A stretch of 64,000 nucleotides of DNA from Hemerocallis citrina (Eukaryota > Streptophyta > Magnoliopsida > Asparagales > Asphodelaceae): NCBI GenBank assembly GCA_017893485.1, contig CM030362.1, positions 178,188,166-178,252,165 on the forward strand, written 5' to 3'. The position numbers and the translations under genes were made by a program. The notes below the pieces were generated by a model. It made no database searches. It saw nothing but the letters and a program-made list of their open reading frames with translations, and was not told the origin of the DNA. Numbering within the stretch: position 1 is the stretch's first letter; the number at the start of each line of letters is the position of its first letter. This document shows positions 1-64,000 of the stretch, piece after piece.

Positions 1-275
1 TAGACAGTAAAAACCATAGACCTCAAACTCCAATCCGGTTGACCCGGTCCCTCCGCACGTGCGTAACGCACGTGAATTTAAAGAGCAGTTTCCAAATTCG
101 AGATCAACTTTCCATTTAAAAGAACGAATTTATTTATATATTGATTAATATTAAACTGTCCCCTCTACCCCAAAAAAATTACTTTCCTTTATTCTTCTTC
201 CCCTTCTCGACTTCCAAGCCCTAATCACCGAATCTCGCAATCCTCTGCGTTCTTTCGCCGCCTCGATCTTGGTTT
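1..275 (+). promoter_or_regulatory. Upstream region and 5' leader of the BZW gene
   Basis: This stretch lies directly upstream of the BZW start codon. A TATA-like tract (TTTATATATTG, near 131-142) is followed by a pyrimidine-rich tract of CTT/TTC runs at about 180-215 that looks like a plant 5' leader; transcription could start around 160-190. No other motif is clear. The assignment rests on position and composition only. Confidence 0.35.
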
Positions 276-1369
276 ATGAGGTAATTCCGTTTCCATTCCA
301 TCTCTCATGATCTCAAATTTTTATTTGATTGGATCGGATCCGAAAGATTCGATCTTGCATTTGATTCATCAGATCTGTGGTTTTTTGGGTAAAAATATCG
401 GTTCTTGATGGAATTTAATTGATAATTGAACGTCCGATTTACTGTTTGTCCTCTTTTTTTTTAATGGATTTTTTATTATTTTTATTTTTTTAACTGCATG
501 GATTGTGAAGCTCGAAGGAGAAGCCCACTCTCGGGTAAGGATTTTTTTTAAAAATTTTTTAATTTTATTTTATAATAATTCTTGCCTTTCGTTAGTATTT
601 TTTATTATTTAGAATTCGTCTTTTCGAAAGCGTGTTGAAGATATTGAAATGAAGTAGATATAGTTGGTTGGTACTGGGTGGATCAATTTTTAGCACAAGT
701 TGCAAATGCTCCATTTTGTTAAGAGTACTCAGCACTCTATCGAAACTGAGAGTAATTACATACTAATGAGCATGTGCATGAAGAAATATTCTGATTAGTG
801 TTTGAAACTTAATTAAACATAACAGATATGAACATAAGGTTAGTTAGCCACTCACTATGACCATCAAGGGGTGTAACTATAAGCTGAAGGTACAAAGTAT
901 TGAATATATATCAGTCTAGAACCAAACAACTTCAACTCTGGGCATGGTTAAAAGTATTTGACATAATATAACAAAATGCTTGGTTCTCAAATGCTTATGT
1001 TAGGGTTTGTAGTTTGTGCTGAAAGTGGCTTCCGAAATAGTAAACTGGTGCAGCTTCTGGAAAATATCTAGAGGAAGGAAACTTGAATTTTCATGTTAAA
1101 ACAGAATCTACAACTGAACACCTCTGGTATGAAATGATTACATTTTGATAAATAGCAAGGACTATACCATTCATTATTAGGGCCGGCCCTGGGCCTATGC
1201 AGGGCCCACTAATCAGGAGGTCTGCAGGACATTATGTGTAATTAATAGAGTTTCTATTCTACTTTTAGCAAAAAAGTCAATATGTCCGAGAGGTTAAGGA
1301 GATAGACTTGAAATCTGTTGGGCTTCGCCCGCACAGTTTCGAACCCTGATGTTGACGATTTCATTTTTC

Positions 1370-1434
<65 letters not shown>

Positions 1435-4400
1435 CCTACCCATATTTTTCAATTGAATTCGTATAATATAAATAAATTTATATATAGATGATATCAATAT
1501 CAAAATAAAGTAAAATTAGAATTAGAATATTCAAAAAAGGGCCTGTTTTTTTTTTCTTTCCGCACATGGGCCTATAAATCTGAGGACCGGCCCTGTTCAT
1601 TGTTCAATATTGTCATATGTAGCATTAATGTTTGCTGTGGAAACAAAAAAAAAATTCATTTGATATTTTCGTTGCAGGATATCTATGTGACATGCAAACG
1701 TGCACTATTTACATCCATGCAATTGAATTCATGGTTCTTTGTTTTGTGGGAATTTTCCCCATATCCTTTCTGATATGGACCTGTTAACACACTGTTTATT
1801 CTCTGTACTTTCTAGTTTCTATGTTATGGTCTATGAGGTTAACTTTTTCCCCCTTTCATTTGATAATGTAGTGGCACGCGGATCAAGACCCGCAAACGGA
1901 ATATAGCAGCTCCTTTGGACCCTGCAGCTTTTGCGGATGCAGTGGTCCAGATATATCTAGATAATGCTGGTGATCTGGTAATACATCCTATCAGCATATC
2001 TGTCGATCATGTTCATTTTCATGCACGACGATGTTTAGTAGCAATCAGTATTTAGAGTGAAAAGCATGTTTTTCGCTATTTCATCTAAGATAATGGATGT
2101 GTTCTTACTTTATGTTTATTTTGGAAATTGTTAAGGTGTCTTAGGGACAATGTTTTAAATATCACCCGTTATAATGGTTTGGAAATGCTAACGTTACGAA
2201 GCCACTGTTTTTAATGTTATTGGTTCGTTATATAAATGAATATCTTAAATATATCTACATGATTCAATATGAGGCATTATAGACCTTTGGGTTAGGGTTC
2301 AAACCCAAACCCGATTGGACCCACACTCATCGTATAAATAGAGAGAGAGGTGAACTAGCTAAAAAACATTATCGGCTCTCATCCTTTGCTTCCTCTTCAA
2401 AAAATTCACCACACCATCACTTCTCTTTATTTTATTTATTGTGTACGTGAAGAGATGTAGACTTAGGGGTTTTCATCTATTTGACATGTGAAGAAGAGAT
2501 TCTCTTTTATAATGGAAAATATTGTGGGTTTGTAATTATAGATTAGTGAGAAATGAAAAAAAACTGAACTGATTATGATGGATTATTATGGACAGACGAC
2601 AAAAAATATGTCATATTCATTCAGATATCATTGACTTTTATATGTTCACTATATTCTTTCATAGCGACCTTTTAACTTGTTTTCAAGTTTTCTTGTCTTC
2701 AGTCGAATACATAGGTATTTTACTCGTATGTGTTAGATTTTATGTAGGTAATTATATATTTTGGTTATAACTATTATTACGTTACTTGTATTTGTAATAT
2801 ATAATGTGTGAAGGTCATCTAAATCACATTTATAATATATATTTTCATCTGATATGTTGACACAATATTTTTTAAATATCGCCGATGTACGGATATCCGA
2901 TGTCTGATATGAGAATTTGCCTTCCGATACAATACCAATATCCGATATTTAAAACATTGCTCAGGGAATCATACTATGTAGTTACTTGCTTTGTGAGGTA
3001 GAACTCTTGAAATTGGTCATTGATGATTCTTTATTCAATTTGTGCTGTATTTTCTGTGTGGAACCTAAAAATGTCAAATTGATTCTGTCCTATTGCTGAT
3101 AGATTGGTTTGGTTCTTGACTAAGCAACTTTGTTTACAGGAACAAGTTGCCAAAAGCCTTGAATCTTCAGATCTCAACTTCTCACGATATGGTGACACCT
3201 TCTTTGAGGTAACTTGGAAGCCTTTTTGTATTAAACAAAGATTAAACCTTTTATTAGTTTTTTGCATCATTTTATTCTTGTGTTGCTCAAAGATAATAGC
3301 TACATTTTTTGAGTAAGCATTGACAAAAAATGAGTATTCTGATTTTTCTAATATCTTAGCTTGCTTTTTTCTTTTAATAGAAATAAAAATCTACCTGTAG
3401 ATCACATTATCATCTTTTTCTTTAGTAGAAGAAAAATTCGTTTTTTTTCTTTTCCTGTAAAATACTTATCTTTGAAACATGCACATATCATTATCTAATA
3501 TATTTAGTTGTGAATTTTCACGGTGGTATAGATGTGTCAAATTTTCAAAATGATTAAATGATTATGAAGATATGTCCATTGTAACTATACAGTGAGATAA
3601 CATGATGCAATCTCGATTAGGTAGATGGGCAATTTATTTTTGGAGGGGTTTCTTATAAAAAATGCCCTCAGTTATTCTATTCGTGTATTATTTACTGCCC
3701 CAACACTGAGGGAGGGTGGCAAAATTTCCCAACGAGTTAGATGTAAATGATAGTTTACAGTGTATTAAAGAAGTCACTTAGGCTCAATCAGTATGTAGTC
3801 CCACCTGAATTGCAGTCCTCCACAACTGGTTATCTAGTATAGTGTTTCTGCATCTGATCTGACTTATCTAAGGTGTCTATTGCCTATACTATTCATAAGT
3901 CATATCATTGCTCTTCAATAGGTTCCTGCTCTTTGCAGGAGCATTAAGCCAGTTTTGATTATAATGGGCAGTACAATAAAGAGGCAACAATATTGACTGG
4001 CCACATGCAAGGGGTCGGATGTCTAATCACTAATCAGAGTTTGCACCAAATTCCAATGCACTCACAGCTTTTGTGGTGTACATGTTTTATCAACGTTTTA
4101 TATTGCCATAGTTATTCTTGACATGGATATCCTGTAGAGATGGTTTATTTGACACTTGCCCTCTAGCTGCAACGTCTGGTCATACGAAGCATCATTTTGG
4201 ACGTTATAATTAATATGCTTTAGTTTTTGCCTTTTAGGTGCTAACTGGGAGATTAACAGTTTATTTTTCATCAAACATAATTATAAAATGGGGTTTCCAG
4301 TGAAGAGTAATTAACCTTACTAGCCTTCTAAACTGCACTTTTATTACATTGAGATTTCCAGAAGTACTAAGGAAATAGAAATAGATGGAGTTTAATATTA

Positions 4401-7400
4401 CTGGATACAGAAGTAAATAAATACTGATAGAAAATGACGATTTACAAATAGAAGCATGTGCTGTTTATTCCCTTTTAACTGATCAATTTTTTGTTTTTCC
4501 TGGTCTTTTTTCATTTACATATAGCCTGTTATGAATTTTATTTTGGGTATGATTAATTTAAAATAATTAAAATTTCACATTAGATACTGTTCATAGAAGG
4601 TATTCTTGCGAGTGTTAATGGCAAAGGGAATTCTCATGTACTGGAATTGCATTTTCGGCTACCACTTTATTGGGATTTGCTATGTTTTTATTGTATTTGT
4701 TCAATATAATCACAACCTTCTCAGTAATTCTAGTAACTGGATTTTTTTATTCTATATTTAAAATTTGCATTTATATAATTTTGTTGAGTAATTTTTTAAT
4801 TTTGAATATTATTATCCAAATAATATTTATTTCTTTCCCGTAAAATTATTTAATGTATACAGGTTGTCTTCACTGGAGGTCGTACTCAACCAGGCACAAC
4901 AAAACCTGATGAAGGGGAGAGGCACCCCTATTCTGTCATAGATTGTGAACCAAAGCGCGAGGCTATTTTACCTTCTGTTTTATACATACAGAAAATACTT
5001 CGCCGGAGACCCTTCTTAATCAAAAACCTCGAAAATGTTATGCAAAAATTTTTGCAGTCGTTGGAGCTCTTCGAGGAGAATGAGAGGAAGAAGCTCGCTA
5101 TTTTCACAGCCCTTACCTTTTCGCAGAAGCTATCTGGGCTTCCACCTGAGACAGTCATGCAGCCATTGCTCAAGGATAATCTTGTTGCCAAGGGGCTAGT
5201 ACTTACCTTCATCACTGATTTCTTCAGAGAATATTTGATTGATAACAGTGTTGATGACCTCATAACGCTTCTCAAGCGAGGAAAGATGGAGGATAATCTT
5301 CTTGACTTCTTCCCCAGTGCGAAGCGCTCAGCTGAAGGCTGCTCTGAGCACTTCACGTGAGAAATCTTTCCTATTATTTCTTTGACGACTTCATTGCCGT
5401 TAAATAAAGAAAACAACCAAATATGTGCAACATGGGACCTATGTTAAATATTGCTGGTTAGCTCATTCATAGTTATTGTTGCTAATAGATAGGGCTTGAA
5501 TGTTGACCCTTCATGCAACCCTAGGGTGACAAGTGTCGTTTTAACCACCAACTATTGAAATATTAGTTACTACACCATCATATGTATTTTTATCACTTTT
5601 ACATGATGACTGGAAACTTGTTTCTTCTATAAAACCCGCTACATAGTCTTCCTGATCATCCTAGTGATTATTTTAAGCTTCTTCTAGATCAATGAAGACC
5701 ATCTCGTAACAACATCACAAACAGCCTTTCACCATCTGAAGTCCTAATTACTTGAATTCATAAAACAACCTTTCACCATAAGATTTTTGTGACTATTTTT
5801 AGGAATCATTGATTCAATCACATATCGTTCTCATGCTCTTGAGCAAATTAGTACTTGCTTGTGCAGTCTATTTATCTAGACTATCTTATGGTTACAATTG
5901 TTTGGTTTTATTTCTGCATACAGGTATATTTAGGATTCTCATTTCGGTACTAGATTTTTGCCAAATTGACTCTAAGCAATTATAGTCTCTGTGTCATGTC
6001 ATTTGTATGAAATATGTGCTATCTCTTTTATCAGTTGTAAAATTCTAATATCTAGTCCTAGGTTAGAAATGTGAAATTGCACTCTTTTTTGAACTGGACC
6101 AGTAGAATATCTAAGTTCATATATGGTTCATTAACTATTGTATATTGGATGTGCATACACGAATTATAATAACTAATTTGATTTTGGATTTAGTCCTAGA
6201 TATTCCATCCCTTGTCATTCAATTTGTATTCGATATGTATCCCTAATATCATAATATCCAAGTAGTCAGCTATCCAATCATCCTGAGTACATCCAACAAG
6301 CCAATTAATATTCTACCCAATTCTGCATCAGATTGTTATTCTTATATTTTTACTCTCTTGTGATGACGGGATTTTCAGCAAAGAAGGCTTGGTTGCTCTT
6401 GTGGATTATAATGAGAAGAAAATGTTTGAGGTCAAGCTGAAGGATATGAAATCTGCATTGACTACACAGATTGCTGAGGAGACTGATATATCTGAAGTCA
6501 TAGAGACTGTTAAGCAACGTGTCAAAGATGCGAAGATTCCTGATATTGAAGTCGTGCGCATTTTGTGGGATGTGCTGATGGATGCTGTTCAGTGGTCAGG
6601 GAAGAATCAACAGCAGAATGCAAACTCTGCACTTCGCCAGGTACGCTTGGGGTTATAGATTTGTTTTTGATAGAATATTGGTATTTACTGAGAGAAGTCG
6701 AAAAAAATTTGGATCATGCTTTAGGAATCCTTATCATTGTCATCCTCATCATGATAAATACATGAAGTTGTACTTCAGTAATTTTCATCAAAATAGTTCT
6801 AGCACGGAAGAACAACCCATAGTTGAGAGAACTTCATAAAAGAATAGGTTAAGTTTCTGTGGCTTGCTTTTGAATTATAATCAATTTGGGAGTAGGTCTT
6901 CTGTGAATTAATGTAGGAACTGTGAACAGTAGAGGGAAAATATGAATCTCCATTCCAGATGGCGCAGTTAGTTAGGTATATCGAAGTGGTTTTTATAGTT
7001 TACTCTCGTGCAACCAAGGAGTACATTGAGGATGAGTGAATACAAATAAGGCAAACAAGATCAAAATCATAATTGAAAATAAAAATTTATATTAAAAAAA
7101 CGGCTAAAGTTTTTTAAAAAAAACCCTGACTGCACAAAACCACCTTAAACTTTTGTTTTGCACAAAATCCCCCTGAAGTATGTTTTGAAAAAAACCACCT
7201 TGTCAGGGTTAGGATTTTGGAGGTTAATTTGGCCTTTAAAATACCCTCAAATTGACTTGCACGTCTTGCAAGCCATACATTTTTCTCTGATGATGATAGT
7301 TTATAGTGTGGACAAGGAGTTGAGCTCTGAAACATTTTTGTATGGTTGTATGTCATTATATATTATCTGCTTCCATCTTGGGCATGTTTTGGTGGGGCTT

Positions 7401-9675
7401 TTTTTAGCTTGATAAACTGAACATTTTGTCACACTAGCATTGTATTATATCTCCTTAACATTTCATGATGATCGCATTATCTAATGAAGTAGGTTATGAA
7501 AAAAGATTTGCTCTATATTATGCTTACTTACAAACAATCTAAAATTAATCATCATATAGTTTGAGTTTCATACTTGTACTTTATGACTTCTAATCAACTT
7601 AATAACAGCTCTCATATTTTCCTTTTGGAGTTAAAGGTTACTATCTGCAGTGCTGTTATGTCATTGAACAGCAATTATTTTTATTTACGGCAGACTGTAC
7701 AGATCATTGAACAAGAAAATCAATTCTTGTGAAGTTTCAGTCTACTTTGTGATCCACATTCATATTTTAGTTTTTCATCTGTAGGTGAAAACTTGGGCTG
7801 TACTTCTGAATGCATTTTGTACAAGCGGGAAGCTCGAGCTTGAACTCATGTACAAAGTTCAGATCCAATGTTATGAGGATGCAAAGTTAATGAAGCTATT
7901 TCCTGAGATTGTTAGGTCTTTGTATGATCAAGATGTACTTGCTGAGGACACCATTCTTCTTTGGTTCCGCAAAGGTGCAAACCCAAAGGGCAGGTGTGTT
8001 ATATATTGGGCTTTACTTTTTGGTTTTTGCATTTTCTTCTTTAAAAAAATTCAAAGCATACTTATTTTGTCTTTAGAATTAAAATTCAAGAAAATATGAA
8101 CCTACAAAAGTTTACTAGTGTAGCCTATGAACTATAGGGCATTATTTTTAAATGCCAATATAAAAACAGGAGCAGTGCAAGTGAATAACTGAAAATGTGG
8201 AAACTGAACAGAGTCATGCTGCTAGATTATGCACAGCACCCGAGTTGTCCTTTCCTATATTTTAAGGGCTTTTTTCCTTGCACGTCATAGCACATGTGAG
8301 AGAAGTAGTTGTGTAAATGCAAGTATAGGGAGGGAAGGAGTAGGTGAATTGAGCAGGTCCATGCCTTTAGATTGCGTGCTAGCCATTCATAAAATTCGAG
8401 CACAAGAGAAATTGTTATCTAGAGTAATGCAGTTTCTAAGCAGGTTCATCATCTATCAAAAATAAATCCCTGGGTTTTTTCCTGATGTTTTTATGTTGTA
8501 GGTTCAGAATTCTCAAATGTGGAGAATAAACAAGACATCCACATAGGTACTCTTCATATCGTGACCCTGAACCCTTGTGCTATATTCATCGATGTCGGAA
8601 AGAATTGGGGAGAAGGTAAGGAGAGAGTGGGAGCCATACTGTTTCTAAGCAGGTTCATGCACCAATGTTGTCCAGTCTTATCCCTTGGGTTGTTTCCTGT
8701 TGTGTCACATTGTAGGTCTAGAACTCTCAAGTGTGGAGAACAATCAAGGCATCAGCATACGTTCTCTTCACATTATGTCCCTGAACCTTTTTGCTTTTCG
8801 TCAATGTTGGAAAGAATTATGAGAGTGGGAGTTAGATCTATTAGTTTGTACGCGAGTCTTCTTGTTTTCCATCTCCAGTTATATGTGATTGTCCATTTGC
8901 ACCCCCCCCCCACACACACACACACACAATCCCAAAAAAAAAAAACACACACACACACACAAATACTGACACCAATTTTCTTCACCTGCCTCATCTTCCT
9001 ACAATCAAATCTCGGCAGATGCATTGACTTTCTTTTTTTGTCTAATTATAGACCATTAAGACAACCGGTATAAAAGTTTGTTGTCGAAACTTTACTGCAA
9101 TTAGTCCTTGAAAATGCGTTGACTTTTTTCTTTATCCAATAATAGACTAATAGGATTACCGGAGTACAAATTTAGTTAAAACTAAGCAAAATGTGATGAA
9201 CGTGAGGCCTTTTTTGAGTTAATAGTGTACAGGTGTTCACAACAACTTTATGTTATGAAACTGCAAGTCACTTAATTTTACAATTGTTGCATCCGATTTT
9301 TTGGTATCTATAAGCCTATAACTCAATTTACTGATGAGTTTGCAACAAATTTCCATGACCGAGGTTCATGTTTTGTGCAAGTTGTGTAACTAACAGATAG
9401 TTGCTATCTCATTTATGTGATTTTACTGATAATTTGAGACATTCCCATATTCTACGAGTTCCTGTTAAGCCCTTTATGCAACAGATGTTTGTTATATGTC
9501 CAGATTATATTTGTGATCATCTTTTAGGGAAGAGTAGATGTTGTCCAACAACCCATTTTGTACCTTTTGTCATTAATCCGAATCTTGTTCGTTTGACTGC
9601 TTTGCCAGACAAACTTTTGTGAAAGCTCTGGAGCCATTTGTTAACTGGCTCGAGGAAGCAGAAGAGGAGGAATGA
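276..9675 (+). CDS. BZW: BZW / eIF5-mimic protein (5MP), W2-domain translation regulator, 8 coding exons
   Basis: Coding exons are 276-280, 511-534, 1872-1977, 3140-3208, 4863-5356, 6379-6640, 7785-7993 and 9609-9675, all with GT-AG introns in matching phase, giving 411 residues and a TGA stop. The N-terminus reads MSSKEKPTLGG, typical of plant BZW proteins, and the length matches the family (about 410-420). The C-terminal W2 domain shows the acidic/aromatic boxes: DQDVLAEDTILLWFRKG (about residues 364-380) and FVNWLEEAEEEE at the very end. Family members mimic the eIF5 C-terminal domain, bind eIF2 and eIF3 in the cytoplasm, lack the eIF5 GAP domain, and tighten start-codon selection. The ATG codon sits 2 nt before intron 1, and exon 2 is a 24-nt microexon. 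Introns 2 and 3 carry hAT-like elements and intron 7 tandem duplications; introns 4-6 hold nothing I recognise. No stop or frameshift was seen, so it should be functional. Which of the plant paralogues it is cannot be told. Confidence 0.95.
1276..1356 (+). pseudogene. tRNA-Ser(UGA)-derived sequence, probably a pseudogene
   Basis: The acceptor stem pairs over 7 bp (GTCAATA with TGTTGAC, one G-U). The D-arm contains TCCGAGAGGTTAAGG. The anticodon loop is CTTGAAA with UGA at 1309-1311, and a long class-II variable arm (GGGCTTCGCCC) follows, as expected for serine tRNA. The T-arm TTCGAACC loop is kept, but the T-stem has lost two pairs, including the invariant G53-C61 pair (T opposite C). The decay of the T-stem makes a working tRNA unlikely. 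It sits inside the hAT-like element of intron 2. Confidence 0.75.
1372..1430. repeat. (TA)n microsatellite
   Basis: An uninterrupted run of about 29 TA units lies inside the intron 2 element, 15 bp after the tRNA-like sequence. It is probably length-polymorphic. Confidence 0.95.
2148..2959. mobile_element. 812-bp hAT-like element in BZW intron 3
   Basis: Perfect 16-bp terminal inverted repeats (CAATGTTTTAAATATC and its complement) bound the element. They are flanked by 8-bp direct repeats CTTAGGGA (2140-2147) and CTCAGGGA (2960-2967) with one mismatch. The 8-bp duplication points to hAT. The interior is AT-rich without a transposase ORF and includes a small GGGTT/AACCC palindrome near 2290-2312. 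It lies in the transcribed strand of a conserved gene without disturbing the splice sites. Confidence 0.75.
8428..8850. repeat. About 210-bp tandem duplication in BZW intron 7
   Basis: Two diverged copies lie head to tail. Both start with GTTTCTAAGCAGGTTCAT (near 8431 and 8640) and both continue through a GTAGGT-C-AGAA-TCTCAA block and a CTCTTCA block followed by CCCTGAACC. The copies differ at many positions, so the duplication is not recent. No coding content. Confidence 0.7.
8902..8962. repeat. C-run, (CA)n, A-run, (AC)n compound microsatellite
   Basis: The order is poly-C, about 9 CA units, CCC, a 12-A run, and about 8 AC units, in intron 7. Likely polymorphic and hard to sequence. Confidence 0.9.
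9020..9205. repeat. Diverged about 95-bp tandem duplication in intron 7
   Basis: TGCATTGACTTTCTTT at 9020 recurs as TGCGTTGACTTTTTTC at 9115. Each is followed by a similar TAATAGAC-type stretch and an ACCGG motif. The copies are clearly diverged. Confidence 0.5.
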
Positions 9676-9788
9676 TGCAGTTGCTGATGTCCAAGCCAAA
9701 GGAGAGGGAAGAGGGGAGAGGGAAGAGGGAAGTCATAATATCATCAATATTTGTCGTTTAATGTGTGTTTGAGATTTTAAAAGTAAAG

Positions 9789-9794
9789 AATAAA
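9789..9794 (+). terminator. Probable polyadenylation signal of BZW
   Basis: AATAAA lies 114 bp after the BZW stop codon, in a plausible 3' UTR followed by T-rich sequence. It is the only canonical signal near the stop. Confidence 0.5.
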
Positions 9795-9809
9795 ACTCTG
9801 TAACATCTT

Positions 9810-10490
9810 AATCCATGAACATTTCAACAGTTTGTTTTTTACGAGTATTGTTGGTTGGAAAGCTTAAGGATCTACATGCTCGCATTAGCTAGTACCGTAA
9901 TTCCCAAAGAAAAAGATGGCAGTATTGATAATTTTTTGTCGGGTTGAACTTGAGCATCAAAGAGAAGTAACTTTCTTTACTGTGTAGATCTATATTTTCT
10001 GAAATTTTGGTTCCATCTTCAATTTAAAGATCATAATAATTGGTTTCTGGACATTTTTGGCAGAGCAGCTAAGTTCAAGTCTTTAGGTCGTTTACATTAG
10101 TCTGATCCTGGATGTGGGTGCTTTGTTTTTATATTCCTTTTCTTCTACTGTCGATTGAATATTGTTGGAGAATTTATTTTGTGTCGGTAGGTTCATGTTA
10201 AGTTGATGTTATTTCATTGATGACAGTCTAAACAAGTTATTACAATCCAAGATGCATAAGCCACGTATAAGGGCAGAGTTTGAAGGAGAGATGTGAAACA
10301 AACATATATGAATACATAAATACATCGTAGAAACAAACATAAATCGAGGAGTTTATAAGTTAGAGGTGAAATGAATACATAAATACATCGGTGAAAGATT
10401 GATTTGTTAACTATTGCATAGGCAGAGTTGAAAGAGAATTCACGAGGGGTTTGACTTGAAAATGACAACCCCGGATTTTTGAGATGTTTG
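9810..10490. other. Intergenic spacer, no gene seen
   Basis: AT-rich sequence after the BZW 3' end. The only structure noticed is a direct repeat GAATACATAAATACATCG at about 10309 and 10373. The short ORFs here have no recognisable protein. Confidence 0.5.
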
Positions 10491-10494
10491 TCAC

Positions 10495-10750
10495 TACAAA
10501 AGATAATGTAGCATTTTTATTTTTTTTAATTATAGGGAAAAGGTGGAGTATGGCCACATATTTCATTAATAAAAAATTAATGATACTAACCCAGCGAACT
10601 GGGCCAGTTAACAACCTACAGACAGGAAATAAAACATACATGAAGCAACATGATCCGTACAAACAACAAATTCCTCCAACAACCCTGGAGAGTGGGCTGA
10701 CAAACAAGTTCGGTCCAGCAAAATTATATATATGTCAGTTTAGCTTCGTG
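10495..10750 (-). mobile_element. Possible LINE 3'-end relic
   Basis: Read on the minus strand, the segment runs through GGCCCAGTTCGCTGGGTT, a run resembling CATTAAT...AATGAAATA, and ends in an A-rich tail (complement of the T-run near 10497-10512). This order resembles the 3' untranslated end of plant L1 LINEs. No reverse transcriptase remains, so the call is tentative. Confidence 0.3.
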
Positions 10751-10978
10751 CACTGCCTCCACGGCACATGCACACCTACCTGAAACTAGTCTGACAGGAT
10801 TTTAGCATCCGCCGTTCCCTGCCTTCTCCTCGCTAGGGGATCCCATTTTTGGGCCCAAGCCTCGCAGGCCGACTTATGATACCACGGCACATGCACAACA
10901 ACCGCACCCTCCCACCATCTCCACCACCACCATTTTCAGATCTAGGGTTTGTCTTTGTTTTGAGTTTTTTGGGGGAGA

Positions 10979-11015
10979 GGGTTTCTCTCTCTAGAAGTTT
11001 TAGAGAGAGAAACCC
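10979..11015. repeat. Perfect 15-bp inverted repeat, 7-nt loop
   Basis: GGGTTTCTCTCTCTA and its exact complement are separated by GAAGTTT. It could fold as a hairpin in RNA or mark the folded end of a repeat. No flanking T-run terminator logic applies here. Confidence 0.85.
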
Positions 11016-11040
11016 GCTAGTAATTTTGCTATTTTTTTAA

Positions 11041-11190
11041 TGTAGCATTGCTGTAGCGGTAAAACTTCTTAGTAGAGACGTGTGATTCAAATCTTACTTG
11101 CGTAGGATTAACTGTTTTTGTTTTTTGGATACAAAAAGGAAACACAAGAAAACCAAAACCAAAAACCAAAAGATAATAAAATCATTCTAA
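11041..11190 (+). mobile_element. Candidate SINE (tRNA-like promoter boxes)
   Basis: CTGTAGCGGTAAAAC (11051-11065) resembles an RNA polymerase III A box. GTGATTCAAATC (11082-11093) resembles a B box at a normal distance. A T-rich then A-rich stretch follows. I found no clean target duplication, so the limits and the call are uncertain. Confidence 0.3.
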
Positions 11191-11811
11191 TGAGCTGCTA
11201 CTTTGAATTGACTCGTCTTCTCTTTTTACGTCGGTCTGTTGGTTGAGATATTTCACTTTGATCTATGTCTTGTTAGGATAGTTTGGTCGAAAATATAGAT
11301 TACTACTACACATATATTTGCTGACACCACATGATTTATGACATTGTATACTCAGTTCAGATCAAATCATGACCTATGCCTTGTATGAAATCAAAATCTA
11401 CTCTGAACGATTACATGAAGGAATTTTTTGGGTGCAATTTGTCCCAGTCAAAAAACAATTGTAATCTGCTAAACCAAGAGCTTATCATCAGAAACAGAAA
11501 GCAGTTCAAATAAAGTGATTGTCACGCAAATATAGATCATGCTCTTCAAGCAGCAAGAATGGATGATTTCCATTTACAGTAGACAGAATAAATCGTTCTT
11601 TCCAAGTTAAAAAAGATAACACTTGGAAAAATATTTGCCCACCTTTTTATTCAGATTGTTGTAGTACTCTTGTTTCTTTGACATTCATAGAAATACCATA
11701 CGTACAAAGGTTCCAAACCAAGCACCGGAATTAAAATCTACAAACAATGAATCCTGTAGTAACCCCAATGATGCCTGACAATTAATTAGGACTAGCCTAT
11801 CTGCTGATAGA

Positions 11812-12160
11812 CTATGAGCTTAATTTTATGGTAACAATTGCAAAAACTAGATCATCGAATTTGGCTCCGGTTACTTGTTTCACCACCTTGCCATCCTTGA
11901 TAATTTTGAAGGTTGGAACAAAATCCTAATCCCCAGCCTTTTTTGCCAGAGACTGCATTACAAAGAACAGAACCATTAGGTCGAGAGAACAATGACACGA
12001 GAAGTGATCAGAAACCAAAGGAGGTAGAGTGCTTCTGCAAACCTTGTTTTCTTCATTGCTGTCAAGCTTCATAAATACAACATCAAAGGTGTTTCTCTGA
12101 GAGTGCTTGGAATTTAGGGGCCATCACCTTGATCCAATCAGTAGCACAGAGTTAGTGAAG
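11812..12160 (-). pseudogene. TRXF: Thioredoxin f-type pseudogene (two-exon remnant)
   Basis: On the minus strand, the exon near 12160-12043 gives KVMAPKFQALSEK, then after a frameshift FDVVFMKLDSNEENK. A splice donor (AAG|GTTTGC) follows. The next exon starts at 11952 after TAATGCAG and reads SLAKKAGD, a TAG stop, then VPTFKIIKDGKVVKQVTG and AKFDDL. This is the C-terminal half of plastid thioredoxin f, whose family has VVPTFKILK and EVTGAK blocks. The WCGPC active site should lie just upstream of KVMAPKF, but only a garbled equivalent is visible there. The kept intron shows it came from genomic DNA duplication, not retroposition. A SINE lies immediately beyond its 5' side. Confidence 0.8.
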
Positions 12161-12178
12161 ATATTTTATGCGGAACTT

Positions 12179-12285
12179 TTACTATAATAATTATTGTTAT
12201 TTTAAGGTAAATACTACAAGCGTAGGGTAGCCTAGTCCCTTTACCCATTCCAAACCCAAACCATATGAGCTACATCCCGGTGGTC
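12179..12285 (-). mobile_element. Short SINE with 14-bp target-site duplication
   Basis: TTTATGCGGAACTT is repeated exactly at 12165-12178 and 12286-12299. The 107 bp between, read on the minus strand, begins GACCACCGGG, carries TAGCTCATATGGTTTGG (a good tRNA-type A box) and ends in a TA/A-rich tail. A long exact duplication, pol III box and A-rich 3' end are the marks of a SINE. No clear B box is seen, so it may be an internally shortened copy. Confidence 0.7.
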
Positions 12286-12299
12286 TTTATGCGGAACTT

Positions 12300-13600
12300 C
12301 AAAAAATCCATTATATATATGGTAAATTATTGGCAATTCTATTATTTATCATGCTATAATACTATTCTCCATATAACAATGAATATGGCTAATTGGCAAT
12401 TCTATTTTGTCAGCATCCGTATGCTATATCTATGCAGGAAGCTTGCTTCCATCGTGATATAGCTAGGCACGTAACAGATCATTAGAAACTTACGTTGAAT
12501 TACAAAATCTCCAAAACTCTAAAACAAAGTTTTCCAAAGAATAACCAACAAACAGATGCTAGTTACACATAGAAGAAGAGGGTCAGTAGTCAGTATGCAT
12601 GTTGACATCCTAGACATCAACGGCCAGCCTGGTTGGTTGTTTTTTTTCTTCCGAAGAGGAATAAACTTTCCAAAGAGCTAGTATCGAGTCAATACACGTA
12701 CGTGTAATTAGAATCCTGCAACGGATACGGTTGATTCAAACAAATGCAAAATAAGCACAAGTCTGCCATCAGTGGTGGGAGCTCAACTGAAATATATAAC
12801 CTTCACCTGGAACTACTTATATATCTAACTATAATCAAACTGTTGGGATTGGGGCGTCAACCAACGCCCGTTGTCGCAGCGGAACTAATAGAGCAATGAG
12901 AAAGTCGAAGTAGATGAGATGAATAAATTGAGCAAGCAAGTAGATCCACCAAACTAACACAAACACAACGATGGCTTATCCCAGTTAGATTTTGCTTAAT
13001 CCGGAGGAAAATATAGGGAGATCTGATATTCAACTAGAAGAGATTATAAGGAGTTATTGATTCACTCAATACAAGAAATTAAACTCACCCACCGAGAACT
13101 ATCTCTCTCGAGCCTCTCTTTGCAATGGAGAAAAGAATCTATGAAGTACTCTCTCTCATATTGGAGGAGTTTACAATATATATAGAAGAATAGAGAGAAA
13201 CCTAGGTCTAATCTTGATTCTCAGTCGTCCGATATAACCTAGAAAAGAAGTAACTGAATAAGAGCCACACGATCTAACTTGGAGTTGAAGATTGGGCTGA
13301 AACAACCTAACAAATCGAGTCCTAAAACGAACACAGCGCCTCGGTCGGTCGACCGTCCAACAAAACCGATCGACCGTACCACTCTCTAACAATCCCTATA
13401 TTACGAGCAGTCGGGGGTGCGGTCGACCGTAATAAAGGACAATCGACCGCAGCTAGATAAGGTTGTGATACTATCACAATTTTGCAAGTTAGGCTGTATT
13501 AAAAGTCACGAGGACATACAAACTTCCGTTAATCATCGTGACCAGCCACTTTAATGGATCGTGCCATTAACATTTGGTCTGTCATTTCCCCCTAGCTAGC
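12300..13600. other. Spacer with LTR-like segment (about 12841-13450) and GTCGAC pairs
   Basis: From 12841 the sequence starts TGTTGGGATTGGGG, has a GTCGCAGCGGAA block often met near plant LTR ends, and a minus-strand TATATATA-type box near 13175. I could not find a matching second terminus or target duplication. Two pairs of GTCGAC palindromes lie at 13348/13369 and 13422/13442. Outside this segment nothing is recognised. Confidence 0.35.
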
Positions 13601-13607
13601 TAGCAGG

Positions 13608-13631
13608 TTCTTCTTCTTCTTCTTCTTCTTC
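13608..13631. repeat. (TTC)n microsatellite
   Basis: Eight TTC units just upstream of Copia 1, following a CTAGCTAGCTAG run. Confidence 0.9.
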
Positions 13632-13892
13632 CCTGCAGCTGCCACTATTTCACTACAGGTGATCTAAGACTCCAGCATTGTCATTCTTTAATTTCTCTCT
13701 CTAGCAGGACGAAAGGTTTATGCCCAAAAATTATACCAAGCATGCGTGCGTGCGGACAGGGATTGAAATGAAACGTACAGTTGCAACTAATTTAGCTTAC
13801 TTGGGGGATCAAAATAAATGCAAGAGAGTCAGCGGCTTAAACAACATAGAGAATCAGGAATTTGCTCGTCATTTAATTGATAGGGTTGGTAC

Positions 13893-14879
13893 CGTTGGAA
13901 ATCGATTCCAACGTTTTCTACTCATCAAGATGTATAAAATGATGTACTCACATGTCCAAAACGGATTTTAAATAAATGAAATATTCGCCTCCGAAGTTAG
14001 CTTGTTAAAAATAAAAAATTTGACTTTTGCTTGATATGTGACATTGAAAGAGTCCAATATCGGAAAGGAGCAAAAAACAAATGCAGTTATAAGTTAAAAA
14101 CTGAGCGACAGGGTTGTGCCCTTAAGGGTAGGAATATTTTCTCCGGAGGGAGAACACACCAAACTTGGACGTCGGTGTGAAACATACGCGCCCCCCCGCT
14201 CGGCCTGACCCGGGCTCGGGCTGGGCTTGGGCTTAAAATAGTGAACTTATTTTTTGCAAAAATTCAATTCTGATTTGATACGGGCTGGATACGGACAGTT
14301 GCAACTGTCATGACAGTTTTGTCCGAACAGTTGCAACAACTGCCAAGGGCTTAGGGCTATAAATAGGACTTGATTCTGATCAAATCCGAGCCCCATTCAT
14401 ATCTTCCCTACCACCTTGTATCAGTATAGACATATCAAAAAATGTTGTCATATTCTTTCTCGACCGAGTCTCTATTATTCTAGTGTAAGTTAATGGAGAT
14501 CTGACTGTTGTATCTTGGGAGACGACTGCCGCATAACCTGTATACACTGTAGCAGTGGCAGAATTAAACGTCTTAAGGACATTGTTTCAACAAGCCTCAG
14601 TTTGTCTTTTTCTTCACCATATTCAAGGTCGGAATTGAAGATAACATATCTTTTTTTTGTGCTTTGTGTACAGTGATATACGCTGTTTGCGAAACAGTCC
14701 CTTTAATTCATGATTATCAAGGTTCGAATTGAAGATACAATATCTTCCGTTTGTTCTTTATTGATAGTGAATTATACTGTTTGCGTAACAGTATAATTAT
14801 TATTAAATTCGAGTAGGAATTTAATTCGTTGTTATTATTTTTTCATTAAAAATTAATTTTGTCTACTTAAGGTATAACA
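13893..14879 (+). repeat. Copia 1 5' LTR
   Basis: 987 bp ending GGTATAACA. A TATAAATA box at 14358-14365 marks the U3/R promoter. The upstream region has a GC-rich CGGGCTCGGGCTGGGC block in otherwise AT-rich DNA. No TGG-type primer-binding site follows directly. Confidence 0.9.
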
Positions 14880-14921
14880 ACTTATGACGTTTATGTTTTT
14901 ATTTCTTTTGTAGATAACAAT

Positions 14922-15830
14922 ATGACTACCAAAATAGAACTCCCGAAAATGGTTAATAGTATGCACAACAAGCACGGGAATTTCAAAGGGGCGAACTTCA
15001 AGACTTGGCAGTGCAAAATGCTCTTCTATCTCACAACTCTCGGGTTGGATAGGTTCCTCGAGGAGGAGGAACCAAAGCCCGCAGAGGGGTAGACTCTAGA
15101 AACTCACAAGGAGACGTTTGCAGCAGTGGATGCATGGAGGCATTCGGACTTTCTTTGCTGGAACTACATCCTTAACTGTTTGGATGAAGTTCTGTACAAG
15201 ATATACAGTCCACTCACTACTATAAAGACCTTGTGGACCGCTCTGGCCTACAAATACAAGACTGAGAATGCCAGTTTGAAGAAATTTATCGTGGATAAAT
15301 TTATGGACTACAAAATGGTGGACTCTAAGTCTGTCACTATTCAGATGCAGGAGCTTCAGATCCTTATTCATGAGATTGAAGCCGAAGATAATAAGGTTGG
15401 CGAATCCTTTATAGTGGAAGCAATCGTTGGAAAGTTACCAACATCTTGGAAAGACTTCAGGTAATACCTCAAGCACAAAAAGAAGGAAATATCCTTGGAA
15501 GATCTTGTTGTTAGGTTGAAGATTGAAGCAGACAACCGAGGAACAATCAAGTTCAAAAGCGAGGAGGCTAAAGTACATGTTGTGGAAAGCTCCAACAAGC
15601 GGAAGGGCAACTCCAACAATAACAAGAAGAATTCCAAGAAGAGGAAAGCTTCAGATCAAGGATCCAGAGACAAGAAGTCCAACAAGAAGTTCAATGAAAA
15701 TTGTTGGATTTATGGGAAGCCTGGTCACTCTGTCAGAGACTACCGTTTCAAGAAAATTGGCGGCACTTCAGAAGCAAATGTCACTGAGAACATCACTTCA
15801 AGCATCGATGAGCTAAATTTGTCTACTATT
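14922..15830 (+). pseudogene. Copia 1 gag, broken by stops
   Basis: The reading starts MTTKIELPKMVNSM and runs through a UBN2-type gag with [13 protein letters not shown] and LPTSWKDF blocks. In-frame stops are at 15090 (TAG) and 15462 (TAA, in DFR*YLKHK, where a Gln codon is expected). The CCHC zinc knuckle reads CWIYGKPGHSVRDY, with two of three cysteines changed to Tyr. Gag normally forms the virus-like particle, so particle formation is lost. Confidence 0.85.
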
Positions 15831-15839
15831 GTTTCTGAA

Positions 15840-18800
15840 TGTAATCTAGTCCAACACCCCGGACAATGGTGGGTAGACACAGGTGCTACTCGGCACATAT
15901 GTTTCGATAAGTCACTGTTCTCATCTTATCAGAAACTAGATCACGAAGAAAAACTTTATATAGGCAATTCTGCTGTGTCGATGGTCGAAGGCTGATAGGT
16001 CATCCTGAAGTTCACGTCGGGTAAGAACGTCACGCTGAACGATGTGCTTCACGTGCCAGACATCCGCAAGAACTTTATTTCTGGATCTGTGCTCTCCAAG
16101 AAAGGCTTTCAGATTGTGATTGAGTCAGACAAGTTGGTGCTAACCAAGACTGGGGTTTATGTTGGGAGGGAATATCTGTGTGATGGATTATTCAAAGCTA
16201 ATGTAACCGTAATTGGCAAAAACCCAATGTACTCTAATTCTATGATTAATAAAAATTCAGTTTCTTATTTGCTTGAGTCTGAAATAATTTTATGGCATGA
16301 TAGATTAGGGCACATAAATTTTCGAAAGATGAAAAAACTTACAAATTTATGTTTGATTCCAAACTTTAAATTTGATAAAAATTACAAGTGTGAGACTTGT
16401 GTAGAAGGAAAAATGGTCAAGAAACCATTCAACACAGTGGACAGGAGTACTGAGCCGTTATGCATAATTCATATTGATTTATGTGATTTCAAATTCTTAC
16501 ACACGAGAGGTGGAAAAAAGTATTTTATCACATTTATCGATGACTGCACTTGATATTGCTATGTCTATTTACTAAATAGTAAAGACGAAGCAATTGCAAC
16601 ATTCACAAAATACAAGGCTGAAGTAGAAAATCAGCTTAACAAAAAGATCAAGATACTGAGGTCTGATCGAGGTAGAGAATATGAGTCTCCATTTGCACAA
16701 TTGTGTGAAGAGTATGGAATTATCCACCAAACAACTGCCCCATACCCACCTCAACAAAATGGAATTGCAGAAAGAAAGAAAAGAACGTTAAAGATATGAT
16801 TAATGTCTTGCTTATAACTTCTGGACTACCTACAAACTTGTGGAGGGAAGCCTTATATATGTCGAATCACATATTAAATAGAGTCCCACACAAGCAAACT
16901 GATTCCATTCCATATGAGTTATGGAAATGACATATGCCTAATTACAAATATCTCAAAGTGTGGGGATGTTTGGCTAAGGTCTCGGTTCCTCTTCCTAAGA
17001 GAACCAAACTTGGACCAAAAACTGTAGATTGCTATTTTCTAGGCCATGCCAAAAATAGTAGTGCATACAGTTTCCTAGCATTCAAGTCTGAAGTACGTGG
17101 CATCTGTGTAAACACAATCATTGAGTCAAGAGATGCCATATTCTTTGAAGATGTGTTTTCAAACAAAAGAAATAATGGAAACCCTGACCTCAAAAGAACA
17201 AGAGAAGTGTCAACTGAGAAACAGGATGAAACTCATCATGAAAATAGTGAATCCAAACCAAGAAGTGTAAGACCTAAAACCTCTAAGTCTTTCGGTCCAG
17301 ATTTTCTAACATACATGCTGGAGGCTAAACCTCAGACTTACAAAGAGGCAGAATCATCCTCGGAGTCTCCCTATTAGAAAGAAGCTATCAATAGTGAGAT
17401 TGAATCGATTCTAAGCAATCACACCTGGAAGTTGGTGGACCTTCCACCAGATCATAAACCAATTGTATGTAAATGGATCTTCAAACGGAAGATGAAACCA
17501 GATGATTCTATTGACAAATACAAGGCTAGATTAGTAGCTAAAGGGTATCGCCAGAAGGAGGGCTTAGATTTCTTTGATACCTATTCACTGGTTATGCGGA
17601 TAACCTCTATAAGAATGCTGATAGCAATATCATCTATCTATAATCTTGAAATTCATCAAATGGATGTCAAGACATCATTTTTAAATGGGGATCTCGAAGA
17701 AGAGATCTACATGGAGCAACCGGAAGGGTTTGTTTCAAAGGGAGCTGAAAATAAAGTATGCAGACTTGTTAAATCCCTATATGGACTTAAACAAGCTCCG
17801 AAACAATGTCATGAAAAATTTGACAATGTCATGATGAAAAATAGTTTTCGAATTAATGAATGTGATAAAAGTGTTTATTACAAACAAATGAGACAGTCAT
17901 GCGTGATCATTTGCCTGTATGTGGATTATATGCTTATCTTTGGTCATAACCTGGAAGTCATCAAGACTATAAAGAAAATGCTAATCAACCACTTTGACAT
18001 GAACGACTTAGGTGTGAAAGATGTTATTTTGGGAATCAAAATAATAAGAACATCTAGTGATATTGAATTATCTCAATCACATTATGTGAAAAAACTGCTT
18101 GAAAGATTCAAGGGACAGGGAATTAAAGGAGTATCAAACCCTTTTTTACCATTTATAGTTTTGCACCAAAAAATTGGTGAAAGTATAATGCAACTGGAGT
18201 ATTCTCGTGTGATAGACAGTTTAATGTACCTTATGAACTGTACGAGACCAGACATTACTTACGTAGTGAGCAAACTAAGCAGATACACAAGTAACCCAGG
18301 AAAAAGGTCACTGGACGTCACTACTAAGAGTACTTGGGTATTTAAAGAATACCACAAACTTTTCACTGCATTATGGTAGATACCCTGCCGTTCTTGAAGG
18401 ATACAGTGATGCAAATTGGATATCGGATTCAGAAGAATCAAAATCCACAAGTGGTTATGTCGTTACCCTAGCAGGAGCTGTTGTATCATGGAAATCTTCT
18501 AAACAAACGTGTATTGCCCGATCCACAATGGAATCCGAGTTCATTGCTTTAGATAAAGCAGGTGAAGAAGCTGAATGGCTTCGCCACTTTTTAGAAGATA
18601 TTCTATTTTGGCCTAAACCAATTACGGCCATTTATACCCATTGCGATAATCAAGCAGCGCTAAGTAGAGCGCACAATTCTTTATATAATGGCAAATTACG
18701 ACATATTCGTAGACGACATGATACTGTTCGATACTTACTCTCCAATGGAATTATTTCCATTAACTTTGTGAGGTCACGGGATAACTTAGCGGATCCATTT

Positions 18801-18863
18801 ACTAAGAAATTATCCAGAGAGAAAATTAACTGTGCATCTAGGGGAATGAAGTTAAAATCCTAA
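15840..18863 (+). pseudogene. Copia 1 pol (protease, integrase, RT, RNase H), broken
   Basis: The protease motif WWVDTGATRHIC lies near 15865. Tandem TGA-TAG stops follow at 15993-15998. The integrase has the HHCC zinc region (LWHDRLGH, then CETC) and the DDE set: HIDLCDF, LRSDRGREY, NGIAERKKRTL. It is cut by TGA at 16551, a frameshift near 16793 and TGA at 16928. After TAG at 17375 comes RT: KWIFKRKMKPDDS, HQMDVKTSFLNGDLEEE. The catalytic YVDD box reads YVDYML, so the second Asp is Tyr. RNase H ([31 protein letters not shown]) ends at 18863. Several stops fit C-to-T decay of methylated cytosines. Confidence 0.9.
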
Positions 18864-19461
18864 AACAATACAAGTTACCTTAGACGGAAACCTAACCTTG
18901 CGACTGGAGATCCCATGGACCAGGTTCAATTGGACAACTAGTTATGAGTAACTCAAACAGAATTGCATTTGCACTCAGGTTCATCTCATTCCTATGGTGC
19001 AAAATAAATGAATGCCTACAAAAATATTAAAAGGTTAAGCTATGTTTTTAATGACGTCCATATCTTGAAAATCACAAGTGGAGTATTGTAGAGTAACTTT
19101 TTATGGATGCAGTCACCTATATAATTGTGAGCTGGGTGGGTCGGCTATATGAGAAAAGGCTGGAGTTCTCTAAAAACATTCGCAAAACTGAGATTTGTTC
19201 AGGACCAAAATGAACACAACCGAGAGATTGGATGTGAAGAACACAATGTTGTGTAGAGTTTATTGTTTGGGCATACACTAACGGATGACAGTTCAAGATG
19301 AAATATTTCACTGATTAGCCAAGTATGTCCGATAAACTATAACTAGGGAAGGTTCAAAGTGAAATATCTACCTATCCATGATGCAACATTGTTTCAATTG
19401 CACTTTGTGATATGTACCTGTTGTAAGGTGGGAGACGAAAATTATCATTCATGTAGGGGAT

Positions 19462-20445
19462 TGTTGGAAATCGGTTCCATTGTATTCTACTCATCAAGAC
19501 GTATAAAATAATGTACTCACATGTCCAAAATGGATTTCAAATGAATGAAATATTCGCCTCCGAAGTTAGCTTGTTAAAATGAAAAATTGAACTTTTTCTT
19601 GATATGTGACATTGGAAGTTAGTCCCATATCGGAAAGGAGCAAAAAGCAAATGAAGTTATAAGTTAAAAACTGAGCCAAAGGGTTGTGCCCTTAGGGGTA
19701 TGAATATTTTCTCCGGAGGGAGAACACACCTAACTTGGGAGTCGGTGTGAAACACATGCGCCCGCCCGGCCCGGCCGGGCCTGACCGGATCGGGGCTCGG
19801 GCTTGGACTTGGGCTTGGTAAACTTATTTTTTGCAAAAATTCAATTCTGATTTGATACGGGTAGTTGCAACTGTCATGAAAGTTTTGTCCGAACAGTTGC
19901 AACAACTACCAAGGGTATAGGGCTATAAATAGGACTGGATTCTGATCAAATCCGAGGTCCATTCATATCTTCCCTACCACCCTGTATCAGTATATGCATA
20001 TCACAAAACGCTGTCATATCTTTTTTCGACCGAGTCTCTATTATTCTAGTGTAAGTTAATGGAGTTCTGACTGTTGTATCTCGAGAGACGACTGCCACAT
20101 AACCTGTATACACCGTAGCAGTGGCAGAATTAAACGTCTTAAGGACATTGTTTCAGCAAGCTTCAGTCTGTCTTTTTCTTCACCATATTCAAGGTCGGAA
20201 TTGAAGATAACATATCTTCATTTTGTGCTTTGTGTACAGTGATATACGCTGTTTGTGAAACTGTCCCTTTAATTCACGATTATCAAGGTTCGAATTGAAG
20301 ATACAATATCTTCCTTTTATTCTTTGTTGATAGTGATTTATACTGCTTGCGTAACAGTATAATTATTATTAAATTCAATTAGGGATTTATTTTATTGTTA
20401 TTATTTTTTTATTAAAAATTAATTTTGTCTGTTTAAGGTATAACA
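19462..20445 (+). repeat. Copia 1 3' LTR
   Basis: 984 bp, TGTTGG...ATAACA. It is preceded by a polypurine tract ATGTAGGGGAT, and 18864-19461 between RNase H and LTR is noncoding. TATAAATA is at 19925-19932. Confidence 0.9.
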
Positions 20446-20450
20446 GGTAG

Positions 20451-20799
20451 GTATCTAATGTGATAGATTGCAAACTGCAAAATGGATGCCGTAGTCCACC
20501 TTAATTTCTCAAAATGAACAATTGAGGGAATTAATTCAATTAGGCTTTTAGACCAGCGCGAAGATCCACTGGAATAAGTACAATTGTTTTTGATGAATCG
20601 GAATAAGTACAATTGTTAACAGAGTGAATTTATCCAACTACGATGGGCAAATGTCAAAGCTTGCACATTGTTCAAATGATTAATTGTAGAAATATTACAA
20701 ACATCAAATAAGGTTTCCATGGAAGTTGGCATCACTAAGAGAGAATAGAGGTTTTTTTGTGATGTGGTTGCCCATACAACCGAAAGCGAAAATATTGAG
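20451..20799. other. Spacer between Copia 1 and a MITE, nothing recognised
   Basis: Ordinary AT-rich sequence with no gene, repeat or RNA that I can support. Confidence 0.4.
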
Positions 20800-20809
20800 T
20801 CAAGTCTCA

Positions 20810-21706
20810 GAGCATCCACGGCCGTTTTCTTATTTGCCATTTTTCCCACTTTTTTTTACTGTAGCTCACATAGTCGTGAGCTATTTTGTCATTTTTTGAC
20901 AAATTAGCTACAGTAGAAAGAGAAAAGTAGAATTCCATATAGCAAAATGCATATTATAGCAGACGAAACATCATATTTAATTATTATTTTAATTGATCGG
21001 ACGAAATATCATATGTTTCATCCGAAGTAAAAAAAAAAACCAAATAAAATAACCGTTAAATGAATTTAAGCGTGGGAATGAACATGATGTTTCGCCCCAA
21101 TGTGAGACGAAACATCATGCTTCGTCCCAATCCAATTTAAAAAAAAAAATTAATTTTAAAAATTAATTTTGTAAATTTTAAATTTTTTTTGCAATTATCT
21201 AAATTGATTTTGCAAATTTTTAAATTGTTTTTGCAAAAAAAATTTACAATTTATTTTAAATTTTGTTTTTGCAATTTTTTTTGCAAAAAAAACTTCCGTC
21301 AAATCCGGACGAATCACCATGTTTCGTCCGGCTACAGTGATTTTTTGGAACATTTTGTAAAATTTTAAATTGTTTTTGCAAATTTTAAAATTTATTTTGC
21401 AAATGTTTAAATTGTTATTGCAAATATTATTTACAAACTATTTTTAAAATTTGTTTTTGCAAAAAAAACTTCTTGTTTTTTTCCCTTTTGCAAAAAAAAA
21501 CTTCATGTTTCGTTCCGTATTTTTTTATTAATATTTTCTCGGTCTAAATTATTTTTTTAATTACAGACGAAACATCATGTTTCGTCTGTTTCTTTTTTAA
21601 AGAACTTATGCATTTTTTTGTCATTCAACGACTGCAGCGTTTCGTCGAATTGGATGGACAAAATATGTATTTTGCCATTTTTTACATTAAACGACTGTGG
21701 ATGCTC
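20810..21706. mobile_element. Palindrome-rich MITE, copy A
   Basis: Ends GAGCATCCACGGCCGTT and the inverted AACGACTGTGGATGCTC form about 17-bp terminal inverted repeats. TCAAGT follows or precedes both ends (20800 and 21707), giving either a 3-bp TCA or a 9-10-bp degenerate duplication, so the superfamily (PIF/Harbinger-like or MULE-like) stays open. The 897-bp interior is very AT-rich, noncoding, and repeats GACGAAACAT/ATGTTTCGTC palindromes at 20999-21023, 21106-21126, 21305-21331 and 21564-21588. Confidence 0.75.
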
Positions 21707-22036
21707 TCAAGTGTACCACTTTTGTGCCACCTACATGGATACACTAATGTATGTTAAGTAGACAAGTACATTGTGTTAGTGTACTACACGAAGACACTTA
21801 TTAATTACAATTTTTTTTTTAATGTAAAAATTTCCAACCTATGTTGCATTTCCATTATGTAACACTAGGATAAAACACTAACGTAATTAATTTGATACAT
21901 ATTCCTTAAACTAATGCAAAACATAACTAAAACATTAAGGATAAACCTATTCCACTACTCATCTCTACTCTCTCTGCTATCAATAAATAGAGTAATGATC
22001 ATACCCATCCATTTGAATTTCCCATCTTATTTTAGC

Positions 22037-22210
22037 AAGAGTAATGCTACATCCACTACCAATTTTACTACATTTTTTTTCATTATCTTAGGTGACACAC
22101 TCTAATAGGTGGGAAAAAAGAGTAGGTGGGAGAACTCTCCAATAGGAGTTTGCCACCTAAGGTAATGAAGAGAATGGTAGTGAAATTGGTAGTGGATGAA
22201 GCATTACTTT
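22037..22210. mobile_element. Foldback MITE (about 174 bp)
   Basis: The left arm GTAATGCTACATCCACTACC and the right arm read as near-complementary over more than 60 bp, including TCTTAGGTG/CACCTAAGG. The element is almost entirely a long hairpin, typical of a small MITE. The target duplication could not be fixed. Confidence 0.75.
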
Positions 22211-22663
22211 TTTAACAATCATTAATTGATCAATTTTCATCTTTAAAAAATCCTCATTAATGGGTCTATCTCTCTAAACTCTAAAGGGTTATCATTTGTA
22301 ATGCTATTTTAGGAGAGCTAACTCCCTAGAATGATCAAGTTTCTCAAAATGATTGAGACAAGGTCGCAATTTTCATTAGCGACTTCATTTCATATATAGG
22401 GTAGCTGCTGATGAGAATAGCGGCGGGCAACCAAAAAATTTTCAATTTTTATATAGAAGTGGACGTTATTCTCATTAGCAACCTTAGAAAGGCAGAGGCC
22501 GCTACTGACGTGGCAACAACTAACTCACTAATGAAAATAGTTTGGGAAATATCATAGTTTTGCAAATAGTTTCAAAAGGTGGCTTAGCATGGTGAAAAAT
22601 TCCAAAATCTGCTAATCGTCTCGCCATGCACGTGACCGGCACTTGAGAAGAAGATAAGGTAGC

Positions 22664-22705
<42 letters not shown>

Positions 22706-22920
22706 TGCAACGCCGACCCAAATTTTTGGAGAGAGTACTGAAAGAAATGAGAGTTGTGAGATTGTTTGTTTTATGATCGAAATAGAATATGAAACAAATA
22801 TATATCTAGTTCTTACTTACATTATTAACGCACGTGCATGGGAGGTGCTTGAGAAAGCAATGATAGCATCGGGGTTGGATTTCTTTTTCAGAAAATTTGG
22901 TGAATGTACGCATATATGTG
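22211..22920. other. Spacer with (AG)n microsatellite at 22667-22702
   Basis: Eighteen AG units at 22667-22702. No gene seen; the last five bases (ATGTG) are the left target duplication of Gypsy 1. Confidence 0.8.
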
Positions 22921-23456
22921 TGATATGGGTCAGATGACGTGGCCCTTCCGGGGCCACAGGATCCCCTCAAAAGCCGTTCACCCTCAATCATCATGTCTGC
23001 CAGGCCAACCCTAAACCTCCTGGGCTTCCGTCACGTCAGGCCCACGGGCAACCGGGTCCAGATCCGATACCAAATGGGTCCAGACCTGGTTGGAACTGCC
23101 TATAAATACCAGGCCCTCTACCTCTTCAAAAGGTAATCAATATCTCCCCTCTAAAAACCCTAGTTACTGTTACTCTTCAGTGACTGACTATATCGTCGGA
23201 GGGCCTACCACCGGGATCAACCCCGGTGTTCCTAGGCCGAGTGCAGGTACACGAGACTTCCGGATCCGAGCTTCCAGATCCGAGCTGAGCCTCCCGATCC
23301 GAGCCGAGCATCCGACCTCCCCCTCACTCCCGCCTACTCCCGAGCCGTTCCCTCAACTGAGGGTCGGGCGTACCGTCAGTACCGAAGCTTCCGCAAAATT
23401 AAAAATTGAGAGAACTCACACCTAGTGCAGCCACCCTCCAAAAACAAACCGCATCA
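22921..23456 (+). repeat. Gypsy 1 5' LTR
   Basis: 536 bp, TGATATGGG...CGCATCA. TATAAATA is at 23101-23108. It carries two tandem CCGAGCTTCCGGATCCGAGC-type units at about 23265-23310; the 3' LTR has fewer, which explains part of the length difference. Confidence 0.9.
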
Positions 23457-23539
23457 GGTTGGCGCCGTCTGTGGAAACCCTCGGTACGGACACTAGTCCG
23501 AACCCAGCCATTTACGGCATCCCATCAATCCGAGCTTAC

Positions 23540-23905
23540 ATGGAACCCAAGCCCAGGAGAGCTATCACCTCTACACATCGACAAGACGCTCCTCCTCAGG
23601 ATATCCCCACCGACACTCATGGATCTAACAATCTGAGGGTCAGCCTCGGACCCGAGTCGGGCGCCTCTCGCTCGGTCATACTCGACCTGCGTCGAGTCAT
23701 CCAGAACCGACAGGCCAGTCGAACTAGGGGAGGGGCTGCTTCTAACTCGGTCCCGAACCTTCCCAGGCCTCCGCCCCGAGAGTGGGAGCCGGCACTCAGC
23801 GGCATCGACCGGAGGCCGCCACCCCAACGCGACCTGACCGAACAGGCTCCAGTCACCCACCGTGAGTTCCAAGACTTTCGGAACGAGATCTGGAGGCTAT
23901 CCTAG
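23540..23905 (+). pseudogene. Gypsy 1 gag, N-terminal fragment
   Basis: MEPKPRRAITSTHRQ starts the frame, which continues through a basic, proline-rich region to HREFQDFRNEIWRLS and a TAG stop at 23903. The capsid core that should follow (as in Gypsy 2) is absent; about 130 bp later the sequence is already in the protease, so a large deletion removed it. Confidence 0.75.
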
Positions 23906-24039
23906 GGACCCCTGTCAACGAGACACTCCACCGCTCTCACTCGCGGTCAGATGTCGGAGCCAGCGCGTCTCACGGCCTGACGGTCCCGTTAGAGTATGAC
24001 GAGGACGTCCTAAGATGCCTCCAGGAAATGGAGAACCGC

Positions 24040-25213
24040 CTCGACCCTTGTGGACAATGGGGGCTCGGTGAATATCATCTTCCTGGAAGCATTTAAGAAC
24101 CTCAAGCTCTTCCGAGAGAAGCTGAAGCCAGACGGTTACACCCTGCACAGGTTCTCCGGCATCCCGGTGCCAATAGAGGGGATCGTGACCTTAGACGTCA
24201 CCGCCGGCACGATCCCTCACAGACGGACCGAGTCTATGGAATTCATGGTTGTAAACATCAAGGCGGCTTACAATGCCATCCTCGGCCGACCAGGGCTCTG
24301 CTCCCTCCAGGCTGTTCCCTCGGCATACCACTAAAAGCTAAAATTCCTTACAAAGTCAGGTGTCGGAGTCGTCCGAGGGAACCAAGAAGCAGCACGGTCG
24401 TGCTATATGATGGCGGTCAGGGGTGGTGTGTTCCCCTAGACGCTGTCGAGCTGCAGCTCGAAAGAAGCCAGCCCGAGCCCAAGCTGGTGGACGAATTAGA
24501 GGAAGTCTCGTTCGAGACAGGAGACATGTCAAAGTGGTTCCACGTGAGCTGCTCCCTCGCTCCCAACCTCAAGTCTGACCTGATCGCTTGGAAGCCCTCC
24601 GATATGCCCGGGGATCTCCGAAGACCTGATCATGCAAAAACTCAGCGTGATCCCTGGCTTGAAGCCGATCGTCCAGAAGCGACATAAATTCGCCCCGAAG
24701 AGACAGCAGGCAGTGAATGTGGAGGTCGACAAACTATTGTCCGCCCGGTTCATAAAGGAGGTCAGCTACCCTGAGTGACTGGCGAACATCATAATGGTCA
24801 GAAAGGCGAGCGGAAGCTGGAGGATCTGCATAAACTTTACTGACCTCAACAAGGCATGCCACAAAGATCTGTTTTCTCTCCCCAGCATCGACGCTCTGAT
24901 CGACACAATGTCGGGTCACAAGCTTCTTTCCTTCATGGACACCTTCTCAAGCTACAACCAGATCCGAATGTTCCCCCCTGATATAGCCAAGACGTCCTTT
25001 GTCACGGACCAAGGTCTTTATTGCTACCAGGTTATGCTCTTCGGGCTGAAAAATGCCGGTGCTACTTATCAGAGGCTCGTCAACCGAGTCTTCAAGGATC
25101 AAATCGGTCGCAACATGAAGGTGTACGTCGACGATATGCTCGTCAAGAGCCAGTGGGGACAGGACCACGTCACCCCAGCTATACCCATACTATCTACCAA
25201 GGGGTGCACATGA
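24040..25213 (+). pseudogene. Gypsy 1 protease and reverse transcriptase, truncated
   Basis: The protease reads VDNGGSVNIIFLEAFKNL, then NAILGRPGL. After stops and frameshifts (24332-24520) the RT gives [45 protein letters not shown] and an intact YVDDMLVKS. It stops at 25211, just past the catalytic core. These blocks match Gypsy 2 closely, showing a common family. A Trp-to-stop (TGA) at 24777 in the YPE*LANIIM block is one of several lesions. Confidence 0.88.
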
Positions 25214-25362
25214 GGGCTCGGTGTTGACCTTAAGCAAAGCCTTGGCTTTTTCAAGCCGTGCCCTTTTACGCTCGGCGACGACCTTCAACCATGCCAGTTC
25301 CAAAAAATTTCATTCAAGATTTAGGGCACTCGCCTTCGGCAAACGCCCCGAGCCCTGGACCG

Positions 25363-25760
25363 TTGGTTGACCCACCTCTCACCCGCGAACAACTCGGGGT
25401 TTACGGTTTTCAGAGCCAAAATTCCGAATTGTTCGAGGGCGGCAGGGGAGCCACCGATCCAGGACTCTCTCCGAGCCTCCAGACCGATTGGTTGACCCAC
25501 CACTCACCCGTGAGCAACTCGGGGTTTACGACCCTCAGAGCCAAAATTTCGTTGTTCGAGGGTGAGGTGAGCCACTAACCCGGAACTCTCGGCCAAAAAT
25601 TCTACTTATGGGCGCCCGCCTTCGGCAGGCACCCGAATCTCACCTCCGGGGTCGACCCACCTCTCACCCACTGACAGGTCGGGGTCAGCGACCCTCGGAG
25701 CCGAAATCCTGAATTATCAGTGGGTGGTAGATGAGTCACTGCCAGTTGCTGATGAAAAAA
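25363..25760 (+). repeat. Three diverged tandem units in Gypsy 1
   Basis: Units start at 25363, 25488 and 25651 with TTGGTTGACCCACC or GTCGACCCACC, followed by ACTCGGGGTTTACG and a CAGAGCCAAAAT block. The period is about 125-163 bp. Position after pol fits the tandem-repeat zone of Tat elements. Confidence 0.75.
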
Positions 25761-25769
25761 CAATGAGGA

Positions 25770-26260
25770 GATAGGGATTATATAACCCCCTAAGCAGCAC
25801 ATTTATTACATTGGGAAGTCCAAACGGCGGAAGGCGAAACGTCGCCATTAATATTTATCGGAAGGCAAAACGTCACTCATTGAGCGTTGTCTGCAAGAAA
25901 TTGCAGCTCGGCTCCCGAGCAACAGAACTTTCCGTAGACTGACCGCCCCTTCTGCCTCGGTGGCGACCTCCAACAAGGCCAGGTTCGACATTGACCTCGA
26001 GCTACACTCCTGCCCTCCTCACTCAATAAATCATCAAGGTTAAAGAAGTCGAAGTTTTTATTACTCATAGAGCGCCAGAAACGACCACACAATACAATGA
26101 AAAGATTACAAATAACTCATCGCTCGGCTTAAAACTCAAACTCGGTGCTTCCCACAGGATCCTTCACGCGCTCGGTCGGCCCGACCAGCGAGGGCACCCC
26201 GACAACGAAGCTTTCCGCATTGGCAGGCTGGGCCTACTCAAAGAAAAAGGTCGAGAAGGT
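25770..26260. other. Gypsy 1 noncoding part between repeats and antisense ORF
   Basis: Contains GGCGGAAGGCGAAACGTCGCC-like repeats near 25832 and 25862 (complement of a duplicated unit) and no intact ORF. Probably 3' untranslated sequence of the antisense gene. Confidence 0.4.
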
Positions 26261-26269
26261 CCCAACACG

Positions 26270-26640
26270 GAATTGCTCGCCTCCTCGACCAGACCGGCGC
26301 CTAGCATGAGCTTCTGCCTGCAGTCTCCAATTCTTTCTCTACAACGGCCTCATGAAGAAAAGACTCCGAAGCCGATCGCCCACTCGAGGCATCCGAGATT
26401 AACCAGTTCTTCTCAATTACCCACCAGTCCCGATCGGCTATGGCCTTCTTCAGACGAGTGACCTCCAGGCTGAGCTCTTTAGACTTGTTCATAAACTAAT
26501 TCACTGTGGCCTCTCGATCCCGAGCCTGCTTACGTTGGCGAGCCAGAACACTCTCCATGGCTCCCAGCCCAGCTCGGACCCAGGAGACCTCGGCAGAACC
26601 AAGGTCGGCGCCGAGGACCTTATGCGTCTATCAAAAAGAC
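26270..26640 (-). pseudogene. Gypsy 1 antisense ORF, second coiled-coil exon
   Basis: Minus-strand reading gives SAEVSWVRAGLGAMESVL and then, past a stop near 26497, MNKSKELSLEVTRLKKAIADR. It is a heptad-rich, charged segment. It begins after a TTTTTGATAG acceptor-like site. Its place matches the coiled-coil exon of Gypsy 2 (32804-33517). Function unknown; broken. Confidence 0.5.
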
Positions 26641-26902
26641 GAGAAAAACAACAGGTCATAAAAGAGACGAAAAAACCCAAGTCATAGAGCATCGGCCAAA
26701 AATCCTCTTTTATATAGTCAAAATTTGGTATTACAAAATGTGTTGGCCAGTCCTTGTGAGGCGTTTACAAAATCAAAAGTGAAAACCTAAACTATGCTTG
26801 AGGGGGGGATGGCACCTCTTCGTCAGCAGGGTCGCCCCCAACCCCCTCTTGGTGAGGTTCCCCCAGTTCCTCATCACCACCGGGCATGGGTGAATGCTCT
26901 GG

Positions 26903-27258
26903 CTACCAGTTGTAGTGCAGATGGTCGACCCATTTGTCCGGGTAGATCAGCGTGAAGTGCTCCTTCGCCTTGGCATAGGCCTTGTCCTGGGCCAGGATCA
27001 GAGTATCCGCCATGGAGATCTGTGCCTCTTCCATGGACTTCTTTGCCTTCTCAGCCTCCGCCCGGGCCTTCTCCTTGAAGTATGCCAGCTCGTTCTTATG
27101 GTGCTCGGCAAGCGAGGCCATCTGAGCCTCGTGGACTGCCTCGTTGTTCCGGGCCTCCTTCAGTTCGGCTGTAAGCTTGGAGACATCGCAGAAGTACTTC
27201 TCCGCGTTCTTCCTCTCGACGAGGACCTCCTTCCTCATGCACCGGTGGTAATGCTGCC
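26903..27258 (-). pseudogene. Gypsy 1 antisense ORF, exon interrupted by Gypsy 2
   Basis: On the minus strand this reads QHYHRCMRKEVLVERKNAEK..., a long charged coiled coil ending KWVDHLHYNW and a TAG stop. The exon starts on the other side of Gypsy 2 at 41403, after an AG acceptor, with ALLHG; the join runs across the CTGCC target site. It is homologous in position and type to exon 3 of the Gypsy 2 antisense ORF (putative gypsy type transposon family). Its role is unknown. Confidence 0.7.
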
Positions 27259-27853
27259 TGTTGCCGCTAAATTTGGTGTGGGGGCAAACAGATAGAATTT
27301 GTGGATTCTTAGGGAAACTAAATAGTAAACCTGTATACCTGTTCCGTGGGCTTTGATCGTCGCTCCCGCCGTACACCTGCAAAAAGTGCGAGACACCGGG
27401 GTTGTTCCCGGCGACGCACCCTCCGACGCTCAAGTCAGTAATCTGGAAGACTATGAGAGAGCACAAAAACTGGTGAAAGATTGATTACCTCTTAATGGAG
27501 ATGGGTGGGGGGTATTTATAGGCATCTTAGGGAACAGATTAGGCATGTAATTCCTGTGTATACAGATAAGGAATGTAATCCCTAATTCCCAGTGAAAGGA
27601 TAGATATGAATCAGGGCCGTTGATTGATACTAATCAGAAACCCTAATTCTATCCTGCTGGACCGGGTTTGTTGCGGGTTGAAACCCGCACCCAGTTGAGG
27701 TGGATCCGTTCACGGGTCATTGGATCTGTGAGAAGGAGACCCAGTACCCGTCTCAGACCCGTTCGTAGGTAAAATTACCGTTTTACCCCTGAACTCCAGG
27801 ATTCGTGCCCAATTTGGACGGTCTCGATTAAACCCCTATTTTTAGCCATATCA
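27259..27853 (-). repeat. Gypsy 2 3' LTR (left copy)
   Basis: 595 bp; in element orientation TGATATGGC...GGCAACA. The polypurine tract, complement of CGAGCCCCCCACTCC (27854-27868), adjoins it. TATAAATA on the minus strand is at 27513-27520. Confidence 0.93.
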
Positions 27854-28341
27854 CGAGCCCCCCACTCCTAAAGGCTGAGGACAATCAGTCTTTGAGGAGT
27901 AGTTTGACTGTTTTAGTGGCTAGTGGAGTTGTATCGGAGTCCGAATGGGTGTTTTTGAATTCCGAAGTGGGTGGTAAGGTAATTCCTTCTTCTTTCTTGA
28001 AGCCATGTGGTATATCAGGTTTTTATTTATCTTTTCGGGCTATTTATCTAATTTTGCGATGCGCTAGCTAGTCGTTCGGGGGTTTTAGCCGTATATTCTA
28101 GGCAATAATTGTTCGTTCGGAGGCTCAAAAATATCCTCCGAATTTTCAATTATTTCCTAGAATTTTTAGCTAATTTTCCGAATTTTTAGCGATTTTTCAC
28201 CATTTTTAAATAAATAAAATGATTTAAATAAATAAAAATCGATTTTTTAATACTTATTTATGACGTGGCGTCATTTGAGCCTTCGATCAGGGCGGAGCGC
28301 GAACTTCGGAACGATCGGACGGTCCCTGCTCTTTGGCAAGC

Positions 28342-28890
28342 TTTTTTGCCATATACGAGGGTCGGTACCTCGGTACCTCGGCTCGGAGGGCCAGCACCTC
28401 GGCTCGGAGGGTCAGCGCCTCGGCTCGGAGGATCCGAGGTACGTGGCATCATCTGGGCCGTCCATCTCAGCGTGAATCTCCATAAAACGCTATCTTGTCG
28501 TTTAGTGGGCGTGGCCAAATCTGGGGCGTCCATCATGATGAGCGTGCTTTTTCACAAGATCCAACGGCTGATATGGGTCGGTGTGATTTTTTGCCATATA
28601 CGAGGGTCGGTACCTCGGCACCTCCGCTCGGAGGGCTAGCGCCTCGGCTTGGGGGGTCAGCGCTTCGGATCGGAGGATCCGAGGTACGTGGCATCATCTG
28701 AGCCGTCCATCTCAGCGTGGATCTCCATAAAATGCTATCTTGTCGTTTAGTGGACGTGGCCAAATCTGGGCCGTCCATTATGACGAGCACGCTTTTTCAC
28801 AAGATCCAACGGCTGATATGGATCGGTGTGATTTTTTGCCATATACGAGGGTCGGTACCTCGGCACCTCGGCTCGGATGCTCGGTGCTAT
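28342..28890. repeat. Gypsy 2 tandem array A, 245-bp period
   Basis: TTTTTTGCCATATACGAGGG begins units at 28342, 28587 and 28832; two full copies and a partial third. Units contain TATCTTGTCGTTTAGTGG and short CGGCTCGGAGG sub-repeats. They lie upstream of the antisense ORF. Confidence 0.88.
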
Positions 28891-29090
28891 TTTGGCCGAG
28901 GCGCTGAGATGGCTTATTTTGAAAGAAATGTCTCTTGGTGGTTTGACCTTCTGCGCCTGGTAGCTCGGCTGCTCGACTAAGCTATTCGGTAGCTCGGTCG
29001 AGCAGGCCGATGACAGGCAGTTCGGAAGGTGCACGCGGCAGGATCTAGTTCGTCCATCATGGCGCGCATCACGAGGATGGGGTTCAGATC

Positions 29091-30090
29091 ACGAGAAAAT
29101 GTTATCTTGTCGTTTTGTGGGCGTGGCACGATCTGAACCGTCCATCAAATTCTGTCGCGAATTTTGGAGAGATCCGACGGTGACTTCGCCTCGGGATGAT
29201 TTTTCTCCATATACGAGGGTCGGTACCTCATCATCTCGGCTCGGCGCATCAGGGCTGTTTGGCCGAGGTGCTGAGTTGTCTGTTTTGGGGGAAACGTCTT
29301 GGGGGTTCCACCTTTCCGTGCCTAGTAGCTCGGCTGCTCGGCTGAGCTGTTCGGTAGCTCGGCTGGGCAAGCCGATGGCAGGCAGCTCGGAAGAGACGCG
29401 TGGCTGGATCTGGGCGCTTCATCATGGCATGCATCACGTGGACGGGGTTCAGATCACGAGAAAACGTTATCTTGTCGTTTTGTGGGCGTGGCAGATCTGA
29501 ACCGTTCATCGGATCCTGTCGCGAATTTTGGAGAGATCCGAAGGTGACTTCGCCTCGGGATGATTTTTCTCCATATACGAGGGTCGGTACCTCGTCATCT
29601 CGGCTCGGCGCATCAGGGCTGTTTGGCCGAGGTGCTGAGTTGTCTGTTTTGGGGGAAACGTCTTGGGGGTTCCACCTTTCCGTGCCTAGTAGCTCGGCTG
29701 CTCGGCTGAGCTGTTCGGTAGCTCGGCTGGGCAAGCCGATGGCAGGCAGCTCGGAAGAGACGCGTGGCCGGATCTGGGCGGTTCATCATGGTGTGCATCA
29801 CGAGGACGAGGTTCAGATCACGAGAAAATGTTATCTTGTCGTTTTGTGGGTGTGGCAGATCTGAACCGTCCATCGGATCCTGTAGCAAATTTCGGAGAGA
29901 TCCGACGGTGACTTCGCCTCGGGATGATTTTTCTCCATATACGAAGGTCGGTACCTCGTCATCTCGGCTCGGCGCATCAGGGCTGTTTGGCCGAGGTGCT
30001 GAATTGGCTGTTTGGAAGGTGCGCAGTAGCTCGGTTGCTCAGCCGAGCTGTTCGATAGCTCGGCCTGGCAGACCGATGGCCGAGTCGTCG
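29091..30090. repeat. Gypsy 2 tandem array B, about 365-bp period
   Basis: ACGAGAAAA begins units at 29091, 29456 and 29820; the first two are nearly identical, the third truncated. Each keeps the TATCTTGTCGTTTTGTGG and CATATACGAGGGTCGGTACC blocks of array A, so the arrays share an ancestor. The array ends shortly before the antisense ORF and may supply its promoter. Confidence 0.88.
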
Positions 30091-30417
30091 AGTTAGTGAT
30101 TTGGAGAGTCTTTTGCTTCTTGTAACGTCGCCACTTTTTCGCTTGTCGCTTTGGCTTCTTAGTGGGCTTTTTGCGTTTCCCAAGGAGGCCCAACATCTTG
30201 GGGGTTATAAGTTTTTCACCCCCACTCCCAAGCTCATTTCTTACTTTTTACTCTCAAGTCTTCACTTTCGTTTCCTAAGTTCTCTGCTAGCGGCGACTTA
30301 TGTTCCAAGGCGTTTCTGTTAGCTGTCGCGTGGGCCAGGCGATTTCCGGCGAGCGTACTCCGACCGTGAACGTCACTTCAAAGGTCAGTTTACTTAGTTT
30401 AAACCATTTTTCTAGAG

Positions 30418-32651
30418 ATGTCTCGAGTGAACTCGGGGAGTGGGGCCTCGTCTTCGGGCGATGATGGTGCCGACGAGAGGAGGAGGTCGGAGATCCGGAG
30501 AAAGGGTAAACAGGTTGCCGAACCATCTGTAGCCGAGACGAGGCAGGAGAAGAAGAAGAGGAGGGTGGAGAGCCAATCTCCCGTAGTGGCGGTGATTGTG
30601 GAAAACCCGAAGCAAGCCCCCGAGATGGGACGATATCCTTCTGTCCTGTCCGGGCATTCAGGGGTCAGGCAGTACGAGGACGACCTTTTGGAGAAGGCGA
30701 TCTATGGGAAGTTGAAGATCGTCGAGGAACCTAACCCGGCCATTCCCACTGAAGCCGACGAGCTCATCTCAGTGTTGTCCGAGAAGGACCTACTTCGGGT
30801 TAGAAAAGCCTTCGCCATCCCTCCGGAGTACAAACTGATTCTCCCTGGTCCCGGGATGCGAGCGAATTCCAAGCTGCCGTCGTCGGATATGTGCATGTTC
30901 GACGTCGACTCCTTGAATGCCGGGCTACGTTTCCCGCTGCATCCTTTCATCCTTCAGATCCTCGGCTGGTTCTGCCTCGCGCCGACCCAATTCATGCCGA
31001 ACACGTGGCGCCACATGAACGCCTTTTTGCTTCAGTGCTACAGAGCCGAAGTAGAGCCGGATCTAACGGTCTTCCGAGGAATGTATCGCGTAAACCGGCA
31101 GCACAAGACGGAGTATCGATACTACTTGGGGCCGAGGAAGGGTGTTAGGATTATAGAAAACCCCGACTCAATTAAGGGTTGGAAAGAAAAATATTTTATA
31201 ATAAGGGGCGAGGCGATTCGGCCTATTCCGACCCGGTGGAAAGTGGAGGTGCTGAAATTCGCGCGAGCCGACCCTGTTCTGTCTGAGGCTGAGGAGGAGG
31301 TGGCGAGGAAGATAATGGCTCTTCCGATGTTGAGTTGGAGGGAGTTGACGGAGGAGGTGTTGTTCGGGTCCGGCCTAAGCCCCATCGACCCGAGTATGCT
31401 CCTGACATCTCATTTATTTTCGTTTTTCTTTCAAGTCTTTAGTTCGACTCGCTAACTCGTCTCTCTCTTTTTTTTTGGCTCGACGCAGAAGCAATGAAGA
31501 TTGACTTCAACTCCATGATGGCCGACAGGTCCAAGTTGGCCGGGGGTAGAAAGAGGAAGAGGGCGGCCGCGACTACCTCGTCGCCTCCGCAGCCCACGGT
31601 CGCCTCGACCATCACCCCGCCCCCTCCGACTGCTGAGGCCCCCTCGGAGGTTGTTGTTGTTGAGGAGCCCTCGGCTCCTGTGGCCCCTGGCGTGATTGAG
31701 GGGGGCCTTCGACGTAAACGCGGCGCTGTCGCTCGAGGCACCACCACTGACCAGGGCTGCTGAGGAGATTCTGACCGAGAAGCACAAGCAGCTGTTCGTG
31801 CCGAATTGGCGAGTGAAGAACCATGACGGGTTCCTCGGCAATTCGTAGATGTCAGTGCAGGTTGTCAAGCACTTGGCGACCCCGAAGGATCGAGCCGCGC
31901 TGAGGGCGGGGACGGTGGGCGACGACACCTACGAGGTGGCTCGGTCACTCGTCTCGGTAAGTTTCTCGTTGCTAAGTTTTTTTTCCAAGTTTACTGCCCG
32001 GTTTGTTTAGTGCGCTCACCGTTGTCTTCGCAGGCTACTTGTCACTTCGTCCATCTCCTCGAGACGTTCGCCGAGCAGGAGAAGGAGATGAGGGCTACCA
32101 GCGACAAAGACCGGTTGGCGAAGGTTAGGGCGGTCAAGGAACTCGAGGCCGAGCAGAGGAGAGCCGAGGCCTTGGAAGTCTGGGTGGCCGACCTTGTTGC
32201 CGACCTGGAGAAAGTCAAGGGGAGCCTCGAGGCGAAGTCTGCCAAGGCCGCCAAGGCCGCCGAGGAGCTGGCTGCGGCGACGAAGTCTTTGGTCGAAGAG
32301 AAGGCGGAGAAGGAGGCCTTGGCGACGAAGATCAGGGCCGAGGTGGAGAAGGAGGTCGAGGCCGAGGCGAAGAAGCACATGGCCGAGAACATGGAGCGGT
32401 CTTATCAAACGGTGCTCGATCATGTCCAAGAATGGTTCCCTGGCTTCGAGCGGGTCGGCTACCGACTGTGGCCAGGGTCGCCTTCAGGCGACGAGGGGGA
32501 GGAAGGCGAAGGCGAAGACGAGGAGGGGGAGACTGACCGACTGGTGGTGGACGGCCAGGTCGAGGGAGGATCGAGGGGCCATCTGTTAACGCGCCCGTGG
32601 TCGAAGCGGCGACGCAGGTGGACCCTTGATCCCCTCGTTAAATTTTTGTAG
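30418..32651 (+). pseudogene. Gypsy 2 antisense ORF (putative gypsy type transposon family), spliced
   Basis: Inferred exons 30418-31393, 31489-31956 and 32034-32651. The joins are in frame: DP|KAMKIDFNSMM across a 95-bp intron, and SLVS|ATCHFVHLLETF across a 77-bp intron. Exon 1 carries a basic N-terminus (RRKGKQVAEP), then the conserved FPLHPFILQILGWFCLAPTQ core known from plant antisense retrotransposon ORFs. Exon 3 is a long Ala/Lys/Glu coiled coil ending in an acidic tail. Exon 2 has a one-base frameshift near 31706 and a TAG at 31846, so this copy is probably broken. It is transcribed opposite to gag-pol and its function is unknown. A TATA-like GGTTATAAG lies near 30205. Confidence 0.75.
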
Positions 32652-32803
32652 TTTTCGTTTTGTTTTTTCTTCCGAGCGTTGTAATGCCTTTTGCGGACTA
32701 GCCACCGCTTTTAATGAATGAAAAATATTTTGAATTCGAAATTTTTGTCTAAGTGTTTGGTTCGGCAATATTGTACTTCAATGCTATCCCTTTCTCATTT
32801 CAG

Positions 32804-33517
32804 ATTGCCGAGCAGACTCTGATCACCTCGGCTGATCGGCGCCGAGCCGAGTTGTTTAAGCGATCTCGGGAGGACCGTCTTGAGGGTGAGGTTCACTTGA
32901 CGAGGAGGATACTTTACAATTTAGAGATTAAGCATAGTGAGGCATTGGCCGAACTGCACCATCTACGGATAGTCGAGGCCGAGCTATCTGCTAAGGAAGA
33001 GGAACTGGCGCGTGTTTTGGCGGAACGAGATGACTTTGCGAAGAAGGTGGAACAGCTGCAAAGGGTGACGGTCGACAAGAGTATCGAGGTGACCCACTTG
33101 CGCCGCATTATATCCGACAGTGCCGAGTATCCCGGTTCGGCAAAACTTCCTCGGTTTAAAGTGATAGTAAAGGATAACACACTGAAGGATCGGATCGTCG
33201 AACTGGAGAAAGAGGTTGCTCGGCTCAAGCCTCAGCCGGTGAGGGCTAACGTCTGGAGCACCTCGTGCACTCGCGAAGAGATCGAGCGAGGGATCACATT
33301 CTATCAAGCGGCGAGCCGGACCCCTATCGTAGGCAGGTCAGCAGCCGATGCCCAAAGCGGTGTAGCGGTGTCTTCAAGCGGTGCTTCGGTTGGAGCAACT
33401 GTCAGGGTCAGCGGCGAGGAAGCGTCTCGGTTCGTTGGACTGGAGACGAGCTCGGGGGTCAAGATGCGTCGACCCAAAGTGTCACTGAACCGGAGCATAC
33501 CCCTTCCTCGGAGGTAG
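32804..33517 (+). CDS. Gypsy 2 coiled-coil ORF downstream of the antisense gene
   Basis: Open frame of about 237 codons starting behind a strong acceptor (TTTCTCATTTCAG). It reads IAEQTLITSADRRRAELFK, then a long coiled coil (EAELSAKEEELARVLAERD), an ITFYQAASRTPIV segment and a Ser/Val-rich tail, stopping at 33515. The acceptor suggests it is a further exon of the antisense transcript; the exact donor is unclear because exon 3 ends in a stop. An AATAGAA-type poly(A) context follows at about 33600. No known function. Confidence 0.5.
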   Translation: MAEQTLITSADRRRAELFKRSREDRLEGEVHLTRRILYNLEIKHSEALAELHHLRIVEAELSAKEEELARVLAERDDFAKKVEQLQRVTVDKSIEVTHLRRIISDSAEYPGSAKLPRFKVIVKDNTLKDRIVELEKEVARLKPQPVRANVWSTSCTREEIERGITFYQAASRTPIVGRSAADAQSGVAVSSSGASVGATVRVSGEEASRFVGLETSSGVKMRRPKVSLNRSIPLPRR

Positions 33518-33929
33518 TAAACGGGTCGTGTCTTATTTTTGTAACCCATTTGCAAGTTTTTGTTGTTGTAATCCATTTTGTAATTTTATCCAAGTTATCA
33601 ATAGAATTGGAGTTGTTTTATCCGAACTGTTCTCTGCTGTCTTCTTTTTTGTGCTCTAGTCGCGCTAACTAGGGTAGGCTCGAAACGAGCCGCGAGGCAG
33701 GTGTTCGCATCGCCGAGCACCTTGGCCTCGAAACTCTCTCTTTTGCTGTGCTTCTGAATCTTGCCCGGTCCCTTCAGGTGCGGCTTGGTTCGGCTGCTGA
33801 GGCGCAGTTGTTCCTCAGCTGTGCCCACGTGGCCTGATCGTAGCTTGAAGGCCGGGATGACTTCTGCCGAGCGAAGTGAAGCGATCAGAGCCGTCTGATG
33901 GTTGCACGAATTTTGAGGCGGGTCCAGTT

Positions 33930-34085
33930 TCCAAGAAAATGCTATCTTGTCGTTTAGTGGACACGTGGCTGAATTAGATCCGCTCATCACGCCCTAGCAC
34001 ACTTTCTGAGATGATCTGACGGTGGTTTCGTCTCGGGAGGTTTTTTCGCCATATACGAGGGTCGGTACCTCGTCCGCTTGGCTCG
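33930..34085. repeat. Extra copy of the array A/B block beyond the antisense ORF
   Basis: GCTATCTTGTCGTTTAGTGG and CATATACGAGGGTCGGTACC recur here in the same order and orientation as at 28.3-30.0 kb. The antisense gene is thus flanked on both sides by the same block. Confidence 0.75.
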
Positions 34086-34170
34086 ACAGTCGCGGGGCAG
34101 GTTGGGATGGCCATCTAACTCCGGCCCGTTTGAGGACGAGCCGGTGAGATAAAGTCGAGCCATAGGAGAG

Positions 34171-34840
34171 ATCCGATCGTTAGATTAGTTTAAGGGTTGT
34201 GGGAGCAGTTCCGAATGGCGAGCTACTTCTAGTTCGCTTAAGAGCGAACTTGCGAAGTAGAATCGAGCCAAGTGTTGGACTCTGAACCATTCAACGGCTG
34301 CAGGAGCAATTTCGAACGGCGATCCACTTCCGGCTCGTCTATGGGCGAGCCGAGGAAGAAGAGTCGAGCCGAGTGCTGGACTCCGAACCATCGTGAGGTT
34401 AGTTTAAGGGTTGCAGGAGCAGTTCCGAATGGCGAGCTACTTCTAGTTCGCTTAAGAGCGAACTTGCGAAGTAGAATCGAGCCAAGTGTTGGACTCCGAA
34501 CCATTCAACGGCTGCAGGAGCAATTTCGAACGGCGATCCACTTCCGGCTCGTCTATGGGCGAGCCAAGGAAGAAGAGTCGAGCCGAGTGCTGGACTCCGA
34601 ACCATCGTGAGGTTAGTTTAAGGATTGCAGGAGCAGTTCCGAATGGCGAGCTGCTTCTAGTTCGCTTAGGAGCGAACTTGCGAAGTAGAATCGAGCCAAG
34701 TGTTGGACTCCGAACCATTCAACGGCTGCAGGAGCAATTTCGAACGGCGATCCACTTCCGGCTCGTCTATGGGCGAGTCGAGGAAGAAGAGTCGAGTCGA
34801 GTGTTGGACTCCGAACCATCGTGAGATTGAGGAATTAAAA
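34171..34840. repeat. Gypsy 2 tandem array C, 214-bp period
   Basis: Three nearly identical units (repeat spacing 214 bp, e.g. the same point at 34185, 34399 and 34613). Each has an inner palindrome GTTCGCTTAAGAGCGAAC (degenerate in the third) and a GGCTCGTCTATGGGCGAGCC inverted repeat. Sequence identity suggests recent expansion. Confidence 0.9.
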
Positions 34841-34995
34841 GCAGAGAGACAACAGTATCGAAAATATGGAAAACTTTATTTATTAATATCCAATGGTCGG
34901 CTGCTTCTAAAGTTGCTAGCCGTTATTACAATGAAAAAATAAAGGAAAAATCACAACTAGTAACAGGAAGGGAATGGTTCGACATCTCGAGTTAC

Positions 34996-37900
34996 TTAGA
35001 GAGGCGTAGTTGCTTTCTCTTGGTATTTCAAAAGATGGTCGGCGTTCCATGTCCTGGGAATTTCTCTACCTTCGAGATCTTCTAGCTTGTATGCACCGGG
35101 GCAGATCACTTTTGAGATTTTGTATGGTCCCTCCCAATTCGGGGCCAGTTTGCTTTTCTGTCCGGGGAACGAGATGGCCAATTTTCGGAGGACTAGGTCC
35201 CCTTCTTTGAGGTCCGTTGGGCGGACTCTTTTGTTGTATGCTAGCTCAATCCTTCTTCGGTAGCTCTGTTGCCGTATAGCAGCTCTTTCTCGGATTTCGT
35301 CTATCAAGTCTAGGCTTGCTCTGAGCTCTCTGGCATTCTGCTCTTCTTCAAAAGCTATCAGACGAGGAGAGGGTATCCCAACTTCTAGGGGAATGAGGGC
35401 CTCGGACCCATAGGTGAGATTAAATGGGCTCTCGCCCGTTGGGGTCCGCTTCGTGGTACGGTGGTTCCATAGCACGTTGGGCAGCTGATCGACCCACAAG
35501 CCCTTGGAGCACTTGTCTAGTCTTTTCTTGATGCCTGAGAGGATCTGTCGGTTGGCATTTTTGGCCTGGCCATTTGACTGGGGATGTGAGACGGAGGAGA
35601 AGCGGTGTTGTATGGCGAGGTCCTCACATAAGGCTCGGAAGGCAGCCCCAGTGAACTGCGTTCCGTTATCTGTAACTATGACCCGGGGAACGCCGAATTG
35701 GCAGATCACATTTTTCCAGAAGAATTGGACGACCCTATGCTCGGTGATTGTAGCTAGGGGCTCGGCCTCTATCCATTTCGAGAAATAGTCGACTGCCACG
35801 ACTAGGAACTTTAACTGTCCGGGAGCTGGCGGAAATGGCCCTAGTAAATCCATCCCCCACATTGCGAAGGGGATCGGACTTGATAGGGAGGTGAGTGGTG
35901 CTTGCGGAAGGCGTCGGATGTCGGAGTACTTCTGGCCGGAGCTGCATTGTCGAACGTGTCGTTCGGCGTCCCGTAGGAGAGTGGGCCAGTAATACCCGTA
36001 GTTCAACACCTTGCGCGCTAGGGCTCTGGAGCCGAAATGGGCTCCGCCGATGCCCTCATGAAGTTCTTGCAGGGCGTAGTCGGCTTGCCCGGGGGAGAGG
36101 CACCTTAGGTAGGGCCGACCGTCTACCTGGGTGAAGGAGCGTTTATATAGAATGCCTTCGATTAGTATATAACGCTCGGCTCGGGTTCTTATCCTTCGTG
36201 CTTCCTTCGGATCCTGGGGGAGGAGTCCGTCTCTTAGAAATTCGACGAGGGGTTTCATCCAATTGTCTTCGAGGAGGACAGGAAGTGTTTCAACGGAGTC
36301 GAGTGCATCGTCCTCTATGCTCGGCTTTAGGAGGACTTCTATCAACACAGTCTGTTCGAGGCCTTGAAGGGAAGAGGAGGTTAATTTGGATAGGGCGTCG
36401 GCCTGAGCATTTTCTTCTCTGGGGATTCTATGGATGAGGGCCTCCTCGAACAGTGCCATGAGACTTTTGACTTTAGCCAAGTATTTAACCATCCTGTCAT
36501 CACGGGCTTCATATTCGCCGAGGACCTGATTGACGACCAACTGAGAGTCGCTGAAGATCCGCAGGCGTTATGCCCCTGCATTTCGGGCCATTCCAAGGCC
36601 GGCTATGAGCGCCTCGTATTCGGCTTCGTTGTTCGAGGCTTTGAAGTTTATACGGAGGGAGTATTGGAGGATAAAGTCATCTGGGCCTGCCAGGATGACC
36701 CCTGCCCCGCTTCCCTCGTTACAAGAGGACCCGTCGACATAGACCGACCAGATGGGTGGTCCCTTCATTGTTTGGCTGGAGTTGGGGATAGTAGTTTCAA
36801 CTATGAATTCGGCCAGTGCCTGAGCCTTGATCGCGGTTCGGGGCCGATAAGTTATATCATGTTGGCTCAGCTCGATCGACCACTTCATGAGGCGGCCGGA
36901 AGTCTCTGGCTTGTGAAGAACCTGTTTCAGCGGCTGGTCGGTAAGAACGACCACCGAATGGGACTGAAAGTAGGGCCGAAGTTTTCTCGCGGCCATTACC
37001 AGGGCATAGGCTATTTTCTCAATCTTCGGGTACCAGAGCTCGGCGTCCCGAAGCACCTTGCTGACGTAGTAAATGGGCTTCTGAGCCCTTTCTTCTTCTC
37101 TGACTAGGACCGCACTAAGCATCTGTTCGGAAGCTGCCAGGTAGAGGTAAAGTGGTTTGCCAAGTATTGGTTTGCTGAGAAGAGGTGGATTGACGAGGTA
37201 AGCTTTAAGCTGGTCGAAGGAGTCTTGTTGCTGCTGCCCCCACTCAAATCCTTTAGCCCCCCTGAGGGCTTTGAAGAACGGGAGGCACTTCTCCCCGGAC
37301 TTCAACAGAAAGCGCCCTATGGCGACTAGGCGACCAGTCAATCTCTGAACTTCCTTGACATTTCTAGGAGGGGACATGTCCAGTATGGCCTTGATCTTCT
37401 CTGGGTTTGCTTCAATTCCTCGTTGGCTACCCATGAAGCCGAGGAACTTCCCCGATGAGACACCGAACGCACACTTGTTCGGGTTAAGTCTCATACTGTG
37501 CTTTCTGAGAACGTCAAATGCTTCTTGGAGGTCAGCCACATGATCAGTGCCCCGGATGCTTTTCACAAGCATGTCATCAACGTACACCTCCATGTTCCGG
37601 CCGATCTGAGCCTGGAAAACCTTGTTGACGAGGCGCTGGTATGTAGCCCCCGCGTTCTTTAGACCGAATGGCATGACCCTGTAGCAATAGAGCCCCTGGT
37701 CGGTCACGAACGACGTCTTCGGGATATTCGGGGGGAACATTCTTATCTGATTGTAACCTGAGAAAGCATCCATGAAGCTGAGGAGCTCATGTCTCGAGGT
37801 TGCGTCAATCAGAGTGTCAATACTCGGCAGAGGGAAGGGATCTTTGGGGCAGGCCTTGTTGAGGTCGGTGAAATCAATACAGATCCTCCAAGTCCCGTTG

Positions 37901-40740
37901 GACTTCTTCACCATTACTACGTTTGACAACCACTCAGGATAGTTTACCTCCTGTATGAATCGGGCCTTCAACAGTTTGTCCACCTCCTCTTTGATAGCGA
38001 GCTGACGCTCGGGGGCGAACTTGCGCCTCTTCTGCTGAACCGGTTTGGACCCCGGATCAACACTCAGGCGGTGGACCGAGAGTTCTTCGGAGATACCGGG
38101 CATATCTGCTGCTGACCATGCGAAGAGGTCTTGATTGGTTCGGATGCATTTTACAATATCTGAGTATAGGGCGGACGGGAGGGTCTTGCTAACAAAAAAC
38201 TTGTGGGTCGGCTCCTGCTCAGAGAAGAGTACCTCCTCCAACTCGTCCACCGGCTCGGAAGTCGGCCGAGCATCATCTTGGGGGAGTTCCAGTGTTTCTA
38301 AGGAGAGGACGGGTTCGAGGGTAGAGGACATATAACACTTGCGGGCCTGCTCCTGGTTGCCCCTTACTTCTCCTACTCCGGCCCGAGTGGGGAATTTCAT
38401 TTTAAGATGATAGGCAGAGGGGACGGCTTCAAGGGCGGCCAGACCGGGCCGACCCAAAATGACATTGTAGGCTGCCGGGACATCTACGACCATGAAGTCC
38501 ATCGACCCCGTTCGGGTAGTAGGAGTTTTGCCAGCGGTTACGTCGAGGGTAATCACCCCTTCAATAGACACTGGCACCCCAGTGAACCCGTGGAGTGTGT
38601 AACCGGCGGGCTTGAGTCGGTCCTGCGAGAGCTTCAGGCCTTTAAAAGCATCGAGGAAGAGGATGTTGACGGAGCTGCCGTTGTCTACTAAGATCCTCTC
38701 CACTTTGAAGTTGGCCATGTGAAGACTGATGACGAGTGAGTCACAATGAGGGGTGCGGACACCCTCGAGATCTTCGTCAGAGAAGGTGACGGGCACTCCG
38801 AGGCCTTTGGGAGGAGGGGTGGTTCGGACTGAGTTGACTTCTCTGATAAATGCCTTCCGAGAGGAGTTCGAGGAGCCCCCCATTGGACCCCCATGGATGA
38901 GGTGGAGGACTCGCTCTTCCTCAAAGTCTGGCGTCTCTTCTCGTTCCGGACGCTTGTTAGCCCCCCGAGGCTGGGGAGGAAGTTCGGCTCGGTCCTTTCT
39001 TACAAACTTCGTCAGCTGCCCCCTTTGGATGAGGGCTTCGATCTCGTTTCTCAGAGCACGGCAATCGTTGGTGTCATGCCCATGGTCCCGGTGATAGCGG
39101 CACCATTTCTCTCTATCTCTTCTCTTGGCGGGGGTGTTCATCCTCGGAGCAGGAGGCAAGACCCCTTCTTTTTCGACTTCCATGAAAATGGCTGAGATGT
39201 TAGTGGTGAGGGGAGTGAACTTCTCAAATCTAGGGGGAGGTCGGCGCTGGCCGACATTATCCTTCTGGAGCTTCTTGGCTCCTTCTTCTTCCATTCCCTT
39301 CCTTTTAAACCCGGAGGTAGACCCCTCCCAGTTGGGTTGTTGCTCGGCCTCTTCGGCCCGGATGTACTTTTCACTGCGAAGGAGGAGGTCGGAAAAGTTC
39401 TGTGGTGGCTTCTTGGCGAGGGAGGAGCGGAGGTTGGAATTGAGGACATTGGATTGGAACGCTGCGGTAGCAACGGACTGGTCGAGGGATGCGATGGTTC
39501 TGGCTTCAGCTGTGAACCTCTTCACGTAGTCTCTCAATTTCTCCCCCTTCTTCTGATGGAGGTGCAATAGTGAGATGCTGGTCTTCTCAGCCCTACGGCT
39601 GCTTACGAAATGTGTGACGAAGAGGGTTTCGAACTGCTCGAAGGAGAATATTGAGGAGGGGGCGAGGCGAGAGTACCATTCTCGAGCTGGTCCTTTGAGA
39701 GTTGCGGGGAAGGTTTTGCAGAGGAGGGCATCGGAAGCTTGATAGAGGAGCATCAGAGTCTTAAAGCTTTCGATGTGATCAACTGGATCGGTCTCCCCAG
39801 TATAAGTCTCAAATTGGGGAGGTTTGAAGCCGAACGGGACAGGTGCATCCACTATGGTTCGGGAGAAAGGGGGGCGGCTAGGACGTAAGGTCCTCCCCCT
39901 AAGCTCCTCTTCTCGGTCTATCTGACCCAGCCGCCTATCTACTTCATGAAGATGATGGTACATGGTGTCATCCCTCCGGCGGTAATCAGCTGAGCCCCTA
40001 GACTCGTCTTCGTATGAGGGAGAGCGAGGGCTACGACGATGGTAACTTCGGGAGCGGCGAGGACTCGGGGTACGCCGGGAGTTGCTAGGAGTAGGACGAG
40101 GAGATGGGGACCGTCGGTGAGGGCTTCGGACCGGAGGAGGAGATGGAGCCTTCGGTTCATTAAGGTTTTGGCGGAGGTTGAGGGCCTGCAGGACGGTCGC
40201 TTGGAACTGCTGGAACTCGGCACATGTGATGGGCGCCTCATTGTTCCTAGGCTGTTGCCGACCCGCGGGGGAGTGTGGCCTTCTTCGGTAGTGTTCGGGG
40301 GATTCTTTCCGACCTCTTCGGTTAGGAGACCTTCTATACTCCTGGTGGCAAGGGTACCGCTCGTCCGGACGGTGTTGGCGGGATGTTCCCTCTCGGGCCC
40401 GCTTCTCGTCCAGGTGGCGGCGAAGGTCGTCATCGTTCTGGCGGTTGGGAGCGGTATTGTGGCGGCTAGAGGCTCGGGGGTGATGGGAGGCCATAGAGTC
40501 CGTAGAGGCGTTGTGGATGGAGACGTGCTCTTGGTGAAGGGGTTGTTTCTGAGGGTTAGGACCCTTTGGATCAGGAGGGGGAAGGTTCTGTTGGAGCGGG
40601 TCTTCCGTGGTAGGGGGAAGTTGCCCTTGTTGCTGAGCGGGATTAGGAAGGACTTCTTGCTGCTGATCAGGGTTGGGTCCTCGGTTGGATCCCCTTGATC
40701 TGACTTTCCTCGGAGGCATGGCTGGAGAAGATTTGTTCAC
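34996..40740 (-). pseudogene. Gypsy 2 gag-pol polyprotein, open except for one stop
   Basis: About 1,914 codons, interrupted only by TAA at 36568-36570. In order: basic/Pro-rich N-terminus; gag core ([18 protein letters not shown], about 305-480); [14 protein letters not shown] zinc-binding block; protease [17 protein letters not shown] (about 695); RT with [18 protein letters not shown] and an intact YVDDMLVKS (about 1065); RNase H ([19 protein letters not shown]); a second, archaeal-type RNase H ([16 protein letters not shown]); then the stop. Downstream frame: integrase with HEGIGGAHFGSRA, a zinc pair reading CSSGQ where CxxC is expected, DDE residues MDLLGP, VTDNGTQF and NGQAKNANR, where the catalytic Glu is Lys. 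So RT looks sound, integrase does not. The C-terminus ends NADHLLKYQEKA. Confidence 0.93.
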
Positions 40741-40791
40741 CAGGAAGAGGAGAGGTTTCTATTCGTTAGTTTCCCACAGACGGCGCCAATC

Positions 40792-41385
40792 TGTTGCCGC
40801 TAAATTTGGTGTGGGGGCAAACAGATAGAATTTGTGGATTCTTAGGGAAACTGAATAGTAAACCTGTATACCTGTTCCGTGGGCTTCGATCGTCGCTCCC
40901 GCCGTACACCTGCAAAAAGTGCGAGACACCGGGGTTGTTCCCGGCGACGCACCCTCCGACGCTCAAGTCAGTAATCTGGAAGACTATGAGAGAGCGCAAA
41001 AACTGGTGAAAGATTGATTACCTCTTAATGGAGATGGGTGGGGGTATTTATAGGCGTCTTAGGAAACAGATTAGGCATGTAATTCCTGTGTATACAGATA
41101 AGGAATGTAATCCCTAATTCCCAGTGAAAGGATAGATATGAATCAGGACCGTTGATTGATACTAATCAGAAACCCTAATTCTATCCTGCTGGACCGGGTT
41201 TGTTGCGGGTTGAAACCCGCACCCAGTTGAGGTGGATCCGTTCGCGGGTCATTGGATCTGTGAGAAGGAGACCCAGTACCCGTCTCAGACCCGTTCGTAG
41301 GTAAAATTTCCGTTTTACCCCTGAACTCCAGGATTCGTGCCCAATTTGGACGGTCTCGATTAAACCCCTATTTTTAGCCATATCA
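40792..41385 (-). repeat. Gypsy 2 5' LTR (right copy)
   Basis: 594 bp, almost identical to the left copy. Minus-strand TATAAATA at 41045-41052 is the promoter for gag-pol, which starts about 50 bp inside the LTR edge at 40740. Confidence 0.93.
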
Positions 41386-41455
41386 CTGCCCATGGAGTAA
41401 AGCCTGGCCGAGGAAGAACAAGTTAGAAAAATTCTGAACCCTAAAATTCTGAACA

Positions 41456-42510
41456 AGTTAAACAGTTTCTCTTAAACTGCTTGGGTCTCGACGCTCGGAT
41501 GACACCGCGAGCTCCAAAAAGTTTTTCCTAAACTGCTAGGACCTCAATGCTCGAAAGTCACTGCGAGACAGAAAAAGTTTTTCTCAACTGCTTGGTCCTC
41601 GACGCTCGGATGTCACCGCGAGCCCCAAAAAGTTTCTCCTAAACTGCGTGGGCCTTGACCCTCGGATGTCACTGTAAGCCCCAAAAAGTTTCTCCTAAAC
41701 TGCTTGGGCCTCGACGCTCAGATGACATCGCGAGCGAAAAAAGTTTCTCCTAAACAGCTTGGACCTCGACACTCGGATGTCACCCCAGCTAGAAAAAAGT
41801 TTCTCTCAACGGCTTCAGGGTCGACGCTCGGATGTCACCGAGAGCCTCAAAAAATTCTTTCAACTGCTTGGGCCTCGACGCTCGGATGTCACCACGAGCC
41901 CCAAAAAGTTTCTCCTAAACTGCTTGGGCCTCGACGCTCGGATGCCACCGCGAGCACAAAAAAGTTTCTTCTAAACTGCTTGGGCCTCGACGCTCGGATG
42001 ACACCACGAGCCCCAAAAGTTTTTCCTAGACTGCTTGGACCTCGATGCTCGGATGTCACCGCGAGACAGAAAAAGTTTCTCTCAACGGCTTCAGGGTTGA
42101 CACTCGGATGCCACTGCGAGCCCCAAAAAGTTTCTCTAAACTCCCTGGGCCTCGATGTTCGGATGTCACCGCGAGCTCCAAAAAGTTTCTTCTAAACTGC
42201 TTGGGCCTCGACGCTCGGATGTCATTGCGAGCCCCAAAAAGTTTCTACTAAATTGCTTGGGCCTCGACGCTCGGATGACACCGCGAGCCCCAAAAAGTTT
42301 ATCTTAACTGCTTGGGCCTCAATGCTCGGATGACACAGCAAGCTCCAAGAAGTTTCTCCTAAACTTCTTGGACCTCGACGCTCGGATGTCACCGCGAGCC
42401 AGAAAAAGTTTCTCTCAACGACTTCAGGGTCGACGCTCGGATGTCACCGCGAGACCCAAAAAGTCCTCTCAACGGCTTCGGGGCCTCGACGTTCGGATGC
42501 AACCGCGAGC
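41456..42510. repeat. Gypsy 1 tandem array, 55-57-bp monomer, about 19 copies
   Basis: Monomers share CTGCTTGGGCCTCGACGCTC, then GGATGTCACCGCGAGCCCC and an AAAAAGTTTCTCCT stretch. Copies differ at several bases each. The two-strand ORFs here are by-products of a period divisible by three in places. It lies between the antisense ORF and the 3' LTR. Confidence 0.92.
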
Positions 42511-42860
42511 CCCAAATTATCCCCCAACCAGGGAGGGGGCTCGCCTCCCGACCCTCGATGCTCGGCAAGAAGACCTCATACTCCACGGATCTCTACGTCC
42601 CCTTGCTTTTCCAACAAGTGAGGGAGCTCGTCTACCAACCCCTTACGCTCGACCAAGCGACCTCGGGGTCGATGCTCGGATGAAACCGCGAGCCCCAAAT
42701 TATCCCCAACTAGTGAGGGGGCTCGACTCCCGGCGCTCGACGCTCGGCATGAAGACCTCCTACTCCACGAATCTCGACGTCCCCTTGCTTTTCCAACAAG
42801 TGAGGGGACTCGTCCACCGACCCTCGACGCTCGGCAATCCGAGCTCCGACTCTTCTGCAC
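42507..42860. repeat. Gypsy 1 second array, about 181-bp unit, 2 copies
   Basis: GCGAGCCCCAAATTATCCCC starts units at 42507 and 42688. Both hold CCCCTTGCTTTTCCAACAAG. The first bases are shared with the 56-bp monomer, so the larger unit grew from it. Confidence 0.85.
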
Positions 42861-43032
42861 TCGGCACCCCTCGTGACTCCAAAAGGGGATCCCCTTCATC
42901 CTACCCCACTGACCTCTTCGGGAAGATACGGATCCCGTCCTTTGCCGTACATACCACTCCGCTCTTCTTACAGAGGCAAAAAATTACTCCTACACGGCTA
43001 GATTACCCAGCCCTCCAGGAGTGGGGGGCTCC

Positions 43033-43532
43033 TGATATGGGTCAGATGACGTGGCCCCTCCTCGGCCACAGGATTCCCTTAAAAGCCGTTTACCCCCGAT
43101 CATCAGGTCTGCCAGGTCATCCCTAAACTTCCTGGGCTTCCGCCACGTCAGGCCCACGGGCAATCGGGTCCAGACCCGGTTGGCACTGCCTATAAATACC
43201 AGGCCCTCTGCCCCTTCAAAAGATAATCAATCTCTCCCCTCTAAAAATCCTAGTTACTGTTACTTTTCAGTGACTGACTAGACCGTCGGAGGGCCTGCCA
43301 CCGGGATCAACCCCGGTGTTCCTAGGCCGAGTGCAGGTACACGAGACTTCCGAATCCGAGCCGAGCCTCCAGATCCGAGCCGAGCATCCGATCTCCCCCT
43401 CACTCCCACCTATTCCCGAGCCGTTCCCTCAGCTGAGGATCCGGCGTACCATCAGTACCGAAGCTTCCGCAAAATTACAAATTGAGAGAACTCACACCTG
43501 GTGCAGCCACTCCCCAAAAACAAACCGCATCA
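43033..43532 (+). repeat. Gypsy 1 3' LTR
   Basis: 500 bp, TGATATGGG...CGCATCA, preceded by the polypurine tract GGAGTGGGGGGCTCC. TATAAATA at about 43192-43199. Confidence 0.92.
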
Positions 43533-43537
43533 ATGTG

Positions 43538-44066
43538 CCTGTTAGTCGGTTGGGCCAGATAATTTTTGATGGTTGTGTTTGTGATTTACTCCATCATTTA
43601 TGATTTGTGTTGTGAAAGTTTTCATTCGATCGGCCTTCATGACCCAACCCTGAAAACTATCAACTGATAATGGGAATGCTTGTTATTTGCGCTATGCATA
43701 AGTGATGCTTGAATTCTTTGGGTGTTCTTATCTTGTAATTCGTCTTTGTTGTGTCCTTATGTTTCAGTGATCGTATCTTCGTCATGTCCTTGCTAATGAA
43801 GATTAATGGGGTTCTCCACTTAATGTATATATGTTCAACTGTAAATTAGTGATCCGAAATCAATATTAGATGACAAAGGTACATCTGGCTTGTATGAATT
43901 GTTGAAAATTGATGAATAGAATTAAGAAATCAATCCACAGTTCTTACATAGAATAGTTTTGTCTTATACGAATTTGTCCTTATATAGATGTAATTTAAAT
44001 ATGAGAACTTATTCAGTCTCACATGGGAGGAATTATTGGATATGTAGTTCTTTATATATAACTAAC
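43538..44066. other. Spacer between Gypsy 1 and Copia 2, nothing recognised
   Basis: AT-rich, noncoding, no repeat noticed. Ends with CTAAC, the left target duplication of Copia 2. Confidence 0.45.
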
Positions 44067-44818
44067 TGTTGGAAATAGTTTTGGCATATTTTTCGGGCTG
44101 GATTCCGGTGGGCCCCGGTCACCGGCGGCGCCGGAGAATGATTGAATTACGTTCCTCTCGTCGAGTACTATTCCGTAATGTACTCACTTGCTAAAAACGG
44201 TTTCCGTATGAATGAGAAATGTAGGTCCAAAGTTGGATACTCGAAATGTACTAACTTGAGAAGTTGGAATGGATAGTCCCACATCGGAAGATGGAAAAGA
44301 TTTTCTCTAGTATATAAGCTAAATAAATTGACTAAAAGGCGTAGCCCTGGGGTTACCACTAACGTGTAGTGGAGAGAGGACCTAGCCAAATAACAAACAC
44401 ACGCGCGCGCGCCCGGCCCCGACTTCGGCTCGGCTCGGCTCGGCTCGATAACAGCAAAGTAATGACTCATCAGCTACTCATCTTTTCCTATAAGACAAGT
44501 AATTTTTGTTTGCCAGTACACAGAGTTTTCAAATCTTCTTCTTCCTCTGAGTCAAAGTCTGAGAGTACAACACATCTACTGGTTCGCTGAGATCTCTGAA
44601 GCTAGGGTGCTGCTCTTCAGGGAAAGATAATACAGTTGTATCCTGGGAGGCAATTCGTCAACCACCGTCACACTACGAGGCGAATTTTGCTTTAAGGACA
44701 GAGATCTTAATCTCGACTCTGTATTGAAGTGTCTGGTTTGTTCTTTTATTTCCTGTAATTGTATTTCTTCACAAACATTGTTATCAATTTCCTATTTTAT
44801 GAAATTAAAGTTCTAACA
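44067..44818 (+). repeat. Copia 2 5' LTR (shorter copy)
   Basis: 752 bp, ending TTCTAACA. It lacks about 166 bp present in the 3' LTR around 52530-52720. A (CG)n run (ACACGCGCGCGCGC) precedes a CGGCTCGGCTCGGCTCGG minisatellite. No TGG-type primer-binding site follows. Confidence 0.9.
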
Positions 44819-44934
44819 ATCTTAAAGCAAAATTTTTCCTTTATTCTAACAGTTTTGTGAAGATTATTTACATGAACTGTTATCATTTCGGAAAAACAAA
44901 CAACTAACAGTTCAATTTCATCTGTTTCAGAAAA

Positions 44935-45687
44935 TGGAAAACACACAGAACGAAAATGCCAGTGCACTTCTCAGTGCACAAATACCAGTGACCCAAAATG
45001 TGACTGTACAATTGGTTGCGGCACAAACGGTCGTTCTGTCCACATATATAATTGTGGGAGAAAAACCGAAGATGCAGAAGTACAAAACAGAAGAAGTACA
45101 AAACAGAAGATGCAGGTTCCAAGAAGTTTGTAGTTGGTAAATTTCTGGATTACAAGATGGTTGACTCCAAGACAGTTGTGAGTCAAATTCAGGAACTGCA
45201 GGTGATAATGCATGAAATCGCTGCAGAGAACATGACGCTGTATGAACCATTCCAGGTAGCAGCGTTCATTGATAAGCTTCCACCTGGATGGAAGGACTTC
45301 AAGAAATACCTCAAGCACAAGCAAAAGGAGATGTCTCTTGAGGACCTGATTGTGAGGTTGCAAATAAAAGAGGAGAATCGCAAGGCTGACAAGTCCTATG
45401 AAAATCAATCCATAGAAAAGGCCAACATGGTAGGACACGAACAGAAGGGCAAAAAGAGGAAGTTCTTGCCACAATCCTCGAACAAAAAACCTGCAGCAAA
45501 AAGATTTGCTGGAAAATACCACAAGTGTGGTAAGTTGGGGCACAAAATCTCTGACTGCTGTAGCAAGGACAACAACTGTGCTGGAATTGGACAGGCAAAA
45601 GGGAATGACAAATTCCATGCACACATAGCTGAGAACTTGTCCACTGGTCTCTTTGACTTGGACCTCTGTGTTGTTGTACAGTGGTAA
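44935..45687 (+). pseudogene. Copia 2 gag, internally deleted
   Basis: The frame starts MENTQNENASALLSAQ, then jumps after about 40 residues into the middle of gag ([34 protein letters not shown]). The expected intervening 100 or so residues are missing and a [19 protein letters not shown] repeat sits at the junction. The zinc knuckle reads [12 protein letters not shown]; the first Cys of the set is absent. It stops at 45685. Confidence 0.8.
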
Positions 45688-45689
45688 AT

Positions 45690-46787
45690 CTGGTGGGGAG
45701 CAATCATCATGATTGGTGGTACGATACTGAGGCCACCAAGCACATCTGCTCGGACAAGAGATGTTCACCTCATACCAGAAATGCAACAAGGATGAACAGT
45801 TGTTCATGGATAATTCTTCCACTTCCAAGATTGAAGGAACATGGAAGATAGTGCTGAAGATGACTTCAGGCAAAGAACTAACACTAACAAATGTGTTGCA
45901 CGTTCCAGATATTAAAAAGAACTTGGTCTCGGGATCTTCGCTAAGCAAGAATGGATTCAAGGTCATTATTGCTTCTAATAATTTTGTACTATCAAAGAAT
46001 GGAGTGCACTTGGGAAAATGGCATGTAAAGGATGGACTGTTCAAATTCAATGTAATGACAGTCATCCCAAAATCTGTTGTTCCTGTTGTTCCCAAAATTA
46101 ATGAAATTACTCCTATTGCTTATGTTATTGAGTCTTCTTCTGTTTGGCATGAAAGACTAGGCTATGTTAATTTTAATTCTATGCATAGATTAATTAACAT
46201 GAGTTTACTACCAAATTTAAGGTAGACAACTGTGAAAAATGTGAAGTTTGCACAGAGACCAAACTCACTAAAATTCCATCATGTTATGTAGAAAGAAACA
46301 CTGAAAATCTATGTCTAATTCACACAGATCTGTGTGATTTAAAATACGTACAGACAAGAGGCGGTAAAAAGTAATTTGTGACATTCATAGACGATTGCAC
46401 AAAATTCTGTTATGTATACTTGTTATATAGCAAAAATGAGGCTTTAGATAAATTCAAGGAATATAAGCTTAAGGTTGAGAATCAACTTGGCAAAAAGATT
46501 AAAACCGTTAGGAATGATAGAGGAGAGAAATATGATGCACCATCTAATATGTTCTGCTCTGAACATGGAATAGTTCACCAGACAACTGTTCCTTACTCAC
46601 CTGAATCAAATGGTACTGCCAAGCGCAAGAACCGAACTCTAAAGGAGATGATGCCTTGTTGTTGAATTCTAGGTTACCCCAAAACATGTGGGGGAAGCAA
46701 TGCTGACTGCCAACTATATTCTCAATAAAATACCTCACAAGAAAACTGGCAAGACACCATACAAACTGTGGAAAGGTAATGTACCTT
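45690..46787 (+). pseudogene. Copia 2 protease and integrase, first part
   Basis: A protease remnant (WWYDTEATKHICSDK, active-site Gly changed to Glu) is followed by NVLHVPDIKKNLVSGSSL, the HHCC region SVWHERLGYVNF, and integrase core HTDLCDL, VRNDRGEKYDAP and NGTAKRKNRTL. The last block carries Lys where the catalytic Glu belongs. Stops at 46223, 46373 and 46663. The frame breaks at YKLWKGN where the solo LTR is inserted. Confidence 0.85.
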
Positions 46788-48029
46788 TGTAGAACCCCGT
46801 ATTTTCAAATATTATTTTAATTATTTGAAAATGAATTTAAATGAGTTTTGAGGATTTAATTGATATTTTCCTAGAAGGTTTATCTTTTGTACACGTGCAA
46901 AACACGTGCAAATGACTTTTGAGATGTTTGAAAAATTAAGATTTCTTTATGAAAAATCATTATTTATTATTTTGAAATTATGTAGTATTTTTCCGGATTT
47001 TTCTGAATTTAATTAGTACTATTTGTAAATTTTAAGAAAAGAATGACCTTTTTGTAAAATTGACATTTTTAAGGGCTAAAATGCAAAATTGGCATTTTGG
47101 ACGTTTTAAACAGTATTGGTTAAGATTTAGAAGTATATTTTCTATTAAATCCTAATTTTAATGAATTTTGGATGAGTTTCCAAGAGTAGATAGATATATA
47201 TAAAATTGTATTTTGAAGGGATTGTTTTGCAAATGTATTTGGAAACCCTAGAACCTAATTCCCGGCCTATATAAAGAGAGTTGCAGCCGTCATTCGCTGC
47301 ATAACTCAGATTTCATTATATTATTTTCTTGGTGATTGGAGAAGGAGTTTGGATCTAGCAAAGGAAGGCTTTTGTGGATTCTTCTTGTTTCTAAAGGTGA
47401 GTGATATGAACTTAGTTTTGTTAGTGTGTATGATGGTGTGCTGTTTTGTTTGATGTATCCGTATCTTGTATGTGATCGATGCAATAGTCGTTATTCGTAT
47501 TACGCATGAGAAATCCACGAATGTTTAGTAGATCTTGTTTAACAAATTCTTTATTGATCGAAAACATGTTAAGATTCAAGTATGGTTTGATCGGATGTAT
47601 GAACATCTGAATCTTGTGTTTATAATCAGATCTCGGTTATTATTGGTGGAAGAATTAAGTATTAAGGAAACCCTAATGTAAGATTTAGGAATTTGAGAAC
47701 AAGAGAATTGAGTTTTGAGTTATTGAATGATTGAATAATGGATCTGCAATGAAGAAGTAATCGAGATTGTCATTTTACATGATTAAGAATTATTTTCATG
47801 AACAAGAACCTTTAGAAAACTCCAGTTTTGATCTTTGTATTCAGACCTAACTTATGCAAACTGTAGGCCGACAGTCGACTGGTCTACTATTCAGTCGACT
47901 GGTACGACCCAGCTGTTGTATCTTTAGTTTTTCTCGAAAATCCGTTCTGGACAGTCGACTTAGACCCTTCTCAGCGACTGGTACACTTAGAATTTATTTT
48001 TCAAAGTTATCGTAGAATTTCTCTCGGGT

Positions 48030-48485
48030 AAGTCGACTTATGTTTTTATAAGTCGACTTATGTTCTTATGAGTCGACTTATGTCCCCTTTTAAGTCGACT
48101 TATGTTTTGATAAGTCTACTTATGATTTTTATAAGTCATCTTATATTGTTGATAAGTCTACTTATGATTTTTATAAGTCATCTTATGTTTTGATAAGTCT
48201 ACTTATGATTTTTATAAGTCATCTTATGTTTTGATAAGTCTACTTATGATTTTTATAAGTCATCTTATATTGTTGATAAGTCTACTTATGATTTTTATAA
48301 GTCATCTTATGTTTTGATAAGTCTACTTATGATTTTTATAAGTCATCTTATGTTTTGATAAGTCTACTTATGATTTTTATAAGTCATCTTATGTTTTGAT
48401 AAGTCTACTTATGATTTTTTTTAAGTCATCTTATATTGTTGATAAGTCAACTTATGTTTTTATAAGTCATCTTATACTGTTAGCA
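48030..48485. repeat. 20-21-bp minisatellite built on AAGTCGACTTATG
   Basis: About 22 head-to-tail units. The first four keep AAGTCGACTTATG; later ones alternate AAGTCTACTTATG and AAGTCATCTTAT, giving a 42-bp higher-order unit. Confidence 0.9.
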
Positions 48486-48667
48486 CTTGGAATGTTTCTT
48501 GAGAATTAGTGATAATTGTCTCGGGTAAGTCGACTGATGGTTTTCTTGAGTCGACTCACTGCACTTGTTATAATCTTGGATATTGGTTCTCGGGGCAGTC
48601 GACTTACTGTCGCATAAGTCGACTGGTTCTGATGAGTTTTCATAATCTTGAGTGTTCTTTCAGTCTT

Positions 48668-48952
48668 TAGTTTGTTTGTAGATGAATATATTCGTCGGTG
48701 TCTTGGCATACCGGGTTCGTATTCGATCTATACCTTCTTAGTTTGTTTGTAGATGGATATGTTCGTCGGTGTCTTGGCATACCGGGTTCGTATTCGATCT
48801 ATACCTTCTTAGTTTGTTTGTAGATGGATATGTTCGTCGGTGTCTTGGCATACCGGGTTCGTATTCGATCTATACCTTCTTAGTTTGTTTGTAGATGGAT
48901 ATGTTCGTCGGTGTCTTGGCATACCGGGTTCGTATTCGATCTATATTATCTT
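48668..48952. repeat. 71-bp tandem repeat, 4 copies
   Basis: TAGTTTGTTTGTAGATG starts units at 48668, 48739, 48810 and 48881. Copies contain GTCGGTGTCTTGGCATACCG and are nearly identical, so expansion is recent. Confidence 0.92.
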
Positions 48953-49663
48953 TGGTCTTGTAGATGGATATATTGTTATCCGATCTATGGCATTATTGGT
49001 GATCGATTGTTGGACATGCATTGTGGTACTGAGAATTGTTGACAGTTGGACATATTCTGAGTTGTGAGGATTACTGTTTGTTCAGAACAGTCGACTGGTT
49101 CATAAGACAGTCGACTGTACCGTACAGTTAAGCTGTACATATTTTGAGAGAGATTGATTGATTGATACTTGATCGTTGGTATTGTTTCTTGACTCGGCTT
49201 CACTCATGTACTGGCCTATCGTTCTTGTTTCAGATTACATATTCAGTTTATGTATTTTTGTTCAGTATATGTTGCTTATGTTTAGTTGTTTTGTTTATGT
49301 TTGTTGTTTATATCACTCACACCATTTATGGCTGACCCCGTAGTTTTGGGGGTTAGGGTTCAACTCTAGCCTCATGTGATGCAGATTGCTTAGAGTTGGA
49401 GGCTTGGATTCGCTTTGGATTTTAGAGAGTGATATAATAGAGCCTCGGGTAAATTTGTAAAGAAAAAGGGTTGTAACAGTTAAATGTATTTTAAGGTGTT
49501 TTGTATTTCCGCTGCCATTGTAAAAGAATGTTGTAATAAGAATTTGGAATAAAATGATTTGAGTTTTTTGGGCTATGCATATTGTTACATTGAAGTGGAT
49601 CGCTGGGAATGTGCCACGTATTTTCTAAGTTCTCATATTAGAAATTCGGGGCGCTACAACCTT

Positions 49664-51582
49664 TGTATAAATACCTCAAAGTGTGGTGTCTAGCAAAAGT
49701 GGTAGTACCTAATCCAAAACAGGTCACAATAGGACCTAAGACCATTGATTGCATATTCATAGGCTATGCACACAACTGTAGTGCATATCGGTTTTTGGTA
49801 TATAAATCGGATAAATAGGACATCCATGTGAATACAATAATGGAATTAAGGAATGCTTCCTTCTTTCAACACGTGTTTCCGTGCAAGGATGCTACATATC
49901 CCAAACGTACACGTGAGTAAGGGAATGCAAGCACTTCGGTTGATGAACCAGGACATGATAATGATGAACCTAGATGAAGTAAATGGGCTAGAACATCAAA
50001 GTCATTTGGTCTTGACTTTGTAACGGCCTTTCTGTTAGAGAACGAGCCCAGAACATTCAAGAAAGCGATGTCTACGCCTGATGCTCCTATGTGGAAGGAA
50101 GCAATCAAAAGTGAAATAGACTCCATTATGCAAAATCATACATGGGATTGGTTGATTTGCCTTCTGGGTGTAAAGCTCTAGGCTGCAAATAGATTTTCAA
50201 ACAAAAATTGAAACCAGATGGTTCAATAGAGAAACATAAGGCGAGACTTGTGGTACAAGGATTTAGGCAAAAGGAAGGCCTAGACTTTTTTGATACATAT
50301 TCCCCGGTCAAAAGAATAACTTCCATAAGAACGTTGATAACTATCACAGCTCTGCGTAACTTCAAAATACATCAAATGGATGTCAAAACTGTATTTCTCA
50401 ATGGGGATTTAGAAGAAACAACCTGAGGGTTACGTAGTTCCCGGACAGGAAAACAAGGTGTGCAGGCTTGTAAAATTCTTGTACGGACTGAAATAAGCTC
50501 CAAAACAGTGGCATGCAAAATTTGACTATGTTATGATGTTGAATGGTTTCAAAACAAATGAATGTGATAAATGTATCTATATCAAAGATACTCTAAATGG
50601 ATACATTCTGGTATGTCTTTATGTAGATGACTTGCTCATTATTGGTAGCAATAATGACATTATCAAACAAACTAATAACATGCTTAGTGGTAAGTTTGAT
50701 ATGAAAGATTATGGAGTTGCAGATGTCATACTAGGAATCAAAGTTTCCAGGATGTCTGAGGAAATTACTTTGTCTCAAACTCATTACGCTGAGAAAGTAC
50801 TTGAAAGATTTAAGAATTAATCCAATGGGACCGCCAAAAGTCTTGTGGATCACAGTCTTCACTTGTTCAAAAATACGGGTGACAACATATCACAATTGGA
50901 ATATTAACGTGTAATCGGTAGTCTCATGTACTTAACAAATTGTACAAGACTGGACTTGGCACATTCAATAAATGTACTGAGCCGCTACACAAGTAATCCA
51001 GGATGAAGTCACTAGAAAGGAATAACTAGAGTATTGAACTACTTGCGACATACTCAGAGTTATGGGCTACATTACACCAGATATTCAGCGGTACTAGAAG
51101 GCTACAGTGATGCTAACTGGATATCGAACTCCAAGAACTCAAAATTCACAAGTGGGCATGTCTTCACTCTTGGTGGTACAGTTGCATCATGGAAATCCTC
51201 TAAACAAATGTTACTGGCCAGATCCACCATGTAATCTGAGTTTATTGCTTTAGACAAAGCGGTAGAGGAAGCAGAGTGGCTTCAAAACTTTTTAGAGGAT
51301 ATTTCCATATGGGAAAAACCAATGCCTGCTATATGTGTACACTATGACAGCCAATCGGCTATAGCAAGGGCACTGAGTTGTATGTATAATGGTAAGTCTC
51401 GTCATATCAGAAGGCGATATAAAACCATTAGACAACTGCTCTCTAATGGAATAATCTCTATAAAGTATATAAAATCGACCGACAACCTAGCGGATCCATT
51501 TACTAAAAGTTTATCACGAGAGCAAATTGTGAGATCATCAAGAGGAATGGGTTTAAAGCCTATGACGAAAGAGAATATTTGA
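49664..51582 (+). pseudogene. Copia 2 integrase end, RT and RNase H
   Basis: The frame resumes as LYKYLKVW directly after the solo LTR. RT blocks KPDGSIEKHKARLVVQGF and HQMDVKTVFLNGDLEE are followed by a frameshift at about 50425, then an intact catalytic CLYVDDLLIIG box. RNase H reads [32 protein letters not shown] and RHIRRRYKTIRQLLSNG, ending at 51580. Stops at 49816, 49918, 49975, 50818 and 51232 inactivate it. The region 51583-52150 is noncoding up to the polypurine tract ATGTGGGGGAT. Confidence 0.88.
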
Positions 51583-52150
51583 TGGAAACCCTTCTTAGAA
51601 ATTGGAGATCCTAAGATCTAGGTTCAAGGAGACAACTAATTCTTGTTGAATCGACGTGAACACTGAGAGATTAAAATCTCGTACTCACTCTTAGGTTGAT
51701 AAAACAATGTTGTCTGCAAAGGGTTAGGATAAGCTTGTCTTTTAATGATTTCCCTAGTTTTGAAATAAAATTGGGGTATGGCATGATATTTTTTATGGGA
51801 AATCACCATGTAAGTGTGAAATGGGGCCGTTTCTAGGAGAATGAAGACATGCTACATTCTCTAAGTTCACTCACGATTAACCATGGTTGTTCAAAGCCAA
51901 AATGAACATAACAAGAGAACCTAGTTCTGTGAGGAGATGAAATTGTGTGATAGTTATTGTCTAGGTTCACATCAAAGCCCGGGTAGTTCAAGACATCATG
52001 TTCACTATTTGGCCATGTTAAAAATTGAAAAATTACTACCATTCCTGATGCATTAATTTTCCGATTGTACTCTTAGAGTCTTTTCTGTCATGTTTTTTTT
52101 CTGTCGTGTCTAGATTACATGGTCTAGTCATTTCCATTCATGTGGGGGAT

Positions 52151-53068
52151 TGTTGGAAATAATTTTGGCATATTTTTCGAGCCGGATTCTGGTGGGCTCC
52201 AGCCACCGGCAGTGCCGGACAATGATTAGATTATATTCCTCTCGTCGAGTACTATTCCGTAATGTACTCACTTGCCAAAAACAGTTTCCGTATGAATGAG
52301 AAATGTAGGTCCAAAGTTGGGTACTCGAAATGTACTAACTTGGAAGTTGGAATGGATAGTCCCACATTGAAATATGGAAAAGATTTTCTCTAGTATATAA
52401 GCTAAGGAAATGGACTAAAGGGCGTAGCCCTGGAGTTACCACTAACGTGTAGTGGAGAGAGGACATAGCCAAAATAACAAACACACGCGCGCGCGCGCCC
52501 GGTCTCGGCCCTGGCCCCGGTTTCGGCTCGGTTCGGTTCGGTTTGGCTTGGCTCTGGCCTATATTTTTTTTTGCCCCGCTCCAAAATTTTCTCCAGTTTA
52601 CTATTGAGGCTTTTCAAATTCTGTAACTGGTACCATTACTCTATAACAGTAGAGTAATGGCTCATCAGTTACGTTTTTGAACCATACTCTACTGTTACAG
52701 AGTAATAGACCCTTTAGTTTCTCCTCTTTTTCTATAAGACCAGTAATTTTTATCTGCCAGTACACAGAGTTTTCAAATCTCCTTCTTCTTCTTCCTCTGA
52801 GTCAAAGTCTGAGAGTACAACACAGCTACTGGTTCGCTGAGATCTCTGAAGCTATGGTGCTGCTCTTCAGGAAAAGGTAATACAGTTGTATCCTGGGAGG
52901 CAATTCGTCAACCACCGTCACACTACGGGACAAATTTTGTTTTAAGGACAGAGATCTTAATCTCGACTCTGTATTGAAGTGTCTGGTTTGTTCTTTTATT
53001 TTCTGTAATTGTATTTCTTCACAAATATTGTTAGCAATTTTCTATTTTATGAAATTAAAGTTCTAACA
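52151..53068 (+). repeat. Copia 2 3' LTR (longer copy)
   Basis: 918 bp. The extra segment relative to the 5' LTR holds a perfect CCATTACTCT/AGAGTAATGG inverted repeat (52633-52660) and a second TACTCT/AGAGTA one at 52687-52706. Confidence 0.9.
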
Positions 53069-53073
53069 CTAAC

Positions 53074-53835
53074 TAATCTCTTTAGTAAATTAGAAAGTAT
53101 GAAAAGTTGTTGGATGTAAGGATAGATTCACTAGAATCTGCTAGTGAGAATATACCCGTTTCTACCTGGTGTGGGCCTAATATTTTTCGGTTTTAACAAA
53201 TAACAGGATATTTTGCACTATTGAGAGATACGTGGGAAAATATGTAAGAAAATCTTTCCCCCTTTGTTACTCACTTTGCCTCCTTCATGTTATATAAACA
53301 AATAAAGCCTGTAGCTAGAAAATGCACGCTTTCTGAAGAAGAAAAAATATCTTCTCTCTTCCTCTCCTTCTTGTTATCATTATTTTTCTCATAAGTTATC
53401 ATTATTAAACAAAAATTTAAAATTTGGCCAAGTTTGGCAATGAAAAAATAAAATAAAATAAAATTGTACAATAGGAAGATGATCTTTTGCCGCACAATTT
53501 TTTAATATTAAAAAAAATAAAAAAAATGTTAGACGGAGAATGTTCTTCTGTCTGAATAATTTTTGACTTTCTTTCGGCCAAATTTAGCTCTAAACGATAG
53601 CAGCGATATTCATTCATTGTTATTTTTCAATTGCATAATATCTACATTTTAGCAGCAACGATAGTGGATGCTCTAAGGCGTGCAAAGACACATCTACTTG
53701 CAAGTTCCGTTGTTTCCTCTTTGGTGTTGACAGATGAATGATAAGGCAACAACATCTCGTACATTGTTAATGTGGTTACTATTTACTAATAAGATAATTT
53801 TCTAACACTTATCAAATCCTTTTGACTATATTATG
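53074..53835. other. AT-rich spacer, nothing recognised
   Basis: No gene or repeat boundary seen. The small ORFs here are low-complexity. Confidence 0.4.
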
Positions 53836-54539
53836 CTCCCTCGACCCGTTTCGTAATGTAAGTCATTCTAGCTTCTTTTTTTTGTCCCATAATATATATT
53901 GCTTTAGATTTTGTAGAGAGATTATCTTAACTTTCTTAAAGGTACATTAATATTTTTTTTAATAATAGAATGTTTGGTATACGCATTGAAAGATTTATAG
54001 GAATACGAGGATTTTCCGAAATGTGAGGGTGAGAATGAAGATTCCATTATCGCGTTTGGTATAGTACATTGCATTCTCGGGAATTCTTTATTATTGTATT
54101 TTTTGTTCTTATTTTTTTGAGTTATTTTATTGTCTGTTATAGAAATCTCATGTGAATCATCAAATCTCATGATTTTAAACTGGAATATATTTTTTTATTC
54201 TAGTTTTTTGAGTTATTTTATTATTTGTTATGGAAATCTCATGGAAATCCTCAAATCTCATAGTTTTTTGGGAATGAAAATAATTCCTAACAAAAAATTT
54301 TGATTCACTTGAAAATCCATCATTCATTTCAAAACAATGTTTGGTACGTACCAAACAAGATAATTTAAGGGGGAATATGAGATTTTCTTTCAATTTTGCC
54401 CTTAAGACTTCCAAATTTGCCCTTGTATGACTGTTTAATTTTTTTACCTGCTAAGTTAAAAGGATTTTATACTAATTTAGAGTGTTTCCTAACATGAGTG
54501 TAGAAATCTAGAATGATTTATACTTTAAGTTGGAGAGAG
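53836..54539. mobile_element. Stowaway-like MITE with a nested MITE
   Basis: The left end CTCCCTCGACCCGTTTCGTA continues as ATGTAAGTCATTCTAGC, the classic plant Stowaway start. The right end, read inverted, gives CTCTCTCCAACTT and TAAATCATTCTAGA. TA follows on the right (54540-54541), and TG stands in its place on the left. At 704 bp it is too long for a plain Stowaway because a second element (about 53971-54357, TGTTTGGTA-type ends) lies inside. Confidence 0.65.
53971..54357. mobile_element. Nested MITE with TGTTTGGTA ends
   Basis: Left end TGTTTGGTATACG; right end is a perfect 20-bp palindrome TGTTTGGTACGTACCAAACA at 54338-54357. Inside, a diverged 100-bp unit with GAAATCTCATG...CAAATCTCAT is tandemly repeated (about 54097 and 54190). 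No target duplication could be fixed. Confidence 0.5.
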
Positions 54540-54541
54540 TA

Positions 54542-55330
54542 AGCTAATGGCGAATCATTCAGACTATTTCATAATTAAAATGTGTTTCTCACCAACAGAA
54601 ATTATTTTCACATTTTTGAGACGATGAAAGCAACAAAATGACTTCAGATATTCATTTATTAGTTCTTATTACAATAATACCGTGCTCAAATTTTGAATAT
54701 TACACTAATAGACGTGCTCAAATTCTAATAGTGTAGATCCAAATAACGGCACACTAATCTAAACACATCTCTATCACTATACATGCGCTAGTAATTTACA
54801 GACAAGAGGCAACACTCTACACAGTCTTTTAAATACTTGAGCATTTGAAAGCATTCATATTTGATATAACGGTCAGACGATTCTCTGAGTCAACAGACAA
54901 AGTCCATATATTATAAGGTGGGTGGGGCAAGATATTCCAAAATTTGGAACCCAATCACCCAGAAAACACACCGGGTTTAGTATTCAGAGGTGGCACACAG
55001 AATAAACATACCAGACACCCTGTAAATGCAATCAACCAAAAAGTTCAGAAAAGCGCCTTGATATGGAGTAAATTTTTTTTTTTTTTTGATAACGGGAATA
55101 CAGCATAAAAACTCCAGTCCAATATAATTAATAAAAAGAAAGTCGTACAGCAACAAACAATTTTACACGGAGTAAAACTGAAGAAAAATCAGTACAATCA
55201 ACAATTTCTATTCTATTCAAACAATTTTAACGGGGATATGGAGTAATTTCTATTCTATTCAAACCAGTACAATCAACAACTCTGTAGACGTATCGTATTG
55301 AATAACCCCTGATTGAAATAAATATAGCAG
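54542..55330. other. AT-rich spacer, nothing recognised
   Basis: A T-run and GATAACGGGAATACAG at about 55070-55105 might be another retroelement tail; no other structure seen. Confidence 0.35.
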
Positions 55331-55864
55331 TAAGAGTATCTATAGTCGTTGGAAGTTAAAATATGAGTATTTAACAAATAGAAATAGGACATGGAGAAGT
55401 GAGTTGTAGACGTTTAAATTCAAAATTTAGCTTTTTAATTTTAAAAAAGAGACGGATTAAAGATCATATTCTGTTGGAGTTTTTTTTTTAATTTAAAAAA
55501 TTAATGGACGGAATATCATATCCCGTCCGAGAAAAAAAAAACCGAACTAAATCCTAAATCGACCCATAATAGGTTCTATGGGCTTAAATGTATAAGTTTT
55601 TTTCCAAAAAAATTGAGAAGAATGGAACAGATGGGATATCATTTCCTTTCCTATTTTTTTTTTTAATTAATTTTTTTTTCGATGGATGTCATATTCCGTC
55701 CGATGTGTTTCATTTTTTTTAAAAAAAATGGACGAAATATCATTCATTGTCCATTCAAATTTGAGAAGAATCTGAACGACATATGAGAAATCATATTTCA
55801 ATTGTCAAATTTTACAAATGCTACATTGTCTTTAATTTGATCAGCCACTATTTACCGCAGGTCT

Positions 55865-55865
<1 letters not shown>

Positions 55866-55913
<48 letters not shown>
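55866..55913. repeat. 48-bp poly(A) run
   Basis: Unbroken A tract directly before the Helitron start. The open frames through it encode only Lys or Phe runs. Confidence 0.95.
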
Positions 55914-55916
<3 letters not shown>

Positions 55917-56048
55917 CTACTACTATAATGGGAGAAGGCCTTTGTCCTTAACCCAACCCGTGCAATGCACGTATAGGTAAAATTTTTTTTTGCCCTTTTC
56001 ATTCCTCTCAATTTTTTTTCCACGTGCACAGCATGTGTATAATACTAG
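55914..56048 (+). mobile_element. 135-bp non-autonomous Helitron-like element
   Basis: The 5' end is TCTCTACTACTATAATGGG. The 3' end has a hairpin CACGTGC-ACA-GCATGTG (one G-T pair), seven bases and then CTAG followed by T; the base before the 5' end is A. A 5' TC, a subterminal hairpin, a 3' CTRR and insertion between A and T are the Helitron signature. An ACCCGTGCAATGCACG block inside is typical of plant Helitron ends. No helicase gene, as expected at this size. Confidence 0.65.
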
Positions 56049-56799
56049 TGGATAATAACTGCAGCTGATTTTTTTGCTAAAATTTGAGTATTTTGATAAA
56101 ATGACTGAGACTACAGATGCTCTAAGCGCAACTATTTTCATCCCTGATTCTTCGCCAACAAACCACGTGTTAGTTATACCTTGGTCAACTGCAACACTGT
56201 GAAAAAACATGCATACGTCCAAATTTTTTTTTGATGAATCGAATAGGATCTTGCGACCCCAGCCATCACACAAAAATATTATTAAAGATAATAAACGGTA
56301 TTTTACAAGCCGTAAAATGTAGAAACTAAACTACCACAAGCACACAGAGATCGGAAAAAAAGACAACAACAATCATGAGCCAGATAACAAATAAGCTAGG
56401 GTACAGAGAAACAACGTAGCGAAGAACATTGGGCTGCGGGGATTCACACGACGCTGGATCCTTCCACCCTGACAGAAGAGACTCCTGGCGTGGGACTAAG
56501 AGCGCACCCGGTGAAGAGATGAGCACAACAGGCTGAGGGAACATCGCCGAAACCAAGCAGAGTAACCTCCCGCGAACAGCAAGTATGGAGGCATACCACA
56601 GCAAACGGCCACCACCAAAAACTCGATGAACTAGCCACCACAGCTAATATAGCTCTGGTTGGGAGACCTGGATCTATATGCGGATGCATCTTATCTTTTC
56701 ACTCCGCCGACCACCAGCCGAATCATAGAGTTCCAGAATCATCAACACATCAACCAAGAGCCTTAATCTATCAGCATCAAAGAAGGAGAGAGGAGATCA

Positions 56800-57720
56800 A
56801 GTAATCCGAAGGGAACAAGGCAGTCGACTGAGCGACAGCCAGTCGACCTATCTGCCGGACTTCATCAGTTTATTTCTCCTCTTTTCAGTCTTTTATGTTA
56901 ATCATGTATTCGAACTTGCTGATCAATAAATGTTTAATTATGTGGAACTAATTTCATAGTTGGGTAGATTGAAACCGTAGTTATGTAATGCTTCTATTCT
57001 TCTGAGTGCTATTCTGTTACTTATTGATTAAACCTGAGAGTATTGGTATAGATTTATAATAATCAACTTGTTCAGAATTCTAAGGGCAGTCGACTGAGGT
57101 GACAGCAAGTCGACTGACATACAGAATCTGAGTTTATCAAGTTTGAGTATTATGAATCTGAATCTGTTATATGAGCATATTGAGACGACCCGTATCTCGT
57201 GCTCATAACTTGTAACACAGAAATCTTTAAGGGTTCTTGGTTTAATCAACTCGAGGGATCTAGATCTGATACCAATTTCTAGAACTTTGAGTGTTTGTTC
57301 GTTTCCATTGTTCTTATGTTTTCTTTAAGTGCAACTTAGTAGATACCATGCTAAATACTTAAGGAAAGAAACGAATTAGAGTAGATACCATGCCTAATTC
57401 TTGGCTAGGGAAACAATACTTTAAGGAGTAGATACCATGCCCTTAAAGGAACGAACATGAGTAACTAGAATAGTGAAGAAGGTGACTTAGCATTACTGAC
57501 TACAGGTGGAAATCAAAACCCAACTACTTGATAAATATTTGTGATTCAGAACTTCTTGATATAGTTTTTTTAATCTTTTTATTTCTTTAGAAACAACACT
57601 TTAAGAACCTTATTTCTATGTTATTGGTTAGCAATGGTCGACCCTTGCTCGTCACTACGCTTCTAATAACGATTCATACACTTGCGAGGTTTTTAATTTG
57701 TGTCTAGTTTAGATCATCTA
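56800..57720. other. Insertion of unknown type in the LINE 3' region
   Basis: Sequence on both sides (56282-56700 and 57721-58421) is A/C-rich LINE 3' DNA, while this block is AT-rich and different. It carries two GTCGAC pairs (56822/56841 and 57088/57108), a minus-strand TTGGTATCAGATCTAGATCC resembling a tRNA-Met primer-binding site (about 57255-57275), and three AGTAGATACCATGC copies at 57338-57440. It looks like a small LTR-type element, but I could not find its ends. Confidence 0.4.
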
Positions 57721-58421
57721 GATAGCACAACAAGACCCCTTGAGAAATGGGGGACAAGCCAACAATGAGAAAAAAACAACCAGACATCAACAGTGAAGGG
57801 AGAGATCCACCACACAACAAGTGCTCTCAAAAAAGGGACCAGAGCAACTGGTTACTCTAACCGCGGCCAAAAAACCATATAACAACATAATATCAGCACA
57901 GTAAAACTAGCGCTCAAAGAAGAGATCAGAGAAAAATGAGGATCGCAACCATGGCAAAGCAACAAACTAACAGCATCAGTTATCACATCAGTCATCACCA
58001 TATATCATGAAGATAAAAACAAGAGACCCATCAGTAACCACAAAACAAACAGCTAAACCACATATGGGATAATAGAGAAAAGAGAAACATAGTCCCACAG
58101 GTAAACTGATGATTATAGTAACAAGAAAAAGAAGAACATCGAAGATGGAGCAGTGTAATAAGAACTATTAAAAACATCGCAACAAAGGCAGAGAAGAGCA
58201 TGCCTCAGTCTGAAGACAAGGAGCCAGGTTGCGGGCACAAAACGTTACCAAAACCGCTTGAAAAACCACAAGCTAATAGCCATAGCATCCCGAAGATAAA
58301 GCAACAGACCCACATAACCACAAAAAGAACAGCCAGCAAATTCCCTAGGGAATCCTCAGACCTGCAATCAAGAGAGGGAAAATAGAGGAAGCGATGAGCC
58401 CATAACCAGAACAGCATTAAA

Positions 58422-61400
58422 TTATAAAGCATGAAGGGTGCTGAGACAGAGAAAAGCATCACATATTCTTTGTTTAGCAAAGGAAATGTTGTCTACGGAT
58501 TTCGACCTCGAAATCCAGAGATTGAATAAAAATAACAAATCATCAATCAGGGCACTTGTAGGCGATGTGCGATGTTGGAACACTCTAGTGTTCCTCTCTT
58601 TCCAAATGATCCAAATGATGATATGGACCGATAAGATCCAAGCGCTACGAAGCGAGACATGCAAAGGCTTAGCGGACCAAATAGAGTCTAACGTAGAGGG
58701 AATAGGGCCAGTATTCCACGCTAGAGAGCAAATCTTCCATAACGGGATGATAACGGGACATTGGATAAAAAGATGATTAACATCTTCTGAGTGCATCGCA
58801 AAACGAGCAGAGCTGACCCCAGGCTAAATTTCTTTTGTTAAGAACTTCAATTGTGAGTAGCTTGTTATTAAAAGCCAGCCAAGAAGTGATAATCACTTTA
58901 AGAGGGGCACAAGAGTCCCAGAAAAAAGTTGCTATCGGCGATTTAACTCCCCTAGAGTTGAGGAAGCTATAAAAAGATTTAACTGAAAAGGTTCCCGAAG
59001 AAGACCATCGCCAAGCAATACCCTCAGAAGGCTTCCACGTGTATCTATTGAGGGAAGAAATGAGATGATCAAAATCCTCAGTTAAAGATAGAGGAAGATT
59101 AACCATGAACGGAATAACCCAATGGTGATCATTGCCGACTGAGGTAACAGATTCTGCCACTGTAGCGCTCGGGGAGGTAGCTAACCGAAATAGCGAAGGA
59201 AACGCGGTGGCTAGCGTAGTGTTGCCGATCCACAGATCGGTCCAGAACTTAGCTCTAGAGCCATCCTGGCAAGTACGATAGATTCCACAATGAAAAGCGG
59301 CAGATGCCCTCCAGACACCTTTCCAGAAAGGAGAAGCTTGGTTATAATCAACCGCAGGGAACTCCCACCAATTAGACGAGGTGGATCGATGACACTTGAT
59401 GCTTTTAATCCACGGTAAATGATCAAAATTGTGGATTTTCCACAACCATTTACCTAACAGGGCTATGTTATGATTACGAAGATCCAAGACTCCTAGGCCT
59501 CCTTCCTCTTTGAAAGTACAGATGAGTTTCCACTGGCACAGGTGGGATCCAAGTTTAAAGGAGGAAGAACCCGTCCAAAAAAAATTGCTCCTGATTTGGT
59601 CGATCCTTTTGATCACCCAGGATGGCAAAAAGTAGAAAGACATCAGATAAAGAGGCATAGCCGAAACCACAGAGTTGATAAGAATTAGTCTGCCACCTCT
59701 AGACAGATGTTTACCCAACCAGACGTTGAGCCTGGCTTCCACTTTATCAATGAGTGGGAACCAATCAGGTTTGTGCAATTTACCCCAGCGAAGGGGAATG
59801 CCTAAATAAGATATCGGAAAGGAAGCAATGGGGCAATTAAAAAATTGGGAGATCTCCACCTGGCGATTGGGGGCACCGCCCAGCCATAGCACAGAGGATT
59901 TTTGGAAATTTATAGATAATCCCGATGCCATTTCAAAGCAGTACAGGAGCAGTTTAAGATTACGAAGAGAGTGGGCGTTGGGCTTGATGAAAATGATAGT
60001 GTCGTCTGCATATTGAAGGTTCAGCACTCCCTCAAAGAGGGGAGAGCTACCAAGACCCTCGATCATATGCTGATTCCATGCATTCCTAAGAATCTTGCTA
60101 AAGACGTCAGCAACAAGAGAAAAAAGAAGCGAAGATAAGGGATCCCCCTGACGGAGGCCACATCTAATTTTAAACTTGTGGCCTTCCAACCCATTGATGA
60201 CGATGGATGAAGTACCAGAAAAAAGGCTGGATTTAATCCAAGCGATCCATTTGGGACCGAAGCCCCGATTAATGAGGATGTCCAGAAGGAAATCCCAGTT
60301 CACATTATCATAGGCTTTTTGGAAGTCAAGCTTGAGAAGGATGCCTTCCGAGTGAGTCCTATGACAATGAGAAATGATTTCCTGGGCCGAAGCAACACTA
60401 TCTAGGATGAAACGATCTTTTATGAATCCCGATTGGGCTGAGTCGATCATCGGAGAGATGATCGCGCTCAATCTAGAAGAAAGTACTTTCATAATGATTT
60501 TAAAAGAGGTGTTGATAAGACTGATCGGTCTAAATTCAGTAACCAAGTGAGCCCCCGCTATCTTAGGGATGAGAACAATATGCGCATAATTGATCCGGTC
60601 AAAGGAGAAGTGACCCTGATGAAGGTCTTGAAACATTTTGAAAAGGTCTGTTTTAAGTAACTCCCAAAATTTTTGAAAGAAGAAGGCAGGAAAACCGTCG
60701 GGCCCAGGAGCAGAGTCGCTTTTTAAAGCAAACACTGCCGCTTTAATTTCATCTAAAGTGAAGGGAGCCTCAAGCGCCGAAAGATCATGGGTTTGGTAAC
60801 CATAAAGATGGGACCAATCAAGCTGAATCGCACGATGTTTCTGTGAACCGATAAGATTTTTATAGAAAGAAAGGAATTCCTGATGAATAGCCTCATCGAA
60901 TGTAAGTTCCATCCCCTGAATGGAGATCGATGAAATACGATTGGAACGTTGCCTATGGGAGGCAAAGTTATGGAAGAAAGCGGTATTAGCGTCACCCTCC
61001 TTCATCCAATTGACACGAGCTCTTTGGGCCCATTTGATGTGGTCTTGATGGAGGATGTCCGCATAATCTTGCTTGCAAGACCGTCGCTCCGACTGGCACG
61101 AAGCAGATAAGGGTCCTATTTCTTCCATCTTATCAATGGATTCAATGGTTTGCAAAAGAAAATTTTTGAGAAAGTTGGTGTTGAATTGTCTCTCAGCTCG
61201 CCAGATTTTGCAACCGTATTTAATGGCATGGAGCTTTAGGAGAATGTTGCCCAAACCGGATGAACCGGTAATAGAGGCGAGACATTCTGACATCAATTTA
61301 ACGAAGAGCTGGTCTTGTAACCAGAATTTTTCAAAGCGGAATTTGTGGTGATACTTGAACTGGAAATTGGAATGTAGCGTAATCGGGACATGATCAGAAG

Positions 61401-62064
61401 AGGGATTAGGGAGGGCCTGGACAAAAGACTGATGGAAACGCGCTAACCAACTCTGAGAGACCAGGAAACAGTCGAGTTTGGCTAACGTTGGAGGATCTCG
61501 TTGGTTGGACCAGGTAAAAGACCTACCGGAAATCGGTAAATCCTATAGTTGTAGAATACGAATACAATCATTGAAAAGACAAGATTGTGTGTTGGAGGAG
61601 ACTGGATTCGATCTTTCGGAAACAAAATGAGTAACATTAAAGTCTCCACAAAAGAAGCAGAGGGAACTGGAGAATTGCTGCAACGACAGAAATTCGTTCC
61701 AGAATAAAGGGCGTCTTTCAGAGGAAGAAGGGCCATACACTGAAACCACAGTCACTGGGCAATTAATAGACGTCCAATGGAGATGGACAATGAGAAAGAA
61801 GTTAAGATGTTGAACTGCTATAAGCGAGAAGAGGGCTTCCTTGAATCCGAAAAGGATCCCTCCCCTTGAGCCAACAGCGTCCAAAGAGATCCATTTGGAG
61901 ATAGTGGAGCCGCCTAATGATCTTAAGGTCGCGAGGGAAGGAGATTCTAATTTGGTTTCCTGGATGGAGATCAATTCGCAATGGGAAGAGGAAATTAAGT
62001 CAAATATCGCCCTTTGCTTAGAAGGGCAGTTTAAGCCTCGGATATTCCAGGAAACACTAATCAT
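58422..62064 (-). pseudogene. LINE ORF2: endonuclease, reverse transcriptase, zf-RVT
   Basis: The chosen start is the ATG at 62064, giving MISVSWNIRGLN. The AP-like endonuclease shows SWNIRGLN, IQETK, GDFN and SDHVPI. RT shows PGPDGFPAFFFQKFW, QSGFIKDRFILD, LDFQKAYDNVNWDFL, GLRQGDPLSS and the catalytic YADD (LQYADDTIIFI). The C-terminal zf-RVT zinc region gives CSFCDA, then HSEDVNHLFIQC in another frame. Lesions: TAG at 61543-61545 within the endonuclease (CIRILQL*DLPISGRSF), and a one-base frameshift near 58790 inside the zinc region. Normally this protein nicks target DNA and primes reverse transcription on it; here it is broken in two places but otherwise well kept. Confidence 0.92.
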
Positions 62065-63985
62065 TAAAACAACGATGCTCCGAGACTCTAGCACGTTCTT
62101 TCTTCCTAAGGGCAAGAATACAGAAAGAATCAGAAGGTTCAATTAAAAAACCCATGTTTTGGGCCGAGTCAGCAATTTCAAGATTGGATAGCGAATCAAA
62201 AATTGGAGTGAAGATTGATCCTAACTGATTATAAACTATTAACGGTAATTGAGGAGACGACGGATCCAGCCGGTCACCCTGGGGATCGTCTGGCTTAGCA
62301 GAGGCAACGACTAGAGAGGAACGATGTATATTTTTAGCTTTAAGACGTGCGCTCGATCTGATATATCGAAGCGGCGAACTAGAGGATTGCTCATTAAGCA
62401 AAGATAGAAAGTTCTGCTCCCGACAGGGAGCAGCGAGGTTGTGCGAGGCACCCGAGAGAGAAACTGGAGGGGAAGAAAGAACAGTCTTAATCGATCCCGA
62501 GGGAGCAGTGGGGATGCATTTAGATGATTTGAAAAGATGAGGAAAAGGGGGATCCATTATATTCCGGATCTTATCCGCGAGGGTAAGAGAGATCCATCCA
62601 CGGAAAGAAAAACCGAATGGAGTCGCCTTAATATTGGACCAAAACCGATGCAAAGCAAAACCAGCAAAACGCAAGAAACCCAAATGTACAAGTTTAAAGA
62701 AACAAAATGCCACTAAATAAGAATTAATGGAAGAAAACTTAATCGCAATAAAATAGTGTACCTGTTTAGTCTGACTAAAAGCCAACTCCGCCTCTTCCTC
62801 CAATAACAGAGGATCCTGCTCAGTCCAATCCGTCTCTTTGAGAGAAGACGTCGATTTAAGACCTGAAGGCGAGAAAGCTGGATCCGATTTCTTCGGGGTG
62901 GAAAAATGCGCCAGTTGTTGGAATTGCTCCCAATCCGACGCGGAGTTCGGATTAACTTCCCAGGCAGGCCAGTTAGAAGTAGACTTCTTATCCTTAACAG
63001 AGGGGGAAGGTGATACAAGCGAAGCAGTAGGATTGATCAAAGAAGACTGCGAGTTTTTAGGCGGAGGGGGAGAGGCAGTTTTATTAACACTAGAAGCGCC
63101 TTTTGCAGCAAGCCTCTCGGGGTTGATCCATACCAGATTGGGGGCTTTTGAAGGGGAGATCTTTGGGATAGACGGCGAGGCAGTGGGCTTGATGAGAGGC
63201 TTGCTGCGCGGAGCCCCCAAACCTCCCACCTTCGCCTTCAATTACCTAGTTTTAGTAGAGGAAGACCCTCCGGGGTGAAAGTGAGAGGAAATGTCGGATC
63301 CAAAGGACTGCGGAGGAGGGAGCTTACTAACAGGGATAGATTCGTGGTAATGCACCGAAATGGTGAAAGAAGAGAAACCATCAGTAAGGCAGAATGCCTC
63401 TATACGCGCAGGAGGGGCGGGGCATCGAAAAAGAGCTTCGATCTGCAAACTACCAGAGTCCAGTCTAGCCTTAGAAATGATGTTAACAATATCACCCACA
63501 CATTTAGCCATAGCTCCGACTAAGCGAAGATAGTCACAAAATGGAGGAAGGCCTACTAGGGAAACTTTGGTGTCAGAGCTGCCAAGACATTGAGTAGGTG
63601 AAGGAAGACGAACCCACTGACGAACAGAAAGCGAGATGCTGCCAATGGCGAGGGATTGATTCGATATAAGATCCTCCAAAATCTTAGGAGAGGGACAATG
63701 AATGACCATGTCTCCGTTAGAACAGTTGTATAAAACCCAATCCCAATCGCTGATATTACAGTAGTTACTAAGAAAAGAGTTGAGAGTGAAGAAAGGCACT
63801 GAACCTCCAGAGAAAGAAACGGCTCCATAGGTGCCGAAATATACCAAACGGTCCGTCAACTCAGCCTTGGGGAGATATACCTGAGTGATAGTCTGTTTAG
63901 AGGGGCGATCAGTCTGAGCCGACTGCAGCGGAGGGGAAGGGGAGCTGAGAGAGATACGACTATCGGAAGGGGGGGTGGGAAGCAA
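62057..63985 (-). pseudogene. LINE ORF1, interrupted by one stop
   Basis: MLPTPPSDSRISLSSPSPPL starts the visible frame; the true start may be beyond the window. The first part (LTDRLVYFGTYGAVSFSGG, then ISLSVRQWVRLPSP) has the layout of the RRM-like N-terminal domain of plant LINE ORF1. TAA at 63242-63244 interrupts it; the same frame then stays open for about 394 codons, Pro/Ser/Lys-rich, with no clear CCHC knuckle. It ends in TAG at 62057, overlapping the ORF2 start in ATGATTAG. ORF1 normally coats LINE RNA. Confidence 0.7.
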
Positions 63986-64000
63986 CGGCGTAGATGAAGA

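Follow-up and report, generated by a model that had tools for sequence, protein, structure and literature searches.

The genome of Hemerocallis citrina contains about 200,000 paired sites in which two copies of a short palindrome lie at a narrowly fixed spacing. The census covered 3.78 Gb and counted exact AGTCGACT pairs at spacings of 8–18, 20, 21, 22 and 23–37 bp, with 19 bp left out. It gave 106,585 pairs at 20 bp, 70,258 at 21 bp and 27,293 at 22 bp, and the sums for 8–18 bp and 23–37 bp were 6,008 and 8,631, respectively. The mean per spacing in 8–18 bp was close to that in 23–37 bp, and the enrichment over the latter was about 185-fold at 20 bp, 120-fold at 21 bp and 47-fold at 22 bp. 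The genome-wide plot of spacing on which the original prediction was to be judged showed a sharp peak at 20–22 bp, far above the reversed-pattern control, which yielded 0, 3 and 1 pairs at 20, 21 and 22 bp, respectively, 13 at 8–18 bp and 57 at 23–37 bp. When 20 unselected 10-kb regions were inspected, 63 of the 70 AGTCGACT sites had a partner at 19–22 bp with up to two mismatches, and exact pairs of other 8-mer palindromes with the same composition were not found. The spacing constraint fits the predicted location of the two palindromes on one DNA face, and contact by a dimeric or tetrameric protein, as first suggested from the spacing, may account for it.

We consider it reasonably probable that the pairs form a binding site in double-stranded DNA for a putative protein that is symmetric and probably a tetramer, and that several retrotransposon lineages of H. 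citrina came to need this site as an activator or anti-silencing element. The pair would work as a cis-acting double-stranded DNA operator. Each of its palindromes (CAGTCGACTG, with CGGTCGACCG as the second class) would bind one dimer of a presumably host-encoded protein, and a pair of dimers, separated by two turns on the same helix face, would function as a tetramer. Binding may be assisted by a weaker C-Y-G contact to the outer side of each palindrome, at a distance of about one turn. The operator arrays in the LTRs of unrelated lineages, which we take to be Athila-like, Tekay/Del-like Ty3 and SIRE-like copia, would have grown through tandem duplication and insertion and then been retained under selection, as the protein bound there is proposed to permit transcription of the element or its escape from silencing.

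The window, the whole 64-kb stretch of DNA that was analysed, contains 31 copies of GTCGAC. Nine pairs of this hexamer were found at 19–22 bp, whereas 200 dinucleotide shuffles averaged 0.005 and never gave more than 1. The original prediction had also listed nine pairs, of which six were exact, with GTCGAC starting at the base that follows the position given; in the other three, the second member was not GTCGAC and had one base changed or missing. The list overlooked a run of four sites, which extends to 48475 as a decayed tandem array of ~41 bp (GTCTAC/GTCATC). Its assignment of the pairs to three separate repeats was too low, as about 0.35 Mb of DNA, partly picked because pairs were present, yielded 58 distinct spacers; the same diversity agreed with the claim that the pairs are not copies of one unit.

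Table 1. Paired palindromes and their host segments in the window
Feature	Position	Strand	Details
GGTCGACC-class pair, 21 bp	13347..13375	.	GGTCGACC at 13347 (GTCGAC 13348) and GATCGACC
GGTCGACC-class pair, 20 bp	13421..13448	.	GGTCGACC at 13421 and AATCGACC
Solo LTR, Ty3-type	46788..49658	+	TGTAGAACCCC...GGGGCGCTACA; sits inside copia-type element
AGTCGACT/AGTCGACT pair, 20 bp	47873..47900	.	GTCGAC at 47874/47894
Pair, about 20 bp, second member decayed	47953..47980	.	GTCGAC at 47954 and CAGCGACTG, one T missing
Four AGTCGACT in run, 20, 20 and 22 bp	48031..48100	.	GTCGAC at 48032/48052/48072/48094
Palindrome pair, 21 bp	48528..48556	.	GTCGAC at 48529/48550
Palindrome pair, 20 bp	48597..48624	.	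GTCGAC at 48598/48618
Palindrome pair, 20 bp	49089..49116	.	GTCGAC at 49090/49110
LTR end and leader	56757..57710	+	80% identity to L034 element
AGTCGACT/AGTCGACC pair, 19 bp	56822..56848	.	GTCGAC at 56823/56842
Palindrome pair, 20 bp	57088..57115	.	GTCGAC at 57089/57109

The prediction that all three host segments are LTR-related held for the solo LTR (46788–49658) and the LTR end (56757–57710). The stretch before 13893, with the 13348 and 13422 pairs, found no match among the pair-bearing loci compared, and its palindromes belong to the GGTCGACC class. The solo LTR is bounded by a 5-bp target duplication, ACCTT, at 46783–46787 and 49659–49663. Its related copies lie in loci L025–L030 and L049, and the interior of a relative in L051 gave Pfam matches to Ty3-type gag, RT, RNase H and integrase. 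We take the solo LTR to be Tekay/Del-like, the LTR end and the L034 element to be Athila-like, and the copia-type carriers of pairs to be SIRE-like; Pfam supports the Ty3-type and copia-type assignment only. The pair near the end of the window (57088–57115) falls within the stretch aligning to the L034 LTR end, where a 20-bp pair also occurs. Among the elements examined, three kinds carry the paired palindromes. The LTRs of both Ty3-type and copia-type retrotransposons hold repeated paired sites, and further sites lie outside the LTRs in the variable gag and pol linkers of the elements presumed to be Athila-like and SIRE-like. In the L034 element, the paired sites are spread along the whole transcript. 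No pair was present in the window's LINE or in its remaining LTR elements, and so the site is not required by every element of this genome.

The conservation of the palindromes against their flanks was examined where flank identity was below 90%, in 295 alignments that are not independent of one another. Intact 8-mers were found in 530 of 590 palindromes (90%) and in 276 of 1413 flank words (20%), and the CpG was retained in 561/590 palindromes versus 951/1670 for the CpG of the flanks; these alignments represent few families of common ancestry, aligners anchor on conserved words and the queries were picked for exact palindromes. Where both palindromes were retained (240 alignments), the spacing in the other copy was 19–22 bp except for two at 29 bp. 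At flank identity of at least 90% (11 alignments), the motif was less conserved (81%) than the flank (95%). When eleven LTR units were cut around the modules, both palindromes stood out as the conserved columns. In these copies the pairs persist while the surrounding DNA drifts, which suggests a docking site for a putative protein on which the elements would depend.

Within the coding linkers of L034, L031 and L037, in gag and pol, the same DNA word is translated in each of the three reading frames, giving QST/KST, SRL/SRP and VDW/VDC. One DNA word read in three frames was taken as DNA-level selection. Both pair-bearing segments of L034 pol are lacking in the seven aligned relatives (62–83% identical): a stretch of 33 residues located between protease and RT is missing in 7/7, and one of 18 residues, located between RNase H and integrase, in 5/7, the other two having 5 and 1 unrelated residues there. 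The search for the encoded words at protein level gave one loose match, with a spacing of 22 bp (P0044) and attributed to chance, among the 120 pol relatives listed of 7,933 scored, and none at 18–23 bp in 79 copia-type gag relatives. The region of the L037 copia gag segment was too variable for an insertion call.

A second palindrome, GGTCGACC, showed the same spacing preference, with 12,840 pairs at 19–22 bp genome-wide. The half-changed word AGTCGACC gave 1,894 pairs per strand (one half-changed arrangement counted) and TGTCGACA gave 6, counts that support the importance of palindrome symmetry in each word. Mixed AGTCGACT/GGTCGACC pairs numbered 955 + 980 = 1,935, against about 100,000 expected if the counted pairs assorted freely; their scarcity could reflect separate family histories instead of two binding specificities. 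Shared 7- to 9-mers could not be used to group the modules because the arrays have the motif in common, and clusters were built on ungapped flank identity, by which 114 pairs fell into 24 clusters, the largest of 59. Across these 24 clusters, the two words of a pair resembled each other at the same position (position 8 equal in 18/24, p 0.02; position -1 in 17/24, p 0.05), which is expected from copying. This was a stronger signal than complementarity of outer base pairs within palindromes, which was not significant (18/24 vs 15.1, p 0.07; 15/24 vs 12.3, p 0.10). Further out, C4 and G6 each carried about 0.5 bit of the outer contact signal among 79 distinct flanks, and of 29 modules, 5 had the complete CYG on the left flank and 7 on the right.

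The self-complementary words may also be read as an RNA signal, folding into a 10-bp hairpin with a loop of ~10 nt for packaging, dimerisation or processing. The construction of every pair makes it a perfect inverted repeat as well, the L034 sites occur along the entire transcript, and the arms agree above shuffles at the tenth flank position (12/29 vs 7.2, p 0.035), one of twelve positions tested. A hairpin, however, would not need each word alone to be palindromic, and its loop should accept lengths besides 10–12, whereas spacings of 8–18 and 23–37 bp are rare. Stem-like agreement is also absent from the flanks adjoining the words, positions 2 and 3 being equal in 4/29 and 6/29 modules against shuffled means of 7.5 and 8.2; the core words, by the selection of the set, vary too little for covariation between arms to show. 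We regard an RNA role as quite unlikely. A similarly low probability is given to the module being itself a very small mobile or copy-paste unit with retrotransposons as its insertion targets, one that owes its abundance to its own spread and not to any use to the host element. The in-frame stretches missing from pol of relatives, the occurrence of modules in unrelated elements and the ACTCTC noticed by eye on either side of the L034 RNase H–integrase module, which could be a target duplication, speak for such a unit, but with 58 distinct spacers the palindromes and their spacing nevertheless last in diverged copies, and selection after insertion would therefore be needed.

The descent of all pairs from one functionless 20-bp satellite or tandem duplication decaying through point mutation, named at the outset as the finding that would overturn the prediction, was seen locally, as 48029–48475 is such an array, and the modules of the L049 LTR recur at 76–79 bp. 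Elsewhere the spacers diverge while the palindromes, including the CpG, remain and the flanks differ, which makes this origin close to negligible in probability; a head-to-tail satellite with units alike throughout fits that array but not the spacer diversity elsewhere. An anti-silencing factor of the VANC type, encoded by one transposon family, removing DNA methylation and coevolving with its sites, would produce a similar style of short motif, dense arrays and growth by tandem repeats, as far as described in the excerpted account (PMC5735166). The motif here is, however, common to copia-type and Ty3-type elements and is also present in coding linkers, and the ORFs of at least 120 aa inside the L034 element are gag and pol only, though the protein could be encoded elsewhere; this explanation is therefore held to be improbable. 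We continue to favour an operator bound by a symmetric protein.

A description of this motif was not found in the titles and abstract openings of open-licence PMC literature. The nearest known systems, as far as the excerpted accounts go, share some of its features. The VANC target motifs of Arabidopsis VANDAL transposons bind a protein that counters silencing (PMC5735166; PMC10398659), and they too are short DNA words at high density in transposons, in arrays partly derived from tandem repeats (PMC5735166). The VANC21 motif, YAGTATTAY, is however not a palindrome pair; it is described as arrayed in one orientation, lying mainly in non-coding DNA and being rare outside the family encoding the factor (PMC5735166), whereas the spaced palindrome pairs found here are common to unrelated Ty3-type and copia-type retrotransposons and enter coding linkers. 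The Su(Hw) array of the Drosophila gypsy insulator is likewise a cluster of sites within a retrotransposon, with 12 sites of TGCATA-type consensus in 340 bp of the 5' UTR; it is bound by one known DNA-binding protein, which is putative here, and its sites, unlike the present pairs, are single and confined to one element in that account (PMC2374998). The BII boxes of the Tnt1 LTR bind defence-induced factors and lie in the promoter region of a plant retrotransposon; the excerpt describes them for one element, Tnt1, with no mention of unrelated elements or genes (PMC3316501). The present sites are likewise repeated in LTRs, where protein binding and a promoter effect are putative, and they occur outside LTRs as well. 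CBF/DREB was considered as a candidate binding factor because GTCGAC resembles DRE. The RGL3 promoter has two DRE-like GTCGAC elements, the same hexamer as in the palindromes here, at which no CBF3 recruitment was detected (PMC5209670).

We tentatively raise the possibility, though with some doubt, of a shared "retrotransposon operator" in one plant lineage, a fixed-geometry tetramer site gained independently by copia-type and Ty3-type elements in LTRs and coding linkers, through which one host regulator, or two paralogues for the A-class and G-class palindromes, would govern much of the mobile genome. If true, unrelated retrotransposons would have converged on, or exchanged, one protein-binding design of strict helical geometry at ~200,000 places in one genome. 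Selection at the DNA level would then, in a rare instance, have been strong enough to place a regulatory word within the gag and pol reading frames, and the question of why some transposon lineages come to fill a genome could be approached directly.

Nine GTCGAC pairs with offsets of 19–21 bp had been reported for the window in the original prediction; on recount six of them were exact and in three the partner was changed or missing one base of the hexamer. The observation is thus real, with the coordinates and three partner sites needing correction; four sites in a row at 48032–48094 had been overlooked. The window covers bases 178,188,166–178,252,165 of contig C5, is dense in LTR elements and carries a LINE, and judging by the relatives of its elements the host is a plant. 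It contains nine exact GTCGAC pairs at 19–22 bp against a mean of 0.005 and a maximum of one in 200 dinucleotide shuffles, and therefore these pairs are not due to chance.

The genome-wide spacing distribution that the original prediction had called for was obtained from exact pairs of AGTCGACT, the main 8-bp palindrome containing GTCGAC, in the 3.78-Gb assembly (701 contigs), with spacings of 8–18, 20, 21, 22 and 23–37 bp counted and all genome-wide repeat counts being lower bounds. It bore the expected spacing out, as at least 106,585, 70,258 and 27,293 pairs were found at 20, 21 and 22 bp, respectively, against at least 6,008 in the pooled 8–18-bp class and at least 8,631 in the pooled 23–37-bp class; the reversed-pattern control gave 0, 3, 1, 13 and 57 in the same order. 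All the matches listed within the 8–18-bp class had a spacing of 12 or 18 bp. An 18-bp pair lies within the pol frame of L031, another stretch of this genome, and a minor 12-bp family has copies about 5 kb apart, for example at G000:C1:4148475 and 4153428. An unselected sample of 20 regions of 10 kb held 70 AGTCGACT sites and 25 exact pairs at 19–22 bp against 0.1 expected, and 63 of the 70 sites had a partner at this distance when up to two mismatches were allowed. When all 256 8-mer palindromes were compared, more 19–22-bp pairs than for AGTCGACT were seen in TA repeats only, and the other palindromes of the same composition gave none.

A second palindrome class, GGTCGACC, forms at least 12,840 pairs at 19–22 bp genome-wide, and includes the window pairs at 13348 and 13422 and one pair in the stretch L046. 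This doubly changed palindrome is commoner than the half-changed, non-palindromic AGTCGACC (1,894 pairs per strand; the sole half-changed arrangement counted), which fits the expectation that each word stay a palindrome; pairs of TGTCGACA numbered 6 genome-wide. Mixed pairs of one AGTCGACT and one GGTCGACC amounted to 955 + 980 against about 100,000 under free assortment of the counted pairs. Thus, the two classes hardly mix, whether because of different histories, different proteins or a combination of the two.

A single copia-type family with a PF14223 gag, which we take to be SIRE-like, is represented by the stretches L031 and L037, 76% alike across 3.3 kb. One set of its palindromes lies upstream of gag and the others are in frame within the gag end and pol. 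The upstream palindromes are placed in the LTR on the evidence of a contig C1 relative: its L002 stretch aligns with L031 from gag onward, L003, further along, aligns with the stretch upstream of the L031 gag, and a same-spacer pair at 103722 recurs at 112194 (8,472 bases on). The Ty3-type element of L034, presumably Athila-like, has identical LTRs, open gag and pol frames and the domain order Retrotrans_gag, protease, RT, RNase H and integrase. Its 33-residue protease–RT stretch is missing from all seven aligned relatives (62–83% identical), and its 18-residue RNase H–integrase stretch from five of the seven, the remaining two having 5 and 1 unrelated residues. The location of the pol palindrome clusters of L034 and L031 between enzyme domains suggests that these are coding places tolerating palindromes.

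Palindrome-bearing features and neighbouring repeats and ORFs
Stretch	Position	Feature	Remark
L037	gag end	SRL, SRP, KST words	in frame
L031	pol, after integrase region	KST, QST words	in frame
L034	LTRs	five pairs per LTR	two with one mismatch in one member
L034	early gag	pair, QSTAVRTQST	
L034	end of gag	29-bp pair	
L034	pol, protease–RT interval	five-palindrome cluster	two with one mismatch
L034	pol, RNase H–integrase interval	pair reading VDWSFHQST	
Window	48110–48475	~41-bp array, GTCGAC to GTCTAC and GTCATC	continues palindrome array of solo LTR; example of palindrome decay with ~20-bp step retained
Window	48667–48945	71-bp tandem repeat, 3.9 copies, 99% matches	solo LTR, between palindrome modules
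Window	41460–42516	56-bp GC-rich tandem repeat, about 19 copies	Ty3-like region
Window	28342–30013 and 34176–34825	tandem repeats with 245, 364 and 214 bp units	Ty3-like region
Window	30418–31455	Transposase_28 ORF	"putative gypsy type transposon" (Pfam)
L039	1447–2574	Transposase_28 ORF	as above
Window	58777–63985	LINE-like ORFs	minus strand

Ty3-type LTRs are represented by the stretch L049, in which modules recur every 76–79 bp, and by the solo LTR of the window (46788–49658), which has a 5-bp target duplication. Across eleven units of the two, chosen for their modules, the invariant columns are the palindrome columns, plus a nearly invariant G outside. A relative of the solo LTR (LTR copies in L025–L028, interior in L051) has no GTCGAC in 4.6 kb of its interior, and therefore modules within genes are not universal among lineages. 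No palindrome pairs were found in the window's copia-like elements at 13894–20445 and 44067–53068 (outside the solo LTR), in its LINE, or in its Ty3-like region at 22921–43532, named from ORFs by eye. The latter bears Transposase_28, as does L039, in which palindrome pairs lie at roughly 285–1110. The 839-aa LINE ORF has at most 42% identity among the relatives listed, and the host thus seems far from annotated genomes.

Conservation was assessed by comparing modules having both palindromes exact with homologous stretches, including those that have lost the motif. In 295 alignments with flank identity below 90%, which share ancestry in few families so that the counts are not independent, 530 of 590 palindrome 8-mers were intact, compared with 276 of 1413 8-mers taken at random from the flanks; for CpG the figures were 561 of 590 in the palindromes and 951 of 1670 in the flanks. 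Because methylated transposons normally lose CpG faster than any other dinucleotide, this retention suggests a strong constraint. Where both palindromes were kept the spacing was 19, 20, 21 or 22 bp, except two at 29. In the band of flank identity of 90% or more (11 alignments), the motif (81%) was lower than the flank (95%).

Modules were defined as two copies of AGTCGACT with no more than one mismatch between them, so that conservation of the core follows from the selection itself; outside this core, the word reaches CAGTCGACTG in most of the 24 module clusters. The spacers are dissimilar (58 distinct, counted within spacing classes) and their middle is unconserved. In a set of 79 distinct flanks, a weaker G-N-N-C-Y-G signal (G1 1.2 bits; C4 and G6 0.5 bits) was seen outside the pair, roughly a helical turn away from the centre of each palindrome. 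The full C, Y and G were present in 5/29 left and 7/29 right flanks, and two of the three in 18/29 and 20/29.

The fixed two-turn spacing, the palindromic nature of the second class as well, the strong conservation in LTRs and the reading of the word in three frames of coding linkers together point to a putative symmetric protein assembly, which would recognise the spaced palindromes as double-stranded DNA. The two palindromes could instead form an RNA hairpin in the transcript, which is improbable; adjacent to the core, no arm-to-arm agreement of the kind it would require was found. That copia-type as well as Ty3-type elements carry the sites speaks for a host protein, but the putative binding protein could, with lower probability, be transposon-encoded. 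The dimeric or tetrameric protein contact of the original prediction is plausible, and its support is stronger than could be known at that time.

No description of a spaced palindrome pair in retrotransposons was found in the titles and abstract openings of the papers listed from the open-licence PMC literature. The closest kinds that can be named are the VANC target arrays (PMC5735166), the gypsy Su(Hw) insulator (PMC2374998) and the Tnt1 BII boxes (PMC3316501). As far as the consulted portions of these sources describe them, none of them consists of palindromes paired at a set spacing, is common to unrelated elements or has copies in coding linkers, whereas all three hold for the present modules. 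The elements may keep these sites for transcription in the right tissue or, by analogy with the VANC system (PMC5735166; PMC10398659), for relief from silencing.
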